In this document: positions 1-64,000 of the stretch, in pieces
Layout of the letters: every line of letters begins with the position of its first letter
Position numbering within the stretch: position 1 is the stretch's first letter
From: Azonexus sp.
GTDB taxonomy: Bacteria; Pseudomonadota; Gammaproteobacteria; Burkholderiales; Rhodocyclaceae
DNA: 64,000 nt
Assembly (NCBI GenBank): GCA_017983615.1
Contig: JAGOBB010000012.1
Location: 1 to 64,000 of the forward strand
Direction: 5' to 3'
Position numbers and translations under genes: made by a program
Notes under the pieces: model-generated
Databases searched by the model: none
What the model was told of the DNA's origin: nothing
What the model saw: the letters and a program-made list of their open reading frames with translations, nothing else

Positions 1-545
1 CCGGCAACGCCCTGGCCACCGTGCAGAGCGCCGACAAGATCAAGGTCATCACCGTCCGTACCACCGCCTTTGCTACGGTCGATGCCAAAAATCAGGCAAA
101 AACCGAAAACATCCCCGCCGGCCCGGACACCCAGCAAACCCAACTCCAACACCGGGAACTCACCAAGTCCGAGCGTCCCGAACTCGGCGCCGCCAGGATC
201 ATCGTCTCCGGCGGTCGTGGCCTGGGCAGTGGCGAGAACTACCACGCCCTGCTTGAACCGCTGGCCGACAAGATCGGGGCCGCCCTTGGTGCCTCACGCG
301 CCGCCGTCGATGCCGGCTTCGTGCCCAACGACTATCAGGTCGGCCAGACCGGCAAGATCGTCGCCCCGGAGCTCTACATCGCGGTTGGCATTTCCGGGGC
401 GATCCAGCACCTGGCCGGGATGAAGGACTCCAAGGTCATCGTCGCCATCAACAAGGACCCGGATGCGCCGATCTTCCAGGTGGCGGATTACGGGTTGGTG
501 GCCGATCTGTTCGAGTCGGTGCCCGCGCTGACCGCCGCCGTCTAA
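1..545 (+). CDS. etfA: Electron transfer flavoprotein alpha subunit (3' part)
   Basis: The gene runs in from the left edge, so the N-terminus is missing. The visible ~180 residues hold the C-terminal FAD-binding domain of ETF alpha, with [11 protein letters not shown], the region around [16 protein letters not shown], and [13 protein letters not shown]. With the beta subunit it passes electrons from acyl-CoA dehydrogenases to the ETF-quinone oxidoreductase, and both partners are encoded directly downstream. A copy of the dispersed TGCTACGGTCGG repeat lies in frame at 69-110 and reads [14 protein letters not shown], in the linker between the two domains. The stop codon is TAA at 543-545. Confidence 0.93.
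69..110 (+). repeat. Dispersed repeat copy 1, inside etfA
   Basis: TTTGCTACGGTCGATGCC followed by an A-rich tail matches the family consensus (TGCTACGGTCGG, then A-runs separated by GGC). It is translated in frame 1 (ATVDAK). Confidence 0.75.
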
Positions 546-568
546 ACAAGAATTTCGGAGATAACACC

Positions 569-2347
569 ATGAGCACCTACATCGCCCCGCTGCGCGACAT
601 GCAGTTCGTCCTCAACGACATCGCCGGCCTTGAAGAAGTCTGCGCCTTGCCCGGCAACGAGGAGTGTTCGGTCGACCTGGTCGATTCCATCCTCGACGAA
701 GCCGCCAAGTTCGCCACCGGCGTGCTCGACCCGATCAACCGCGGCGGCGACAGCCAGGGGGCAGTCTGCAAGGACGGCGTGGTGACCACCTCGCCGGGCT
801 TCAAGGACGCCTACCAGCTGTTCGTCGAAACCGGCTGGAACGCCATGCCCTTCGCCCCGGAATTCGGCGGCCAGGGCCTGCCGGCGCTGGTGACCATGGC
901 GGTCAATGAAATGTGGAAGTCGGCCAACATGGCCTTTGCGCTGTGTCCGATGCTGACCGGCGGCGCCATCGAGGCCATCGCCCACCACGCCTCCGACGAA
1001 CTGAAGCAGAAATACCTGCCGAAGATGGTCGAAGGCACCTGGACCGGCACGATGAACCTGACCGAGCCGAACGCCGGCTCCGATCTCGCCGCCATTTCCA
1101 GCAAGGCCAAGCCGGTCGGCGATGGCAGCTACCTGGTCAGCGGCACCAAGATCTTCATCACCTGGGGCGAGAACGACGTCGCCGAGAACATCATCCACCT
1201 CGTGCTGGCCCGCCTGCCGGATGCGCCGCCGGGCCTGAAGGGCATCTCGCTGTTCCTGGTGCCAAAATTCCTGGTCAACGACGACGGTTCGCTCGGCGCC
1301 CGCAATGACCTGATCTGCGCCTCGATCGAACACAAGCTCGGCATCCACGGCAGCCCGACCGCGGTGATGGCCTACGGCGAGAAGGAAGGCGCCATCGGCT
1401 ACCTGATCGGCGAAGAGAACAAGGGCGTCGGCTACATGTTCACTATGATGAACCACGCCCGCGTCAATGTCGGCCTCGAAGGCGTCGGCATCGCCGAGCG
1501 CGCCTACCAGCATGCGCTGTGGTACGCCCGCGAACGCGTCCAGGGCAAGATCATCGGCGACAAGTCGGATGACAAGAAGACCATCCTGCACCACCCGGAT
1601 GTCCGCCGCCTGCTGATGGACGTCAAGTCGCGCACCGAAGCCATGCGCACGCTGGCCTATTACGCCGCCGCCCAGATCGACAAGGCGCACGCCGGCGATG
1701 CCGCCGCCCAGGCCCGCATCGACCTGCTGACCCCGGTGGTCAAGGGCTGGAGCACGGAGCAGGGCGTCGAGCTGACCTCGGCCGCGCTGCAAGTCTTCGG
1801 CGGCGTCGGCTTCGTCGAGGAAACAGGCGCCGCGCAGTACTACCGCGATTCGCGCATCACCACCATCTACGAAGGCACGACGGCGATCCAGGCCAACGAC
1901 CTGGTCGGCCGCAAGCTGGCCCGCGAGAAAGTGCCGGGCGCCAGCATGCAGGCGCTGATCGCCGAGATGACGGCCACTGCCGGCGAACTGGCCGCCAACC
2001 CGCAGCTGGCCGCCATCGGCAGCCAGTTGCAAGCCGGCATCGCCGCGCTGCAGACGGCCACCGACTGGATCATCGCCAACTACGAAAGCTACCCGCAGGC
2101 CGTCCATGCCGGCTCGGTGCCCTTCCTGCGCCTGACCGGCATCGTCGCCGGTGGCTGGCTGATGGCGAAGTCGGCGGCCATCGCCGTCCAGCGCCTGGCC
2201 GAAGGCAGCAGCGACGACTTCTACCGCGCCAAGCTGGCCACGGCGAGCTACTTCGCCGCCCACCAGCTGCCGTTCGCCGCCGCCTACGCCGCCGAAATGA
2301 CCGGCGGCGCCGAGTCGGTGTTCGCGCTGCCGGAAAACCTGTTCTGA
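569..2347 (+). CDS. Acyl-CoA dehydrogenase with C-terminal extension
   Basis: This 592-residue protein has the acyl-CoA dehydrogenase N-terminal, middle ([11 protein letters not shown]) and C-terminal domains ([25 protein letters not shown]), plus the extra ~120-residue C-terminal domain seen in DmdC-like enzymes. It oxidises an acyl-CoA to the 2-enoyl-CoA and gives electrons to ETF. The start is supported by CGGAG about 10 bases upstream. It lies 23 bp after etfA and 2 bp before the ETF-quinone oxidoreductase gene, so the three genes form a complete electron route to the quinone pool. The substrate cannot be told from sequence. Confidence 0.93.
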
Positions 2348-2349
2348 GC

Positions 2350-3993
2350 ATGACCATGCGTAACGACCGCGATGCGATGGAATACGACGTGGTGATCGTC
2401 GGCGGCGGGCCTTCGGGCCTGTCGGCGGCGATCCGCCTCAAGCAGCAGGCCGAACAGGCCGGCCGCGAGGTGTCGGTGTGCCTGCTGGAAAAGGGCTCGG
2501 AAATCGGCGCCCACATCCTGTCCGGCGCCGTCATCGAGCCGAAGGCGCTGGCCGAACTGTTCCCCGACTGGCAGGAGCGCGGTGCGCCGCTCAACACGCC
2601 GGCCGGCGAGGATCGCCTGCTTTACCTCAGCGAAAACGGCTCGTTCAAGCTGCCGACGCCGCCGCAGATGGGCAACCACGGCAACTACATCATCAGTCTT
2701 GGCGTCTTCTGCCGCTGGCTGGGCGAGCAGGCCGAAGCGCTGGGCGTCGAGATCTACCCCGGCTTCGCCGCCGCCGAAGTGCTCTACCATGAGGATGGCT
2801 CGGTCAAGGGCGTCGCCACCGGCGATCTCGGCCTGGGCAAGGATGGCCGCCCCGGCCACAACTTCCAGCCGGGCATGGAACTGCACGCGAAGCAAACGAT
2901 CTTCGCCGAAGGCTGCCGTGGCTCGCTGACCAAGACCCTGTTCGAGCAGTTCAAGCTGCGTGACGGCGTCGATCCGCAGACCTACGGCATCGGCATCAAG
3001 GAGCTGTGGGAAATCGACCCGGCCAAGCACCAGCCGGGGCTGATCGTCCATACCGTCGGCTGGCCGCTGCAAAGCGACACCTACGGCGGTTCCTTCCTCT
3101 ACCACCTGGAAGACAACCTCGTCGCCGTCGGCATGGTCGTCGGCCTCGACTACAAGAACCCGTGGCTGTCGCCCTACGAGGAATTTCAGCGTTACAAGAC
3201 ACATCCGTCCATCCGCGCCACCTTCGAAGGCGGCCGGCGCATTTCCTACGGCGCCCGCGCGCTGTCCGAAGGCGGCTGGCAGTCTGTCCCCAAGCTGACC
3301 TTCCCGGGCGGCCTGCTCGTTGGCGATACGGCCGGCTTCCTCAACGTGCCGAAGATCAAGGGCACGCACATGGCGATGAAGTCCGGCATGGTCGCCGCTG
3401 AGGCCGTCTTCGCGCATCTGGCCAAGGACAACGCCGGCAGCGAAGCGACCGAATATGCCGCCCAGCTCAAGCAAAGCTGGCTGTGGGACGAGCTCTACCA
3501 GGTACGCAACATCCGTCCGGCCTTCAAGTGGGGCCTGTGGGGCGCGCTGGCCTATGGCGCCATCGACACCTATGTCTTCAAGGGCAAGGCGCCGTGGACC
3601 TTGCATCACCACGACGACCACACCCAACTGGGCAACAAGGCCGAGCATCCGAAGATCGCCTACCCGAAGCCGGATGGCGTGCTGACCTTCGACCGCCTGT
3701 CCTCGGTTTTCCTGTCGGCGACTAACCACGAAGAAAACCAGCCCTGCCACCTGCGCCTGAAGGATGAGAGCGTCGCCATCAGCGTCAATTACGCCCAGTT
3801 CGGCGCGCCGGAAACGCGCTACTGCCCGGCCGGCGTCTACGAAATCCTCGGCGAGGAAGAGGGCAAGCCGCGCTTGCAGATCAACGGCCAGAACTGCCTG
3901 CACTGCAAGACCTGCGACATCAAGGACCCGACCCAGAACATCCTGTGGACGGTGCCGGAAGGGAGCGGCGGGCCGAATTACCCAAATATGTAG
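2350..3993 (+). CDS. etfD: Electron transfer flavoprotein-ubiquinone oxidoreductase
   Basis: This 547-residue membrane-associated flavoprotein moves electrons from reduced ETF to ubiquinone. An N-terminal FAD-binding Rossmann motif ([14 protein letters not shown]) starts near residue 14. The C-terminus carries the [4Fe-4S] ligands in CPAGVYE and [16 protein letters not shown] and ends with the family signature [10 protein letters not shown]. Length and order match ETF-QO. The start is the ATG 2 bp after the acyl-CoA dehydrogenase stop; a second ATG two codons later is possible. Co-transcription with etfA and the dehydrogenase is inferred from spacing. Confidence 0.95.
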
Positions 3994-4012
3994 TACCCAT
4001 CGGGCCGAGCGC

Positions 4013-4050
4013 GGCAAATGCTACGGTCGGCCCCAAAAAAGAGCAAAAAC
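4013..4050 (+). repeat. Dispersed repeat copy 2, intergenic
   Basis: GGCAAATGCTACGGTCGG followed by CCCC and A-runs is close to the full consensus. It sits between etfD and the DUF485 gene. Confidence 0.85.
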
Positions 4051-4097
4051 CAGAACAGCACAAACGTAACCATCATCCACGCAATAAAGGAGGGGCC

Positions 4098-4412
4098 ATG
4101 TCTCAACCCAATATCCAGGCAAGGATCCGGAGCAATCCGAAATTTGCCGAAATGGTCGGCAAGCGCACGCGCTTTGCGATCACCCTGTCGCTGATCGTGC
4201 TGGTGCCGTACTACACCTTCATGATGATCACCGCCTTCAATCCGGCCCTGCTCGCCCAGCCGCTCACGCCGGGTGGCGTCGTCACCGTCGGCTGGCCGGT
4301 CGGTGCCGTGCTGATCGTCGGTTCCTGGCTGCTGACTGGCGTCTACATCCGCCGCGCCAATGGCGAATTCGATGCCCTCAACGAAGAAATCCTGCGCGAG
4401 GCCCGCAAATGA
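4098..4412 (+). CDS. DUF485 family membrane protein (YjcH-like)
   Basis: This 104-residue protein has two membrane segments (about residues 26-46 and 58-80) in the DUF485 pattern, including [22 protein letters not shown]485 genes nearly always precede a solute:sodium symporter gene, and here the stop overlaps the actP start (ATGA). A strong AAAGGAGGGG lies just upstream of the chosen ATG; the open frame extends further 5' through the dispersed repeat but has no better start there. The likely role is as accessory to acetate uptake. Confidence 0.88.
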
Positions 4413-6082
4413 AACGCTCCCTTTTCACCCTGACGGCCGGCGCGCTGCTCGCCGTCTCCCAACTCGCGCTCGCCGCGCCCGGCGCCATTGAAGGCGTCCA
4501 GAAGCAGCCGATCAACGTCAGCGCCATCGCCATGTTCATGGTCTTCGTGCTGGCCACGCTCGGCATCACCAAGTGGGCGGCCGGCCGCACCAAGTCCACG
4601 GCCGACTTCTACACCGCCGGCGGCGGCATCACCGGCTTCCAGAACGGCCTGGCCATCGCCGGCGACTACATGTCGGCGGCGACCCTGCTCGGCCTGTCCT
4701 CGCTGATCTACGCCAAGGGCTTCGACGGCTTCATCTACACCATCAGCTTCTTCGTCGGCTGGCCGATCATCCTGTTCCTGATGGCCGAACGGCTGCGCAA
4801 TCTCGGCAAATTCACCTTCGCCGACATCGCCTCCTACCGCCTCGACCAGAACCGCATCCGCACCTTCGCCGCCTTCGGTTCGCTGACTGTCGTCTGCTTC
4901 TACCTGATCGTCCAGATGGTCGGCGCCGGCCAGTTGATCCAGCTGCTGTTCGGCCTGGACTACAACTACGCGGTCGTCTGCGTTGGCCTGCTGATGATGG
5001 TGTACGTCACCTTCGGCGGCATGGTCGCCACTACCTGGGTGCAGATCATCAAGGCCTGCTTGCTGCTCGGCGGCGGCACGCTGCTGATGTTCCTCGCCTT
5101 CGGCAAGTTCGACTTCTCGTTCGAGACGCTGTTCACCAAGGCCACCGAAGCCCACAAGGCCGGCATCAAGATCATGGGCCCGGGCACGCTGATGGCCGAC
5201 CCGGTCTCCGCCGTCTCGCTGTCGCTCGGCCTCCTGTTCGGCACCGCCGGCCTGCCGCACATCATGATGCGCTTCTTCACCGTGCCGAACGCCAAGGAAG
5301 CACGCAAGTCGGTGTTCTACGCCACCGGCTTCATCGGTTTCTTCTTCCTCGTCGTGATGATCCTCGGCATTTCCGCCATCGTCATCGTCGGCCAGGACCC
5401 GGCCTTCTTCGAAGGCGGCGTCGTCGGCGGCAAGCTGCTCGGCGGCTCCAACATGCCGGTCATGCACCTCGCCAAGGCAGTCGGCGGCGATGTTTTCCTC
5501 GGCTTCCTGTCGGCCGTCGCCTTCGCCACCATCCTGGCCGTTGTTTCCGGGCTGGCCCTGGCCGGCGCCTCGGCCATCTCGCACGACCTCTACGCCCGAG
5601 TGATCAAGAAGGGCACGGCGACCAGCGCCCAGGAAATGAAAGTCACCAAGTTCGCTTCGGTGGCCATCGGCATCATCGCCATCATCCTCGGCATCCTGTT
5701 CAAGGACCAGAACGTCGCCTTCCTGGTCGCCCTGACCTTCGGCGTCGCCGCCTCGGTCAACTTCCCGGTGCTGATCCTGTCCATGTACTGGAAGGGCCTG
5801 ACCACGCGCGGCGCACTGTGGGGCGGCATCGCCGGCCTGGCCTCCGCCGTCGGCCTGGTCATCCTGTCGCCGGCCGTCTGGGTCAAGGTGCTGGGCAACG
5901 CCCAGCCCATCTTCCCCTACGACCATCCGGCCATCATCTCGATGACCACGGCTTTCTTCGTCACCTGGCTGATGTCGGTCACCGACAAGAGCGCCCGTGC
6001 CGCCAGCGAAGCCGAAGCCTACGAGGAACAATACATCCGCGCCCAAACCGGCCTGGGGGCCGCGTCTGCCACGGCGCACTAA
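4409..6082 (+). CDS. actP: Cation/acetate symporter ActP
   Basis: This 557-residue solute:sodium symporter has an N-terminal signal-like segment (residues 1-23) and 13 or so membrane helices. Family landmarks are [27 protein letters not shown] and [12 protein letters not shown]. It imports acetate and similar short monocarboxylates with a cation. It overlaps the DUF485 gene by 4 bp, the usual yjcH-actP arrangement. An intrinsic terminator follows at 6132-6156. Acetate activation genes (ackA, MaoC-Pta fusion) lie about 7 kb away on the other strand. Confidence 0.94.
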
Positions 6083-6131
6083 AGACCTCTGCGTATGCGG
6101 CGGCGGGGCAATCCCGCTGCCCGTACTCATT

Positions 6132-6156
6132 AGGGACCTTCGGGTCCCTTTTTTTG
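6132..6156 (+). terminator. Intrinsic terminator of actP
   Basis: A 7-bp stem AGGGACC/GGTCCCT with a TTCG loop is followed by eight T. Confidence 0.92.
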
Positions 6157-6355
6157 TTTTGGAGAGGGGTGGTCAGGTGTTTGGCCTTAGCGGATGGTCA
6201 TGCTGTGGCGCTGGCATGATCACTATCGGCCACAACCGGCCATTGAACATTTCGTCCGTTAGCGGACCTTCGATGCCGTGTTCTGGCGTCCGTACTACTG
6301 GAATTGTTATACGGACGTAGCCAAGCCAAACTCCTTGTTGGGCCAGGGGTTTTAT
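6157..6355. other. Non-coding stretch before the cassette-like ORFs
   Basis: No supported gene is visible here. Short GGCC-rich inverted motifs (TATCGGCCACAACCGGCC) and several TCCG/CGGA palindromic bits are present. Base composition is more even than in the flanking housekeeping genes, so the cassette-like DNA may start here. Confidence 0.35.
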
Positions 6356-7024
6356 ATGCATAATGAATGTATGCAAATCGATATGCGGACCCAGCAGGTC
6401 CGTTTAATTCCTGTTAGGCATCGGGGACGGAGATACACCTTGGAAACAGCCGAAGTTCATCTGGCGCGACTTTCGCTACAAATGGCCGCCACTGCAATGC
6501 AGGCAGCCGTCGCGTACAACCAGGCGCAAGCCGCTCTCGATCTGGAGAATGTCCTTTCGGGTGAACGGCTTACGTCCCAACATGGGCGCGCTGAGTCACG
6601 ACAGACTGTCGTCGCGCTGGCGGAACTGACGAAGCAGCACAAGGCGATGTTCTCCAACTTCATGACGAAGGCAACCTCCCAGATGGTCGCAGCAACCGGC
6701 GAACTTCCGCCAGAAAAGCGTGATCGGCTCGCCGAGCAGTGGCTCGCTTCGGTCAACTGGAACTTGTCGATGCAGTCTCAGTTCTACGAGGGTCGGGAGC
6801 GGTGGATTGCCGCTGCTTCGGAAGCTTTGACCTTGGCAAACCAGCATGAAGAGCAACTCTGGCTTGAGGACGGGCAACTGGTGCTCAGCTCTGACACACT
6901 TCTCACCGACCTGCTGGCGCTTGTCGAGATCATGGACAACGTGCGCGAGAATGAAGTCGCCATGTTTGCGGAACGCCAGGCTCGCATCGCAGCAGCCGCC
7001 TCAAGACTCGCAGCCACGCCTTGA
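6356..7024 (+). CDS. Hypothetical helical protein (gene-cassette ORF)
   Basis: I do not recognise this 222-residue protein. It is almost wholly alpha-helical by composition, with long heptad-like stretches (residues about 40-110 and 150-215), no signal peptide and no membrane segment. The start is the ATG preceded by AGGGG at 8 bases; ATGs at 6371 and 6383 are alternatives. An attC-like site begins 17 bp after the stop, as in an integron gene cassette. Codon use is less G+C-biased than in the neighbours. Confidence 0.55.
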   Translation: MHNECMQIDMRTQQVRLIPVRHRGRRYTLETAEVHLARLSLQMAATAMQAAVAYNQAQAALDLENVLSGERLTSQHGRAESRQTVVALAELTKQHKAMFSNFMTKATSQMVAATGELPPEKRDRLAEQWLASVNWNLSMQSQFYEGRERWIAAASEALTLANQHEEQLWLEDGQLVLSSDTLLTDLLALVEIMDNVRENEVAMFAERQARIAAAASRLAATP

Positions 7025-7040
7025 AGATGTCGCGACCGAG

Positions 7041-7118
7041 GCCTAACTCCTCCATCGAACAGCCGTCCGTAAGCGCATCGTGCGCGCTTAAGGGCGCCGC
7101 TCATGTCTAGCGCTAGGT
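7041..7118 (+). repeat. Degenerate attC-like recombination site 1
   Basis: GCCTAAC (7041-7047) matches the attC R'' box RYYYAAC. GCTAGGT (7112-7118) differs from the R' box GTTRRRY at one base. Between them is an imperfect palindrome with inner arms TAAGCGC/GCGCTTA. The total of 78 bp and its place just after a stop codon fit an integron cassette end. No integrase gene is in the window. Confidence 0.5.
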
Positions 7119-7402
7119 ACGCCTTGGAAGCCAGCGCACTTCTCGCAACGTATCGGCAGGCTTTGGCAGAAGCCCGGCCGCATGCGCCGCCATCAGAAGA
7201 GTCGTTGTACGCCCTGCACATGCGAGAAGCGGAGCGTTTGGCAGGCTTGCTGGAGACAGGCGCGAGTTCTCATGCAGTCGCTGAGTTGATCGGCAGCGAA
7301 CGTCGGTCCTTCGGGTGGGCGTACCTTTCTGGCACGTATGGCGACCGAGTTGAACGTGCGTTCCATGCGCTCGCGTCTCAACTGGAGCAGCAATGCACCT
7401 AA
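7103..7402 (+). CDS. Small hypothetical protein (second cassette ORF)
   Basis: This 99-residue soluble protein is predicted helical and I do not recognise it. The ATG lies inside the 3' arm of the first attC-like site, a common arrangement for cassette genes, and no clear ribosome-binding site is seen. The stop overlaps the start of the second attC-like palindrome (ACCTAAC at 7397). Gene order ORF-attC-ORF-attC supports a two-cassette relic. Expression is uncertain. Confidence 0.45.
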   Translation: MSSARYALEASALLATYRQALAEARPHAPPSEESLYALHMREAERLAGLLETGASSHAVAELIGSERRSFGWAYLSGTYGDRVERAFHALASQLEQQCT

Positions 7403-7462
7403 CCCATCGCTGCAGCGGACCGCCAAAAGCTTCGCTTTTGTCGTCCGCTCAGCTATAACATT
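7397..7462 (+). repeat. Degenerate attC-like palindrome 2
   Basis: ACCTAAC is followed by long complementary arms AGCGGAC/GTCCGCT and CAAAAGC/GCTTTTG around a TTC loop. This resembles attC stems of environmental gene cassettes, but the 3' R' box is not preserved. Confidence 0.45.
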
Positions 7463-7704
7463 CCTGAGCGTCTGCTTTCCCAACGGGGCTAGTCCCGCAA
7501 AGGGTCGGAAGCAGACCATCTCGTCCTTCCGGCTTCATGCCCCTGAGACGATCCTCCGCAGAATGCTACGGTCGGCCCGAAAAAATGGCCAAAATTGAAA
7601 TGGGGGGCGGGGCTTGAGAGCTATTTGCCCAAGGGAAGCCGCATGAGTAATCCCCGCCCGATGGGGGTTGGGACGTTGCTTCGCTACCGATCAACGTTTG
7701 TGAT
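7463..7704. other. Non-coding interval with one repeat copy
   Basis: Only dispersed repeat copy 3 (7561-7601) is recognisable. No promoter or gene is supported. A weak inverted motif CCCCGCCCGATGGGGG lies near 7660. Confidence 0.4.
7561..7601 (+). repeat. Dispersed repeat copy 3, intergenic
   Basis: GAATGCTACGGTCGGCCC, then A-runs and GGCCAAAATTGAAAT, is a near-consensus copy between the cassette ORFs and the histidine kinase. Confidence 0.85.
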
Positions 7705-9513
7705 TCAGGCCGCCGGTTTGGCGAGCCATTTCAACAAGTGGGCGTAGAGGGTCGCGGGGACGATCGGTTTGGAAAGGAAGTCGTTCATGCCGGCGGCAAA
7801 GCAGTTGGCTTTGTCTTCGGCGTAGGCGTTTGCGGTCATGGCCAGGATGGGGGTGCGGTTGCCATCCGGTAGCTGGCGAATTCTGCGGCTGGCTTCCAGG
7901 CCATCCATGTTGGGCATTTGCATGTCCATCAGGATCAGGTCGTAGGTGTTCTGGCTGGCGAGGCTGAGTCCGATGGCGCCGTCTTCTGCGGTATCCATGG
8001 CCAGACAGGCGTCTTCGAGCAGCATGACGATGATTTCACGATTGACCGGTTCGTCCTCGACGACCAGGATGCGCCGCCCTGCGTGCTGCTGTTGCAGCGC
8101 CAGAATTGGGTCATCGATGGTCGCCGGTTCCGGGCTGGCTATCGTTTTTACGGGGTTTTTCTTCAGGCGGGCTGTGAACCAGAATGTGCTGCCGGCGCCC
8201 GGGCTGCTTTCTGCGTCGGCTTCGCCACCCATCAGTTGCGCCAGCTTCCGGGTGATGGCCAGTCCCAGGCCGGTGCCGCCGTATTTGCGGGTGGTTGCGC
8301 TGTCTGCCTGTTCGAAGGTTGTGAACAGCCTGGGCATGACTTCCGGGGCGATGCCGATGCCGGTGTCGGTGACGACAAAGCGCACCAGGACGGCGTCGTC
8401 GGTGTCTTCGTCGAGGCTTGCCTGCAGGGTGATATGGCCCCTTTCGGTGAACTTGACCGCGTTGGTGGCGTAGTTGAGCAGGGCCTGCTGGAGTCGTGTC
8501 GGGTCGCCGACCAGGCCGCCGGGGAAGGCGGCGATGTGGCTGGTCAGCGTGAGGTGCTTGGCCTCGGCCCGTTCCTTGATCATGGCGATGACATTGCCGA
8601 CGATGCTCTCGATGCGCAGGTCGGTTTCTTCCAGTTCGCACTTGGCGGCGTCGATCTTGGAGAGGTCAAGGATGGCGTTGAGGATGCCCAGCAGGTGTTC
8701 GCCGGCGAATTCGAGTTTGTCCATCTGCGCGGCCTGTTTGGCGCTCAGGCCGCCCTGGCGTATCAGGTGGGCCATGCCGGTGACGGCATTCATCGGGGTT
8801 CGGATTTCGTGGCTCATGTTGGCCAGGAAGGCGCTCTTGGCCTGGTTGGCCTGGCGGGCCGACCGCTCGGCGACCATCAGCGCCTGATAACCGTCGTTGA
8901 TGTTGCGGATGAAGACGGATGTCAGCCAGCCGCAAGCGAGCAGCGCGGAGATGTAGTTGTAGCCGAGGAACCAGACGGCATCTTCGGGGAACGGAAGTTC
9001 GAAATAGGCGTTGCCGTGCAAGGGGTGGAGCAGGAAAACGGCGGTTACCAGAAGGAGGACATAGCCGAAGAAGTAACGGGCGACCCGTGTTTCAAGTTGC
9101 AGGAAGGCCCCCATCATGACGGCGAGCAGCCAGATGATGATGGCCGAATGGGCGCCGCCGGTGGTGAATGTGAGTAGGAACAAGGCCGTGGCGGAGCAGA
9201 CGCTGCTCAACAGCCCGGCTGCCGTGAAACGGCCACCCTGACGGATCAGCCACACGCCGCCTAGCCAAGAGGGAAGCACGCCGAAGGCCAGGCAAATGCC
9301 GGCGCTGACCGTGGCGCCGACCATGGCATAGACCGCGACATACGGCAGCCAGCAGAGGCCGTAGGCGAGCTGGAAGGCGAAGATGACGCGTTTTTGTAAT
9401 GCTTGGGCGCGATCATGCCCATCGGCTGGATCGAGGTTGATGCCGAGTCGATGGGCAATCGTGCTCAGCAAGTCGGAGCGCGCGTCAGGGGCGGCGTTGG
9501 CGTTGTTGATCAT
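7705..9513 (-). CDS. Hybrid sensor histidine kinase/response regulator
   Basis: This 602-residue protein has about six N-terminal membrane helices (residues 43-205). It continues with a HisKA domain whose phospho-accepting His is near 235 ([11 protein letters not shown]), an HATPase with N-box [15 protein letters not shown] and GGTGLGLAI, and a C-terminal receiver from about 478 ([10 protein letters not shown], acceptor Asp in [13 protein letters not shown]). It has no DNA-binding output and no neighbouring response regulator, so output probably passes through an unlinked protein. No periplasmic sensory domain is visible; the signal may be sensed in the membrane. Single-gene transcription unit. 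Confidence 0.9.
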
Positions 9514-9902
9514 ACCTTGACGGCATTTCCGGTCCGGCTAAATGCGCCAAGGTTTGTCTGGCAGAGTCCGGCGTGTTGGCATCCAATCATTTTTCACTCA
9601 ATGAATGTGTGGCGGTCGGTTCATCGTACGCTGCTTGCACAAGCCTACGTTTCAGGTGGTCCAGAATCAGGCATGTGCTCGGGGATTATGAGCGCTTGCC
9701 GGGGCATTGATTCTGACGATGGTCAAAGGAGTTGCGTATTGGTCGGACAGATGCCGAATGGCAGCATCAGGCGGGCTGGGCCGATCGACGTTTTGTTGAA
9801 ATTTGGTCAAATGCTAGCTCTGCACTTCCTGCGGTCGCGGTCGGCACCAAAAAAAGGCAAAAAACAAATTTTACGCCGGGCCGGAATAGCCGCCCACCAA
9901 GC
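9514..9902. other. Intergenic region with long-variant repeat
   Basis: These ~390 bp between the divergent histidine kinase start and the nrdJ terminator hold no gene I can support. The only structured element is dispersed repeat copy 4 (9808-9870). Confidence 0.45.
9808..9870 (+). repeat. Dispersed repeat copy 4, long variant
   Basis: CAAATGCTA and CGGTCGGCACC are separated by ~21 extra bases that include ACTTCCTGCGG; the A-rich tail follows. The same ACTTCCTGCGG insert occurs in copy 13. Confidence 0.75.
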
Positions 9903-9932
9903 AAAACGCCCCGGATCAACCGGGGCGTTTTT
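9903..9932 (-). terminator. Intrinsic terminator of nrdJ
   Basis: The 8-bp stem CGCCCCGG/CCGGGGCG with a 5-base loop has a T-run on both sides, so it may work in both directions. Confidence 0.85.
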
Positions 9933-9950
9933 ATTGGGGGCGTCAGCCGA

Positions 9951-12851
9951 TCAGCCGCAGGTGCCCACCGCGCCGCAGGCGGTGCAGAAGTCGCAGCCGT
10001 CCTTGCGGATCATCGTGTGGTTGCCGCACTCGCCGCACAGCTTGCCCTGGGTCGGCAGCACCTTGTTGCTGGTGGTGTCTTCCGGTGCTTCCAGGATGCC
10101 CATCTGCTGCAGCGGGAAGCCGGACTCGTCGAGGATGCCGAGCATGGCGTAGCGGTGGATGATCAGCTGGGCGATGTAGGCAACTGTGGACGGGTAGGTC
10201 TGCTGCTTGCGCGAACCCGGGACGAAGGCCATGAAGTCGCCGAACGGCTCGGAGTAGTCAACCAGCTTGCGCAGCTTCATGCCGATCCACGCCGGGTCGA
10301 GCACGCGCATGTCGAGCGACAGCAGCTTGCACAGGCCGTCGAGGGCGCGCGGGTAGTTGCCGGACAGCCACATCGAGTACGGGCGGGACGAGCCGTCGGG
10401 CAGGGTGATTTCCTTGAGGCCGAGGACGAAGTCTTCGCTGGTCGAGGAGTTGCTGACGTCAACGGTCCAGGACAGGGTGCCGTCGGTGCCGGTCTTCGGC
10501 TCCTTGGTGCTGAACAGGGCGTCCTTGACCGGGGTCGGGCCATCGTGGCCGAGGGCGCCCAGTTGCTCGACACGCCACAGGATGACCTGGGCCATGGCGG
10601 CAACGACGGACGGCATGCGCTTGCGCTCGCCATGCGGGGGCATGGCCATGTCGAAGGCGTCGCCCGGCATCTTGGCCAGCGCTTCCAGCTTCATCTGCAG
10701 CCAGCCGTGGTCCTTGGCGCGCATGTCCATGGACAGGGTCTTGGCGACGGCGCCCAGGCCGCGCGGTTCGGCCGGGCCGTTGGCCCACACTTCGAACGGC
10801 CAGGCGTGGCCTTCCTGCTCGACGTGGCCGACGAACAGGGCGAACTTGCCGATCGGCGAGTCGACCATGTAGGTCCAGCACAGGTTGCCTTCCGGCAGGT
10901 TCGGGCGGCCCGGCCAGCGCAGGCTGGCCAGCACCGGGGCCGGCAGGTGCTTGATTTCAAGACGGCGGTTGGCGTCGGAGATGAAGTCCTGCGGTGCCTT
11001 GGCGTCGGCGACCGTTTCGGTCTTGGCCGGTTCGGCCGAGGTGACGGAAAGCACCGAGCCGAGCACGCTGTTCGGACGGTAGGTGGCCAGACCCTTGAGG
11101 CCGGATTTCCAGGCACTCATGTAGAGGTCCTGGAAGTCGCCGTACGGGTAGTCGGCCGGCACATTGACTGTCTTCGAGATCGAGGTGTCGATGAACGGGG
11201 CGACGGCGGCGACCATGTCGCTGTGCGCCAGGGCGGAGATTTCCAGGGCCGTGACGAAGTAGTCCGGCAGCTTGGAAACGTCGCCGCCGCGGTGCTTGTA
11301 GAGGCGCCAGGCGTAGTCTTCGACCGAGTATTCCTTGATCGTGCCGTCCTGCATGCGCTTCTTGCGGTTGTAGGTCCAGGAGAACGGCGGTTCGATGCCG
11401 TTCGAAGCGTTGTCGGCGAAAGCCAGCGAAATGGTGCCGGTCGGCGCGATGGAGAGCAGGTGCGAGTTGCGCAGGCCGTGCTTGCGGATTTCAGCCTTGA
11501 TATCAGCCGGCAGGCGGGAGGCGAAGTTGCCGCCGGACAGGTAGAGCTCGGCGTTGAACAGCGGGAAGGCGCCGCGTTCCTTGGCCATCTCGACCGAATA
11601 CAGATAGGCGGTGTCGCGCATGAATTCGCTGATGCGGGCGGCCATGGCGCGGGCTTCCGGCTTGTCGTAGCGCAGGCGAAGCATGGCCAGCGCGTCGCCG
11701 AGGCCGGTATAACCCAGGCCGACGCGGCGCTTGTTGGCGGCTTCCTGCTGCTGGCGCTCGAGCGGCCAGTGGGTGGCGTCGAGCACGTTGTCGAGCATGC
11801 GGGTGGAGATGCGGATGACTTCGGCGAAGGCGTCGAAATCGAATTCTGCCTGCTCGGAGAAAGCATCCTTGACGTACAGCGTCAGGTTGATCGAGCCCAG
11901 GCAGCAGCAGCCGTACGGCGGCAGCGGCTGTTCGGCGCAGGGGTTGGTCGCCTCGATCACTTCGCAGTAATTGAGGTTGTTGTCCTTGTTCATCCGGTCG
12001 AGGAACAGGATGCCCGGCTCGGCGTGGTCGTAGGTGGATTTCATCACCTGGTCCCACAGGTCGCGGGCGCGCACCTTGCGGTATACCCACAGGCCGTCGT
12101 CACGCTGGTAGGCGCCGGCAGCGCGCATTTCGCTGTTCGGCTCGGCGCGGTGCAGCAGCTCGACATCACCGTCGGCATCGACGGCTTCCATGAACGGGTC
12201 AGTGACGCCGATCGAGATGTTGAAATTGGTCAGGTCGCCCTTGTCCTTGGCGTGGATGAAGTCCTCGATGTCCGGATGGTCGCAGCGCAGCACGCCCATC
12301 TGGGCGCCGCGGCGGGCGCCGGCCGATTCGACGGTTTCGCAGGAGCGGTCGAAGACGCGCATGTACGACACCGGGCCGGAGGCGCGCGACTGGGTGCCCT
12401 TGACGCGGGCGCCCTGCGGACGGATGGAGGAGAAGTCATAGCCGACGCCGCCACCGCGGCGCATGGTTTCGGCGGCCTGGGCCAGCGCGGTGTAGATGCC
12501 CGGCTTGCCGTCCGTGTTCTCGACGATGGAGTCGCCAACCGGCTGCACGAAGCAGTTGATCAGCGTGGCCTGCAGGTCGGTACCGGCGGCGGAGTTGATG
12601 CGGCCGGCCGGAATGAAACCGTTTTCCTGGGCCCACAGGAACTTGGCTTCCCAGTGGGCGCGGTCAGCATCCTGCTCGACCTGGGCCAGCGCGTAGGCGA
12701 CGCGACGACGCACGTCATGGACGTTGGTTTCCTTGCCCTTGGCGTATTTTTCGATCAGCACTTCGCCGGAAATTTCCTGTTCCGGCAGCGGCGCATACTG
12801 CGGCGGTGCGGGAATATCGGTCAGCGACAACTGCTCGGCGATCTTGCTCAT
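9951..12851 (-). CDS. nrdJ: Adenosylcobalamin-dependent ribonucleoside-diphosphate reductase (class II)
   Basis: This 966-residue enzyme makes deoxyribonucleotides with coenzyme B12 and needs no oxygen. Visible signatures are the active-site Cys region [12 protein letters not shown], the substrate-loop sequence [20 protein letters not shown], and a C-terminal zinc-finger-like CGECGN...CDFCTACG for thioredoxin-type re-reduction. The start ATG follows GAGGAG at 6 bases. Two NrdR boxes lie upstream (12910-12956), so repression by NrdR is expected. No cobalamin riboswitch is evident in the short leader. Confidence 0.95.
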
Positions 12852-12909
12852 CGGTGGCTCCTCATCGATTTGAGATTGTTCGGGTTATTAGTTTTCGAAT
12901 GTTGCAAAG

Positions 12910-12956
12910 CTACTAGATATAGTGGTCGAAGGCAATATCTTGACTAGATACGGTGT
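12910..12956 (-). promoter_or_regulatory. Pair of NrdR boxes upstream of nrdJ
   Basis: CTACTAGATATAGTGG (12910-12925) and TGACTAGATACGGTGT (12941-12956) both resemble the NrdR box ACACWATATATWGTGT. Their centres are 31 bp apart, three helical turns, the classic spacing. Confidence 0.8.
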
Positions 12957-13002
12957 TTGGTGCTTTTGCAATTGGTGACAATGTCATGTCAAAAAAACCC
13001 CG

Positions 13003-13039
13003 AAAAAACAAAGCCCCGGCACCTTTCGGTGGCCGGGGC
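13003..13039 (-). terminator. Intrinsic terminator of ackA
   Basis: GCCCCGGCACC pairs with GGTGGCCGGGGC (one bulge) across a TTTC loop. On the minus strand it is followed by TTTGTTTTTT. Confidence 0.8.
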
Positions 13040-13061
13040 CGGGCAAAAAAATATTTTTGTT

Positions 13062-14243
13062 TCAGAGCGCGAGCAGGGTCTGCGCGTGGTGCGCCATCAT
13101 CCATTCTTCGTTGGTCGGAATGACCAGCACATCGACGCTGCTGGCGCCGGCGCTGATCACGATGTCGTGGCGGGCATTGGCTTCCGGATCGAGGCGGATG
13201 CCCAGCCATTCCGACTGCTCGCAGACGCGGCGACGGACCTCGGCGGCGTGTTCGCCGATGCCGCCGGTGAACACCAGCGCATCGAGGCCGCCGGCCGCGG
13301 CGACCAGCGAGCCGAGCTCGCGGACGATGCGGTAGCAGAACAGATTGACCGCTTCTTCGGCTTCCGGCTTGTCGCTGGCGAGCAAGGTGCGCATGTCCTG
13401 GCTGATGCCGGAGACGCCGAGCAGGCCGGATTCCTTGTAGAGGATGCGGGTCATGTCCTTGACCGACAGGCCCTTGGTTTCCATCAGGTGGAGCACGACG
13501 CCCGGGTCGAGGTTGCCGCAGCGGGTGCCCATCATCAGGCCGTCGATGGTCGAGAAGCCGAGCGTCGTGGCGACGCACTTGCGATTGACCATGGCCGCCA
13601 TGCTGGCGCCGTTGCCAAGGTGGGCGACGACGACGCGGCCGGTGGCGCGGCTGGAATGCTGCGGCAGGGCGCGGGAAATGAATTCGTAGGACAGGCCGTG
13701 GAAGCCGTAGCGCTTGATGCCTTCGGCGGTCAGCGCGCGGGGCAGGCCGAAGACCTGGGCCACTTCCGGCTGGCTGCGATGGAAGGCGGTGTCGAAGCAG
13801 GCGACCTGCGGCACGCTCGGCATCAGCTTTTGCAGCGCGCGGATGCCGGCGACGTTATGCGGCTCGTGCAGCGGGGCGAGCGGGATGAAGCTGGTCAGGT
13901 GTGCGACGACCTGGGCGTCGACGACGGTCGGCTGCGAGTAAAGATCTCCGCCATGGACGACGCGATGGCCGACGGCCACGATCTGCCAGCCGCTCTGGGT
14001 GGCCTGAAACCACTGGAGCAGGGCATCGAAGGCCAGGTCGTGGCTGACCGCCTCGCCGGCGATGGCCTGGTCGGCGATCTTTGCGCCGGCGCGGTCCTTG
14101 GCGACCATTCTGGTGGCGTTGGTGCCGATGCCGTCGATCTGGCCGGAGACTTCGGCCTCGGGGGAAATCGGGTGGGCGAGCGGGAAAAGGGCGAACTTGA
14201 TCGAGGACGATCCGGCGTTGATCGTCAGGATGCCTTGCTGCAT
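13062..14243 (-). CDS. ackA: Acetate kinase
   Basis: This 393-residue ASKHA-fold enzyme interconverts acetate + ATP and acetyl phosphate. The N-terminal signature ILTINAGSSSIKFALF, the mid-region HRVVHGGDLYS and GFHGLSYEFI, and DALVFTGGIGEHA near the C-terminus are all present. I start it at the ATG at 14243, which overlaps nothing but sits 1 bp from the upstream stop; a TTG five codons earlier is an alternative. It is translationally close to the MaoC-Pta fusion gene, giving an acetyl-CoA/acetyl phosphate/acetate pathway. A terminator follows. Confidence 0.94.
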   Translation of the reverse strand: MQQGILTINAGSSSIKFALFPLAHPISPEAEVSGQIDGIGTNATRMVAKDRAGAKIADQAIAGEAVSHDLAFDALLQWFQATQSGWQIVAVGHRVVHGGDLYSQPTVVDAQVVAHLTSFIPLAPLHEPHNVAGIRALQKLMPSVPQVACFDTAFHRSQPEVAQVFGLPRALTAEGIKRYGFHGLSYEFISRALPQHSSRATGRVVVAHLGNGASMAAMVNRKCVATTLGFSTIDGLMMGTRCGNLDPGVVLHLMETKGLSVKDMTRILYKESGLLGVSGISQDMRTLLASDKPEAEEAVNLFCYRIVRELGSLVAAAGGLDALVFTGGIGEHAAEVRRRVCEQSEWLGIRLDPEANARHDIVISAGASSVDVLVIPTNEEWMMAHHAQTLLAL

Positions 14244-14244
14244 G

Positions 14245-15663
14245 TCAGGTGGTTCCAATCTTGCGGTTGTGATGGGCGACCAGCGCGGCGATGACGCAGG
14301 AAGCAGTACGGGTTTCGGCGCTGTCGGCGCGGCTGGTCAGCACGATGGGCACCTTGGTGCCGAGCACGATGCCGGCGGTCAGCGCATTGGCCAGATACTC
14401 CAATTGCTTGGCGACCATGTTGCCTGATTCGAGATCGGGCACGACGAGGATTTCGGCATGGCCGGCGACGGCAGACTTGATGCCCTTGGTCTTGGCGGCG
14501 ACGATGGAAACCGCGTTGTCGAAGGCCAGCGGGCCGTCGAGGATGCCGCCCTTGATCTGGCCGCGGTCGGCCATCTTGCACAGCGCGGCGGCGTCGAGCG
14601 TGGACTGGATTTTCGGATTGACCGTCTCGACCGCCGAGAGGATCGCCACCTTGGGTTCGGGGATGCCGATGATGTGGGCGAGGTCGATGGCGTTCTGGAT
14701 GATGTCGACCTTGTCTTCCAGCGTCGGGGCGATGTTGATCGCCGCGTCGGTGATCAGCAGTGGCCGGTGGTAGGTCGGCACGTCCATCAGGAAGACGTGG
14801 CTGATCCGGCGGCTGGTGCGCAGGCCGTTGGCGCGGGCGACGACTTCGCCCATCAGCTCGTCGGTGTGCAGGCTGCCCTTCATCAACGCCTCGGCGTCGC
14901 CGGTGCGGACCAGCGAGACAGCCAGCGCGGCCGAGTCGTGGCTGTGCGCGGCATGGACGATGCGGATGCCGGAGAGATCGATGCCGAATTCCTCGGCGAC
15001 GGCGCGGATCTTGTTTTCCGGGCCGACCAGGATGGGCTCGATGATGCCGGCCTGGAAGGCCATGACCGGGCCTTTGAGCGATTCCTCATCGCACGGGTGG
15101 GCGACAGCGGTGGGGATCGGCTCCAGCCCGCGGACGCGCTCCAGCAGATGCACGTAGCGTTCGTGCTTGTCGTCGATGCGGATTTCCGGCATGTGCACTT
15201 CCTGCAGCCGGGAGACTTTTTCGTTCGGGGCCAGCACTTCGGCGGTGCCGCGCACGACCTGCAGGCCTTCCTGGTTGGTGCACACGCAGTCGAAGATGAC
15301 GTGCTGGTTGTGGTCGAATTTTTGCCGGGCGGTGACCGTGATGGCGATGGTGTCGCCGATGGTCACCGGGCGGGCGAAGTGCAGGCTCTGATCGACCAGG
15401 ATGGTGCCCGGGCCGGGGAACTGCGTGCCGAGTACGGTCGAGATCAGCGAGCCGCTCCACATGCCGTGGGCGATCACTTCGCGGAACATGCCGCTTTCGG
15501 AGTAGCCGGGGTCGACGACGGCGGGATTGACGTCGCCGGTCAGGATGGCGAACAGCTTCACATCCTCGGGCATCAGTGTGCGGGTCAGGCTGGCCGAGTC
15601 GCCGACCTTGATTTCGTCGAAAGTCTTGTTGACCAGGTAGCGTTGTTCGGAAGGGTGGTTCAT
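14245..15663 (-). CDS. Bifunctional enoyl-CoA hydratase (MaoC-like)/phosphate acetyltransferase
   Basis: This 472-residue fusion has a MaoC-like hot-dog domain at residues 1-145 (NKTFDEIKVGD, FAILTGDVNPAVVD, AHGMWSGSLISTVLG). A PTA/PTB phosphotransacylase domain follows at about 160-470 (CDEESLKGPVMAFQAG, GGILDGPLAFDNAVS). The C-terminal half would convert acyl-CoA to acyl phosphate for AckA. The hydratase half could act on (R)-3-hydroxyacyl-CoA and so touch PHA metabolism (phaC is in this window); that link is inference. The fusion is known in beta- and gammaproteobacteria. Confidence 0.9.
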   Translation of the reverse strand: MNHPSEQRYLVNKTFDEIKVGDSASLTRTLMPEDVKLFAILTGDVNPAVVDPGYSESGMFREVIAHGMWSGSLISTVLGTQFPGPGTILVDQSLHFARPVTIGDTIAITVTARQKFDHNQHVIFDCVCTNQEGLQVVRGTAEVLAPNEKVSRLQEVHMPEIRIDDKHERYVHLLERVRGLEPIPTAVAHPCDEESLKGPVMAFQAGIIEPILVGPENKIRAVAEEFGIDLSGIRIVHAAHSHDSAALAVSLVRTGDAEALMKGSLHTDELMGEVVARANGLRTSRRISHVFLMDVPTYHRPLLITDAAINIAPTLEDKVDIIQNAIDLAHIIGIPEPKVAILSAVETVNPKIQSTLDAAALCKMADRGQIKGGILDGPLAFDNAVSIVAAKTKGIKSAVAGHAEILVVPDLESGNMVAKQLEYLANALTAGIVLGTKVPIVLTSRADSAETRTASCVIAALVAHHNRKIGTT

Positions 15664-15745
15664 GACTGCTTGCTCCGGTGGATCTGCCTTGCAGCTAGTA
15701 TAGGTTGCTGCGGTGCAGCAAACAATATGGGCGGGGTGTGTGTCC

Positions 15746-16228
15746 TCATGTCCGGCGGACGCGACGGCGTTCGTGGCTGATCAGCGGCGAGGGCGTGTCG
15801 ACCTCCAGGCCGGGGTGGCGCTGCTGCAACTGGTCGATCACCCACTGGTTGGCTTCGTAGGTGAATTCGCGGGCCTCCAGCGGGGCGCCGGTCAGCGCCT
15901 CGGCGAACAGCGCGACGGCGGCCGAACGGCTGACGCCGTACTCGCAATGGACCATCAGCGTGATTTCGAAGGGGGCGGCGTGCAACTCGGCAATGAAGGC
16001 GCTGATCCGTGCCGCCATGTGGTGGTCGAACAGGCCGGGGATGATCGGCTGGTATTCATCGGCCGGCACGGCATCGAAGAAGGCGAGGCGCAGCACGTGG
16101 CGGAACAGCGGGTCGAGCTTGGCCTCCGGCGTCGTCGGGTCGGTGATCGAAATGACCGCCATGTAGGGCGAGCCGCGCAGCTGTTCGGCCAGCTTGCGTG
16201 AGGTGTACTGGACTTGGCTGATGGTCAT
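15746..16228 (-). CDS. Dual-specificity/PTP-like protein phosphatase
   Basis: This 160-residue protein carries the Cys-phosphatase P-loop HCX5R as VHCEYGVSRSAAV near residue 95. An upstream conserved-type Asp is in the ITDPTTPEAK or FFDAV loop. Small PTP-loop proteins with few other features include dual-specificity phosphatases and phage phosphatases. It starts 4 bp after a kinase-like gene on the same strand, so the two are probably co-expressed and may act on the same targets. The physiological substrate is unknown. Confidence 0.7.
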   Translation of the reverse strand: MTISQVQYTSRKLAEQLRGSPYMAVISITDPTTPEAKLDPLFRHVLRLAFFDAVPADEYQPIIPGLFDHHMAARISAFIAELHAAPFEITLMVHCEYGVSRSAAVALFAEALTGAPLEAREFTYEANQWVIDQLQQRHPGLEVDTPSPLISHERRRVRRT

Positions 16229-16232
16229 GGCG

Positions 16233-16808
16233 TCATTCCATGAAGACCGGGTCGGAGAAGACGAGGGTGCCGTCCTTGCGCATCATCAGGTTGTCGGCCT
16301 TGATCAGGTCGGGCAGGGCGCCGTAGTCGCCGGAAAAGACTTCCAGCGCCTTGAGCGATTGCTGCACGGCATCGCTCCAGCCCATCGGCGTTACCGTCAG
16401 GTGGTGCAGGGCGATGCGGCCCATGTCCTGGGCCAGGTTGCGCCACATCAGGCAGGCGTCGAAATAGGAAGTGGATAGCTTGGTCGCCACCTCGGCCGCT
16501 TCGCCCGAGCCGGGCAGCGGATACAGGCGCTCGACCTCGACGATGTGGAAGGGATAGCCGCGGCTGGAGCGGCCGGCCGTGCCATGGTCGGCAAAAACTA
16601 CTGGAAAATGCCGGCCGGTCGGGCGGTCGTCGGCGGTGTAGTAGGCGTAGTCGGTCGGCGAAGAGAGCACCTTGTAGACGCGCTCCTGGCCATCGACGGT
16701 GTCGGCTTCGAGGACGATGGTGCTCTCGCCCCGGCCGATTTCCGGGCGACCGCGCAGCAGCGGGTGATCCGGCACGGGGTCGGGAAGGAGTCCGTTTGCT
16801 TCAGCCAT
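16233..16808 (-). CDS. Divergent protein-kinase-like protein
   Basis: This 191-residue protein is not in a family I can name. A glycine-loop-like GRGESTIVLEAD (about residue 25) is followed by a VAIK-like Lys in RVYKVL. The C-terminal DLIKADNLMMRKDGTLVFSD looks like a shortened catalytic loop (K..N) and metal-binding Asp of a eukaryote-like kinase, with DFG replaced by SDP. The HRD spacing is not canonical, so activity is doubtful. Together with the adjacent phosphatase it forms a compact kinase/phosphatase-like pair that may derive from a phage. The start ATG follows GGAGA. Confidence 0.55.
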   Translation of the reverse strand: MAEANGLLPDPVPDHPLLRGRPEIGRGESTIVLEADTVDGQERVYKVLSSPTDYAYYTADDRPTGRHFPVVFADHGTAGRSSRGYPFHIVEVERLYPLPGSGEAAEVATKLSTSYFDACLMWRNLAQDMGRIALHHLTVTPMGWSDAVQQSLKALEVFSGDYGALPDLIKADNLMMRKDGTLVFSDPVFME

Positions 16809-16851
16809 GGGTGTCTCCGCGATCGGTTACGGCGGGCAGGCGGCCCGCCGC

Positions 16852-16893
16852 AATTCGATTTTGGCCTTTTTTTGGGGCCGACCGTAGCATTTG
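16852..16893 (-). repeat. Dispersed repeat copy 5, intergenic
   Basis: The reverse complement reads CAAATGCTACGGTCGGCCCC, then A-runs and GGCCAAAATCGAATT. It is almost exactly consensus and lies between fabI and the kinase-like gene. Confidence 0.88.
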
Positions 16894-16898
16894 TTGCC

Positions 16899-17708
16899 TC
16901 AGGCGACGATATGGGCACCTGCGTCGACGTAGATCGTCTGGCCGGTCATCCCGGACGAACCCGACGTACACAGGAAGGCGGTCAGGGCGCCGACTTCCTC
17001 GATGGTCACGGTGCGACCGAGCGGCGCCTTGACGGCGTCGGCTTCGAGCAGGTTGTTGAAGTTGGCAATGCCGGAAGCGGCGCGGGTCATGATCGGGCCG
17101 GGCGACACGGCGAAGACGCGGATGCCCTTGGGGCCCAGGTCGTAGGCCATGTAGCGGACGGCCGACTCAAGCGCCGCCTTGATGATGCCCATGACGCCAT
17201 AGTTGCGGACGACGCGCTCGGCGCCCAGGTAGGACATGGTAATCAGCGAGCCGCCGTGGGCCATCAACGGCTCCAGGGCCTTGGCCATGCGCAGGAAGCT
17301 GTGGCAGGAGACGTTCATGGCCGAATCGAAGCCGGCTTCGGTGGCGTCGATGACGCGGCCGTGCAGGTCGTCGGCATTGCAGAAGGCCATCGAGTGGATG
17401 GCGAAGTCGATTTCGCCGAAGGTTTCGCCGCACTGGGCGATAACGCCTTCGAGGCTGCCTTCCTCGGCCACGTCGAGCTTGAGGAAAAGCTTGGCGCCCA
17501 GCGCTTCGGCCAGCGGCTGGGTGTATTTGGCGGTCTTGTCGTTCTGGTAGGTGATGGCGATTTCACCGCCGAGTGCGACGATGGCCTTGGCGACGGCGAA
17601 GGCGATGGACTTGTCATTGGCGATACCGGTCACCAGACCTTTCTTGCCAGCCAGGGGGAGGGCCATGTTCATGCCGCCGGTGACGGCGGGGTCGTTAATC
17701 GTGTTCAT
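16899..17708 (-). CDS. fabI: Enoyl-[acyl-carrier-protein] reductase (NADH)
   Basis: This 269-residue SDR enzyme does the last step of each fatty-acid elongation cycle. It shows the FabI-type GKKGLVTGIANDKSIA nucleotide loop, HSMAFCNADDL, and the active site Y-X6-K as NYGVMGIIK. C-terminal TRAASGI and GQTIYVDAG are typical. The start at 17708 has GGAAGG 9 bases upstream; ATGs at 17717 and 17666 are alternatives, the last giving the usual family N-terminus MALPLAGKKG. It stands alone, divergent from hoxF. Confidence 0.92.
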   Translation of the reverse strand: MNTINDPAVTGGMNMALPLAGKKGLVTGIANDKSIAFAVAKAIVALGGEIAITYQNDKTAKYTQPLAEALGAKLFLKLDVAEEGSLEGVIAQCGETFGEIDFAIHSMAFCNADDLHGRVIDATEAGFDSAMNVSCHSFLRMAKALEPLMAHGGSLITMSYLGAERVVRNYGVMGIIKAALESAVRYMAYDLGPKGIRVFAVSPGPIMTRAASGIANFNNLLEADAVKAPLGRTVTIEEVGALTAFLCTSGSSGMTGQTIYVDAGAHIVA

Positions 17709-17934
17709 GCTGTTCATCCTTCCAATACGGTTTCGGGGCTGTTGCGCCGCATCAATCCATTCTTTGTTTGCAGATTTGGCGGCCTGTGTTTGATGCTGTA
17801 GTGCAGCAACATTCTGGCACAGCGGCATTACGAATTGTTGAACGCCAGGAGCCTTCAATTTGATCTGGGACAAAAAACCGTCATCTGGCAGTGCTAGTCT
17901 GTCTCATGTCATACGCAGTTTTCGGGAGGTTGTC

Positions 17935-19833
17935 GTGGCAATGAACGAAATGCATGCCGAAGCGGTGGCCGGTGTCGTCGATCGGGTGGTTGCCCGCCAT
18001 CGGCGCGACCCGTCGAACATGGTGCAGATCCTGCGCGAAATCCAGGAAACCTGCGACTGGATATCCCCGGAGGCGATCGACCGCCTGCAGGAAGTCCTCG
18101 GCGTGCCGCGTACCAAGATCGAAGGCGTCGCCGGTTTCTATGCCTTCTTCTACACCGCGCCGCGCGGCAAGTACCGGGTGCTGTTCTCGGACAACATCAC
18201 CGACCGCATGCTCGGCAGCAAGGCGCTGATGGATCGCCTGTGCAACAACCTGTGGGTCGAACGCGGCAAGGTCTCCGAAGACGGCCTGGTCAGCGTCGCC
18301 CAGACGGCGTGCACCGGCATGTGCGATCAGGGGCCGGCCATGCTGGTCAACAACTACGCCATTGCCGGGCTGACCGCCGAGCGCATCGACCAGATCGCCG
18401 AACTGATCCGCGGCAAGGTGCCGCTGGCCGAATGGCCGCCCGAGTATTTCAAGGTCGCCGACAACATCCGGCGGGCCGACATCCTGCTCGGCAGCGACCT
18501 GACGCCGGGCGATGCACTGCGCGCCGCCCGGGCGCGGACGCCTAGCGACGGCCTGCATTCATCGAACATGCGTTCCTGGCGCGAAGGCCTGCCCAGCGGC
18601 ATCGGCGGTCCGGCCGCCATGCTCGACGAAATGAAGCGCGCCAACCTGCGCGGCCGTGGCGGCGCCGGCTTCACCACCGCGCTGAAATGGGAAGCCTGCC
18701 GCAACGCCCACCTCAAGGCCGGGCACCAGCGCATCGTCGTCTGCAATGCCGACGAAGGCGAACCGGGCACCTTCAAGGACCGCGTGCTGCTGGCCAGCTT
18801 CCCCGATCTGGTCTTTGAGGGCATGACGGTGGCTGCCTATGCGGTCGGCGCGACCAAGGGCTTTGTCTATCTGCGCGGCGAATACCGCTACCTGCTCGAT
18901 CACCTGAACGCCGTGCTGGCCCATCGCCGGCGAGAGAAGCTGCTGGGCAAGGACATCCTCGGCATTCCGGGGGCGGATTTCGACATCGAGATCCACCTCG
19001 GCGCTGGCGCCTACGTCTGCGGCGAGGAATCGGCGCTGATCGAGTCGCTCGAAGGCAAACGCGGCACGCCGCGCAACCGGCCGCCTTTCCCGGTGACCAA
19101 CGGCTATCTCGACCAGCCGACCATCGTCAATAACGTCGAGACCTTCGCTGCCGCCGCGATGATCGCGCTGAACGGCGGCGAGTGGTACGCCGGCATCGGC
19201 ACCAGGCAGTCGGCCGGCACCAAGATCCTGTCGGTGTCCGGCGATTGCGCCCGGCCGGGCATCTACGAATACCCGTTCGGCGTCAGCATCCGCCAGGTGC
19301 TCGAAGACTGCGGCGCGACCGACACCCAGGCCGTGCAGGTCAGCGGGCCGTCCGGCATTTGCGTCGCCGAGAACGAGTTCGACCGCATCATCGGCTTCGA
19401 AGACATCCCGACCGCCGGCGCCTTCACCATCTTCAACAAGACCCGCGACATGTTCCAGGTGGCGCGCAACTACGTGCATTTCTTCCAGCACGAGAGCTGC
19501 GGTTTCTGCACGCCGTGCCGGGTCGGCACCTCGCTGCTGCGCAACCTGATGGACAAGCTGCACCACGGCGCAGGTTCGCCCTACGACTTCGCCGAGATCG
19601 AAAAACTCAACCAGCTGCTGCAATCGATGAGCCATTGCGGCCTCGGCCATACCGCCTGCAATCCGGTGCTCGACACCATCGCCAAGTTCCGGCCCTATTA
19701 CGACAAGCGGATGATGCAGCAGGACTACACGCCGGCCTTCGATCTCGACCGCGCGCTGGGCGCGGCCCGGCAGATGACCGGGCGCGACGATGCGGCCGCC
19801 CATCTGGCCACGGAAAACGGAGGCAAAGCATGA
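17935..19833 (+). CDS. hoxF: NAD-reducing hydrogenase diaphorase subunit HoxF
   Basis: This ~632-residue fusion of NuoE-like (about 1-160) and NuoF-like (about 190-600) domains binds FMN and NAD. The NuoF part shows RGRGGAGFTTALKW, CNADEGEPGTFKDR and the [4Fe-4S] ligands ESCGFCTPCRVGT plus a later Cys in GHTACNP. The NuoE part keeps ACTGMC but lacks the first CX4C pair, so its [2Fe-2S] cluster is probably lost. I use GTG at 17935, 5 bases after GGGAGG; ATG at 17941 is the alternative. It is first in a hoxFUYHW operon, and its stop overlaps the hoxU start. Confidence 0.92.
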   Translation: MAMNEMHAEAVAGVVDRVVARHRRDPSNMVQILREIQETCDWISPEAIDRLQEVLGVPRTKIEGVAGFYAFFYTAPRGKYRVLFSDNITDRMLGSKALMDRLCNNLWVERGKVSEDGLVSVAQTACTGMCDQGPAMLVNNYAIAGLTAERIDQIAELIRGKVPLAEWPPEYFKVADNIRRADILLGSDLTPGDALRAARARTPSDGLHSSNMRSWREGLPSGIGGPAAMLDEMKRANLRGRGGAGFTTALKWEACRNAHLKAGHQRIVVCNADEGEPGTFKDRVLLASFPDLVFEGMTVAAYAVGATKGFVYLRGEYRYLLDHLNAVLAHRRREKLLGKDILGIPGADFDIEIHLGAGAYVCGEESALIESLEGKRGTPRNRPPFPVTNGYLDQPTIVNNVETFAAAAMIALNGGEWYAGIGTRQSAGTKILSVSGDCARPGIYEYPFGVSIRQVLEDCGATDTQAVQVSGPSGICVAENEFDRIIGFEDIPTAGAFTIFNKTRDMFQVARNYVHFFQHESCGFCTPCRVGTSLLRNLMDKLHHGAGSPYDFAEIEKLNQLLQSMSHCGLGHTACNPVLDTIAKFRPYYDKRMMQQDYTPAFDLDRALGAARQMTGRDDAAAHLATENGGKA

Positions 19834-20528
19834 GCCAGACCTTCACCATCGATGGCAAGACCATTCCCTTCGAGGAAGGGCAAACCATCATCCAGGCCGC
19901 CGGCGCCGCCGGGGTCTACATCCCGCACCTGTGCTACCACCCGGAATTCAAGCCGCACGGCTCGTGCAAGCTATGCACGGTCAAGGTCAATGGCCGGCAC
20001 ACGGCCTCGTGCACCATGCGTGCCGCGCCCGGCATGGTCGTCGAGAGCGAGACCGAAGAGATCAACGCCGAACGCCGGGCGCTGACCCAGATGCTGTTCG
20101 TCGAAGGCAACCATTTCTGCCCGTCGTGCGAGAAGAGCGGCAATTGCCAGTTGCAGGCGACGGCCTACCACCTCGGCATGATGTCGCCGCACTACGACCA
20201 CTTCTTCCCGAATCGGGCGGTCGATGCCTCGCATCCCGAGGTTTTGCTCGATTTCAACCGCTGCATCCTCTGTTCGCTGTGCGTGCGGGCCAGTCGCGAC
20301 GTCGATGGCAAGAACGTCTTCGCGCTCTCGGGGCGCGGCATCAAGACGCACCTGATCGTCAATGCCAAATCCGGCCGGCTGGGCGATACCGATTTCACGC
20401 TGGACGACAAGGCGGCCCATGTCTGCCCGGTCGGCGTGATCCTGAAGAAGCGTCAGGGCTTCGCCGTGCCGATCGGCGAACGCACCTACGACAAGGCGCC
20501 GATTTCCGAAACGACGGAGGGCCGCTGA
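19830..20528 (+). CDS. hoxU: NAD-reducing hydrogenase diaphorase subunit HoxU
   Basis: This 232-residue iron-sulfur protein is homologous to the NuoG N-terminus and links the hydrogenase module to HoxF. Cluster ligands are visible in order: a [2Fe-2S] set (HLCYHPEF, GSCKLCTV, TASC), the His/Cys [4Fe-4S] set NHFCPSCEKSGNC, and a third set CILCSLC with a later CPVG. The ATG overlaps the hoxF stop by 4 bp (ATGA) after GGAGGC. It lies 1 bp from hoxY. Confidence 0.93.
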   Translation: MSQTFTIDGKTIPFEEGQTIIQAAGAAGVYIPHLCYHPEFKPHGSCKLCTVKVNGRHTASCTMRAAPGMVVESETEEINAERRALTQMLFVEGNHFCPSCEKSGNCQLQATAYHLGMMSPHYDHFFPNRAVDASHPEVLLDFNRCILCSLCVRASRDVDGKNVFALSGRGIKTHLIVNAKSGRLGDTDFTLDDKAAHVCPVGVILKKRQGFAVPIGERTYDKAPISETTEGR

Positions 20529-20529
20529 A

Positions 20530-21081
20530 ATGACTGCCCCGACCAAAAAGCTCAAGGTCGCCACCACCTCGCTGGCCGGCTGCTTTGGCTGCCATATGTC
20601 CTTCCTCGACATCGACGAGCGGCTGTTTACGTTGCTCGAACACATCGAGTTCGACCGTTCACCGCTGACCGATATCAAGACCATCAGCCCGGACTGCGAC
20701 CTCGGCCTGATCGAGGGCGGCCTGTGCAATGCCGAGAACGTCCATGTCCTGCGCGAATTCCGCAAGAACTGCAGGATCCTGATTGCCGTCGGCGCCTGCG
20801 CGATCAACGGCGGCCTGCCGGCCCAGCGCAACCACCTGCCGCTGACGACCATCCTCGAAGAGGTCTATCACACCAGCCCGGGGCTGGCCAACGGCATGAT
20901 TCCCAACGATCCGGAACTGCCGCTGCCGCTAAATCAGGTGCACCCGATCCACGAGGTGGTCAAGGTCGATTACTTCATGCCCGGTTGCCCGCCATCGGCG
21001 GATGCGATCTGGAAGGTGCTGACCGACCTGTTGGCAGGCAAAGAGCCTGAATTGGGCCACGGCCTGATGCACTACGATTAA
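20530..21081 (+). CDS. hoxY: NAD-reducing [NiFe] hydrogenase small subunit HoxY
   Basis: This 183-residue small subunit holds the proximal [4Fe-4S] cluster. Ligands are visible in LAGCFGCHMSFLD, VGACAINGG and MPGCPPSAD. The short length with no Tat signal and no medial or distal cluster region marks the cytoplasmic group 3d (bidirectional) type, not a membrane uptake hydrogenase. A ~115-bp spacer with an 11-bp inverted repeat separates it from hoxH. Confidence 0.93.
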   Translation: MTAPTKKLKVATTSLAGCFGCHMSFLDIDERLFTLLEHIEFDRSPLTDIKTISPDCDLGLIEGGLCNAENVHVLREFRKNCRILIAVGACAINGGLPAQRNHLPLTTILEEVYHTSPGLANGMIPNDPELPLPLNQVHPIHEVVKVDYFMPGCPPSADAIWKVLTDLLAGKEPELGHGLMHYD

Positions 21082-21086
21082 TCCAC

Positions 21087-21177
21087 GGCGCCTTCGGCTC
21101 ATGACTTTGTCAACTTCGCCTTGCCGTGCTATTCGCACTGTCTGCGGCTCGTCTTCGCGTCCTGAACCGAAGGCGCC
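21087..21177. repeat. 11-bp inverted repeat in the hoxY-hoxH spacer
   Basis: GGCGCCTTCGG (21087-21097) and CCGAAGGCGCC (21167-21177) are perfectly complementary across ~69 bp. They could fold the spacer in the mRNA, between two tightly co-ordinated structural genes. Confidence 0.6.
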
Positions 21178-21195
21178 ATGGATTTGGAGAATGGA

Positions 21196-22659
21196 ATGAC
21201 CTACCAACTGGAAACAGCCGCCCACCCCGAAACCCTGCGCCGCGTCGCGATCGACCCGGTCTCACGCGTCGAGGGTCACGGCAAGGTAACCATCCTGCTC
21301 GACGACCAGAACAAGGTGCATCAGGTGCGCCTGCACATCGTCGAGTTCCGCGGTTTCGAGAAATTCATCCAGGGCCGGCCGTACTGGGAAGTGCCGGTCA
21401 TGGTCCAGCGCCTGTGCGGCATCTGCCCGGTATCGCACCATCTGGCGGCATCCAAGGCGCTCGACGTCATCGTCGGGGCCAGGAAGCTGACGGCGACGGC
21501 CGAGAAGATGCGCCGCCTGATGCACTACGGCCAGATGCTGCAATCGCACGCGCTGCACTTCTTCCACCTCTGTTCACCGGACCTGCTGTTCGGTTTCGAC
21601 AGCGATGTGACCCAGCGCAACATCGTCGGCGTCGCCGCGGCCCACCCGGAAACCGCCAAGCGCGGCGTGCTGCTCAGGAAGTTCGGCCAGGAGGTGATCC
21701 GCGTCACGGCCGGCAAGCGGGTGCATGGCACCGGCTCGGTGCCGGGCGGCGTCAACAAGGCGCTGACCATCGCCGAGCGCGACGAGCTGTTGAAGGATGT
21801 CTATCACATCGTCCAGTGGTCGCGCGACGCGGTGCACCTGATCCAGAAGGTGCATACGCAGGACCCGGGGCTGTACAACAGCTTCGGCATCTTCCGCTCC
21901 AACTTCATGTCGCTGGTCGGCCACAACGGTGACCTCGACTTCTACCACGGCACGCTGCGCGCCCGCGACGACAACGGCAAGATCATCTTCGACGGCGTCG
22001 ATTACCAGCAATACGACAAATACATCGAGGAAGAGGTGCGGCCATGGAGCTACATGAAGTTCCCGTTCTTCAAGTCCATCGGCAAGGAGCACGGCTGGTA
22101 CAAGGTCGGGCCGCTGGCCCGGGTGCAGAACTGCAACCAGATCTCGACGCCGTTCGCCGAACATGAACGCAAGGACTTCGTCGACTATGCCGGCGGCTCG
22201 CCGCTGCACGCGCCGCTGGCCTATCACTGGACGCGGATGATCGAGATGCTGCACGCCGCCGAAGTGATCAAGGAATTGCTGCACGACGACGATCTGCTCG
22301 GCAGCGACCTGCTGGTCGAGGGCGAGCGCAGAAACGACGGCGTCGGTGTCATCGAGGCGCCGCGCGGTACGCTGTTCCACCATTACCGCGTCGACGAAAA
22401 CGACCTGATCACGATGGCCAACCTGATCGTCTCGACGACCAACAACAACCAGGCGATGAACGAGGCGATCCGCCACGTCGCCCGTCGCTACCTGCACGGC
22501 CGCGAAGTCACCGAAGGCCTGCTCAACCACATCGAGGTGGCGATCCGCGCCTTCGACCCCTGCCTGTCCTGCGCCACGCACGCGCTGGGCAAGATGCCGC
22601 TGGAGGTCGAACTGGTCGATCCGGAAGGGCGGGTCGTTCATTCGCTGAGCCGCGCATGA
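21196..22659 (+). CDS. hoxH: NAD-reducing [NiFe] hydrogenase large subunit HoxH
   Basis: This 487-residue subunit carries the NiFe(CN)2CO site. The four Cys ligands are in [11 protein letters not shown] (N-terminal) and DPCLSCATH (C-terminal). About 25 residues follow the last His, the peptide removed on maturation by the adjacent protease. The start at 21196 has GGAG at 7 bases; the in-frame ATG at 21178 overlaps the inverted repeat and has no such site. The stop overlaps the protease start (ATGA). Confidence 0.94.
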
Positions 22660-23171
22660 GCGCGCCGGTCGTCATCTTCACCGTCGGCAACCCGAGCCGC
22701 GGCGACGATGCCATCGGGCCGGAATGCTACGGTCGGCTCGAAAAAATGCTCAAAAACGAAATTTTGGCCAATGTCGTCGAGCTGATCGAGGATTTCCAGC
22801 TGCAGATCGAACACGCCCTCGACCTGCATGGCCGGCAACTGGCGCTGTTCATCGACGCCGGCGTCGATACTCCGGCACCTTACGTCTTCGAACGCATCTT
22901 TCCGTCGGGCGCCGTCGCCCACACCAGCCACGCGCTCTCCCCGCAGGCCGTGCTCCAGGTCTTCCGGCAGACCGAAGGGAGCGAGCCGCCGCCGGCCTTC
23001 GTGCTCTGCGTGCGCGGCGAGCGTTTCGAACTGGGCGAGGCGCTGTCCGGCAAGGCCTGCGGGCGCGTCGAGGCGGCCGTCGGCCTGGTCGCCGAACTCT
23101 GCCGCCAGCCTGGATTGCCCGCCTGGGAGCAGCTGGCCGGCCAGGCATCGAAAGCGGTCATAAATAGTTGA
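22656..23171 (+). CDS. hoxW: Hydrogenase maturation protease
   Basis: This 171-residue peptidase probably clips the HoxH C-terminus after Ni insertion. The family motif GNPSRGDDAIGP near residue 9, a second acidic Ni ligand in LIEDFQLQ and the His in HTSHALSP are all visible. A dispersed-repeat copy lies in frame just after the first motif (22722-22766) and encodes ECYGRLEKMLKNEIL, so helix 1 of this enzyme is made from repeat sequence. It is translationally coupled to hoxH. The catalytic ligands are intact, so it is probably functional. Confidence 0.9.
   Translation: MSAPVVIFTVGNPSRGDDAIGPECYGRLEKMLKNEILANVVELIEDFQLQIEHALDLHGRQLALFIDAGVDTPAPYVFERIFPSGAVAHTSHALSPQAVLQVFRQTEGSEPPPAFVLCVRGERFELGEALSGKACGRVEAAVGLVAELCRQPGLPAWEQLAGQASKAVINS
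22722..22766 (+). repeat. Dispersed repeat copy 6, inside hoxW
   Basis: GAATGCTACGGTCGGCTC, then A-runs and ACGAAATTTTG, is read in the frame CYGRLEK (frame 3 of the element), unlike etfA and copA. Confidence 0.88.
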
Positions 23172-23247
23172 TATACATCATGGGCAGAGGGGCCGCCGGC
23201 GTGGAAAATTCACCTGACTTGATGCTGCATGGAGCGTAGCAAGTCAC

Positions 23248-23958
23248 ATGGTTTTCCTCAGATACACATTCGCGGCGACTTTGGTCGCCGCTTTTTTTGG
23301 TGCCGTCCAGGCGGCGGAAACCGCCGAACGGCAATATGTCGCCATCGCCCAGTTGCCGACGCCGGAAATTGGCGCCCGGGCCGGGCAGGCAGTCGAGCTT
23401 GATGTCGATCTGGCCGCCGGCACCCTGGCGGTTACCGAGGCGGATGGCCGGCTCGACGTGCATTACACGATGGCCTTCAACCAGATCGCCGAAGGCTGGA
23501 GCTGGCAGCCGCTGGCCGATCCGGCGGTCGAGGACTATTACCGCTTCAAGTACCTGCCGCTGCAGTCGGTCGCCGTCGAGCGCGGCGAATACGCCGGCGA
23601 GGACAAGATCGGCACGACGCAGCAGATGAAGGTTAGCTGGCGCTACGACTATTTCCTGGCCTTCGACAATCTCTACGATTTCTATCCGCGCGTCGTCGAC
23701 GACGATGCCGGGTTCTCGGCCGATCTGCCGGCGGCGCTGGCCGGGCGGGTAGGGCTGCGCGCCAGGGCGCATCTGGTCGAGCCGGTGATCAGCGAAAGCA
23801 CGACCTTCTGGAAGGCGATCCACGCCCGGCCGACCGATTTCACACTGAAGAAACGCTACCTGGTCGGCAAGCTTGATGAGATCGACTTCATCGACACCGC
23901 CAGCGGCGAGGTGCTGTGCCGCATCGGCCCGGGGCAGTCGCGCTGCACGGGCCGTTGA
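23248..23958 (+). CDS. Secreted protein of unknown function
   Basis: This 236-residue protein has a Sec signal peptide (residues 1-22, cut near VQA-AE) and a mature part with no motif I recognise. Mature features are an aromatic-rich middle (VEDYYRFKYLPL, WRYDYFLAFDNLYDFYP) and two C-terminal cysteines (VLCRIG, SRCTGR). The signal-peptide codons contain an ideal intrinsic terminator (23272-23298), so either expression is attenuated or the true start is elsewhere. It follows hoxW by 77 bp but probably has its own promoter. Function cannot be assigned. Confidence 0.6.
   Translation: MVFLRYTFAATLVAAFFGAVQAAETAERQYVAIAQLPTPEIGARAGQAVELDVDLAAGTLAVTEADGRLDVHYTMAFNQIAEGWSWQPLADPAVEDYYRFKYLPLQSVAVERGEYAGEDKIGTTQQMKVSWRYDYFLAFDNLYDFYPRVVDDDAGFSADLPAALAGRVGLRARAHLVEPVISESTTFWKAIHARPTDFTLKKRYLVGKLDEIDFIDTASGEVLCRIGPGQSRCTGR
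23272..23298 (+). terminator. Intrinsic terminator after the hox operon
   Basis: The perfect 8-bp stem GCGGCGAC/GTCGCCGC with loop TTTG is followed by seven T. It lies inside the predicted signal-peptide codons of the next ORF. Confidence 0.85.
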
Positions 23959-23964
23959 GGCGAC

Positions 23965-24408
23965 TCAGCGATAGACCAGGACCGGCACCTTGGAGTGGGT
24001 CAGCACCTTGTTGGTCTCGCTGCCCAGCAGCAGGCCGCTGATCCCGCGGCGGCCGTGCGAGGCCATGAAAATCAGATCGCAGCCGGATTTTTCGGCGGCT
24101 TCGATGATCGCCTCGTAGGGCACGTCGCTGGTCGCCGAAACGGTGCTGCATTCGACGCCGGCGTCGGCGCATAGTTTGGCCACTTCGCCGAGATATTCGT
24201 TGGCCTGCTGGTCGGCCATTTCGGCAAATTTGTCCGGCGTCGTCGGGTCGATCAGCGCGCCTTCGCCGAAGTAGGCGATCGGGTATTCCGGCTTGGAAAA
24301 GAAAACCGTGATCCGGGCGCCGGCTTCCTTGGCGAAGGAGACGGCGCGTTGCGCCGTGGCACGGGAAAGTTCGGAGCCGTCGGTCGGGACGAAGATGTGC
24401 TTGAACAT
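23965..24408 (-). CDS. Universal stress protein UspA family
   Basis: This 147-residue single Usp domain has MFKHIFVPTDGSELS at the N-terminus and the ATP-binding G-2x-G-9x-G-S/T pattern as ASHGRRGISGLLLGSETNKVL. It is a cytoplasmic stress protein of unknown client. It converges with the secreted-protein gene (7 bp apart) and is divergent from the beta-CASP nuclease gene, with which it may share a control region. Confidence 0.92.
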   Translation of the reverse strand: MFKHIFVPTDGSELSRATAQRAVSFAKEAGARITVFFSKPEYPIAYFGEGALIDPTTPDKFAEMADQQANEYLGEVAKLCADAGVECSTVSATSDVPYEAIIEAAEKSGCDLIFMASHGRRGISGLLLGSETNKVLTHSKVPVLVYR

Positions 24409-24491
24409 GTTATGCCTCCTGAAATGCTTGTCCGGCGTTGCATTCCGCCTTGTTGAGGTTCATGCTACGCCAAGTCGGGAGGAATGAAAAC

Positions 24492-25904
24492 ATGCGTCTC
24501 GGGTTTCTCGGAGCGGCTGGCGAAGTTACCGGTTCCTGCACTCTTGTTGAAGCGGGCGATGTCCGTTTCCTGGTCGATTGCGGGATGTTTCAGGGCGGAC
24601 CCGAAGCCCGCCACAAAAACCAGCGCGCCCTCAACCCGGGCTTCGACGTCCGCCAGCTCGACTTCGTGCTGCTGACCCATGCCCACATCGATCACTCCGG
24701 CTTGCTGCCCCGTCTGGCCATGCTCGGTTTTCGCGGGCCGATCTATGCGACGCCCGCGACCATCGCCCTGCTCGAAGTACTGCTGCCGGACAGCGCCCAC
24801 ATCCAGGAAAAGGAATCGGAGTGGCAGTTGCGCCACCGGCGCCGGCGCGGCCAGGGCGAGCGGGGCATTCAGCCGCCGCTGTATACCGTCGCCCAGGCGT
24901 TGGCCTCGTTGAAGCTGCTGCAGCCTGTTTCCTACGGTAAGCCCGAAAAATTGGCCAAAAACGTCAGCGTGACCTTTCGCGATGCCGGCCATATCCTCGG
25001 CTCGGCCTGGCTGGAGGTCGTTGTCGGCGGTGAGGGCAAGCAGCGCCGGCTGGTTTTTTCAGGCGATCTCGGCATGCCGGACCGGCCGGTGCTCTGCGAT
25101 CCGGCCCCGCCGCCTGCCGAGGCCGACGTGCTGCTGATCGAATCGACCTACGGTGATCGCCTGCACCGCTCGCTGCCGGAAACCGAGGAGGAAATCGTCG
25201 GCGCCATCGAGCGGACGCGGGCAGCCGGCGGCAACCTGATCATTCCCGCCTTCGCTGTCGGACGGACGCAGGAAATCATCTATCTGCTGGCCGATCTGGT
25301 CGGCCGCAAGCGCATTTCGTCGCTGAAAGTCTATGTCGATTCGCCGATGGCCAATGCCGCGACCCGCATCACGCTGGACAATCCCGAGCTGCTCGACCCG
25401 GAAACGCGCGAACTGATCGCCTGGCAGCGCGCGCATCCGGACCGCATGCACATCGAGTTCGTCGCCGATGTCGAGCGCTCCAAGTCGCTCAACGAAATTC
25501 GCCATGGCGCGGTGATCCTCTCGGCCAGCGGCATGTGTGAGGCCGGGCGGATCAAGTACCACCTGCGCGAGAACCTGCCGCGCAGCGAATGCAGCGTGCT
25601 GATCGCCGGCTTCCAGGCGGCCGGGACGCTCGGTCGGCGCCTGGTGGACGGGGCTCGGCTGGTGCATATTTTCGGCCAGCCGGTGCCGGTCCGGGCGCGC
25701 ATCTATACCGTCGGTGGATTGTCGGCGCACGCCGACCAGGCGGCGCTGCTCAACTGGCTACGCGGTTTCCATCGGCCGCCTGGTCAGACGTTTGTCGTCC
25801 ATGGCGAGGCTGGTGCGTCGGCCAATTTCAAGCGTGCCATCGAAGAGGAACTGGGCTGGCCGGCTGTGCGTTTGCCGCTGCCCGGCGAATTCGTATCGCT
25901 GTAA
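24492..25904 (+). CDS. Metallo-beta-lactamase/beta-CASP RNA-processing exonuclease-like protein
   Basis: This 470-residue enzyme is of the bacterial CPSF/Ysh1-like type. The metal site TLAHAHIDHSG-like LLTHAHIDHSG lies near residue 64, the later metal His in DAGHILGS, the Asp in FSGDLG, and beta-CASP motifs in IPAFAVGRTQEI and GGLSAHADQ. It probably hydrolyses RNA. The start has GGGAGGA ~10 bases upstream; the frame opens 18 codons earlier without support. A weak in-frame repeat copy at 24930-24963 encodes SYGKPEKLAKN just before DAGHILGS. Confidence 0.88.
   Translation: MRLGFLGAAGEVTGSCTLVEAGDVRFLVDCGMFQGGPEARHKNQRALNPGFDVRQLDFVLLTHAHIDHSGLLPRLAMLGFRGPIYATPATIALLEVLLPDSAHIQEKESEWQLRHRRRRGQGERGIQPPLYTVAQALASLKLLQPVSYGKPEKLAKNVSVTFRDAGHILGSAWLEVVVGGEGKQRRLVFSGDLGMPDRPVLCDPAPPPAEADVLLIESTYGDRLHRSLPETEEEIVGAIERTRAAGGNLIIPAFAVGRTQEIIYLLADLVGRKRISSLKVYVDSPMANAATRITLDNPELLDPETRELIAWQRAHPDRMHIEFVADVERSKSLNEIRHGAVILSASGMCEAGRIKYHLRENLPRSECSVLIAGFQAAGTLGRRLVDGARLVHIFGQPVPVRARIYTVGGLSAHADQAALLNWLRGFHRPPGQTFVVHGEAGASANFKRAIEEELGWPAVRLPLPGEFVSL
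24930..24963 (+). repeat. Dispersed repeat copy 7 (weak), inside the beta-CASP gene
   Basis: TCCTACGGTAAGCCCG, then A-runs and GGCCAAAAACG, matches the consensus apart from GTAAG for GTCGG. It uses the same reading frame as copy 6 (YGKPEK). Confidence 0.5.
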
Positions 25905-25945
25905 TATGGTTTGCTAATTCAATCCAATCAAAAAAGGTTTTCCCC

Positions 25946-27691
25946 ATGTCCAACGGTTCCGCCCATCACAACGGCGTCGACATCAGCCGCCTGAGTCCGT
26001 TCGAAGCGCTTGGCAAAGCGGTCAGCAGCGCCATCGATCCCTACGGCGTGACGACCTCGCTGCTCAACGCCCAGGTGGCCTGGCTGATGCACCCGCAGGA
26101 ACTGAACCGTGCCGTCAATGCATTGTCCGGCGATCTGCTGGCCTTGCAGGCGCACGTGCTGCGCCGGGCAATGGGTGTCCCGTCGACCGATGTGATCAGG
26201 CCGAATGCTGACGATTCTCGGTTTGCCGACCCGGTGTGGACCGATTCGGCTACCTGGGACATCGTCAAGGAGTGGTACATCGCCTTCACGCACCGCCTTG
26301 AGGACATGCTGTTCGAAACGCCAGGACTGTCCGACAAGGAGCGCCGTCGCTCCGCCTTCTGGTTGCGCAACTGGCTGAACATGGTGGCGCCGACCAATTT
26401 CTTCTGGCTCAACCCGGTCGCCATGCAGCGTTGTGTCGAAACCGGCGGCGAAAGCCTGCGCAAGGGATATGAGAATTTCCTGCGCGATGCCCGGGCCAAG
26501 AATATCCTGATGGTCGAGCCAGATGCCTTCACGGTCGGCGAGAATCTGGCGACAACGCCGGGCAAGGTCGTTTTCCGCAACCATCTGGTCGAACTGATCC
26601 ATTACGCGCCGACCACCGAGAAGGTTCGGGCGATGCCCATCGTCATCATCACGCCGTGGATCAACAAGTTCTACATTCTCGATTTGACCGACAAGAAGAG
26701 CATGGTCAAGTACCTGACCGACCAGGGCTTCTCGGTATTCATCACCAGTTGGAAGAATCCGGACGCTGAGATGGCCGGTATCCGTTTCGACGATTACCTT
26801 CTGGATGGCGTCAACGAGGTGGTGCGCGTCGCCAGCGAATTCTGCAAGGTGCCACAGGTGCACCTGGCCGGTTACTGCATCGGCGGTACTCTGGTCAGTA
26901 CCTACATGGCCTGGGCCAACAAGCATTTTGCCGAAGGCAAGATGCCGGTCGCGCACTGGACACTATTCACGACGCTGACCGATTTCGCACATCCCGGCGA
27001 TATCGACGTCTTCATCGACGAGGCCTGCATCGGCGCTCTCGAAGAATCGATGGCCAAGAAGGGCTATCTCGACGGCAACGAAATGGCCAGTTCCTTCCGG
27101 ATGCTGCGCTCGAACCCGCTGATCTGGCATTACTGGGAGCGTAGCTATCTGCGCGGCGAATCGCTGCCGCCCTTCGACGTGCTGTTCTGGAACATGGATA
27201 CGACGCGTATGCCCTACGCCATGCATTCCTATTACCTGCGCGAGCTGTATCTGGAGAACAACCTGATCAAGCGCGACAAACTGAGCATCGCCGGCGAACG
27301 CATCGACCTCGACCGGATCACCCAGCCGCTCTACGCCGTGACTGCCGAGGACGATCACATCGCTCCGTGGAAACAGTGCTACCGCATCCGCAAGTACGTC
27401 AATGTTGCGGCGCCGGTGCGCTTCGTGCTGTCCACTTCCGGGCATATTCTCGGCATCGTCAATCCGCCGGCCAATCCACCCAAGCGGGCCTACTGGATCG
27501 GCGAGCCGGAGCGCAACGAGCACTGGGAGCATTGGTTCGACCGGGCCGAAAAGAAATCCGGCACCTGGTGGGAGGATTGGACGCGCTGGCTGGGTGAGCG
27601 GACCGGCGAACTGGTTGCTGCCTACCCGGCGGCCAACCGCAAGTTTCCGGCGCTGGCTGCGGCCCCCGGAACCTACGTGCAGGAGAAGTAG
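25946..27691 (+). CDS. phaC: Class I poly(3-hydroxyalkanoate) synthase
   Basis: This 581-residue polymerase links (R)-3-hydroxyacyl-CoA units into PHA granules. The lipase-like box GYCIGG places the catalytic Cys near residue 311. The Asp and His partners are in AVTAEDDHIAPW and STSGHILGIVNPP. NPVAMQRCVETGGES matches the class I N-terminal half. The ATG follows AAAAAAGG. No phaE/phaR partner is adjacent, consistent with class I. The MaoC-like domain at 14.2-15.7 kb could in principle feed it. Confidence 0.94.
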   Translation: MSNGSAHHNGVDISRLSPFEALGKAVSSAIDPYGVTTSLLNAQVAWLMHPQELNRAVNALSGDLLALQAHVLRRAMGVPSTDVIRPNADDSRFADPVWTDSATWDIVKEWYIAFTHRLEDMLFETPGLSDKERRRSAFWLRNWLNMVAPTNFFWLNPVAMQRCVETGGESLRKGYENFLRDARAKNILMVEPDAFTVGENLATTPGKVVFRNHLVELIHYAPTTEKVRAMPIVIITPWINKFYILDLTDKKSMVKYLTDQGFSVFITSWKNPDAEMAGIRFDDYLLDGVNEVVRVASEFCKVPQVHLAGYCIGGTLVSTYMAWANKHFAEGKMPVAHWTLFTTLTDFAHPGDIDVFIDEACIGALEESMAKKGYLDGNEMASSFRMLRSNPLIWHYWERSYLRGESLPPFDVLFWNMDTTRMPYAMHSYYLRELYLENNLIKRDKLSIAGERIDLDRITQPLYAVTAEDDHIAPWKQCYRIRKYVNVAAPVRFVLSTSGHILGIVNPPANPPKRAYWIGEPERNEHWEHWFDRAEKKSGTWWEDWTRWLGERTGELVAAYPAANRKFPALAAAPGTYVQEK

Positions 27692-27780
27692 GGCAGACCT
27701 CCCGGCTCGCCTGCGGCTGGCTGTTTCGGCGGCCAATTGCTACATTGCACGCTGGCCCGAACAGAATCGCCGAGATCACC

Positions 27781-28404
27781 ATGACGACTGCCCTGATGAC
27801 GATATCCGCCACCCCTTCCAAGGCCGGCGTAGACCTTTTGCGCATCGTGCGCATCAATGAGGAGATCAAATCCGTCGTCGCTGTTGCGTTCAAGATCAAC
27901 ATCATGGCGCTCAATGCCATCTTTCTGGCCAAGCGAGCAGGGACGGCGGCTCGTGGCTTCGGCGTGCTGTCCAACGAACTGCGCATTTTTTCACAGGACT
28001 TGCGTGACTGCATGTCGTCGCTGACCGGGCTGATCCACGGCTGCGTCAACGAGGTGTCGCTGGTGCTGCAGGACATCCGCCATACCCGCCTGCTGCGCCA
28101 GGCGGTCGAGATGGCGCCGACGGCACGGATTTGCCAGGTGCTGGCCGCCCGGGAACGTGAAAGCGATCGGCACTCGGCGCGGCTGGCCAGCCTGCGAAAA
28201 CAGCTCAAGCGCGCCCTGGACGATGCATTCCAGATGGTAGAACTGGGCGGTGTACTGGCCAAGTCGGCCAAGATCGAGGCGGCCTACGGGCAGTCCTTCG
28301 CCGTGCCGCTGTCCCAGGTGTCGGGGGAGTTCGACGATATCGTCGAGGAGATTCGCAAGTCGCTGGAAGCCTTGCGTCGGTCGGCTTTCTTTACCGGCCA
28401 GTGA
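27781..28404 (+). CDS. Soluble methyl-accepting-chemotaxis-like signalling protein
   Basis: This 207-residue cytoplasmic protein has no membrane helix. INIMALNAIFLAKRAGTAARG and FGVLSNELR closely mimic the MCP signalling hairpin tip (canonical INxLALNAAIEAARAGExGRGFxVVAxEVR). The remaining helices are too short for a full receptor, and methylation sites are not obvious. The next gene encodes a diiron ODP, so this is probably its receptor-like output partner, as in spirochaete ODP-MCP pairs (inference). The ATG at 27781 was chosen because the upstream 12 codons lack an RBS. Confidence 0.72.
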   Translation: MTTALMTISATPSKAGVDLLRIVRINEEIKSVVAVAFKINIMALNAIFLAKRAGTAARGFGVLSNELRIFSQDLRDCMSSLTGLIHGCVNEVSLVLQDIRHTRLLRQAVEMAPTARICQVLAARERESDRHSARLASLRKQLKRALDDAFQMVELGGVLAKSAKIEAAYGQSFAVPLSQVSGEFDDIVEEIRKSLEALRRSAFFTGQ

Positions 28405-28431
28405 GAATAGAAAATCGAGGATGAGGGATCT

Positions 28432-29172
28432 GTGAAAACGACAAAGACAATCTTTCAGGACGGCAACCACAAATGGGTCGCCATCGTTCGCGATCCTGAA
28501 AAACCCAATTTTCTGATCGATACCAACGAGTATTTGGTCACTCACGGCGGGCAAGGGCTGCTGATCGATCCGGGCGGGGCCGAAATATTTCCGGCGGTTT
28601 TTTCGGCACTGTCAGCGGAATTCGATCCGTCGGCGCTGGCCGGCATCTTCGCCTCGCACCAGGATCCGGACATCTGTTCCTCACTGGCGCTGTGGCTGGA
28701 GTTCAATCCGCAGATGCCCTGCTATGTCAGCTGGCTCTGGGGCGGGTTCATTCCCCATTTCGGAGGTAGCGCACAAACCTTCGTGACCATTCCCGACGAA
28801 GGCGCCGATATCTCGCTTGATGGCCTTATGCTGCGCGCCGTGCCGGCCCACTATCTGCACTCGTCGGGCAATTTCAATCTCTACGACAAGATCGCCAAGG
28901 TGCTGTTTTCCGGCGATGTCGGGGCAGCCTTGTTGCCGCCGGGCGCGGATGGACTGTTCGTCGAGAATTTCGACGCCCACATCCGCCATGCCGAGGGTTT
29001 TCACAAACGCTGGATGGGCTCCAACGAGGCCAAGCGGCGCTGGTGCGAACGCGTCTCCCAGATGGATATCGACATGCTCTGCCCGCAGCATGGCGCGATC
29101 TATCGGGGCGCCGATGTCCAGCGCTTCATCAACTGGTTCGACGAATTGCAGGTCGGTATCGTCGCCGCGTGA
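28432..29172 (+). CDS. Oxygen-binding diiron protein (ODP, metallo-beta-lactamase fold)
   Basis: This 246-residue protein has the flavodiiron-type beta-lactamase fold without flavodoxin. The metal ligands are in FASHQDPDICSS, AHYLHSSGNF, LFSGDVGAAL and CPQHGAIY. ODPs bind O2 or NO at a diiron site and can pair with chemotaxis proteins. GTG start with GAGGGA at 5 bases. It lies 27 bp after the MCP-like gene and just before a hemerythrin gene, which supports a gas-sensing role. Confidence 0.85.
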   Translation: MKTTKTIFQDGNHKWVAIVRDPEKPNFLIDTNEYLVTHGGQGLLIDPGGAEIFPAVFSALSAEFDPSALAGIFASHQDPDICSSLALWLEFNPQMPCYVSWLWGGFIPHFGGSAQTFVTIPDEGADISLDGLMLRAVPAHYLHSSGNFNLYDKIAKVLFSGDVGAALLPPGADGLFVENFDAHIRHAEGFHKRWMGSNEAKRRWCERVSQMDIDMLCPQHGAIYRGADVQRFINWFDELQVGIVAA

Positions 29173-29252
29173 TTATCCGGGATTTGACCGTGGTCAAGGC
29201 GCCTGCCGGGGGCTGCATCGAGAATGTGGCAAACCCCAGTTCGTGAGCCAAC

Positions 29253-29699
29253 ATGACCACCATCCGCAGTTTCATGACCGACGATCATCGCCGTTGCGAC
29301 GATCTCTTCGCCGAAGCCGAGCAGGCTATCGGTAAGGGCAACCTGGAGGCCGCCCAGGCCGCTTTCGGGCATTTCAGAACGGCCGTCCTGGCGCATTTTG
29401 CCAGCGAGGAAAAAACGCTTTTCCCGTCTTTCGAGGCGAAGACGGGCATGAGCATGGGCCCGACCCAGGTCATGCGGATGGAGCACGAGCAGATGCGCGC
29501 CCTGTTCAATGACGCCACCGATGCCTTGAAGGCAGGCGACTCCGAGGAGTATCTCGGGATTGCCGATACCCTGCTGATCATGATGCAGCAGCACAACATG
29601 AAGGAAGAGAATATCCTCTACCCGATGTGCGACCAGCATCTCTCCAGCGAACTGGCGCCGCTGCTCGAGCGCCTGGAAACGGAACTTTGCGAAGCATGA
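29253..29699 (+). CDS. Hemerythrin-domain protein
   Basis: This 148-residue four-helix protein has diiron-type ligands in order: MTDDHRRCD (His), LAHFASEEKTLFP (His, Glu), RMEHEQMRALF (His) and MQQHNMKEENILYP (His, Glu). Bacterial single-domain hemerythrins bind O2 or act in NO/iron-cluster repair. The stop overlaps the next ATG (ATGA), so it is coupled to the DUF2249 gene. It is part of the group ODP-hemerythrin-DUF2249-NnrS-like-SirB2. Confidence 0.88.
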   Translation: MTTIRSFMTDDHRRCDDLFAEAEQAIGKGNLEAAQAAFGHFRTAVLAHFASEEKTLFPSFEAKTGMSMGPTQVMRMEHEQMRALFNDATDALKAGDSEEYLGIADTLLIMMQQHNMKEENILYPMCDQHLSSELAPLLERLETELCEA

Positions 29700-29923
29700 C
29701 TCATCCGAAGACCCCGCATGTCGTCGACGCCCGCTACATGGAGCCGCCCGGCCCCTTTGTCGCGACCATGGAAATGCTCGATACCCTGAAAGAAGGGGAA
29801 AAGATGCTGCTGCTGCTGTTCCGCGAGCCGCATCCGCTGTACAAGGTATTGCGCCAGAACGGGCACGACTACGAAGTCGAATTGCAGGCCGACGGCACTT
29901 TCGAAATCCTGATCTCGCGCTGA
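29696..29923 (+). CDS. DUF2249 domain protein
   Basis: This 75-residue TusA-like small protein has the DUF2249 pattern: VVDARYMEPPGPF, MEMLDTLKEGEKMLLLL and REPHPLYKVLRQNG. DUF2249 often accompanies hemerythrins and denitrification or NO-response genes; its biochemical role is not settled. It overlaps the hemerythrin stop by 4 bp and lies 10 bp before the large membrane protein gene. Confidence 0.82.
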   Translation: MTHPKTPHVVDARYMEPPGPFVATMEMLDTLKEGEKMLLLLFREPHPLYKVLRQNGHDYEVELQADGTFEILISR

Positions 29924-29933
29924 ACGCCCGGCC

Positions 29934-31232
29934 ATGCAAGCACTGATGGCCTTCGAAAACGCGCCGCCCTTCGCGGCTCCGCTGCGTTTCTTCCTGACCG
30001 CGCCGCTGTTTGCCGTTCTCGCCGGGCTGCTGGTGGCCTTCGAGGGGGCGGACATCTTCGCTTCGCGGTGGACGCCGGGGGCGCTGGCCGCAACGCATCT
30101 GCTGACCGTCGGCTTCATGATGCAGGCCATGCTGGGGGCGCTGATCCAGATTCTTCCGGTCGTTGCCGGGGCCAATTTGCGGCATCCGCTCAGGGTTGCC
30201 AGAATCGTTCATCCCGGTCTTTCGCTCGGGGCGCTGCTGCTGGCGACCGGGCTTTACCTGACCAATCCTGCACTGCTTACCGGCGCTGCCTTGCTGTTGG
30301 GGCTGACGGTGGCCTTCTTCCTGTTCTCCACCGTGCGCGCCCTGATCGGCGTACCGACGACCAGCCCGACCATTCGGGGTGTCAAACTGGCGCTCCTCGG
30401 CCTGACCAGTGTCGTCGGCATAGGCATCATCATGGCGCTGGCGCTGGCCTATGGCTGGGCCATACCGCTGCCGGCGCTGGCCGATCTGCATGCCGGTTGG
30501 GGCCTGGGTGGTTGGGCCGGTGTGTTGCTGGCCGCCATCGCCTACGTCGTCGTTCCGATGTTCCAGCTGACGCCGGGTTATCCGTCCCGCCCCAGTTGGT
30601 GGTTTCCGGTCGCCATGCTGGCCATGCTACTGCTGTGGAGTATCGCCCTGCTGGTTGATTGGCCCTGGCTGGTCCGCCTCAGCCAGCTGGTCGCCGCCGT
30701 TGCCGGCATCGCCTTTGCCGGCCTGACCTTGCGCCTGCAGGGCGGGCGTCGCCGGGCGCGGGCGGATGCGACCTATCGCTACTGGCAGCTCGGTTTGTCG
30801 TCAAGCATTTTTGCCCTTTTTTTGCTCTCGACCGTAGCATTGTGGCCTGCCGCCGCCGAGATCGACGGCTGGACGCTGTTGTTCGGCATATCGCTGGTGG
30901 CCGGCGGTTATTTGCCGTTCATTGCCGGCATGATTTACAAGATCGTTCCCTTCCTGGCCTGGATGCATCTGCAGACCTGCGGGCAGGCCAAGCTGCCGGC
31001 GCCGGCCATGAACAAGATTCTGGCTGATGCCGAGGCAAACCGGCAGTGGCTGGCCTATGCCGGCGCGCTCGGTCTGCTGCTCGCTGCTGCATTGTTTCCA
31101 CGCTGGCTGGCGATACCGGCCGGGTTGGCGTTTGCAGCCGCCAACGGCTGGTTGTGGTGGAACCTGTGGCGCGCCTTCCGTCGCTACGGCCAGTATCGGG
31201 TCGATATCCTCAACAAGCTGGCGGTACCTTGA
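29934..31232 (+). CDS. NnrS-like polytopic membrane protein
   Basis: This 432-residue protein has about 12 membrane helices. Conserved-looking His residues are in ATHLLTVGFMMQAM (helix 2), RIVHPGLSLG, ADLHAGWG and AWMHLQT. The layout recalls NnrS or haem-copper-oxidase subunit I relatives linked to NO stress; I cannot be sure of haem binding. A dispersed-repeat copy (30804-30842) is read in reverse inside the gene and forms a membrane segment SIFALFLLSTVALWP (about residues 291-305). The next gene overlaps its stop. Confidence 0.65.
   Translation: MQALMAFENAPPFAAPLRFFLTAPLFAVLAGLLVAFEGADIFASRWTPGALAATHLLTVGFMMQAMLGALIQILPVVAGANLRHPLRVARIVHPGLSLGALLLATGLYLTNPALLTGAALLLGLTVAFFLFSTVRALIGVPTTSPTIRGVKLALLGLTSVVGIGIIMALALAYGWAIPLPALADLHAGWGLGGWAGVLLAAIAYVVVPMFQLTPGYPSRPSWWFPVAMLAMLLLWSIALLVDWPWLVRLSQLVAAVAGIAFAGLTLRLQGGRRRARADATYRYWQLGLSSSIFALFLLSTVALWPAAAEIDGWTLLFGISLVAGGYLPFIAGMIYKIVPFLAWMHLQTCGQAKLPAPAMNKILADAEANRQWLAYAGALGLLLAAALFPRWLAIPAGLAFAAANGWLWWNLWRAFRRYGQYRVDILNKLAVP
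30804..30842 (-). repeat. Dispersed repeat copy 8, inside the NnrS-like gene
   Basis: The reverse complement reads CAATGCTACGGTCGAGAGC followed by A-runs. The antisense frame of the element is translated here as hydrophobic IFALFLLSTVAL. Confidence 0.85.
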
Positions 31233-31609
31233 GCTACCTCGCCCTCAAGCACCTGCATGTCACCTGCGTCGTCCTCAGCGGCCTCGGGTTTTGCCTGCGC
31301 GGGGCGTGGATGCTGGTCGAATCGCCGCTGCGCCAGCATCGCTTGACGCGGATACTGCCCCACATCGTCGATACCTTGCTGCTCGGCAGCGCCTTGAGCA
31401 TGGCCTGGATCAGTGGTCAGTATCCGTTCGTGAACGGTTGGCTGACGGCCAAGCTGTTTGGTCTCCTCGCCTACATACTGCTCGGCATGATGGCGCTGAA
31501 ACGCGGCCGGACCCGGACGATCCGCCTGCGCTATTTCTGTCTGGCCTTGCTGGCCTATGTCTACATCGTCGGGGTGGCGCTCAGCCGCAACCCGCTGATC
31601 CTGCTCTGA
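31229..31609 (+). CDS. SirB2 family membrane protein
   Basis: This 126-residue protein has four membrane helices and the SirB2 pattern (LKHLHVTCVVLSG, LPHIVDTLLLGSAL, WLTAKLFGLLAYILLG). The family is small and of unclear function; it often follows hemerythrin or NnrS-like genes. I use the TTG at 31229, which overlaps the upstream stop (TTGA) and gives the full first helix; a later ATG would remove it. Confidence 0.75.
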   Translation: MSYLALKHLHVTCVVLSGLGFCLRGAWMLVESPLRQHRLTRILPHIVDTLLLGSALSMAWISGQYPFVNGWLTAKLFGLLAYILLGMMALKRGRTRTIRLRYFCLALLAYVYIVGVALSRNPLILL

Positions 31610-31621
31610 GGCAGGCGGGTG

Positions 31622-31648
31622 CTGCCATCCCGGTCGACGGGATGGCAG
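31622..31648. terminator. Long hairpin between convergent genes
   Basis: The 11-bp perfect stem CTGCCATCCCG/CGGGATGGCAG with a 5-base loop has no T-run on either side. It may be a transcript-end stabiliser rather than a classic terminator. Confidence 0.45.
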
Positions 31649-31654
31649 GGCGGC

Positions 31655-33640
31655 TTACATTCGGCCGAGCTTGCGGTACAGCGTATTGCGGCTGATGCCG
31701 AGTTGGCGGGCCGCCGCCGAGATGTTTCCGCCGGCCGCTTCGAGGGTGCGCAAGGCGGCCTGACGGCTGATCTCGTCCAGGCTGCTGGCGCCTTCCAGCG
31801 GCGCAGCTGCCCACGGGTCGAAGGCCGGGGCATTGCCCGCGGCTACCGGCATCACTTCGAACAGCTCTTCGGGCAGATGGGTTTCCGTAATTATCGTTTC
31901 ATTGTCGTCAAGCAGTGCGATGGCAACCCGGATGACGTTGAACAACTGGCGGATATTGCCTGGCCAGGCATAGCTTTCGATGGCCTGCAGGGCGCCTTCC
32001 GAGAACTTGACTGCCTCGCCCCGGGAGGCGGCTTCGGCGGAGGCCAGCTTGTAGACCATGGCGCGGATGTCGGTACGGTCTCGCAAGGGAGGGAGCGTTA
32101 CGCTCAGGCCGTTGAGACGATAGTAGAGATCTTCGCGGAAGGTGCCACGGGCGACTTCCTCGCGCAGCTTGCGGTGGGTGGCGCAGACCAGGGAAATGTC
32201 CACCTGGATCGCCCGGGTGCTGCCCAGCGGCGTTACACAGCGTTCCTGCAGCACGCGCAGCAGGCGGGCCTGCAGATTGAGCGGCATGTCGCCGATTTCA
32301 TCGAGGAATAGCGTGCCGCCATGGGCCTGCTGGATCTTGCCGGGCGCCCCTTCCTTGCGGGCGCCGGTAAAGGCGCCGCCTTGGTAGCCGAATAGTTCGG
32401 ATTCGATCAGGGTTTCCGGAATCGATGCGCAATTGAGCGCCACGAACGGCGAACCCTGGCGGGGACCGCTGTTGTGGAAGGCCTTGGCGAACATTTCCTT
32501 GCCGGCACCCGATTCGCCCTGAATCAGGATCGGAATGTCGCGGCCGAGGATGCGGCGGGCTCGGTCGATTGCTGCCTGCAGGCGGGCGTCGCCGGTATTC
32601 AGTGTATCCAGAGTCAGGCCGCTGTGAGAGGACGGTTCGGCGCGCCTGACTGGCGGGCGAGCCGCTGGTGTGTCGTCAAAGACCCGGCCGGCCAGGGTCA
32701 GCAGCGGCAATTGTCCGCGCAACTGGATGTGCACGGGGCGACCGTTAACATTGATTTCGCAGCTACCCAGCGGATTGTGCCGCAGGCGATCAACCAAAGC
32801 CGACAGCGTACTTTCGAAGACGATCGAGAAGTCGCGGCGTACGGCATCGACTTGCCGGATGCCGAGGATTTCGAGACCGGCGGTATTGATCGCCAGCACT
32901 TGGCCGTCCGGAGAAACGGCCGCCATACCTTCCTTGGGGCTACCCAGATAGTCGGCGCGTCGGTGGAAGCAAACCAGAATTTCCCGGGCATGGGTCGATT
33001 CAAAAAGACGCTTCTCAATGATGAGGGCCGAGAGACGGACCAGTCCAAGCGTGTGCCGCTGCTGGCTGCGGTAATCACCAGAAATGTCGAGGACCCCGAT
33101 CAGTCTTCCATCCGGTCCGACGATCGGGCTGGCGCAACAGGTCAGGAAACCATTGTATTCGAGGAAATGCTCACCACCGAGAACGGCAACGGGCGTTTCT
33201 TCCGAGAGGGCCGTGCCGATGGCATTGGTGCCGCGCAGGGTTTCGTCCCAAGAGGCGCCCGCCGAAAGTGCGACTCGGTCGGCGCGATCGACAAAATCAG
33301 GATCGCCGACTGTTTCAAGTAACAATCCGTTGGCGTTGGCCAGAATGACCATGCTTCCAGATTCGCGGATCTGGTCGTAGATATGTTCGAGGATCGGACG
33401 CCCTTGCGAGAGCAGAAAATGGCTGCGCTCCTGCTCGCTCTTCAGGGAGGGGGCACTCAGCACGTCCGTTTCCGGCATCATGGTTGTTCCCGTCAGACCG
33501 AGTCGGCGGCAACGCTCCCATGAGCGGATGATCAACGGGTCGACCAGGCCTTCCGGCAAGGCACCTTGGTCAAAAAACAGCTGTCGGGCCTGTTCCAGTC
33601 GCTGACCATGTGCATCGGCCAAGATTTGAAGACTACCCAT
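31655..33640 (-). CDS. Sigma-54-dependent Fis-family activator (AcoR-like)
   Basis: This ~661-residue protein has an N-terminal GAF-like sensor (about 60-210) and a PAS-like part (about 215-300). The AAA+ domain has Walker [11 protein letters not shown], the sigma-54 contact GAFTGA and [21 protein letters not shown]-terminal Fis-type HTH follows ([15 protein letters not shown]). The layout matches AcoR/ExaR-type regulators. The start ATG follows GGAGGAGAG; an earlier start would be in a poor context. A textbook sigma-54 promoter on the other strand (33838-33853) points to the TonB receptor as its target. Confidence 0.9.
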
Positions 33641-33837
33641 CTCTCCTCCAGAATGAATCATTATGTTTGTTCTAGTGTTCCATAACGTAGCACATGTGCT
33701 TTTTGGAAGCAATGGAGCAAACGGCGCCAGTTTTTTGCTAAAACGACTTACGTCAACTGTTTGCGGAACTGTCGCGTTTTTCCTTCTATGCTCAAATGGC
33801 TTTCCGGAAATTGTTTTGATAATCTGTCGGGCTTACC

Positions 33838-33853
33838 TGGCACAACGCTTGCA
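33838..33853 (+). promoter_or_regulatory. Sigma-54 (-24/-12) promoter
   Basis: TGGCACAACGCTTGCA fits the consensus TGGCACR-N4-TTGCW completely. It lies about 48 bp upstream of the GTG at 33901 and faces the TonB receptor, next to the divergent sigma-54 activator gene. Confidence 0.85.
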
Positions 33854-33900
33854 GTGCAGTGCAGGCTTAGTAGCAACCCTTACCTATCAAAGGAGACATT

Positions 33901-35908
33901 GTGAAACATCCCTTGCGTTGTGGTTACAGGTTCACGTATCGAGCACAGTTCTTTCGATCTGCCTGCCGCGATTGATGTTGTTGGAGCGGAGAGGATCGGT
34001 GCCGGTCAGGCACGGGTCAACGCCTCCGAGGCCTTGGCTGGAGTTCCCGGTATCAATGTTCAGAATCGTCAGAACTATGCGCAGGATCTCCAGATTTCTT
34101 CGCGTGGTTTCGGTGCGCGCTCAGCGTTCGGTGTGCGAGGTATTCGCCTTATTGCCGATGGCATTCCCGCGTCAATGCCTGATGGGCAGGGTCAGGCTGC
34201 GACCTTTAATCTCGACCGCGCTGAGCGTATTGAGGTATTACGCGGTCCGATGACTGCGGTTTACGGAAACCAGGCCGGAGGCGTGATTCAGATGTTTACA
34301 CCGGACGGCAAGGGAAGCCCGACGGTTGAAGGCAATTTCTCGGCAGGTAGTTACGGCACTTGGAAAGCTGATCTCAGCGCCCAAGGTGAAGTTGGTGGTG
34401 TCGGCTATGTGATCGATGCCTCGCGTTTTGCCACCGAAGGTTATCGCGACCACAGTTCGGCAGAGCGCGACCAGACCATGGCCAAGCTGACCTTCCGGCC
34501 GACTCAGGACGGAAAGCTGACCTTGATCGCTAGCACCTTTCGACAGGATGCTCAGGACCCGCAAGGATTGGCTTGGGCTGCCTATCAAGCCAACCCGCGT
34601 AGCGTTGCCCAGCCTGTCCTTGATTTCAATACGCGCAAGAGCATTGATCACCAGCAGGGTGGGGTGACCTACGAGCATCGCTTTGGTGAGCAAACGGTGC
34701 AATTGGCTGCGTATGTGGGGCAGCGTTCAACGATTCAATATCAGTCGATCCCCACTGGGCCGCAAGGTAATCCCCGCCATTCGGGGGGGGTCATCGATTT
34801 TGACCGAGATTTTTCCGGTTTTTCAGGGCGTTGGATTGGTCGTTTTGACCTGGCCGGAGGAAAATTGACCGCTACTGCAGGAGTTGATTTCGAGCAGTCT
34901 GAAGATGATCGAAGGGGTTATGAAAACTTTGTTGGCGCCACGCTGGGGGTCAAGGGAACTTTGCGTCGCCAGGAGAGTGACAGGGTTTTCAGTTTTGACC
35001 AATACGCTCAAGCTGAATGGCAGAGAGAGCGCTGGACGTTCAGCGGCGGAGTCCGCCATAGCCGGGTTTCGTTCAAAGTTGACGACGCATACCTTAGTAA
35101 CGGCAACGATAGCGGTAGTGTGACGTATGAGAAGACCACTCCAACCGTAGCTGTCTTGTATCGGCTGGCCGACACAGTAAACGTTTACGCCAGCGCTGCC
35201 CGTGGTTTCGAGGCGCCGACGTTTAATGAAATGTTCTATTCAAGTGGTGGCGGGGCATTTAACTTCGGGCTGAAACCTTCTTCCAGTACACATTATGAGG
35301 CTGGAGTCAAGGCATATGTCGGCAATGATAGCCGTTTGGATGTTGCGGTTTTCCAGATCAAAACCGACAACGAAATGGTCGTTCTGTCGGCCACTGGTGG
35401 CAGAACAGCCTATCAGAATGCAGGACCTACCACTCGTCGTGGTGCGGAGTTGGCGTTGGATAGTCGTTGGGCTGGAAATATCGTCAGTCGAGTTGCCTAT
35501 ACTTATCTGGATGCCAAGTATGACGAGGCATTTACCAGTAACGGCAATCCAGTGAGCGCAGGCAGCAAATTGCCGGGTGTTGCTGAAAACAACCTGTTTG
35601 CTGAGCTTGTCTGGAAGCATCCGGGCAGTGGTTTTCAGGCAGGAGTCGAAGGTATAGCGCGTAGCAAGGTTTATGTAGAAGATACCAATACGCGTCAAGC
35701 GGCACCGGGCTATGCCATAGCCAATTTGCGATTTGGTGTTGATCGCCAATATGGAGCGTTGAAACTTGGCACTTTCCTCAGGCTGAACAATCTATTTGAT
35801 CGACAGTATGTCGGTTCGGTGATCGTCGGTGACAGCAATCTTAGGTTCTACGAAGCTGCTCCTGGGTTCAATTGGCTGGCCGGTATCAGTGCCCGCTATG
35901 CTTTCTGA
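33901..35908 (+). pseudogene. TonB-dependent receptor with disrupted signal peptide
   Basis: The plug and beta-barrel are intact over 662 codons from 33920 (VTGSRIEHSSFDLP, RGPMTAVYGNQAGGVIQ, C-terminal GISARYAF ending in Phe). Translation should start at GTG 33901 after AAAGGAGAC and begins as a typical signal peptide, MKHPLR. It then runs out of frame and stops near 33976. The receptor frame begins only at the VVVTGSR-like plug start. A deletion seems to have removed the signal peptide core and shifted the frame. G+C is visibly lower than in the neighbours. A sequencing error cannot explain the loss of ~20 codons, but a start at GTG 33920 without export remains formally possible. Confidence 0.65.
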
Positions 35909-36416
35909 TTTTTTCTCGCGTCGAATTGCGGCGCCCTTCGGGGTGCCGTTTTTTTTGCGTTTACTTTTTGGGGGGGCGCTGTGCGCCAGTTTGGCGGTTT
36001 CGGCGGCTGAAGACGTGGCGACGCAGATGTTGGCTGGAAGCGATTTTCGGTCGGCGCATGATGCCTTGATCGAGACAATCGAGGCAGAGGGCTTGGTGGT
36101 CAGTGCCGTGATTCCGTTCAACGGCATGTTGGCACGGACAGCAAAGGATCTGGCGCAGGAGGCTAGTCCTTTTGCCGAGGCGGAAATTGTCCAGTTTTGC
36201 AGTAGCGTTCTGGCTTGGCAGATGATTACCGAAGATGCCTCCCAGCTATCGCTGTGTCCACTGTCGATCGCGATTTACGCGAAGGCGGTTGAACCCGGGA
36301 TGGTTATGCTGGCTTATCGGTTGCCGGGACGGGGATCTCCGGCTCGGGCGAAGGGGGACGATCTACTGCGTCGTGTTGTAGCTCGTGCCGCTGAGTTGGC
36401 CCGCTTGCGCTGGTAG
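35898..36416 (+). CDS. DUF302 domain protein, secreted or membrane-anchored
   Basis: This protein of up to 172 residues has a hydrophobic N-terminus (LRLLFGGALCASLAVSA) and a DUF302 domain (FRSAHDALIETIEAEGLVV, IPFNGMLARTAKDL, LCPLSIAIYA). The function of DUF302 is unsettled. The ATG at 35898 overlaps the TonB-receptor stop by 11 bp. However, a strong terminator (35929-35956) lies in the first codons, so GTG 35943 giving MPFFLRLLFGG may be the real start. It shares the lower G+C of the receptor gene. Confidence 0.65.
   Translation: MLSDFFSRRIAAPFGVPFFLRLLFGGALCASLAVSAAEDVATQMLAGSDFRSAHDALIETIEAEGLVVSAVIPFNGMLARTAKDLAQEASPFAEAEIVQFCSSVLAWQMITEDASQLSLCPLSIAIYAKAVEPGMVMLAYRLPGRGSPARAKGDDLLRRVVARAAELARLRW
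35929..35956 (+). terminator. Intrinsic terminator after the TonB receptor
   Basis: Stem CGGCGCCC/GGGTGCCG (one G-T pair) with a TTCG loop is followed by eight T. It lies inside the predicted N-terminal codons of the DUF302 ORF. Confidence 0.88.
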
Positions 36417-36424
36417 CGCGGCGA

Positions 36425-37168
36425 TCAGGGGCGGTGATTCATCAGGGCCTTCAGCCCATTGACGTTGAGGATCCGGATGTGTTTCTGCTGGACCGCGATG
36501 TGGCCTTCTTCCTGGAACTTCGAGAAGGCGCGGGAGACGGTTTCCAGTTTCAGCCCAAGGTAGCTGCCGATTTCCTCGCGCGTCATGCGCAGGTAAAACT
36601 CGGCGTGCGAGAAGCCTCGGGCGGTAAAGCGCTGTGACAGGTTGAGCAGGAAGGCGGCCAGTCGTTCTTCTGCGCGCATTGTGCCGAGCAGCATCATGAC
36701 ACCGTGGTCGCGCACGATTTCCCGGCTCATCACCTTGTGGAAATGGTGCTGTAGCGTGTGAATCTCGCGCGACAGGCTTTCCAGGCGGGAGAAGGGAATG
36801 GCGCAGATTTCGCTGTCTTCGAGCGCAATGGCGTTGCAGGTATGGACCTCGGTGCTGATCCCGTCCATGCCGAGCAGCTCGCCGGCCATCTGGAAGCCGG
36901 TAACCTGGTCGCGACCGTCTTCGAGCAGAACGTCGGTCTTGAAGAAGCCGCTGCGAATGGCGTAAATGGCGTCAAAGGCTTCGCCGGCGCGGTACAGGTG
37001 ATCCCCGCGCTTGATGCGGCGGCGGGTGGAAACCAAGTCGTCGAGGCGTTCCAGTTCGTCAAGGCTGAGGCCGAAAGGCAGGCACAACTCGCGCAGGTTG
37101 CAGTTGGAACACGCAGTCTTGATGACTGACAGCGAAATTTCCTGATTTAGCGGGTGAGTTTGAGGCAT
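36425..37168 (-). CDS. fnr: FNR-type oxygen-sensing transcription regulator
   Basis: This 247-residue Crp/Fnr protein has three N-terminal Cys ligands for the oxygen-labile [4Fe-4S] cluster at 20, 23 and 29 (CSNCNLRELC) and a fourth in VHTCNAIAL. The C-terminal HTH is TREEIGSYLGLKLETVSRAFSKFQ, with the E..SR recognition contacts for TTGAT-N4-ATCAA sites. The start ATG has AGG at 7 bases; TTG two codons earlier is the alternative. An FNR box lies in the shared promoter with hemN, implying autoregulation. Confidence 0.94.
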   Translation of the reverse strand: MPQTHPLNQEISLSVIKTACSNCNLRELCLPFGLSLDELERLDDLVSTRRRIKRGDHLYRAGEAFDAIYAIRSGFFKTDVLLEDGRDQVTGFQMAGELLGMDGISTEVHTCNAIALEDSEICAIPFSRLESLSREIHTLQHHFHKVMSREIVRDHGVMMLLGTMRAEERLAAFLLNLSQRFTARGFSHAEFYLRMTREEIGSYLGLKLETVSRAFSKFQEEGHIAVQQKHIRILNVNGLKALMNHRP

Positions 37169-37185
37169 TGGCAACCTGTGTTAGC

Positions 37186-37199
37186 TTGATCCATGTCAA
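37186..37199. promoter_or_regulatory. FNR box between fnr and hemN
   Basis: TTGATCCATGTCAA matches TTGAT-N4-ATCAA with one change. It is 18 bp upstream of the fnr start and ~55 bp upstream of hemN. Confidence 0.82.
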
Positions 37200-37253
37200 C
37201 CGTAAAATTGCGCCGTCCGAACATAATCTGTCCACCCTTCGGTGTTATGCCCA

Positions 37254-38657
37254 ATGAATTTTGCAACTGAAAACCTAGTCTTCGATCCTCAGATCATTCG
37301 CCGTTTTGATGTCAACGGCCCCCGTTACACGTCCTATCCGACTGCGGACCGCTTCGTCGAAGCGTTCGATTCGGAAGCGGCCAAGCTTTGGCTGGGAAAA
37401 CGCAACATTGGCGGTATTAGCCGACCGCTCTCATTATACTTCCACATCCCGTTCTGTAACACCATCTGCTATTACTGTGCCTGCAACAAGATCATTACCA
37501 AGGATCACGGGCGCAGCGCCAAGTACCTGAAGTACCTGGCCAAGGAGCTGGATATCCAGGCAGCGGCGCTGGAAGGTCGCGATGGCGAACACGAAGTCAT
37601 TCAGCTGCATTGGGGTGGCGGTACGCCGACTTTCCTGTCGCACGATGAAATGCGCCAGTTGATGGGTGAGACGCGCAAGCATTTCAAGCTGCTTGACGGT
37701 GGCGAATATTCGATCGAAGTCGATCCGCGCAAGGTTGATGATGCGACGGTCGCCCTGCTTGGCGAGTTGGGCTTCAACCGTATGAGCGTCGGTGTGCAGG
37801 ACTTCGACGAGAAGGTGCAGGTTGCCGTCAATCGTGTGCAGAGCGAAGAGGAAACCGCCAGCGTTATCAATGCCGCGCGGGCCAATGGCTTCAAGTCGGT
37901 TTCGGTTGACCTTATCTACGGCTTGCCGCATCAGACCGTGATGGGCTTCAATCGCACCATCGAGCGCGTGTTGGCCATGGACCCGGATCGTCTGTCGATT
38001 TACAACTATGCCCACCTGCCCAGCCTGTTCAAGCCGCAGCGCCGGATTGCCGAGGCTGATCTGCCTTCGGCCGATACCAAGCTGCAGATCATGGCGCTGG
38101 CGATCAAGAAGCTGACCGATGCCGGCTATGTCTTCATCGGCATGGACCATTTTGCCAAGCCGGATGACGAACTGGCCGTTGCTCAGCGCCAGGGGCGACT
38201 GCATCGCAATTTCCAGGGCTATTCGACCTATGCCGACTGTGACATGTTGTCCTTCGGGATTTCGTCGATCAGCAAGGTCGGGCCGACCTACTACCAGAAC
38301 GTCAAGACTGCGGACGAGTATTACGATCGCCTCGACACCGGCTCCCTGCCGGTGTTCCGTGGCATCGAGCTGACTGCCGACGATATTCTGCGCCGCTCGA
38401 TCATCCAGGCGTTGATGTGCCATTTCGAATTGTCGATTGAAAGTATCGAGAGTGCGCACCTGATCGATTTTCACAAGTATTTTGCCGATGAACTGGCGGA
38501 TATGAAGGAAATGGAACGGGCAGGCCTGCTCAAGATCGACCGTGAATGGATCACCGTCCTGCCACCGGGACGTTTGCTGGTGCGCGTCATTTCGATGGTC
38601 TTCGACCGCTATCTGCGGGCCGGACGTCAGCGGGCCAGCTACTCCAAGGTTATCTGA
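37254..38657 (+). CDS. hemN: Oxygen-independent coproporphyrinogen III oxidase
   Basis: This 467-residue radical-SAM enzyme makes protoporphyrinogen IX without O2. The cluster motif FCNTICYYCACN (CX3CX2CXC) lies near residue 64, preceded by LYFHIPF. Further signatures are HWGGGTPTFL, SVDLIYGLP and FQGYSTYADCD. The ATG at 37254 was chosen; GTG 37242 is in frame but adds MLCP. Upstream is an FNR box, in keeping with anaerobic induction. A terminator follows at 38678. Confidence 0.95.
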   Translation: MNFATENLVFDPQIIRRFDVNGPRYTSYPTADRFVEAFDSEAAKLWLGKRNIGGISRPLSLYFHIPFCNTICYYCACNKIITKDHGRSAKYLKYLAKELDIQAAALEGRDGEHEVIQLHWGGGTPTFLSHDEMRQLMGETRKHFKLLDGGEYSIEVDPRKVDDATVALLGELGFNRMSVGVQDFDEKVQVAVNRVQSEEETASVINAARANGFKSVSVDLIYGLPHQTVMGFNRTIERVLAMDPDRLSIYNYAHLPSLFKPQRRIAEADLPSADTKLQIMALAIKKLTDAGYVFIGMDHFAKPDDELAVAQRQGRLHRNFQGYSTYADCDMLSFGISSISKVGPTYYQNVKTADEYYDRLDTGSLPVFRGIELTADDILRRSIIQALMCHFELSIESIESAHLIDFHKYFADELADMKEMERAGLLKIDREWITVLPPGRLLVRVISMVFDRYLRAGRQRASYSKVI

Positions 38658-38677
38658 CCGGGGTGTCGGGTAGGCGG

Positions 38678-38707
38678 CGGGCAGGTTAAACTGCCCGCTT
38701 TGCTTTT
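38678..38707 (+). terminator. Intrinsic terminator of hemN
   Basis: Stem CGGGCAG/CTGCCCG with loop GTTAAA is followed by CTTTGCTTTTT. Confidence 0.75.
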
Positions 38708-38720
38708 TCGGTCCTGCGCG

Positions 38721-39392
38721 ATGCCTGATTCTGGCTTTCTTGCCCTGTTTCTCGTTGGTCTGCTTGGCGGGACTCATTGCGTCGGCATGTGCGGCGGTAT
38801 CGTCGGCGCACTGTCGATGGGAGCTTCAGCCCGTTGGTCGATGCACTTGGCTTACAACGGCGGGCGCATCCTGTCCTACGCTGCCGCCGGCGCTATCGCC
38901 GGAGCGGTGGGGGCGGCCGGCATGGGGCTGACGGGGCAGGTCCCTGTCCGCCTGCTTCTCTATTTTGTCGCCAACCTGATGCTGGTCGCGCTCGGTTTGT
39001 ATTTGCTAGGCGTGACCCGAGCCCTGGCTTTTACCGAGCAGGCCGGGCAGGCTTTGTGGCGGCGCCTGCAACCGCTGACCCGGCGCTTTCTACCGGCGCG
39101 CAGCGTTGCCCAGGCGTTTCCGCTTGGTCTGCTGTGGGGGTGGTTACCCTGCGGGCTGGTCTATAGCGCGCTGGCCTCCGCGCTCACTGCAGGTTCGGTC
39201 GAACGCGGGGCCTTGATGATGCTGGCCTTTGGTTTGGGGACCCTGCCCAATCTACTGCTGGCAGGCATTGTGCTTGGACGTTTGAACCAATTTGTTCGCC
39301 ATCCGGTCGTACGTACCCTGTCCGGTCTGTTGGTGCTAGGCTTCGGGATATATGGGTTCTTCGGCCTGTTTCGCTTGTCGGGCACGATCTAG
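38721..39392 (+). CDS. Sulfite exporter TauE/SafE-type membrane protein (CcoS/DsbD-like copper-linked)
   Basis: This 223-residue protein has six membrane helices. The first carries GTHCVGMCGGIVGAL, and another carries WGWLPCGLVYSALASA. The His-Cys-x2-Met-Cys motif marks the subgroup near cbb3-oxidase and copper-ATPase genes, thought to help metal or cytochrome assembly. It lies upstream of a UspA gene and copA, suggesting a copper-handling role; the transported substrate is unknown. Confidence 0.8.
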   Translation: MPDSGFLALFLVGLLGGTHCVGMCGGIVGALSMGASARWSMHLAYNGGRILSYAAAGAIAGAVGAAGMGLTGQVPVRLLLYFVANLMLVALGLYLLGVTRALAFTEQAGQALWRRLQPLTRRFLPARSVAQAFPLGLLWGWLPCGLVYSALASALTAGSVERGALMMLAFGLGTLPNLLLAGIVLGRLNQFVRHPVVRTLSGLLVLGFGIYGFFGLFRLSGTI

Positions 39393-39407
39393 GAAGAAAG
39401 TCTCGCC

Positions 39408-39833
39408 ATGAAAATTTTGTTGCCGGTTGATGGCTCAGCCTGTGCGTTGCGTGCGGTCGATCATCTGATCGCCCATGCCGCCTGGTTCCGCGAAGTGCCG
39501 GAAATCCACCTGTTGCACGTCCATCCACCGATTCCGATCGGCCGGGTCCAGGCGCACGTCGGCAAGGAAACGCTGCATGCCTACTATCTGGAAGAGGGGC
39601 AGGCGCAATTGGACGAGGCCCAGAAAAAACTCGACGCTGCCGGCAAGTTTCATACGACGCACATCCACGTCGGTCAGCCGGCCGAGGTGATCGCCCGGAT
39701 GGCCGGCGAACTGGGCTGCGACCTGATCGTCATGGGGACGCATGGCCGCGGTGCTGTCGCCGGCATGGTCATGGGGGCGGAGGCGAATCGAGTGCTGCAT
39801 CTGGCGCCATGTCCGGTGCTGTTGGTCAAGTGA
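39408..39833 (+). CDS. Universal stress protein UspA family
   Basis: This 141-residue Usp domain has [16 protein letters not shown] at the N-terminus and [22 protein letters not shown] as the ATP-binding segment. It lies 15 bp after the TauE-like gene, and its stop overlaps the GTG of copA (GTGA), so it is probably in the copper operon. It is distinct from the UspA at 24 kb. Confidence 0.91.
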
Positions 39834-41995
39834 GCGATCGGGAGCAGGGGCGGGTCGTCGAGTTCGCCATTGGCGGGATGACGTGCGCCGCCTGTTCGGC
39901 GCGTCTGGAAAAAGTCTTGAATCGCCAGCCGGGCATGCAGGCCAATGTCAATCTGGCGGCAGAGCGGGCGCGCGTCCGGTTGCTGGATGCGGCGGACGAG
40001 GCGGCGGTGGTGGCTGCAGTGGCCAAGGCGGGGTTTACCGCGGCGGTGGTCGACAGCCAGACCAGGGAGCGCGAGAAAGCAGAAAAACTGCAGGTTTACC
40101 ACCGGGAGATCCGGCGTTTCTGGATTTCGGTGATCCTGACTTTGCCGCTGATCGGACAGATGCTGTTCATGTTCGGCGAACATGGCCATCAGAACGAGTT
40201 GCCGCGCTGGCTGCAATTGGCGCTGGCGACGCCGGTGCAATTCTGGATTGGCTGGCGTTTCTACGATGGCGCCTACAAGACCCTGCGCGGCGGCGGTGCC
40301 AACATGGACGTGCTGGTGGCGCTCGGCACCAGCATGGCCTGGGGATTCTCGACGGTGGTGACGGTGTTCGGGCTGGCTCAGCACGTCTATTTCGAGGCCG
40401 GGGCAGCGGTGATCACGTTGGTCCTGCTCGGCAAGCTGCTTGAAGCACGCGCCAAGGCGCGGACCTCGGAAGCGATCGAATCGCTGATCCGCTTGCAGCC
40501 GAAGACGGCGCGCGTCGAGCGCAACGGGCAGTGGGTGGACATGCCGGTCGAGACCTTGATGCCGGGCGACCTATTTCTGGTGAGGCCGGGCGAGAGCATA
40601 CCGGTGGACGGCCAGGTGGTCGATGGCGAGTCGAGTGTCGACGAGGCGATGCTGACCGGCGAAAGCATGCCAGTCGGCAAGCGTGCCGGCGACCCGGTTT
40701 TTGCCGCCACGGCCAATGGACAGGGTGCCTTGCGCTGCCGGGCGACCGGGGTTGGCGAACATACGCTGCTGGCCGGCATCATCCGGCTGGTTGGTGAGGC
40801 CCAGGGTTCAAAGGCGCCGGTGCAGCGGCTGGCTGACCGGATTTCGGCGATCTTCGTACCGGTGGTCTGCGCCATCGCTTTGGCCACGCTGCTTGGCTGG
40901 TGGGGGTATTCCGGACAGTTTGCCGAGGCGTTGGTCAATGCCGTGGCCGTGCTGGTCATCGCGTGCCCCTGTGCGCTTGGCCTGGCGACGCCGACGGCGA
41001 TCATGGTCGGGACCGGGCAGGGCGCAAGGGCCGGCATTCTGGTCAAGAATGCCGAGGCGCTGGAACGGGCTGAGAAGATTACAGTGCTGGCGCTCGACAA
41101 GACCGGCACCTTGACCAGCGGCCGGCCGCAGCTGACCGATATCGTGGCGCTTGGCATCGTCGGTGACGACGCACTCGCCCTGGCCGCGGCGCTGGAGCAG
41201 AACTCAGAGCATCCGCTGGCACGGGCCATTGTTGCGGCAAATGCTACGGTCGATGGCAAAAAAGTGGCAAATTTCAAATCCCTTCCCGGTCAGGGCGTCG
41301 AGGGCGAGGTCGATGGTCGGCGTTTGCGGCTGGGCTCACCGGACTGGTTGGGGATCGGTGCCGATCCGGCAGTGATCGCATTGCAGCAGGCCGGCAAGAC
41401 GGTCATGGTACTGGCCGAGGGCGCTGAAGTGCTGGCGCTGTTCGCGGTTGCCGACGCTTTGCGCCCGACTTCCAAAGCTGCCGTCCGGCGCCTGCGCGAG
41501 CGTGGCATCCGGGTCGTCATGCTGACCGGCGACAATGCGGCGACGGCGGCTGCCATCGCGGCCGAGGCCGGTATCGACGAATTCCGCGCCGGCATCCTGC
41601 CCGGCGACAAGGCGGCGGCGGTGGTCGAATTGAAGGCGTGCGGCGGCCTGGTGGCGATGGTCGGTGACGGCATCAACGACGCGCCGGCGCTGGCGGCAGC
41701 CGATGTCAGCTTTGCCATCGGCGCTGGTTCCGATGCCGCGGTCGAGGCGGCGGATTTAACATTGATACGCAGCGACCTGTCGGGTGTAGACGACGCAATC
41801 GCCCTGTCTACGGCCACCTTGGGGAAAATCCGGCAAAATCTTTTCTTTGCTTTCATCTACAATGTGCTGGGAATTCCGCTAGCGGCCATGGGCCTGCTCA
41901 ACCCGGTAGTGGCGGGAGCCGCGATGGCGTTGAGCTCGGTGTCGGTGGTTTCGAACTCGCTGCTGCTCAAGCGTTGGCGGGCGGGGAACGAGTAG
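39830..41995 (+). CDS. copA: Copper-exporting P1B-type ATPase
   Basis: This 721-residue pump has an N-terminal HMA domain ([14 protein letters not shown], ~15-75), eight membrane helices with CPC in [14 protein letters not shown], the phosphorylation site DKTGTLT, HP motif [26 protein letters not shown], and the Cu(I)-specific last helix [19 protein letters not shown] use GTG 39830 overlapping the UspA stop; ATG 39809 is in frame. A dispersed repeat at 41236-41279 is read in frame as [14 protein letters not shown] in the nucleotide-binding domain just after the HP motif. All catalytic motifs remain intact. Confidence 0.94.
41236..41279 (+). repeat. Dispersed repeat copy 9, inside copA
   Basis: GGCAAATGCTACGGTCGATGG, then A-runs and GGCAAATTTCAAAT, is read in frame 1 (NATVDGKK), as in etfA. 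Confidence 0.85.
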
Positions 41996-42021
41996 TCGGA
42001 GACAAGGGGTAAGGGGCGTCG

Positions 42022-43779
42022 ATGACCATAGGGGTCGGGGAAAGAGTGCTTGAGCAACCGCATGGCGATGGTGCCGGTGCGGGCGCGGACGGCCGCCCGG
42101 CGATGTCCGAGCAGGAAGCGCTGTTCCGCAACGCGATGGAGGCGGCGCAGGTCGGCATCTTCGTGTTGCAGGACCAGCGTTTCGTCTACGTCAATCCCTA
42201 CTTCCTGCGCCTGTTCGGGTTTACCGAGAATGAACTGGTCGGCCATCTGGGGCCGCTCGACCTGGTCATCCCGGAGCAGCATGCCTACGTGATCGAGCAG
42301 ATGCAATTGCGGGCTGCCGGGGTTAGTGGGCATAACTACGAACTGACGGTCATCCGCAAGGATGGCTCGACCTTCCCGGCGACCATACTGGGCGCGCCGT
42401 CCTCCTTTCAAGGGCGCCCGGCCTCGGTAGGCACAATCCTCGATATCTCGACCCAGAAGGCTGCCGAGCAGCGTATTCGCGAACTTGCCGACTACGATGT
42501 GCTGACCGGTCTGCCCAATCGTCGCTTGCTGCGCGAGCGTTTCACGCAGTTGCTGGCCGTTGCCGAGCGGGATTCGTCGGAAATCGCCGTCATCTTCCTG
42601 GACCTCGACCATTTCAAGCGGGTCAACGATTCGCTCGGCCACAGTGTTGGCGACGAGTTGCTGGTCGAAGTGGCTCGCCGGCTCGACGGCGTTGTCCGGC
42701 GTGTCGATACGCTGGCCCGCCTGGGGGGCGACGAGTTCATCTTTGCCATGCCGGGTTTTCATACCGCGGCAGCGGCCGAGGTGGCGCGTCGGCTGCTCGA
42801 TGTCTTCGCGCGGCCGTTCGAGGTTGCCGGGCATGAGCTGACTGTCACGCCATCGCTGGGGATCAGCGTCTATCCGAGCGATGGCAAGGATCTGGAAGAG
42901 CTGCTGCGCAACGCCGACACGGCGATGTACCGGGCCAAGGAAGTCGGGCGCAACGCTTTCCAGTTCTACTCCAGCGAAATGAACACGACGACGCTGGACC
43001 GCCTGCTGATGGAGAGCAATCTTCGCCGGGCGCTGGCACAGAAGGAATTCGTGCTCCATTACCAGCCGCTGGTCAATCTCGAAACCGGGTTGATCATCGG
43101 TGTCGAGGCGCTGATCCGTTGGTTGCATCCGGAACTTGGCGTGATCATGCCGGACCGCTTCATACACGTCGCCGAGGAAACCGGGTTGATCAATCCGATC
43201 GGCGACTGGGTGCTGTGCGAAGCTTGTCGGCAGGCGCAAGCCTGGTGCGATGCCGGGTTGCCGCCGATTACCATGGCCGTCAACGTGGCACCGGTGCAGT
43301 TCCGTCAGGCCGGCTTCGTCGAAGTCGTAGCCGGCGCACTGGCCACCTCGGGTCTCGATGCCAATTGCCTGGAGCTCGAACTGACCGAGCGTACCGTGAT
43401 GCACGACGCCGACATCAATCTCGGCACGCTGTCGGCACTGCACCGGATGGGCGTCGATCTGTCGCTCGATGACTTCGGGACTGGCTACTCTTCGCTTGCC
43501 TATCTGAAGCGCTTCCCGGTTGGCAAGCTGAAGATCGACCGTTCCTTCGTTGCCGACCTGGAGACCGACCCGGACGATTGGGCAATCGCCTCGACCATCG
43601 TCAGCATGGGGCGCAGCCTGCGCATGACGGTCCTTGCCGAGGGCGTCGAAAAACCCGAACAGCTGGCCTTATTGCGTAAAATGGGCTGCGACATGGCGCA
43701 GGGCTACCATTTCAGCCGCCCGACTTCGGCGGAAGGCATGGCGGACATGCTACGCGATCAACCCTTCATGAACAGGTAA
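42022..43779 (+). CDS. PAS-GGDEF-EAL cyclic-di-GMP protein
   Basis: This 585-residue cytoplasmic protein has a PAS domain (about 30-150; GIFVLQDQRFVYVNPYF), GGDEF (about 155-320) and EAL (about 330-580) domains. The GGDEF motif is intact near residue 236 and is preceded by an RxxD inhibitory site (RRVD). EAL motifs EALIRW, ELTERTVM and DDFGTGYSSLAYL are intact, so both synthesis and hydrolysis of c-di-GMP are possible. AAGGGG lies ahead of the ATG. It separates copA from copZ, so copper-linked expression is conceivable (inference). Confidence 0.92.
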   Translation: MTIGVGERVLEQPHGDGAGAGADGRPAMSEQEALFRNAMEAAQVGIFVLQDQRFVYVNPYFLRLFGFTENELVGHLGPLDLVIPEQHAYVIEQMQLRAAGVSGHNYELTVIRKDGSTFPATILGAPSSFQGRPASVGTILDISTQKAAEQRIRELADYDVLTGLPNRRLLRERFTQLLAVAERDSSEIAVIFLDLDHFKRVNDSLGHSVGDELLVEVARRLDGVVRRVDTLARLGGDEFIFAMPGFHTAAAAEVARRLLDVFARPFEVAGHELTVTPSLGISVYPSDGKDLEELLRNADTAMYRAKEVGRNAFQFYSSEMNTTTLDRLLMESNLRRALAQKEFVLHYQPLVNLETGLIIGVEALIRWLHPELGVIMPDRFIHVAEETGLINPIGDWVLCEACRQAQAWCDAGLPPITMAVNVAPVQFRQAGFVEVVAGALATSGLDANCLELELTERTVMHDADINLGTLSALHRMGVDLSLDDFGTGYSSLAYLKRFPVGKLKIDRSFVADLETDPDDWAIASTIVSMGRSLRMTVLAEGVEKPEQLALLRKMGCDMAQGYHFSRPTSAEGMADMLRDQPFMNR

Positions 43780-43783
43780 GGCG

Positions 43784-43990
43784 ATGGAAAATACCGTGAT
43801 CAAGGTCGGCGGCATGAGCTGCCAGGGCTGTGTCAAGAACATTACCGGCGTCCTCGGCGGACTGGCCGGCGTGGCCAGCGCCGACGTGTCGCTAGAGGCC
43901 GGCGAGGCGAAAGTGAGCTTCGACCCGCAGGTGGTGGCGCGCGAAGCGTTGGTCAGCGCTATCGAAGATGCCGGCTTCGACGCCGAATAA
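43784..43990 (+). CDS. copZ: Heavy-metal-associated (HMA) copper chaperone
   Basis: This 68-residue HMA domain has the copper site GGMSCQGCVKNI (MXCXXC) near residue 11. It probably delivers Cu(I) to CopA, whose gene lies 1.8 kb upstream on the same strand. It is 4 bp after the GGDEF-EAL gene stop and 21 bp before selD. Confidence 0.9.
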   Translation: MENTVIKVGGMSCQGCVKNITGVLGGLAGVASADVSLEAGEAKVSFDPQVVAREALVSAIEDAGFDAE

Positions 43991-44011
43991 ACGAACTCCG
44001 AAAGAACTCCC

Positions 44012-45091
44012 GTGGCGGAAGATAAAGTCAGGCTGACGCAGCTATCCCATGGCGGCGGTTGTGGTTGCAAAATCGCGCCCGCCGTGTTGCAGAAGATTCT
44101 TGCCGGCGTGCCATCGAGCATCGTTCCGCCGCAACTGCTGGTCGGCACGGAAACCTGCGATGACGCGGCGGTATATCAGATCAATCCGCAGCAGGCGATC
44201 GTCGCGACGACGGATTTCTTCATGCCCATCGTCGACGACCCTTACGATTTCGGACGGATTGCCGCGACCAACGCCATATCCGACGTGTACGCCATGGGCG
44301 GCACGCCGCTGTTCGCGCTGGCCATCGTTGGCATGCCGGTCAACACGCTGCCGCTGGAAACCATCGGCCAGATCCTGCAGGGGGGCGAGGCTGTTTGCCG
44401 CGATGCCTGCATCCCGATTGCGGGCGGTCACACCATCGATTCGGTCGAGCCGATCTATGGCCTGGTAGCCATCGGTATCGTCAATCCGGCGCATCTGAAG
44501 CGCAATTCCGGCGCCCGGCCGGGCGACAAGCTGATTCTCGGCAAACCGCTTGGTGTCGGTGTCTACAGTGCGGCGCTGAAAAAGGATCAATTACCGGCCG
44601 GCGCTTACGATGCGATGGTCGCCACGACGACCCAGCTCAATACGCCGGGGCCGATGCTCGCCTGTCTCGACGGCGTGCACGCGGTGACCGACGTGACTGG
44701 CTTCGGCCTTGCGGGGCATCTGCTCGAGGTCTGCCAGGGCAGCGGCCTGCGGGCTACGGTCCGCTACGCTGACCTGCCGGTGTTGCCCCACGCCCGCGAA
44801 CTGATCGAGGCCGGTTTCCAGACCGGCGCCTCGGCCCGGAACTGGACGAGTTACGGTGATCGGGTGGCAATTAATGCTACGACCATAGAAACAAAGGCTG
44901 GCCCCAGGGTCGGCCCGGAAAATACGGCAAAAACGCTGCTGACCGACCCGCAAACTTCGGGCGGCCTGCTCGTCGCCTGTGCCCCGGATACGGTCACCGA
45001 AGTCCTGTCGCTGTTCCTGCAGCAGGGTTTCTCGCACGTTTCCGTGATCGGCGAGGTCGCCGAAGGCGAACCGGGCATCGACGTCGTCTGA
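44012..45091 (+). CDS. selD: Selenide, water dikinase (selenophosphate synthase)
   Basis: This 359-residue enzyme makes selenophosphate from selenide and ATP. The N-terminal GGGCGCK has Cys, not selenocysteine, at the catalytic position near residue 17. DDAAVY, TDFFMPIVDDPYDFG, GGHTIDSVEPIYG and DPQTSGGLLV are intact. A variant dispersed repeat (44866-44934) sits in frame near the C-terminus, and adds a segment (NATTIETKAGPRVGPENTA) between the YGDRVAI and LLTDPQTSGG regions. GTG start. No selA, selB or mnmH is in the window. Confidence 0.93.
   Translation: MAEDKVRLTQLSHGGGCGCKIAPAVLQKILAGVPSSIVPPQLLVGTETCDDAAVYQINPQQAIVATTDFFMPIVDDPYDFGRIAATNAISDVYAMGGTPLFALAIVGMPVNTLPLETIGQILQGGEAVCRDACIPIAGGHTIDSVEPIYGLVAIGIVNPAHLKRNSGARPGDKLILGKPLGVGVYSAALKKDQLPAGAYDAMVATTTQLNTPGPMLACLDGVHAVTDVTGFGLAGHLLEVCQGSGLRATVRYADLPVLPHARELIEAGFQTGASARNWTSYGDRVAINATTIETKAGPRVGPENTAKTLLTDPQTSGGLLVACAPDTVTEVLSLFLQQGFSHVSVIGEVAEGEPGIDVV
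44866..44934 (+). repeat. Dispersed repeat copy 10, long variant inside selD
   Basis: GGCAATTAATGCTACG is separated by ~27 bases from GGTCGGCCCGG and the A-rich tail. As in copies 4 and 13, the insert falls within the ATGCTACGGTCGG core. It is read in frame 1. Confidence 0.65.
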
Positions 45092-45160
45092 CCGCGGCGT
45101 CGGCAACTTTCCACGCTTGTTCTTGAATGCTGCAATGAGGGAAGTTGTTTCTGTTTTGTA

Positions 45161-45179
45161 AATGCGATATATTCGCATT
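45161..45179. promoter_or_regulatory. Fur-box-like palindrome upstream of the siderophore receptor
   Basis: AATGCGATATATTCGCATT has 7-bp arms AATGCGA/TCGCATT, a Fur-like 7-5-7 layout, followed by a further GCATTCGC repeat. It lies 145 bp upstream of the receptor start. Confidence 0.65.
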
Positions 45180-45268
45180 CGCATTCGCGTTTGTATTTGC
45201 GCGCACGGGGCCGGGGGATACTGGGCAATGAACCGTGCGGGCGATGCAGGCCCGAACTCCGCCTTCGG

Positions 45269-45294
45269 CAAGCCAGCCTTTATGCCAGCCAGCC
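45269..45294 (+). promoter_or_regulatory. CAAGCCAGCC...GCCAGCCAGCC motif
   Basis: CAAGCCAGCC, 4 bases, then TGCCAGCCAGCC, 30 bp upstream of the receptor start. The same arrangement occurs ahead of bfr (51404-51431) and ftrA (61786-61825). Its role is unknown. Confidence 0.45.
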
Positions 45295-45324
45295 TATTTT
45301 CGACTGACTCCATAGAGGATCACC

Positions 45325-47595
45325 GTGAACAAAAATACAATTGCACGCCGCAAGCCCGGCCTGCGCCCGTCGGCGACCGGTGCCGACCTTGCCGATGAAT
45401 TGCGTCCGACCCTGCTGCCGCTCGTTGCTGCGATGATGGCTGGCTGGCTGGGGCTTAGCCACTCTGCGCTGGCCGAGGAAGAAGACAAGACGCTGAAAGC
45501 GGTGACGGTGACCGCGACACAGGATGCGCCGGACGGCTATCGCGCCAGCAAGACCCGGGTCGGCAAGGTGGCCCAGGATCCGCACGATATTCCGCAGGCT
45601 ATCACCACGGTGACCCGCGCGCTGCTCGACGAGCAGGATGCCAGCTCGCTGCGCGAAGCCATGCGCAACGTGGCCGGCCTCTCGTTCAACGCGGCCGAGG
45701 GTGGCCGCTCCGGCGACAACATGAATCTGCGCGGTTTCTACACCTTCGGCGACATGTATCTCGACGGTGTGCGCGACACCGCGCAGTACAACCGCGAAGT
45801 CTTTAACCTGGAGCAGGTCGACGTGCTGCGCGGTGCGGCAGCGATGCTGTTCGGCCGCGGCCAGGCCGGGGGCGTGATCAACCAGGTCAGCAAGACGCCG
45901 ATGCTCTACGGCATCAACAAGGTGGAAACCTCGGTCGGGACCGACGGCTATCTTGAGCTGAAGGCCGACCTCAACCAGCGTATCGGCGAAACCACCGCCC
46001 TGCGCCTGAACGTCATGAACCGCGACGAGGAAAGCTGGCGCAAGAATCCGGTCACCGGGGCGACGCCTGAGATCCATCGCACCGGCGTGGCGCCGAGCAT
46101 CGCTTTCGGCCTGGGGACGGACCACGAAGTGACGCTTAGCCACCTTTATGTGACGACGCGCGATATTGCGGACTACGGCGTGCCCTTCGATAACACCACC
46201 AAGCGCGTCAACAAAGCCTTTTCGAAGACCGACTTCTGGGGGCTGGATAACAATTTCGACGACAGCGAGACCAACGTGTCGACGCTGAATTACCAGTGGA
46301 AAATTTCGTCTGATACGCAGTTGGTCACCAAGCTGCGTAACGCCAACTACAAGCGCTCGTATTGGGCTGGGGCGCCCGGTAATGCGAGCAATTTTGCGAC
46401 CGGCGGCAGCGCCAAGACACGTGAATCCGATACCGACAATTTCGTGATCCAGAGCGATTTCAGCACTCGTTTCAACGCGCTGGGTATGAAGCACGAATTC
46501 ATCGCCGGCGTCGAATATCTGCATGAGGAAGCGCAGCGTTGGTCGCTGGCCAACGTCAACAATGCGGGCGTCTATTACAAGGGTCTCGTCGGCTTTACCA
46601 ACACCGCCGGCCAGATCGTCAGCACTGCGCCGGCCAACCAGTACACCGGCGATACCTACAGCGTCTACGTGCAGGATACCGTCGAATTCATCCCCGACTG
46701 GAAGCTGACGGCCGGCGTACGCCGCGACAAAATGGAGTCGGATTACGAGACCAACGCCTACAACCGGACAACCAATGTCCTGACCACGACCCGTTATTCC
46801 GGCGATTTCGGCGAGAACAGCTACCGTGTCGGCCTGTCGTGGCAACCGCAGCCGGAAGCCCACTACTACGTGAGCTGGAGCGACTCCTTCAGCCCGACAG
46901 CCGACCTCTATCAGCTGGCCGGTGCGCAATACCCCGCCGAACGCAGCCAGGTCTCCGAGATCGGCGCCAAGTGGCTGCTGCTCGATGGAAATCTGGCCTT
47001 CCGCACTGCCCTGTATCGCGCTGACAAGGAATGGGAGCGCAGCACCGACCTCGAATCGACGGCCGCCGTGCTGACCCGCAAGCGGCGTACCGACGGCATC
47101 GAATTCGAGCTGGCCGGCCGCATCACCGACAACTGGGAAGTGTTCAGCGGCGTGTCGGTGATGGACCCGACCATCCTCAAGGTGGCGCCCGACCGCACCA
47201 CCGGTGGTTCTTGTAGCGAGGCCTCGCCGTGCCCGGTGAACCCCAATCTGGTCGGCCAGGTGGCGCGCAACTCGCCGAAGTTCACCTTCAACCTGTGGAC
47301 GACCTATCGCCTCGGCATGGGCTGGAAGGTCGGCGGCGGCGTCGAGCACAAGAGCAAGCGCTACGGCTATAACCCGGGGACGGACACCTCGACGAATGCC
47401 TTCAACCCGAACACCGTGCCTGGCTACACCCGCTGGGATGCCATGGTCGCCTACGAGCAGCCGAAATACACCGTCAAGCTCAATGTCCAGAACCTGTTCG
47501 ACAAGCTCTATTACGACGCGCTGTACGACAACGGCGGTTTCGCCGTACCCGGCCAGGCCCGTCGCTTCATCCTGAGCGCCGAGTACAAGTTCTGA
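45325..47595 (+). CDS. TonB-dependent siderophore receptor (Fiu-like)
   Basis: This 756-residue outer-membrane receptor has a long leader (hydrophobic core about 30-50, cut near SALA-EEE). The plug follows (VTVTATQDAPDG, LRGAAAMLFGRGQAGGVINQVSK), then a 22-strand barrel ending in ARRFILSAEYKF. It is closest in pattern to catecholate-type receptors such as Fiu, but the ligand is not determined. GTG start after GAGGA. A Fur-like box lies upstream, and an iron-binding protein gene and bfd/bfr follow. Confidence 0.9.
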   Translation: MNKNTIARRKPGLRPSATGADLADELRPTLLPLVAAMMAGWLGLSHSALAEEEDKTLKAVTVTATQDAPDGYRASKTRVGKVAQDPHDIPQAITTVTRALLDEQDASSLREAMRNVAGLSFNAAEGGRSGDNMNLRGFYTFGDMYLDGVRDTAQYNREVFNLEQVDVLRGAAAMLFGRGQAGGVINQVSKTPMLYGINKVETSVGTDGYLELKADLNQRIGETTALRLNVMNRDEESWRKNPVTGATPEIHRTGVAPSIAFGLGTDHEVTLSHLYVTTRDIADYGVPFDNTTKRVNKAFSKTDFWGLDNNFDDSETNVSTLNYQWKISSDTQLVTKLRNANYKRSYWAGAPGNASNFATGGSAKTRESDTDNFVIQSDFSTRFNALGMKHEFIAGVEYLHEEAQRWSLANVNNAGVYYKGLVGFTNTAGQIVSTAPANQYTGDTYSVYVQDTVEFIPDWKLTAGVRRDKMESDYETNAYNRTTNVLTTTRYSGDFGENSYRVGLSWQPQPEAHYYVSWSDSFSPTADLYQLAGAQYPAERSQVSEIGAKWLLLDGNLAFRTALYRADKEWERSTDLESTAAVLTRKRRTDGIEFELAGRITDNWEVFSGVSVMDPTILKVAPDRTTGGSCSEASPCPVNPNLVGQVARNSPKFTFNLWTTYRLGMGWKVGGGVEHKSKRYGYNPGTDTSTNAFNPNTVPGYTRWDAMVAYEQPKYTVKLNVQNLFDKLYYDALYDNGGFAVPGQARRFILSAEYKF

Positions 47596-47647
47596 TCGTT
47601 GCCCCCCGGCGCTCCCGCTTGTCGGCGGGAGCGCCACGGCCGGCCGG

Positions 47648-47692
47648 ATTTCGATTTTGGGCAAAAAATCCGGCCGACCGTAGCTTTTTGCC
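47648..47692 (-). repeat. Dispersed repeat copy 11, intergenic
   Basis: The reverse complement reads GCTACGGTCGGCCGGATTTT, then TTGCCCAAAATCGAAAT. It lies between the siderophore receptor and the iron-binding protein gene. Confidence 0.82.
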
Positions 47693-47729
47693 TTTGCCCT
47701 GCCATACCCCTCCACCGGAGATTGCTTCG

Positions 47730-48746
47730 ATGAAAAAACAACTCGCCGTGATCGCCCTGGCGCTGCTCGCCGGCAACCTGAGCGCCATCGCCCAGGACAA
47801 GGTGCTCAACCTCTATTCCGCCCGCCATTACCAGACCGACGAGAAGCTCTACGAGAACTTCACCCGGCAGACCGGCATCAAGATCAACCGCATCGATGGC
47901 AAGGAAGACGAGTTGATGGAGCGCATCCGCAACGAGGGCGCCAACAGCCCGGCCGATGTCTTCATCACCGTTGATGCCTCGCGGCTGGCCTATGCCGACG
48001 CACTCGGCCTGTTCGCGCCGGTCAAGTCCAAGCTGCTGGAAGCGCGCATTCCGGCACACCTGCACACCGACACCTGGTTCGCCTTCTCTACCCGCGCCCG
48101 GGTCATCATCTACAACCGCAGCGCGCTCAAGGCCGAGGATGTCGCCACCTACGAATCGCTGGCCGACCCAAAGCTCAAGGGCAAGCTGTGCAGCCGTTCT
48201 GGCGCCCACCCTTACAACCTCTCTCTGGTTGCCTCGCTGATCGCCCACGACGGTGAAGCGAAGGCCGAGGAGTGGGCGAAAGGCGTCGTCGCCAACTTCG
48301 CCCGCGCGCCCAAGGGCGGCGATACGGACCAGATCAAGTCGGTCGCGCTCGGTGAATGCGGCGTTGCCGTCTCCAACACCTACTACCTGGCCCGCCTGAT
48401 TCGCTCCGACAAGATCGAGGAGCGGCGGATGATGGAGAAGGTCGGCATCGTCTGGCCCAACCAGGCCAACCGCGGCACGCACATCAACATCTCCGGCGCC
48501 GGCATGGTCAAGACTGCCAAGAACACAGAGGCTGCCGTCGCCTTCCTCGAATACCTGGCCAGCGACGACGCGCAGCGCTATTTCGCCAATGGCAACAATG
48601 AATGGCCGGTTGTGCCTAGCATCGCCACCAACAACCCGGCCCTCGACGCGATGGGCAAATTCAAGGCCGATCCGCTGCCGATTGGCAGCATCGCCAAAAA
48701 CGTCGCTGCCGCCCAGCGGCTGCTCGACCGTGCCGGCTATCGCTGA
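47730..48746 (+). CDS. Fe(3+) ABC transporter substrate-binding protein (FbpA/IdiA-like)
   Basis: This 338-residue periplasmic protein has a signal peptide (1-21, SAIA-Q) and the transferrin-like ferric-binding fold pattern: LNLYSARHYQTDEKLYENF, FITVDASRLAYAD, and the tandem Tyr pair SNTYYLARL that binds Fe(3+) in FbpA. No permease or ATPase gene is adjacent, so it must use an unlinked transporter. The ATG at 47730 follows CCGGAG. It is probably expressed with the receptor and the DUF1513 gene. Confidence 0.9.
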   Translation: MKKQLAVIALALLAGNLSAIAQDKVLNLYSARHYQTDEKLYENFTRQTGIKINRIDGKEDELMERIRNEGANSPADVFITVDASRLAYADALGLFAPVKSKLLEARIPAHLHTDTWFAFSTRARVIIYNRSALKAEDVATYESLADPKLKGKLCSRSGAHPYNLSLVASLIAHDGEAKAEEWAKGVVANFARAPKGGDTDQIKSVALGECGVAVSNTYYLARLIRSDKIEERRMMEKVGIVWPNQANRGTHINISGAGMVKTAKNTEAAVAFLEYLASDDAQRYFANGNNEWPVVPSIATNNPALDAMGKFKADPLPIGSIAKNVAAAQRLLDRAGYR

Positions 48747-48759
48747 GAAAGGAATCGTC

Positions 48760-49893
48760 ATGCATGCCATCGACCGCCGCAGCTTCCTGAAAACCTGCGC
48801 CGCCCTCGGTGCCCTCGGCCTGGCCGGCCGTACGCTGGCCGCCACCGAGGCCAGCGGCGCCCTGATCGGCGCCGCCTGGCGCGGGCCCAATCCGAGCGAC
48901 CCGTATTTTGCCGGCGTGCTCCATGCCGACTGGGCGAGCAAGAAAATCAGCATCCGCTACGCCGTGCCGCTGCCGACCCGCCCGCACGGCATCCTGCCCG
49001 AGGCCGACGGTGGCCTGCTCGTCGCTGGCGTCCGGCCCGGTTCGTGGATGTTGCGCTGCGATGGTGAGGGCAGGGTGACCGCCCGGGTCGATCTCGACGC
49101 CGGGCAGTCGACCCGCCTCAACGGCCACGCCATCGTCGCCCCGGCCGGCGACCGGCTGTACACCACCGAGACCGATTTCGCCACCGGCCGCGGCCGGATC
49201 GGCGTGCGCGAACGCGACAGTCTGAAGAAGATCGCCGAATGGGACAGCCACGGCATCGAGCCGCACCAGGCGCTGGTCGACGACAACGGCCATCTGGTCA
49301 TCGCCAACGGTGGCATCCCGCGCACCCGGGCCGACAAGAAGATCGACCTCGACAAGATGGAGGCCTCGCTGGTCCGCCTCGACGGGCGTAGCGGCGAACT
49401 GCTCCGTCAGTGGAAACTGGACGACCCCCGGCTCAGCCTGCGTCACCTGGCCTGGAGCGCAGACCGCAGCGGCGCCCGGCATCTCGGCGTCGCCATGCAG
49501 GCCGAACACGACAGCGCTGAACAGCGCGCCGCCGCACCCATCCTCGCCGTGCTCGATGGCGACGAACTCTATGTGCCGACCCGCGCCAACGACGGTGTCG
49601 GCTACGCCGGCGACATCGCCGCGGCTTTCGGCGGCGGCTTCGCGCTGTCCAGCAACCAGGTCGGTGTCGTCCAGCTCTGGCACCCGGCGACGCCGGAAAA
49701 ACTGACCTCCATCGTCGAACTCAAGGAAGCCTATGCCCTGGCCGACTGGCCCGGCCCGCAGGCCAGCGGCGGCGTGCTGGTGTCGACCGGCCTCGGCCTG
49801 GTGCGCTGGCATCCGACCGCCAAGCCGCTGTTCCTTGCCTGGCCGCAGCCGATGGCGCTGGACAACCATTGGGTGCTGGTCGGCGAGGCTTGA
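48760..49893 (+). CDS. DUF1513 family periplasmic protein, Tat signal
   Basis: This 377-residue protein starts with a twin-arginine signal (IDRRSFLKTCAALGALG). It continues as a beta-propeller-like domain of the DUF1513 type (RPHGILPEADGGLLVAG, TTETDFATGRGRIGVR, EPHQALVDDNGHLVIANGG). DUF1513 proteins occur with imelysin-type iron-uptake clusters; their biochemical role is unknown. It lies 13 bp after the iron-binding protein gene with AAAGGAA at 6 bases. A bidirectional terminator follows. Confidence 0.83.
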   Translation: MHAIDRRSFLKTCAALGALGLAGRTLAATEASGALIGAAWRGPNPSDPYFAGVLHADWASKKISIRYAVPLPTRPHGILPEADGGLLVAGVRPGSWMLRCDGEGRVTARVDLDAGQSTRLNGHAIVAPAGDRLYTTETDFATGRGRIGVRERDSLKKIAEWDSHGIEPHQALVDDNGHLVIANGGIPRTRADKKIDLDKMEASLVRLDGRSGELLRQWKLDDPRLSLRHLAWSADRSGARHLGVAMQAEHDSAEQRAAAPILAVLDGDELYVPTRANDGVGYAGDIAAAFGGGFALSSNQVGVVQLWHPATPEKLTSIVELKEAYALADWPGPQASGGVLVSTGLGLVRWHPTAKPLFLAWPQPMALDNHWVLVGEA

Positions 49894-49911
49894 GAGGGCC
49901 AGCCGCAAACG

Positions 49912-49937
49912 AAAAGGGCGCCGTGCGGCGCCCTTTT
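49912..49937. terminator. Bidirectional terminator between the DUF1513 gene and bfd
   Basis: The long perfect stem GGGCGCCG/CGGCGCCC with a 2-base loop is flanked by AAAA and TTTTT, serving both converging genes. Confidence 0.88.
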
Positions 49938-49957
49938 TCATGAGGTCGAGAGGAAAA

Positions 49958-50161
49958 TCAGGCGGCCTTGCGCAATGCCTTGGCCGGCTTGCCCATTTCG
50001 CCATGCGCCTCGCGCAGGCATTCGTGGGCACAGGAGGCGCAGCGGCCGCAGTCGCGGGTGACGCCGAGTTCGCGACGCAAATCCTTCAGCGTCCGGGCGC
50101 CGCCTTGCGCGGCCTCGCGAATCTGGGTGTCGGTGACTGCCTTGCAGACGCAGACGTACAT
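49958..50161 (-). CDS. bfd: Bacterioferritin-associated ferredoxin
   Basis: This 67-residue [2Fe-2S] protein reduces bacterioferritin to release iron. Ligands are in MYVCVCKAVTD (CXC) and DCGRCASC (CX2C, within CX2CX2C). Fur-like boxes lie upstream (50186-50232), consistent with induction under iron limitation. It is convergent with the DUF1513 gene and ~230 bp downstream of bfrB in gene direction, but separated from it by a terminator. Confidence 0.93.
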   Translation of the reverse strand: MYVCVCKAVTDTQIREAAQGGARTLKDLRRELGVTRDCGRCASCAHECLREAHGEMGKPAKALRKAA

Positions 50162-50185
50162 GCACTGCCTCCTGATATTTACTTA

Positions 50186-50232
50186 AATGCGAACAATTCT
50201 TATTCTAGGCTGTTGAGAATGATTGTCAACAA
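50186..50232 (-). promoter_or_regulatory. Two Fur-box-like sites upstream of bfd
   Basis: AATGCGAACAATTCTTATT (50186-50204) and TTGAGAATGATTGTCAACAA (50213-50232) resemble the Fur consensus GATAATGATAATCATTATC-type repeats. They would cover the bfd promoter. Confidence 0.7.
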
Positions 50233-50256
50233 CGATTTTTACGTACGGATTGCACT

Positions 50257-50298
50257 TCGGTTTTGTGCCATTTCCGACAGGCGACCGTAGCATTTTCA
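50257..50298 (-). repeat. Dispersed repeat copy 12, intergenic, degenerate
   Basis: The reverse complement reads AAAATGCTACGGTCGCC, then a degenerate tail with GGCACAAAACCGAA. It lies between bfd and the bfr pair. Confidence 0.65.
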
Positions 50299-50341
50299 AG
50301 TCTCAGCATTTGTTGGGCCAGAGGGGAAAGAAGCGCGCAGA

Positions 50342-50373
50342 AAAGAAAAAAGCCGCAGGCAGGCTGCGGCTTT
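50342..50373 (-). terminator. Intrinsic terminator of the bacterioferritin genes
   Basis: Stem AAAGCCGCAG/CTGCGGCTTT with a 5-base loop is followed on the minus strand by TTTTTTC. Confidence 0.85.
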
Positions 50374-50393
50374 CGGGGGCAGGGCCGGGGACT

Positions 50394-50876
50394 TCAGCCT
50401 TCGCCGGGTTCCATGTGCGCCTGCAGGTAATTCGGCAGGGTGACGTCCTTGATCAGGCTCTGTTGGGTTTCCAGCCAGTCGATAGCTTCCTCGCAGTGTT
50501 CGAGCAGTTCTTCCAGAAGGTCGCGGCTGACGTAGTCCTGCAGTTCCTCGCACAGGGCGATGGTTTCGACCAGCAGCGGGCGCTGGATCTCGCGCTCGTA
50601 TTTGAGGTCGCCCTGCAGGCACTCGACGACGTTTTCGCCGATCAGCAGCTTGCCGAGGTTCTGCAGGTTGGGCAGGCCTTCGAGGAAGAGGACGCGTTCG
50701 ATGATCTCGTCGGCTTCCTTCATGACGCGGATCGACTGCTTGTACTGGTAGTCGTTGAGCTTTTCCAGGCCCCAGTTGCGGAACATCCGGGCGTGCAGGA
50801 AATACTGGTTGATCGAGGTCAGTTCGTTCTTCAGCACCTTGTTCAGGGCGTCGATGACTTTCTTGTCGCCTTTCAT
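50394..50876 (-). CDS. bfrB: Bacterioferritin, haem-binding subunit lacking ferroxidase ligands
   Basis: This 160-residue ferritin-fold protein aligns with E. coli Bfr. The haem-ligand Met52 is kept (IRVMKEAD), but ferroxidase residues Glu51 and His54 are replaced (Val, Glu), and Glu127/His130 become Cys/Ala (EHCEEAIDW). Glu18 and Glu94 remain. It should bind haem at subunit dimers yet not oxidise iron itself, so it probably co-assembles with the product of the adjacent gene (12 bp upstream). The name bfrB is by analogy with two-subunit systems. A terminator follows. Confidence 0.88.
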
Positions 50877-50888
50877 CGTCGTCGCTCC

Positions 50889-51371
50889 TTAAACCGGGGT
50901 CGAGCCTATCTGGCTCTGCTGGTAGTTGGCGAGGCCGACCAGTTCGATCAGCTTGATCTGCTTTTCGAGGTAGTAAGCATGGTCCATCTCGGTGTCGTCG
51001 AGCTGGACGACCAGCATGTCGCGGCTGACGTAATCCTGGGCCTTTTCGCAGGCGGCGATGGCTTTTTTCAATTCACCGACCACCTTGTATTCGACGGCGA
51101 GGTCGGACTTGAGCATTTCGGGAACGGTCTTGCCGATCTTCAGGCCTTCGCGCTTGGAGAGGTCGGGCTTGCCTTCGAGGAAGAGGATGCGCTGGATCAG
51201 CGCGCGGGCGTGTGTGCGCTCGTGGTCGGATTCGTGAATGGCCTTGTCGGCCAGATGCTGGAAGCCCATATCGGCATACATCTCGCCGTGGATCAGGTAC
51301 TGGTCGATGGCGGTCAGTTCGCCGGCCAGCAGTCCGTTGAGGATGTCGATGATTTTCTTGTCGCCTTTCAT
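50889..51371 (-). CDS. bfrA: Bacterioferritin, ferroxidase subunit lacking the haem ligand
   Basis: This 160-residue bacterioferritin keeps the diiron ferroxidase ligands Glu18 (AGELTAIDQY), Glu51 and His54 (HERTHARA), Glu94 (LAVEYK), Glu127 and His130 (TEMDHAYYLE). Met52 is Arg, so haem binding is not expected. It complements the downstream subunit: one does the iron chemistry, the other carries haem for electron entry from Bfd. The repeated CCAGCC motif lies 33-60 bp upstream. The symbol is by analogy. Confidence 0.9.
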   Translation of the reverse strand: MKGDKKIIDILNGLLAGELTAIDQYLIHGEMYADMGFQHLADKAIHESDHERTHARALIQRILFLEGKPDLSKREGLKIGKTVPEMLKSDLAVEYKVVGELKKAIAACEKAQDYVSRDMLVVQLDDTEMDHAYYLEKQIKLIELVGLANYQQSQIGSTPV

Positions 51372-51403
51372 GGCTTTCTCCAGAAGTCGTGGGGAATGGA
51401 AAG

Positions 51404-51431
51404 GGCTGGCTGGCAGAACTCGGCTGGCTTG
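51404..51431 (-). promoter_or_regulatory. CAAGCCAGCC...GCCAGCCAGCC motif ahead of bfrA
   Basis: On the gene strand: CAAGCCAGCC, 6 bases, then TGCCAGCCAGCC. It is nearly the same as 45269-45294 and lies 33 bp before the bfrA start. Confidence 0.45.
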
Positions 51432-51528
51432 CCTGAACAGCCATTCTAGACGCCGGGCGGTAGCTTTTCCACCCGCATATGCCGTCCGACCGCAGGCTTG
51501 AGCACCGGTTCCACCTCGCCATCAGTTT

Positions 51529-51600
51529 GGGCAAATGCTATCCCCCAAGGGGACTTCCTGCGGGGCGCGGTCGGCCCCCAAAAATGGCCAAAATCGAAAT
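51529..51600 (+). repeat. Dispersed repeat copy 13, long variant
   Basis: GGGCAAATGCTA, a ~27-base insert containing CCCCCAAGGGG and ACTTCCTGCGG, then GCGGTCGGCCCCC and the A-rich tail ending GGCCAAAATCGAAAT. Confidence 0.8.
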
Positions 51601-51641
51601 TCCGTCCCGGGTGTCAGCAAATTGGCGATTGCCACAATCAG

Positions 51642-52349
51642 TCAGGGCAAGACGCGGCGCAAGGCACGAATGCGTTCCCACAGCACGGCCTTGGGCAGGG
51701 AGATCGCCATGGCCTGCATGCAGCGCTCCAGCCAGCCATGACGGGTCTGCAACTTGTCGATGGCTTTTTCCAGGTCGCGGCATATTGCCTGGCCGTAAGT
51801 CTGCTCGGCCTTGGTCACCACCTGGCGCAACAGGGGCAGGGTGGGGCGCATCATGGCCAGGTCGATCACATCCCGACTGAAAACGCCGTCGTCGCTCCAG
51901 CGGTCGGCATTGGCCAGCAGCTTGCTGGTCGCCAGATCGAGCCGCGACAGGGTGGCGATCCCGCACACCTCGTCGCTCGCCGCCGGAACCTCCAGCGCTA
52001 TCCGCGCTTCGAGCACGATTTCAAACTTGATCGGCTGATCGGCCACCAACAGGCTCGTCCTGATCCCGTATTGATCGGCCCGACACTCGCGGGCCTGTAT
52101 GAAGGCGGTGCTTCCGGCGCGCAGCAGGCCGGCAAAGCCGGCCGGCCCGATCAGCAACTTGCGCAGGGAACGATAGCTGGCGACATCGGAAACCAGAAAA
52201 TCGATATCCACCGATTCCCGATATTCGCCGCAACGTAGCGCAATCGCCGTGCCGCTGCCGAACAGGCAGTTCGCTTCGCGTAACAACCGGCCATCCAGCG
52301 CCGACAAAACCGAAGCAATCCGGCGGTGGTGCAGGCGTTCAAACACCAC
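51642..52349 (-). CDS. AbiEii/AbiGii-type nucleotidyltransferase toxin
   Basis: This ~235-residue protein has the nucleotidyltransferase signature GSGTAIAL...ESVDIDFLV (GS, then DXD near residue 49) and further acidic or basic motifs typical of the AbiEii toxin family (LATSKLLANADRW). Such toxins transfer nucleotides to tRNA acceptor ends and cause growth arrest. GTG start with GGAG at 5 bases; it overlaps the antitoxin stop by 11 bp. Here the antitoxin is an XRE-type protein rather than the usual AbiEi. Confidence 0.82.
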   Translation of the reverse strand: MVFERLHHRRIASVLSALDGRLLREANCLFGSGTAIALRCGEYRESVDIDFLVSDVASYRSLRKLLIGPAGFAGLLRAGSTAFIQARECRADQYGIRTSLLVADQPIKFEIVLEARIALEVPAASDEVCGIATLSRLDLATSKLLANADRWSDDGVFSRDVIDLAMMRPTLPLLRQVVTKAEQTYGQAICRDLEKAIDKLQTRHGWLERCMQAMAISLPKAVLWERIRALRRVLP

Positions 52350-52842
52350 CGGCTCCGGGTGAATCCGGGTCGCCGAAAACCAGCCGCAGGGCAGCGATCA
52401 AATTTTGTTCGTGCGGCAACAAGGCCGCCTCGTCAACATGCCGCCAGTTGCGCTCGTAGATTCCATGCGCCTCCTGCGGCGTCAGTTCATCCATCCCCTG
52501 CACCTGCCAGGCCAACTGCTTCAACTGCGGGTAATCGGCCAGCCGGACACGCGCCGGCAACCAGCCGGCCTTGTCGTCGGCGAAATTGTCGCTTGGCGCC
52601 TCGCCTGCATCCGTTGCCGATAAGTTCATTCCCAGCGCCGCCAGCACATTCAGGTAAGCCCCCATCGTCACCGACGGTTCGCCCTGCTCGATGCGATGCA
52701 CGCTCACCCGAGACATCCCCGCCGCCTCGGCCAGCGCCGTTGCGCTCACCTTCAGCGCCTTGCGACGCGCCCGAATGCGCGTGCCGAGCGCAGCAAGCTG
52801 CTCGGTAACGGTAGAGGAATTGGGTGGGGCTTTGGCTGGCAT
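52339..52842 (-). CDS. XRE-family antitoxin/repressor
   Basis: This ~167-residue protein has an N-terminal helix-turn-helix (RIRARRKALKVSATALAEAAG, MSRVSVHRIEQGE, about 25-80). The C-terminal ~80 residues (LTPQEAHGIYERNWRHVD) form the likely toxin-binding part. It precedes and overlaps the AbiEii-like toxin, the usual order. The start is uncertain: ATG 52842 (used), ATG 52854 or TTG 52863; the latter two lie in the 46-bp operator palindrome. Confidence 0.82.
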   Translation of the reverse strand: MPAKAPPNSSTVTEQLAALGTRIRARRKALKVSATALAEAAGMSRVSVHRIEQGEPSVTMGAYLNVLAALGMNLSATDAGEAPSDNFADDKAGWLPARVRLADYPQLKQLAWQVQGMDELTPQEAHGIYERNWRHVDEAALLPHEQNLIAALRLVFGDPDSPGAGGV

Positions 52843-52845
52843 AGT

Positions 52846-52891
52846 GTTTCTCATACTAGACAAATAGATGTATTTGTCAATATTGAGAAAC
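52846..52891. promoter_or_regulatory. Nested operator palindrome of the XRE/AbiEii module
   Basis: Perfect 8-bp outer arms GTTTCTCA/TGAGAAAC and perfect 8-bp inner arms GACAAATA/TATTTGTC are arranged 8-5-8-4-8-5-8. It covers the antitoxin start region and is the likely autoregulatory operator. Confidence 0.85.
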
Positions 52892-52916
52892 AGATATTCG
52901 GCTTAGCGCTTGGCGC

Positions 52917-53321
52917 CTATATCGAGATCGTCTGCCCGGCAGGTGGCAGGCGATAGACCTTCATTTCCGTATCCGGCATCAGCGAATTCAGGAACAGGCT
53001 GAATATCGAAATGAACAGGCTGGCAAAGAAGGCCGTCCAGAACCCGGAAATCGTGAAGCCGGGCACCAGCTTGGCGACCAGCAGCAAGAGCAGCGCATTG
53101 ATCACGAGCAGGAAGAAGCCCAGCGTCAGCAAGGTCAGCGGCAGCGTCAGCACGACCAGCAACGGCCAGAGCACGGCATTGACAAAGCCTAGCAGCAGGG
53201 CCGAGACGATCAGCGACGAGGTGCTGGCGAAGCGGATGCCGTTGAAGACGAGGCTGGCCACCCACAGGGAAAGGGCGGTAATGCCCCACTGGATCAAGAA
53301 GCCGGTCAGGTTGGCGAGCAT
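52917..53321 (-). CDS. Phage holin family IV-type (YvlD-like) membrane protein
   Basis: This 134-residue protein has four membrane helices and the family pattern NGIRFASTSSLIVSALLLGFVNAVLWP / LTLGFFLLVINALLLLLVAKLVPGF. Despite the holin name it is a common chromosomal membrane protein of unknown role. Its 5' end overlaps the ParE toxin gene's 3' end by 16 bp, so it may be carried on the toxin-antitoxin transcript. Confidence 0.85.
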   Translation of the reverse strand: MLANLTGFLIQWGITALSLWVASLVFNGIRFASTSSLIVSALLLGFVNAVLWPLLVVLTLPLTLLTLGFFLLVINALLLLLVAKLVPGFTISGFWTAFFASLFISIFSLFLNSLMPDTEMKVYRLPPAGQTISI

Positions 53322-53599
53322 GGGAATTGCCGTTTGGTATGAACTACGTTCAGGACGACAATCGCGTCATCCCGGATTTGGACGAAAACCACGTAGGGGA
53401 GTTTGTTGACGACCAGCTCGTGGGTGTCCGGCACGCGGTCACTTTTTCTGATCCGTTCGACAAAGGGCGGGAGCGATTCGATTTCGGCGATGATCCGCCG
53501 TTCCACCGCGGCGGCGGTGCGGGGGCTGGCTTCCTGGTAGTAATAGACGAGAATTTCCTCAAGGTCGCTGAGCGCCTCGTCGGTCCACAGTATGCGCAT
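53306..53599 (-). CDS. RelE/ParE family toxin
   Basis: This 97-residue toxin has the RelE/ParE fold pattern WTDEALSDLEEILVYYYQEAS, ERIRKSDRVPDTHELVV and YVVFVQIRDDAIVVLNVVH. It lies 2 bp after the Phd-type antitoxin gene. Whether it acts on gyrase or mRNA cannot be told. Confidence 0.9.
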   Translation of the reverse strand: MRILWTDEALSDLEEILVYYYQEASPRTAAAVERRIIAEIESLPPFVERIRKSDRVPDTHELVVNKLPYVVFVQIRDDAIVVLNVVHTKRQFPCSPT

Positions 53600-53601
53600 C
53601 G

Positions 53602-53913
53602 TTACCCGGTTTTGCCGAGGCGTGCGGCGAGCTGGTCTTTCAGGAGCGACATCGCTTCGCTGTGCTCACTCAGCTTGGTTTCGCCGGAGGCGACGCGTTC
53701 CATCGTCCGATTCACCTTGCCGAACAGCCATTCGTCGTAGCCCGACTCCTTGTCGATGAAGAAATCGGAAAACAAGGTGTCGGCAGCGTCTTCGACCGAA
53801 ATCATGATGCCGACCGGGCGGTCGTTCTTGGTGACGACGACGGGCTCCCGACGGGCGGTGTCGAGAAACTCGCCGAAGTGATTCTTGGCGTCGCGGGCGG
53901 TCATGACTTTCAT
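53602..53913 (-). CDS. Phd/YefM family antitoxin
   Basis: This 103-residue antitoxin has the Phd/YefM N-terminal DNA-binding domain (KVMTARDAKNHFGEFLDTA, PVVVTKNDRPVGIMIS). An acidic C-terminal tail wraps the toxin. The start at 53913 has AGAGG at 7 bases; ATG 53919 is too close to it. A 22-bp palindrome upstream is its likely operator. Confidence 0.88.
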   Translation of the reverse strand: MKVMTARDAKNHFGEFLDTARREPVVVTKNDRPVGIMISVEDAADTLFSDFFIDKESGYDEWLFGKVNRTMERVASGETKLSEHSEAMSLLKDQLAARLGKTG

Positions 53914-53938
53914 GGTCATACCTCTGGGGGTTGGTTGT

Positions 53939-53960
53939 GTCCATTGTAGCCATAATGGAC
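53939..53960. promoter_or_regulatory. Operator palindrome of the Phd/ParE module
   Basis: GTCCATT, 8 bases, AATGGAC: a perfect 7-bp inverted repeat 26 bp upstream of the antitoxin start. Confidence 0.7.
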
Positions 53961-53990
53961 ATTCCGGCAAGCATCTGTCGATGCACCCTC

Positions 53991-54235
53991 ACCAGACAAA
54001 AATACCAGCGTCCAGATCGTCGCGATCAGCCCGACCGGCAGCATGGCCAGCCCGGGAATTGATTTTTTTGGGCAAATTTGCCGCTGACCGTAGGATTAGC
54101 TAGAAAACCAGCCACAGGCTGCCCATAAAGCCTGCGCCGAGCCGGGCGATGCGAAGGTAGGCAGCCAGCCGAGCCATATTTGCTTGGCCTTCAGGTGGGT
54201 GACGGTGAGCATCGAAAAGCCGAGAATGACGCTGG
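53991..54235 (-). pseudogene. Partial duplicate of the ftrD 3' end
   Basis: This segment aligns end to end with 57098-57346, the last ~82 codons of ftrD. Translation still shows SVILGFSMLTVTHLKAKQ and IWLGWLPTF, against SVILGLSMLTVTHLKAEH and LWLGWLPTF in ftrD. It has scattered mismatches and a one-base loss near the stop codon. It has no start and is not a gene. Together with ftrD it brackets the helicase/AbiC-like pair like a pair of direct repeats. Confidence 0.88.
54057..54102 (-). repeat. Dispersed repeat copy 14, in the ftrD duplicate
   Basis: The reverse complement reads TCCTACGGTCAGCGG, then an A-rich tail with GCCCAAAAAAATCAATT. It is the diverged counterpart of copy 15, so the repeat was in ftrD before the duplication. 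Confidence 0.75.
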
Positions 54236-54305
54236 AAAAGGTCTGACCCCTATTGTTTCCTATTGTTTCGCGGGTTTGATCAGCCGGACCCAAATTATTC
54301 TATCT
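54236..54305. other. Left junction of the inserted cassette
   Basis: Homology to ftrD stops at 54235. The next bases, AAGGTCTGACCCC followed by two CTATTGTTTC copies, resemble GGGGTCAGACC-type sequences seen next to REP-associated or IS elements (recognised by eye only). Confidence 0.4.
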
Positions 54306-55223
54306 TCACCCAAGAGCCCCGCTGTAATAGCTCTTGTGGCTTGGGTCCAGCAAAAGATCAATATCCAAATTCTGAAAAAACTCATACTTATTTGCAAGCG
54401 GCCAAAATTTCTTATAGCCGTACGGACTTACCCCATTGTAAAAAAACAATAATAATTCGTACGTTGAAAGTTGTGCTCTTAATATCCTACAAAATCTTCT
54501 TTTCTCGCTATCAGGAAGATCTGATTCGTCAATAAATCGAATCAAATGGTATACCGTTCTAAAATAATGCCCTACATCTGCTTGATGCTCCATAAAGAGG
54601 TAAACATAGGCCTTGACTGCATCTTGGGCTGGTCCTCCTCGTGATGTGACAAGTTCAGAGTAGTCAGTTTGATTTATAACCCTTTCTATTCTGGAGCGTA
54701 GTGCTTCGCTCCGAACGGATCCATCTCCTTTTTTGAAATGTGCATATGCATTTTTTAGAGTTGAATTAAAAAAATAACTAAAGCAATCCCTGCCTTGACG
54801 AATAACAACGCCTTCCCTGTTGCGGATATCTAATAGTTTTATATTGTCTTGGTACGCTCCAAGAAGGGCAAAAAAACTGCTCTCAAATACTTGGCGCTTG
54901 ATTGTCAAATTTTGTGCCTCAAGCTGCTCCTTTTGCCCCCGTATTTCGATTCTTGTACTTTCCAATTCCTCTCGCTGTAAAGATAACTCCTCTCTCTGCA
55001 GGAGAATCGTATAAATTAGGCCGGCAAAAGCAAACGCTGAAAATAGAGCATTAATTGCACCAAACATATCTCCAAGTTGCCCTGCTTTGGTAAGGTCGTG
55101 GTCAACCAATAGCGGCACCAGCGCAAAACTGGCAAATCCATAAAACACCCAAAGAAGGAATAAGCCTCCAAGCAGTTTTAACAAAGTAGATATCCCAAAT
55201 TTTTTCGATGATTCATTAGTCAT
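54306..55223 (-). CDS. AbiC-like (putAbiC) membrane protein, putative phage defence
   Basis: This 305-residue protein has two N-terminal membrane helices (about 12-35 and 50-72) with GDMFGAINALFSAFAFAGL. A coiled coil follows (about 75-110, LQREELSLQREELESTRIEI), then a cytoplasmic domain with SSFFALLGAYQDN and YFRTVYHLIRFID. This is the pattern of the putative phage abortive infection family. Low G+C and codon use differ sharply from the housekeeping genes, a sign of transfer. The ATG lies inside the helicase gene's last codons (8-bp overlap), so the two are translationally coupled. Confidence 0.8.
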   Translation of the reverse strand: MTNESSKKFGISTLLKLLGGLFLLWVFYGFASFALVPLLVDHDLTKAGQLGDMFGAINALFSAFAFAGLIYTILLQREELSLQREELESTRIEIRGQKEQLEAQNLTIKRQVFESSFFALLGAYQDNIKLLDIRNREGVVIRQGRDCFSYFFNSTLKNAYAHFKKGDGSVRSEALRSRIERVINQTDYSELVTSRGGPAQDAVKAYVYLFMEHQADVGHYFRTVYHLIRFIDESDLPDSEKRRFCRILRAQLSTYELLLFFYNGVSPYGYKKFWPLANKYEFFQNLDIDLLLDPSHKSYYSGALG

Positions 55224-57012
55224 TTTTTTCCATCCTTTTCTCTTCGCTGATGATCACCAACTCTCTGGTCGCCCGTGTTATCGCCACATACAACAACCGC
55301 GCCTCCTCATCCTTCCGCCCTTCATCCACCACCCGCCCAGCCCCCGCTATCGCCACCAGCGGAAACTCCAGTCCCTTGCAGCTATGCATGGTCAGGAACT
55401 TCACGGTGTCTTCCTTTTCCGCGAAGGTGATGTCGTCCTGGTACGTGACCGGGATACCGGCTTTCCTTAGCGTGGCGAGTACCGGTTTGCCGATGCCGTA
55501 GTCGCGGTAGATGACGGCCATGTCGCTCCATGGGGTGCCGGTTTTGTGGGCTTCCTTGAGGTGTTTTGCGATGTAGTCGGCTTCTTCCTGGATGCTGGGC
55601 AGTTCGATCAGCAGTGGTTTGGGGCCGTGGCGGCCGGCGCTGATGGGGGTGACGAGCGGAATGCCGTCTTCGTCCGAGGCGGTCGGCTTGAGCAGGTCGC
55701 TGGCGATGCCGCTGGCCAGTTCGAGGACTTCCTGGGTGTTGCGGTAGTTGATCTTGAGGATGGTGGTGCGGCCCTGGGCCTGGATGCCGAGGCTCTTGAA
55801 GCTGAGTTTGCCGCGCTTTTCGCGGCCGTAGATGGATTGGGCGTCGTCGTAGAGGACGAGCAGCGAATTGGTGCTCGGATTGACCATCTGGGCGACGAGC
55901 TTGAGCCATTCGGGCTGGAAGTCGTGGCCTTCGTCGATCAGCACGGCGTCGTACTGGCCGGCCGGGATGATGTTGGCGTCGACGGCGCGGATGATGCGGT
56001 CGACGAGTTCACCAGCGTAAGCGTCGCTGTCCTTGTTGTTTTCCGGCAGACCGGCGTTGTAGGCGACGAGTTGCGCCCTGCACCATTGGTGGAAGGTGTG
56101 GACGTGGGCCTTCTCGGCCAGCCCCTTGGCCGCTATCGTGCGGGTCAGGCGCTTGGCCAGGGTGCGGTTGTAGCAGAGGATCAGAATCGGTCGGGCGCAG
56201 ATCTTGGCCAGATGTTCTGCCCGATAGCCGAGGATCAGCGTCTTGCCGCTGCCGGCCACGCCGTGGATGACGCGGTGGCCTTCGCCCAGGCTGCGGGCAA
56301 GTTGTTCCTGCTGCAGGTCCATGACACGGACGATATCGGGGATTTCCGGTTCCTGATCGTCGAACAGGCCGTTTTGCGTTGGTGCGGCAATGCGGATTTC
56401 CGGGAATAGATGCCAGCGGATGCGGTCGATTTGCGGCAGGGCGAGCGGTACGCTGCGGGCGAAGGGGAGCATGCCCCACAAGCGTTCCTGGAAAGCTTCG
56501 GCATCAACGCTTTCGGTCATTTCATCCTGGCAGATGACGCGGTGGGCTTCGATGACTTCGCCGAGGTTGGTGCTGTCGAATTGCTTGCGGCTGATGTTGG
56601 CCAGCACGACGCCGTAGCTCCACGGGAAGAGCAGGGTGCCCTGGAGGCGGCCGCTGTTGATGGTCAGCTGCGGGTCGCGTTGCAGCAGGTTGCTGACTTG
56701 GTGGGCGTATTGCCGGGCTTGTTCCAGCGGATTGGCGACGCGCTTGAGGCCGTTGGGGGTGAGGATGCTGGTGCTTTGGCGGTCGATGTCCTGGATCGTA
56801 TCCAGCTTCCAGTCCTTGACCTCCAGTACCAGCAAACCACGGCGGGGGTTGAAGACGACGAAATCGGGATGCACATTGCGCGGCCCGAGCGGTACGTCGT
56901 ACCAGAGCATCCAGTCGTCTTCGAGCTTCTGTTCTAGGCGGTTGGCGAAGCGTCGCTCGCCGCCGGTCATATTCGAGACGCAAGTGCCGATTGCCGGTAT
57001 CAGCGTAGCCAA
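55216..57012 (-). CDS. NERD-domain nuclease fused to UvrD-type helicase
   Basis: This 598-residue protein has an N-terminal NERD nuclease-related domain (about 15-130) with PDFVVFNPRRG and LEVKDW. A superfamily 1 helicase follows: Walker A HGVAGSGKT near residue 245, Walker B LIDEGHDF, motif IV-V segments ILKINYRNT and TMHSCKGLEFPLV, and motif VI VAITRATREL. The acidic and Lys residues of the nuclease site are present. TTG start with GGGAG just upstream; the next good ATG would trim 14 residues. It is coupled to the AbiC-like gene, suggesting nucleic-acid sensing or cutting in defence. Confidence 0.85.
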   Translation of the reverse strand: MATLIPAIGTCVSNMTGGERRFANRLEQKLEDDWMLWYDVPLGPRNVHPDFVVFNPRRGLLVLEVKDWKLDTIQDIDRQSTSILTPNGLKRVANPLEQARQYAHQVSNLLQRDPQLTINSGRLQGTLLFPWSYGVVLANISRKQFDSTNLGEVIEAHRVICQDEMTESVDAEAFQERLWGMLPFARSVPLALPQIDRIRWHLFPEIRIAAPTQNGLFDDQEPEIPDIVRVMDLQQEQLARSLGEGHRVIHGVAGSGKTLILGYRAEHLAKICARPILILCYNRTLAKRLTRTIAAKGLAEKAHVHTFHQWCRAQLVAYNAGLPENNKDSDAYAGELVDRIIRAVDANIIPAGQYDAVLIDEGHDFQPEWLKLVAQMVNPSTNSLLVLYDDAQSIYGREKRGKLSFKSLGIQAQGRTTILKINYRNTQEVLELASGIASDLLKPTASDEDGIPLVTPISAGRHGPKPLLIELPSIQEEADYIAKHLKEAHKTGTPWSDMAVIYRDYGIGKPVLATLRKAGIPVTYQDDITFAEKEDTVKFLTMHSCKGLEFPLVAIAGAGRVVDEGRKDEEARLLYVAITRATRELVIISEEKRMEKND

Positions 57013-57095
57013 AACCGCTCCCTATGCTTTTGTATTTGTCAGATTATGCCATTCAAAAGTTATTGGGAGTTTTGATAATTTGTCAGATTCGTGAA

Positions 57096-58487
57096 TTACC
57101 AAACAAAAAACACCAGCGTCCAGATCGTTGCCATCAGCGCGACCGGCACCAACATGGCCAGCCCGGAAATTGATTTTTGGGCAAAATTTGCTTCCGACCG
57201 TAGCATTAGCTGGATAGTCAGCCACAGGCTGCCCAAACAGCCGGCGCTGAGCAGTCCGATGCGGAAGGTCGGCAGCCAGCCGAGCCACAAGTGTTCGGCT
57301 TTCAGGTGGGTGACGGTGAGCATCGACAGGCCGAGGATGACACTGGCCGCGGCGAGCGGGGTCAGGGCGAGGGTGAAGCGTTGCCAGGTCAGGTGTTCGG
57401 TCTTCAGCAGGCGGGCGGCGATGGCCGGGCCGATCAGTAGCAGGCTGCCGAGCAGGAAGCCGCCGCCGAGCAGGTAGGCGAGGATCAGCGCGCCGTCGAG
57501 CCAGGTGAAAAGGTCGCTGGCTTCCGGGTAGTGGGTGAGCAGCCACCAGGGCACGTCGTTGTCGAGCAGCGCGAAGTGGTCGTGCTCGACCAGCCATTCG
57601 GCGAGCGCCAGCTTGGCGTGCAGGAACCACGGGCTGAGCGTCCACTGGAAGGCGGCGGTGGCAACGCCGAGCACGCCGTAGACGAGCGTCAGCGCGTCCG
57701 GCGTCCGGGCCGGGTTGTTGAAGTCGAGGATTTCGCTGAACGGCGAACGGGCGGCGTAGGTGACGGCATCGCGCTGGCCGGCGCAGCGGCCGCAGCTATG
57801 GCATTCGGAGGCGCTGGTCATGCGCCGGACGTCGAGCAGCGGGGCGCAATTGACCGGCTCGAAGTCACCCTGGTGGCGATCCCAGGCGGCGCGGTCGACT
57901 TTGTAGTGCAGCGGGGCGATCTTGGCGAGTACGGCGAAGACGCCCGAGGCCGGGCACAGGTAGCGGCACCAGATGCGCTTCTCACGGCCGTAGAGCAGGC
58001 CGATGCCGGCGGCGGCGACGGTCGATCCGCCGAGGACCAGCAGGGCGGCCTGCGGGTATTCGTAAACGCTGACCAGTTGGCCGTAAACGGTGGTGCACAC
58101 GAAGGCGATGAAGGGCCAGCCCGACCACTTGAGCCAGCGCGGCAGGGCCTTGCCGCGGCCGTACTGGCTGACCCATTCGGAGACGGCGCCTTCCGGGCAG
58201 AACAGGCCGCACCAGACGCGGCCCATGGTCACCGTGGCGATCATGACGCCCGGCCACCACAGGCCCCAGAAGCAGAATTGCGCGAACAGCCGGAGGTTGT
58301 CCCAGATGTGCGCGTCTTCCGGCGGCAAAGGCAAAAACGCCGGGATGATGACCATCGCGGCGTAGAGGATGACGATCAGCCACTGGATGCCGATGATCAG
58401 GCGGCGGTTGCGGCGCAGGAAGAGGCCGATTTTTTCCAGCCGGTTGCGCGGGCGGCTGGGGTGAAACTGAATGACCTGCTCAGCCAT
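57096..58487 (-). CDS. ftrD: Ferredoxin-like membrane protein FtrD of the FTR1 iron system
   Basis: This 463-residue NapH/NosR-type protein has about 8-10 membrane helices. Polyferredoxin Cys motifs are RVWCGLFCPEG, RIWCRYLCPASG and ECHSCGRCAG with an earlier CAPLL. FtrD-type proteins are thought to move electrons in FtrABCD ferrous-iron uptake. The ATG at 58487 overlaps ftrC and has GGAG at 8 bases. A dispersed repeat is in frame near the C-terminus (57168-57210, reading MLRSEANFAQKS). Its last ~82 codons are duplicated at 53991-54235. Symbol by analogy with Bordetella ftrABCD. Confidence 0.85.
   Translation of the reverse strand: MAEQVIQFHPSRPRNRLEKIGLFLRRNRRLIIGIQWLIVILYAAMVIIPAFLPLPPEDAHIWDNLRLFAQFCFWGLWWPGVMIATVTMGRVWCGLFCPEGAVSEWVSQYGRGKALPRWLKWSGWPFIAFVCTTVYGQLVSVYEYPQAALLVLGGSTVAAAGIGLLYGREKRIWCRYLCPASGVFAVLAKIAPLHYKVDRAAWDRHQGDFEPVNCAPLLDVRRMTSASECHSCGRCAGQRDAVTYAARSPFSEILDFNNPARTPDALTLVYGVLGVATAAFQWTLSPWFLHAKLALAEWLVEHDHFALLDNDVPWWLLTHYPEASDLFTWLDGALILAYLLGGGFLLGSLLLIGPAIAARLLKTEHLTWQRFTLALTPLAAASVILGLSMLTVTHLKAEHLWLGWLPTFRIGLLSAGCLGSLWLTIQLMLRSEANFAQKSISGLAMLVPVALMATIWTLVFFVW
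57168..57210 (-). repeat. Dispersed repeat copy 15, inside ftrD
   Basis: The reverse complement reads GCTAATGCTACGGTCGGAAG, then a tail with TTTTGCCCAAAAATCAATTT. It is translated in frame 2 of the element (MLRSEANFAQK) on the cytoplasmic loop before the last helix. Confidence 0.8.
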
Positions 58488-59283
58488 GGCCAGTTCTCCG
58501 CCAGGCAATCAGCACGATGCCCCAGTAGCTCAGCCAGGCGAGCAGGCCGCTCAACGTCGGGCGGGCTCGGTAGCCGGAGAAGTCGGCGAGCAGCTTGCCG
58601 CCGGTCGTCGTGTCGTCGAGCAGCCGTGAGCTGTCCCACACCGGGTCGAGCAGCGGCGGCAGCCAACCGGCGCCGATCAGGCGGTCGATGGCGGTGAGCA
58701 GCAGGGCCGAGGCGAGGATCAGTAGCAGGATGGACGACAGGCGCAGGAGCAGCGCGATATTCAGGCGGGCCAGGCTGCGGGCGGCCAGCCAGGCGGTGGC
58801 GCCGGCCGCGCCAAAGCCGGCCAGCGAACCGACCCACAGTGGCATCAGGTCGCCGGCCTGGGCGAGGCCGTAGAGAAAGATCACCGTTTCGGCCCCTTCG
58901 CGGGCGACGGCCAGGGCGGCGACGACGGCAACACCCAGGTAGCCGGAACGTTCGCGGGCCGCCGCCAGGTCGGCATGCAGGCGGGCCTTCATCTGCCGGC
59001 CGTGCTTGCGCATCCACAGCACCATCTGGGTGATCAGGCCGGCGGCGACGAACAGCGTCGCGGTCTGGAAGATCTCCAGCGCCTCGCCGGTCAGTTCGTC
59101 CTGCACGCTGAGCAAGGCCCAGCCGAGCAGCAGGGCCAGCCCGGCCCCGGCAGCGAGACCGCCGAACAGCGCGCGCTTGCCCTTGCCGCTGGCGTCGTTG
59201 GCCTGCAACCAGGCGAAAAGTATCCCGGCGATCAGGAAAGCTTCGAGGCTCTCCCGCCAGACGACAAAAAATGCGTTACCCAT
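58480..59283 (-). CDS. ftrC: FTR1-family iron permease
   Basis: This 267-residue permease has seven membrane helices and the two iron-binding REXXE motifs: WRESLEAF near residue 9 and AREGAETV near residue 128. It is the permease of the FtrABCD system. It overlaps ftrD by 8 bp and lies ~83 bp after ftrB. The weak CCAGCC-type motifs (AGCTGGCTGGCGG at 59353) lie in the spacer and in ftrB's end. Confidence 0.93.
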   Translation of the reverse strand: MGNAFFVVWRESLEAFLIAGILFAWLQANDASGKGKRALFGGLAAGAGLALLLGWALLSVQDELTGEALEIFQTATLFVAAGLITQMVLWMRKHGRQMKARLHADLAAARERSGYLGVAVVAALAVAREGAETVIFLYGLAQAGDLMPLWVGSLAGFGAAGATAWLAARSLARLNIALLLRLSSILLLILASALLLTAIDRLIGAGWLPPLLDPVWDSSRLLDDTTTGGKLLADFSGYRARPTLSGLLAWLSYWGIVLIAWRRTGHG

Positions 59284-59366
59284 CTGCTGCTCCGAGCTTG
59301 CTGGCTATCTGGCCTGATCCGCCCATTGCGAAGCAGACCAGTGGTTTCAATTAGCTGGCTGGCGGT

Positions 59367-59699
59367 TTATTTGGCGACGATCCGGCCTTGGCCGGTGTCC
59401 GGATGGAAATCGTCAAAAAACTTGTAGGTACCCGGTCGCATCGGGAAAAACACCAGGTTCCGGGTGACGCCGGGGGCGAGCACCAGTTCCTTCTTCAATT
59501 CCAGGCTCTCGAATTCCGTGGCACCCGGCCCTTCGTTCTTGACCTCCAGCCGGAAGCGAACGCCGGCCGGCACTTCGACCGTTTCGGGGAAAAACCGGCC
59601 GTTCTTCATCAGTAGCTTGAAAGTTGGCATGTCGTCGGCAAATGCTACGGTCGGCGCCAAAAAAAGGCCAAAAACCACGGAAAGGAGCGCGCGTTTCAT
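59367..59699 (-). CDS. ftrB: Periplasmic cupredoxin-like protein FtrB
   Basis: This 110-residue protein has a signal peptide (1-21, VAFA-DD) and a cupredoxin domain (MKNGRFFPETVEVPAG, FPMRPGTYKFFDDFHPDTG). In Bordetella-type systems FtrB works with FtrA to oxidise Fe(2+) for FtrC. The canonical Cys of blue copper proteins is absent, as in this subgroup. The hydrophobic core and cleavage region of the signal peptide (VFGLFLAPTVAFA) are encoded by a dispersed-repeat copy read in reverse. It lies 10 bp after the porin-like gene. Confidence 0.87.
   Translation of the reverse strand: MKRALLSVVFGLFLAPTVAFADDMPTFKLLMKNGRFFPETVEVPAGVRFRLEVKNEGPGATEFESLELKKELVLAPGVTRNLVFFPMRPGTYKFFDDFHPDTGQGRIVAK
59637..59676 (+). 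repeat. Dispersed repeat copy 16, forming the ftrB signal peptide
   Basis: GGCAAATGCTACGGTCGGCG, then A-runs and GGCCAAAAACC, close to full consensus. It lies antisense to ftrB and is translated as FGLFLAPTVAFA. Confidence 0.9.
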
Positions 59700-59708
59700 G
59701 GAGATTCC

Positions 59709-61217
59709 TCAGTAGGCGATGTTGGCGCGCAGGGCGAAGACCTTGACCGCCTTGCCATTCGAATTGCCGCCGCCGTCGACGACGTACTGGAAGTCCGGCG
59801 TCAGTTCGAATTGCGGTGCGATGCGCAGGCGATAGTAGATTTCGGCCAGCTTCTCCGCGCCGCGCGGCGTGAAGGTGAAGGCCGCCTGCGTCTGGGCGTC
59901 ATCCAGCCAGGCGGTGACCGTCGAATTGCGATAGGCCTTGCCCGACTGCAGCCAGGCGCCGGCGATGCCGATGGCGTCGGCGGCGCGGCCCCAGTAGCTG
60001 CCGTTAAATTCGGCGCCGGCCGTGGCTGCCTGGTTGAACGGCAATTCGCCGCTGATCAGCTTGCCGTAGCGGCCGAAGAGGGTGACCCCGTCACCGACGC
60101 GCTGGTCGACCGAGACGCCGACCCCGGTGTGCTTGGTGACGTTGCCGTCGAAATCGGTGCCCTGGCTGCGGTTCCAGGCGTAGCCCCGGTAGTTGCCGGT
60201 CAGGCCGCCGAACAGCTTCAACTGTTTCTCGGCCTGCACCATCAGCAGCGGCGACGACAGGCTGCGCTGGTAGTTGGCGCCGCGGTCGCCGGCGCCGAAG
60301 ACGCCGAGCGACAAGCGCCAGGGTTCCGCCTTGTTGAACCAGTTGAGGTAGGAGACGACGAAACCGGGCTGGAAACCGTTGGCATCGACACCGACTTCGC
60401 CGCCGGCATCGAGCAGCGGATTGTGGACGAAGACCGAGTTCAGGAACTGTTTGGCCTCGTCGCCGCCGCCGGCGTTCTGGTCGAAGAAGCCGAAGATGTC
60501 CATCTTGCCGAAGGTGACCTCCAGCGTCTCCCGCGAGTAGGGCTTGAAGCCGAGGAAGGGCAGCGGAATGGCGGCCTGGTACCAGGCCTGGCCGAGGATG
60601 GTCACCGAATCGTCCGGGCTGGAACCGGAGGCGCGGAAGGCCAGCGCATTCGGCGCGCTGGCGAAATGGCCGAGGTTGCTGAAAGTGGCGTTGAGCCCCA
60701 GGCCCTGGCCCATGCGCAGGTGGGCGAAGAGCTTGTGTTCGATGTCGCCGATGGCGGCCAGCGGCAGTTCCACCGAGACGTCGGCCCGGTAGTTGAGTTG
60801 CGAACTGCCGTTCTCAATGCCGCCCGGCAGTCCGCTGGCATGCTGGCCGACGGTCGCCAGCGAGGCGCTGACCTTGATGCCTTCCAGTCCTTCGGCGATC
60901 TTCGCGGCCTTCTTCATTTCTAGCGCGTCCTTCTCGACGGCTTTCAGGCGCACCGTCAGTTCCGGCTCGTATTGCGACAGACGCGGGCTGTCGAGGCCGG
61001 CGGCAACGGCGTCGCTTTCGTCCTTCAGCGTCTTGACCTGCTGTTCCAGTCCGCTGTTGCGGGCCTCCAGCTTTTTCTCCAGCTCGGCGTTGCGGGCTTC
61101 GAGTTTTTCCAGCCGGGCGGTCAGCTTCTCCAGCAACTCGATTTCCTTGGGGCCGGCCAGGGCGGGCACGGCCAGCCCCGCCGCGACCAGCGCAGCGGTA
61201 ATTTTGGCGAGCTTCAT
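59709..61217 (-). CDS. Outer-membrane porin-like protein with N-terminal coiled coil
   Basis: This 502-residue protein has a signal peptide (1-21, PALA-G) and a coiled coil (about 25-65: LLEKLTARLEKLEARNAEL). A beta-barrel-like domain rich in alternating and aromatic residues follows and ends in KVFALRANIAY. Glycine-rich turns and the terminal aromatic fit an outer-membrane channel tethered like S-layer-type porins. I cannot name the family with certainty. It lies between ftrA (2 bp) and ftrB (10 bp), so it may be the outer-membrane entry for this iron system. Confidence 0.72.
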   Translation of the reverse strand: MKLAKITAALVAAGLAVPALAGPKEIELLEKLTARLEKLEARNAELEKKLEARNSGLEQQVKTLKDESDAVAAGLDSPRLSQYEPELTVRLKAVEKDALEMKKAAKIAEGLEGIKVSASLATVGQHASGLPGGIENGSSQLNYRADVSVELPLAAIGDIEHKLFAHLRMGQGLGLNATFSNLGHFASAPNALAFRASGSSPDDSVTILGQAWYQAAIPLPFLGFKPYSRETLEVTFGKMDIFGFFDQNAGGGDEAKQFLNSVFVHNPLLDAGGEVGVDANGFQPGFVVSYLNWFNKAEPWRLSLGVFGAGDRGANYQRSLSSPLLMVQAEKQLKLFGGLTGNYRGYAWNRSQGTDFDGNVTKHTGVGVSVDQRVGDGVTLFGRYGKLISGELPFNQAATAGAEFNGSYWGRAADAIGIAGAWLQSGKAYRNSTVTAWLDDAQTQAAFTFTPRGAEKLAEIYYRLRIAPQFELTPDFQYVVDGGGNSNGKAVKVFALRANIAY

Positions 61218-61219
61218 GA

Positions 61220-61765
61220 TCAGTAGCCGCCTTTTTTGCCGATGCCGACGTAGGTGAATTCGTACTCGACTTCAAACGGCTTGAACCACGGACGGACGCC
61301 GGTCGCACGGTCGGTATGGCGGCCGAAGTGGGCGTGCGGGTTGGCCGACGGCGGCAGGATGGTGTATTTCACCTTGTACTTGCCCGGGCCGGCCAGTTTG
61401 ACGTTGTCGCCATAGTGCGGGCCATCGTTGGCGACCATCGGCATGAAATCGCCGGCCACCTTGAAGTCGCCACCGATCTTGCTGACCTCGAACTTGATCA
61501 TCAGGTAGGGCATCCAGGCGCCTTCCTCGAAGCCGTTCGGGTTATTGGCCAGGGCGTGGATGTCGGCTTCCAGGTGGATGTCTGATTCGGAAGCCTTCTT
61601 CATCATCCCGTCCGGTTCCATTTCGACCGGCTGCAGATAGACGGCTGCGATTTCCATGCCGGCGCGTTGCTGCGGGACACCAATCGGGTATTCGAGGGCC
61701 AGCGCCGGAGCGGACAGTGCGGCGGACAAGGCCAGTGCGGATAGAAGATTTTTTTCGGTCAGCAT
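61220..61765 (-). CDS. ftrA: Periplasmic iron-binding protein FtrA (P19/Tp34 family)
   Basis: This 181-residue protein has a signal peptide (1-23) and the P19 fold pattern: VEMEPDG, ESDIHLEADIHA, DFMPMVANDGPHYGDNVKL and NPHAHFGRHTD. His, Met and Glu residues for Cu/Fe binding are in these segments. P19 proteins bind iron in the periplasm for FTR1-type uptake. Upstream lies a CAAGCCAGCC/(CTGG)5 motif. ExbD ends 84 bp upstream of its start. Confidence 0.92.
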   Translation of the reverse strand: MLTEKNLLSALALSAALSAPALALEYPIGVPQQRAGMEIAAVYLQPVEMEPDGMMKKASESDIHLEADIHALANNPNGFEEGAWMPYLMIKFEVSKIGGDFKVAGDFMPMVANDGPHYGDNVKLAGPGKYKVKYTILPPSANPHAHFGRHTDRATGVRPWFKPFEVEYEFTYVGIGKKGGY

Positions 61766-61785
61766 GCTGAGACTCCCGGTTTTCT

Positions 61786-61825
61786 CTGGCTGGCTGGCTG
61801 GCTGGCGATCCGCGTGGCTGGCTTG
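61786..61825 (-). promoter_or_regulatory. CAAGCCAGCC plus (CCAG)5 motif ahead of ftrA
   Basis: On the gene strand: CAAGCCAGCC, 9 bases, then GCCAGCCAGCCAGCCAGCCAG. The tetranucleotide run could vary in length by slippage. The motif is shared with the siderophore receptor and bfrA. Confidence 0.5.
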
Positions 61826-61848
61826 AGGATGGTTTAATGAAGGAAAAA

Positions 61849-62274
61849 CTAGCGCGCTTCGGTCCCCGGCTGGGTGACGAAGCCGATTTTGGTCAAGCCG
61901 GCCCGGCGGGCGGCGCTCATCGTTTCAGCGACAGCGTCGTAACGGGTGGCGCGGTCGGCCTTCAGATGCATTTCGACGTTGGCGTCCTGCGCCACGGCCG
62001 CGCGGAACTTCTGCTCCAGGCCATCGCGGTCGACCGTGTCGTTGCCGACATAGACGATGTTCTCGCCGGTGATCGACACCTGCAGCGTCAGCGGCTTTTC
62101 CGGTATCGGCGTGCTGGCGGCGCGTGGCAGGTCGACCTTGACCTGATGCGTCATCAGCGGCGCGGTGATGATGAAGATGATCAGCAGGACCAGCATCACG
62201 TCGACCAGTGGGGTCATGTTGATTTCCGCCGTCGGCATCTGGCTGCCCGGCGAATTGAAGCTGCCCAGCGCCAT
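61849..62274 (-). CDS. exbD: Biopolymer transport protein ExbD
   Basis: This 141-residue protein has one N-terminal membrane helix (about 20-40, VDVMLVLLIIFIITAPL) with the proton-path Asp in MTPLVDVML. A periplasmic domain ends in RRAGLTKIGFVTQ. Part of the ExbB-ExbD-TonB motor energising the TonB receptors of the region. The ATG at 62274 is 1 bp from the exbB stop. Confidence 0.93.
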   Translation of the reverse strand: MALGSFNSPGSQMPTAEINMTPLVDVMLVLLIIFIITAPLMTHQVKVDLPRAASTPIPEKPLTLQVSITGENIVYVGNDTVDRDGLEQKFRAAVAQDANVEMHLKADRATRYDAVAETMSAARRAGLTKIGFVTQPGTEAR

Positions 62275-62275
62275 C

Positions 62276-63031
62276 TCAGGCCACCTCGGCGGCGGCCCGG
62301 GCGCGCATCGGATGGATCTGCGCGCTGTTGGCGACAAACGGCTTGCCCACCGTGAAGAAGGCATGCAGGTCGTGAGCAAAGGCATCGAGATCGGCCAGCA
62401 CGACGCGGTTGGAGCGGGTAAAGGCGTTGTAGGCGAAGACGGCGGGCAGGGCGACGGCGAGGCCGGCGGCGGTCATGATCAGCGCCTCGCCGACCGGGCC
62501 GGCCACCTTTTCCAGTGCCGCCTGGCCGGACAGGCCGATGGCGACCAGCGCGTGGTAGATGCCCCAGACGGTGCCGAACAGGCCGACGAAAGGCGCCGTG
62601 GCACCGGTCGTGGCGAGCAGGGTCAGGCCGTTCTCCATGCTCGCCTGCGTGCCGGACAGTTGCTGGCGCAGGGCGCGTTCCATCTGCTCGGCCGGGTCGA
62701 AGCGCGAGACCAGGCGGCCGCTGACCGCTTCGCAGTCGTTGTTGCAGCAATTCGCCTGGCTGGCCAGTTGGGCGTAGGGGCTGTCGTTCCCGGCCTGGTT
62801 CAGGCGTTCGATGCCCTCGGCGACGCTGCTCGCCGCCCAGAAGGCGGCGACCGCCCTGGCGGCACGACGAACCCGGAACCAGTCCCAGGCCTTGGCCAGG
62901 ATCAGGTACCAGCTGGCCACCGACATCGCGATCAGGATGTAGGCAACGGAATGCGAAACGAGATCGCCACTGGCCCACAGATGGGCGAATCCGAAGGCGT
63001 TTTGCGCCGCTTCCTGAATGTTTTCCTGCAT
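62276..63031 (-). CDS. exbB: Biopolymer transport protein ExbB
   Basis: This 251-residue proton channel has three membrane helices: one at about 30-47, the others around TTGATAPFVGLFGTVWGIYHAL and EALIMTAAGLAVALPAV. It forms the ExbBD motor. The ATG at 63031 is used; TTG 63037 overlaps the tonB stop. An unusual CCNNDCEAV in the cytoplasmic loop holds three cysteines. Confidence 0.93.
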   Translation of the reverse strand: MQENIQEAAQNAFGFAHLWASGDLVSHSVAYILIAMSVASWYLILAKAWDWFRVRRAARAVAAFWAASSVAEGIERLNQAGNDSPYAQLASQANCCNNDCEAVSGRLVSRFDPAEQMERALRQQLSGTQASMENGLTLLATTGATAPFVGLFGTVWGIYHALVAIGLSGQAALEKVAGPVGEALIMTAAGLAVALPAVFAYNAFTRSNRVVLADLDAFAHDLHAFFTVGKPFVANSAQIHPMRARAAAEVA

Positions 63032-63033
63032 GT

Positions 63034-63669
63034 TCAAGACTCCAATTTGAAAATGATCGGGACCAGCACCCAGCTCTGGACGGCAGTGTCGCCGCGCTTG
63101 GCCGGGATGAATTTCCAGTTGCGCACGGTTCTTTGCGCCGACTCGTCCAGCCGCTGGCTGCCCGACGAGGTCTTGATCTCGACGCTGTCGGCGCTGCCCT
63201 GCGGATTGACCGAAACGCGCAGGATGACCTTGCCTTCCTCGCCGATCTTCCGGGAGAGCGGTGGATACGGCGGCGCTGGATTCTTCAGGTAATCGGCGTC
63301 GAAGCGCGCCTGGCTGACCGGTTCGGCGGCCGGTGGCGCCGGCGGTGCCGGCTTGATGTCTGGCGGCGAGGCAAGCGGGGCAGCCACCGCGGGCTGCTCG
63401 CTGCGTGTGGCTTCGATGACCGGGGTCGGGGTCTTGGGAATGGGTTGGCGAACCGGCTGCGGCTTTACCATCGGCAGCGGCTTGGCGACCGGTTGCTTGA
63501 TTTCGGCTGGCGGCTGCAGCAAGTCGACGATCAGCGGCATCTCGACGATTTCCGGCACGATGGTCTTGGCCGCCATGATCACCAGGAAGACCGCGGCATG
63601 GAGACCGATGACCACGCCAAGCAGGCTGCTGCGCTGGGCAGAAGAGGGACGGGAAAGGACGTAGCTCAT
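63034..63669 (-). CDS. tonB: Energy transducer TonB
   Basis: This 211-residue protein has one N-terminal helix (about 16-36), a long Pro-rich spacer (about 50-120; PVAKPLPMVKPQPV) and a C-terminal TonB domain (LKNPAPPYPPLSRKIGEEG, GKVILRVSVNPQGS, NWKFIPAK). It transfers motor energy to outer-membrane receptors. It lies directly before exbB, 94 bp after hemP. Confidence 0.93.
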   Translation of the reverse strand: MSYVLSRPSSAQRSSLLGVVIGLHAAVFLVIMAAKTIVPEIVEMPLIVDLLQPPAEIKQPVAKPLPMVKPQPVRQPIPKTPTPVIEATRSEQPAVAAPLASPPDIKPAPPAPPAAEPVSQARFDADYLKNPAPPYPPLSRKIGEEGKVILRVSVNPQGSADSVEIKTSSGSQRLDESAQRTVRNWKFIPAKRGDTAVQSWVLVPIIFKLES

Positions 63670-63763
63670 AAAGGCGTGTTTGCTCGGTTGCGTTCCGCTT
63701 GCCGCCTGAAAAAACCCTTGGCTCGCTGGCTGGGGAACGAGAGATTTACAACGGAGAGAGAAG

Positions 63764-63940
63764 CTATTTGGTCAGAATCAGTTTGTTCTCGCGGGTAACG
63801 CGCAGCAGGTAGCGCTGGCCGGCGTGATCAATTTCAACCGCGCTGTTGCCGCGCAATATTTCCTCGCTGTCGAGGCGGGGCCTGAGTTCTGAACTGGCGA
63901 CCGGGGGCGGGGCGGGCGGCATTTTTGGCGGCGCTATCAT
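63764..63940 (-). CDS. hemP: Hemin uptake protein HemP
   Basis: This ~58-residue protein has the HemP signature SEEILRGNSAVEIDHAGQRY followed by LLRVTRENKLILTK. HemP often heads iron or haem uptake operons, and it has been proposed as an activator or small uptake factor; its exact role is unsettled. The ATG at 63940 is preferred; the frame is open to the window edge. Two Fur-like sites lie directly upstream. Confidence 0.88.
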   Translation of the reverse strand: MIAPPKMPPAPPPVASSELRPRLDSEEILRGNSAVEIDHAGQRYLLRVTRENKLILTK

Positions 63941-63957
63941 TGCTAATCCAAATGCAA

Positions 63958-64000
63958 ACGAGAATGACTCGCATTGTAAGTGAACGAGAATGATTGTCAA
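63958..64000 (-). promoter_or_regulatory. Fur-box-like sites upstream of hemP
   Basis: ACGAGAATGACTCGCATT (63958-63975) and AACGAGAATGATTGTCAA (63983-64000) carry the GAGAATGA core of Fur sites. The second runs to the window edge. Confidence 0.75.

Follow-up and report, generated by a model that had tools for sequence, protein, structure and literature searches.

What is a sequence of about 40 bp doing at some 16 places in 64 kb of a bacterial chromosome, on both strands, within genes as well as between them? The question is raised by the window, the 64,000-nucleotide stretch of an Azonexus sp. contig analysed here, for which an earlier note had listed the copies of a dispersed repeat and had weighed a DNA-uptake-type signal, a protein-binding site and a MITE-like element as explanations.

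An abundant repeat with a rigid core and phased A/T tracts

The repeat is real. In the genome that contains the window (G000; 2,921,885 bases, 2.92 Mb, in 34 contigs, 86% complete), the 12-mer TGCTACGGTCGG occurs exactly 244 times (129 and 115 on the two strands) as against once for its reversed control, so the genome-wide abundance, which the earlier note had left to be counted, is far above chance. Within the window, 21 matches lie within two mismatches of this 12-mer, compared with a mean of 6.03 in shuffled sequence, and none of 100 shuffles reached 21. A position matrix for the whole element, built on 461 kb of G000, gave 93 hits in 461 kb of this genome and 73 in 400 kb of a sister species (G029), with no hits for the reversed matrix in either case. 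Over 701 kb of G000 the matrix found 136 copies, a count that takes in at least one right half of a split copy, or approximately one per 5.2 kb (~0.2 per kb). Perfect cores also outnumber imperfect ones: ATGCTACGGTC was found 123 times without and 23 times with one mismatch in these 701 kb, whereas the corresponding counts were 0 and 7 for the reversed word, and 4 and 58 and 0 and 8 for two shuffled words. No named repeat family with a matching sequence was found, in agreement with the earlier note.

The consensus reads AATGCTACGGTC, RRCCSS, an A/T tract, NGGCC, a second A/T tract and CGAAAT. With the T of TGCTACGGTC numbered as position 0, AA occupies -2 and -1 and TGCTACGGTC itself positions 0-9, where each base is conserved at 96-99% in G000. 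RR, CC and SS follow at positions 10-15, the first tract at 16-21, then NGGCC and the second tract at 27-31, which places the tract centres about 10.5 positions apart. After the second tract come C, G/C, AAA and A/T up to position 37, and the matrix for G000 carries no signal beyond -3 to +38. The G and C of the core hardly vary, and within the tracts between one fifth and one third of copies have T in place of A. The consensus is strong and its edges are sharp, and it does not fold into a hairpin (folding z-score -0.09), which bears out the earlier observation that the repeat lacks strong self-complementarity.

The element is present at all 16 places previously listed for the window, six of which carry the exact 12-mer. 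Twelve are ordinary copies (some degraded), one (24927) is clearly degenerate, and three are split by an insert, a feature that the earlier list had overlooked. The matrix makes 14 hits in the window, one of which (51560) is the right half only of a split copy. The copies are as follows:

68..108, plus strand: uptake-like element, core with one mismatch, matrix score 45.7
4016..4056, plus strand: uptake-like element, matrix score 53.2, exact 12-mer
7561..7601, plus strand: uptake-like element, matrix score 64.7, exact 12-mer
9809..9876, plus strand: split copy, 21-bp insert in the core at about 9817-9837
16852..16892, minus strand: uptake-like element, matrix score 64.9, exact 12-mer
22722..22762, plus strand: uptake-like element within the ORF at 22656-23171, matrix score 57.6, exact 12-mer
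24927..24967, plus strand: degenerate copy (CTACGGTAAGCC) in a metallo-beta-lactamase/beta-CASP gene, matrix score 32.1
30802..30842, minus strand: uptake-like element, matrix score 42.3
41239..41279, plus strand: uptake-like element within the P-type ATPase gene at 39809-41995, matrix score 54.4
44872..44942, plus strand: split copy, 27-bp insert at about 44882-44908
47648..47688, minus strand: uptake-like element, matrix score 52.2
50255..50295, minus strand: uptake-like element with a degenerate tail, matrix score 31.5
51533..51603, plus strand: split copy, 27-bp insert at about 51541-51567
54058..54098, minus strand: degenerate uptake-like element, matrix score 34.6
57168..57208, minus strand: uptake-like element, matrix score 46.2, exact 12-mer
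59640..59680, plus strand: uptake-like element in a cupredoxin gene region, matrix score 53.5, exact 12-mer

At 54309-57012 in the window, a putative phage abortive-infection gene (putAbiC) adjoins a NERD/UvrD-type helicase gene.

The inserts are not peculiar to the window. A split-core pattern has 17 matches in G000, and in 12 of them the core of a copy is interrupted by an insert from one of three families: 27 bp and TCCCCCAAGGGGACTTCCTTCGGGGCG-like (six), 27 bp and GACCATAGAAACAACGGCTGGCCCCAG-like (four), or 21 bp (two). They occupy one fixed place in the core, are also found in G029, and recur beyond the window at L044, L071-L078, L055, L056 and L067. At 44874 in the window, the G029 orthologue has the plain uninterrupted motif where G000 has the insert, and a site in L033 shows the reverse polymorphism. 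Similar units lie outside any motif in two motif-poor genomes, G072 (L121, L256) and G071 (L130).

Placement and origin of the copies

Copies show no bias between the strands of G000. In the single-contig genome G089 they divide 60 to 68 by strand and are interleaved along the first 100 of the 128 listed, a mixing that rules out replichore polarity of a Chi- or KOPS-like kind. One stretch of G089 (2.67-3.02 Mb) is a long gap in the motif, yet looser matches are present there. Spacing is more regular than random: across 103 gaps in the 701-kb sample, the coefficient of variation was 0.603 compared with 0.930 for random placement, with three pairs closer than 1 kb (23.9 expected) and none closer than 300 bp (8.5 expected), and none of 2000 simulations was as low in any of these three measures. 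Closely spaced, oppositely oriented pairs are accordingly absent below 300 bp among these gaps. Separately, three G000 copies (L036 ~1698, L044 ~17521 and L088 ~10696) lie in segments of about 550 bp that align multiply, in both orientations, in G067 and G076.

With respect to genes, 74 of the 136 copies were intergenic, 52 coding and 10 partial, close to the earlier estimate that about half are intergenic and indicating a preference for non-coding DNA though 77% of bases were called coding; the intergenic share is an overestimate, because the rough gene finder used misses genes. Convergent gaps are favoured, holding 27 of the 84 non-coding or partial copies against ~20% of intergenic bases, and divergent gaps are avoided. 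Of the 52 copies inside genes, 36 share the strand of the gene and 25 fall in a single frame, read as NATV; a reading-frame preference is documented for uptake sequences in the accessible text of PMC2346458. The excess in convergent gaps is what one would look for in transcription terminators or other RNA signals at gene ends. Such signals, however, would have to function without a hairpin, in both orientations and, for at least 52 of 136 copies, within genes, so that we regard the probability of this explanation as close to negligible.

To distinguish substitution from insertion, copies were aligned with other members of the genus, an approach for which the consulted portion of PMC1626085 provides a precedent in H. 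influenzae. The 313 site-genome pairs, which are non-independent and exclude duplicated genomes, comprised 37 skipped for having more than one alignment, four bearing inserts, 197 with a core and 75 without. The last of these represent 51 distinct copies; 38 aligned with no gap at all, and the longest single gap seen in any relative was 18 bp. When random 42-mers were added to the same 75 queries as a positive control, a gap of at least 25 bp appeared in 48, the alignment was broken in 14, and the addition went unseen in 13. Four alignments broken at the site were found among the real copies, and in no case did the break have the layout expected of an empty site. At the ATPase site (41239 in the window), 30 genomes carry the motif, another dialect of it or neither, differing only by substitutions and all with the reading frame kept. 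Because orthologous sites that have no core show no gap of element length, these alignments indicate that copies come about by substitution, not insertion.

This result bears directly on the MITE-like reading, which did not survive the comparison, as the length of an orthologous site is unchanged where the motif is absent. A mobile or copied element (a MITE, a REP with its RAYT transposase or an insertion family) would account for the strong consensus and sharp edges, which resemble those of a young dispersed repeat, and some copies do contain inserts of 21-27 bp, in three families. It would not account for the missing insertion footprint, for substitutions that preserve the reading frame, for the lack of a hairpin, for regular spacing, or for the exchange of A and T within the tracts where uniform decay would be expected, and we consider it very improbable.

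Dialects, competence genes and a candidate uptake system

Among 60 relatives, the exact G000 12-mer is abundant in G000 and G029 only. Other relatives carry CTRCGGTCAACCGGAAAAAA at the aligned ATPase site instead, and TGCGGTCAACCGG occurs 117 times in G067, 50 times in G003 and 39 times in G034; CTACGGTCAACCGG is likewise a dialect of the tag, distinct from the G000 type. A generic pattern was matched 302 times in G077, 285 in G076, 213 in G067 and 149 in G000. Of the 76 genus genomes searched, 13 have 100-302 matches, with 0-1 for the reversed control, and many have only 0-2; across all 76 the reversed controls give 0-3. Matrices for G076, G067 and G089 show the architecture unchanged and the core letters different, G067 having mostly an RCGGTC core. 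Dialects are also swapped in place, as at L080:7384 compared with G067 and at window 59640, where G076 has its own dialect and G072 none; G076 likewise carries its own dialect at the position aligned with 57168, and another dialect is intact in G076 at the site of the degenerate copy at 24927. Unbiased de novo 10-mer counts ranked the motif first in G067 and G076, and recovered nothing motif-like in G072, G071 or G035. In G008 and G031, TGCGGTCGACCGCA, a palindrome related to the core, was matched on both strands at several places.

Beyond the genus, 373 genomes from 67 other genera of the family, searched for the known dialects, gave 0-2 matches each. Among the matches listed, the motif appears in records under the names Dechloromonas (including D. 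denitrificans ATCC BAA-841 and Dechloromonas sp. Dech2017), Azonexus, Rhodocyclaceae and unclassified proteobacteria. A one-gene tree of 30 genomes implies at least five changes between motif-rich and motif-poor states, from which we draw little because its deep forks are weak.

Dialects weigh on the second of the earlier readings, that the repeat is a chromosome-wide site for an intracellular protein of nucleoid organisation, segregation, repair or regulation, regular because it is needed at intervals. Part of this stands, in that the even spacing and a sharp core with phased A/T tracts would suit an architectural protein that bends DNA. It explains fewer features, however. There is no strand or replichore polarity; an excess of perfect over one-off cores is described, in the portion of PMC1626085 consulted, as unlike the sites of regulatory proteins; hundreds of sites, some within genes, would have to change dialect together between sister species; and the site would have to be dispensable, because it is nearly absent from part of the genus (0-2 matches in many of the 76 genomes). 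We therefore think this explanation unlikely.

Genes for natural competence are present. G000 encodes ComEC, DprA, a ComEA-like HHH protein scoring above the curated cut-off, and two neighbouring prepilins, one of the ComP_DUS family (PF16732, scoring 37 bits where the cut-off is 27.3) and the other GspH/FimT-like. Across 76 genus genomes, ComEC was found in 71, DprA in 75 and a ComP_DUS pilin in 70. These genes permit an uptake function but do not prove it, and their presence does not discriminate, because motif-poor species have them too. The class of ComP_DUS pilin was considered as the determinant of dialect, but genomes rich in the motif and genomes poor in it both include strong as well as weak matches, and comparison of pilin matches across the genus tied no receptor to the dialects. 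Broken comEC genes were likewise considered as a cause of motif loss. The gene is interrupted or split in G002, G068, G018, G005, G035 and G008, but also in motif-rich G029 (interrupted) and G079 (frame split), and no clear association emerged. The interruptions in G002 (L318/L320), G068 (L321/L323) and G018 (L325) fall at the same codon (~349-351 in the G000 frame), those in G002 and G068 being ~32-34 kb long and having, immediately within their left end, a gene with a Resolvase/Recombinase domain, and a different interruption lies near codon 330 in G005 (L324) and G029 (L329).

Abundance, architecture, spacing, origin by substitution and dialects together argue for the first of the earlier readings, a DNA-uptake-type signal. 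Judged from genome sequence, the repeat is probably (roughly four chances in five) the DNA uptake sequence of an Azonexus/Dechloromonas-type betaproteobacterium, with a build like that of the Haemophilus USS. We infer a receptor, an uptake preference and a resulting drive that would operate as follows. A type IV minor pilin would bind the rigid core AATGCTACGGTC on free DNA, and the two or three A/T tracts that follow, about one helical turn apart, may make it easier for the duplex to bend into the secretin. Retraction of the pilus would then pull the DNA in, and ComEA, ComEC and DprA would pass a single strand to recombination. Tags created by point mutation would spread because tagged fragments are taken up and recombined more often, and a drift of receptor specificity in one lineage would shift its tags together into a new dialect. 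More speculatively, the 27- and 21-bp inserts could be minimal mobile DNAs that target the tags, riding on transformation or switching tags off, and the shared TGCGGT with phased A/T tracts could reflect a single mode of pilin recognition that evolved in, or moved between, Pasteurellaceae and Azonexus-type bacteria; this combined proposal we hold to be doubtful.

If the uptake reading is true, a single genus of freshwater and wastewater-type bacteria would possess uptake tags, complete with dialects, losses and many species without tags. This would allow one to test when and why tags arise, whether they depend on a mucosal habitat, what pilin recognises them and in what way an entire genome moves from one dialect to another, and it would offer a practical means of transforming these bacteria.

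Comparison with known systems

REP/BIME elements and MITEs are dispersed short repeats, partly intergenic, and the repeat shares these properties with them. It differs in having neither a hairpin nor an insertion footprint, and in changing dialect in place.

In the accessible text of PMC12616744 and PMC7811141, Neisseriaceae and Pasteurellaceae are the only families for which uptake sequences are described. Our literature search, which did not extend to subscription papers and preprints, found no uptake sequence in Rhodocyclaceae or Dechloromonas among the matches listed. As far as the available part of PMC3630211 goes, the repeat has in common with the DUS of Neisseriaceae a betaproteobacterial host, hundreds of copies, species dialects and the ComP-type minor pilin family (PF16732). 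The DUS, however, is presented there without flanking A/T tracts and has an unrelated sequence (GCCGTCTGAA), and its CTG core is not the conserved part of the repeat.

The likeness to the USS of Pasteurellaceae (Hin-USS AAGTGCGGT) is closer in build. According to the consulted portions of PMC1626085, PMC7811141 and PMC12616744, the USS likewise combines a short, rigid core with two A/T-rich segments on one flank, about a helical turn apart, and shows perfect cores in excess of singly mismatched ones, no preferred orientation, spacing that is more even than chance would give, a non-coding preference, an origin other than by insertion, and subclade dialects; the TGCGGTC dialect of G067 even shares TGCGGT with it. 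The repeat differs in its betaproteobacterial host, in a G000 core of GCTACGGTC in place of ANNNGCGGT, in a further A/T block and in the GGCC between the tracts. It is also about fivefold sparser, the density in Haemophilus and Neisseria being close to one per kb, and has no closely spaced pairs, which in their oppositely oriented form are a feature of some USS and DUS but not a defining one (PMC1626085, in the part consulted). Since the repeat thus shows the features of USS and DUS apart from density and close pairs, in a Pasteurellaceae-type architecture, it would represent a third, apparently independent, self-tagged uptake system beyond those of Neisseriaceae and Pasteurellaceae.
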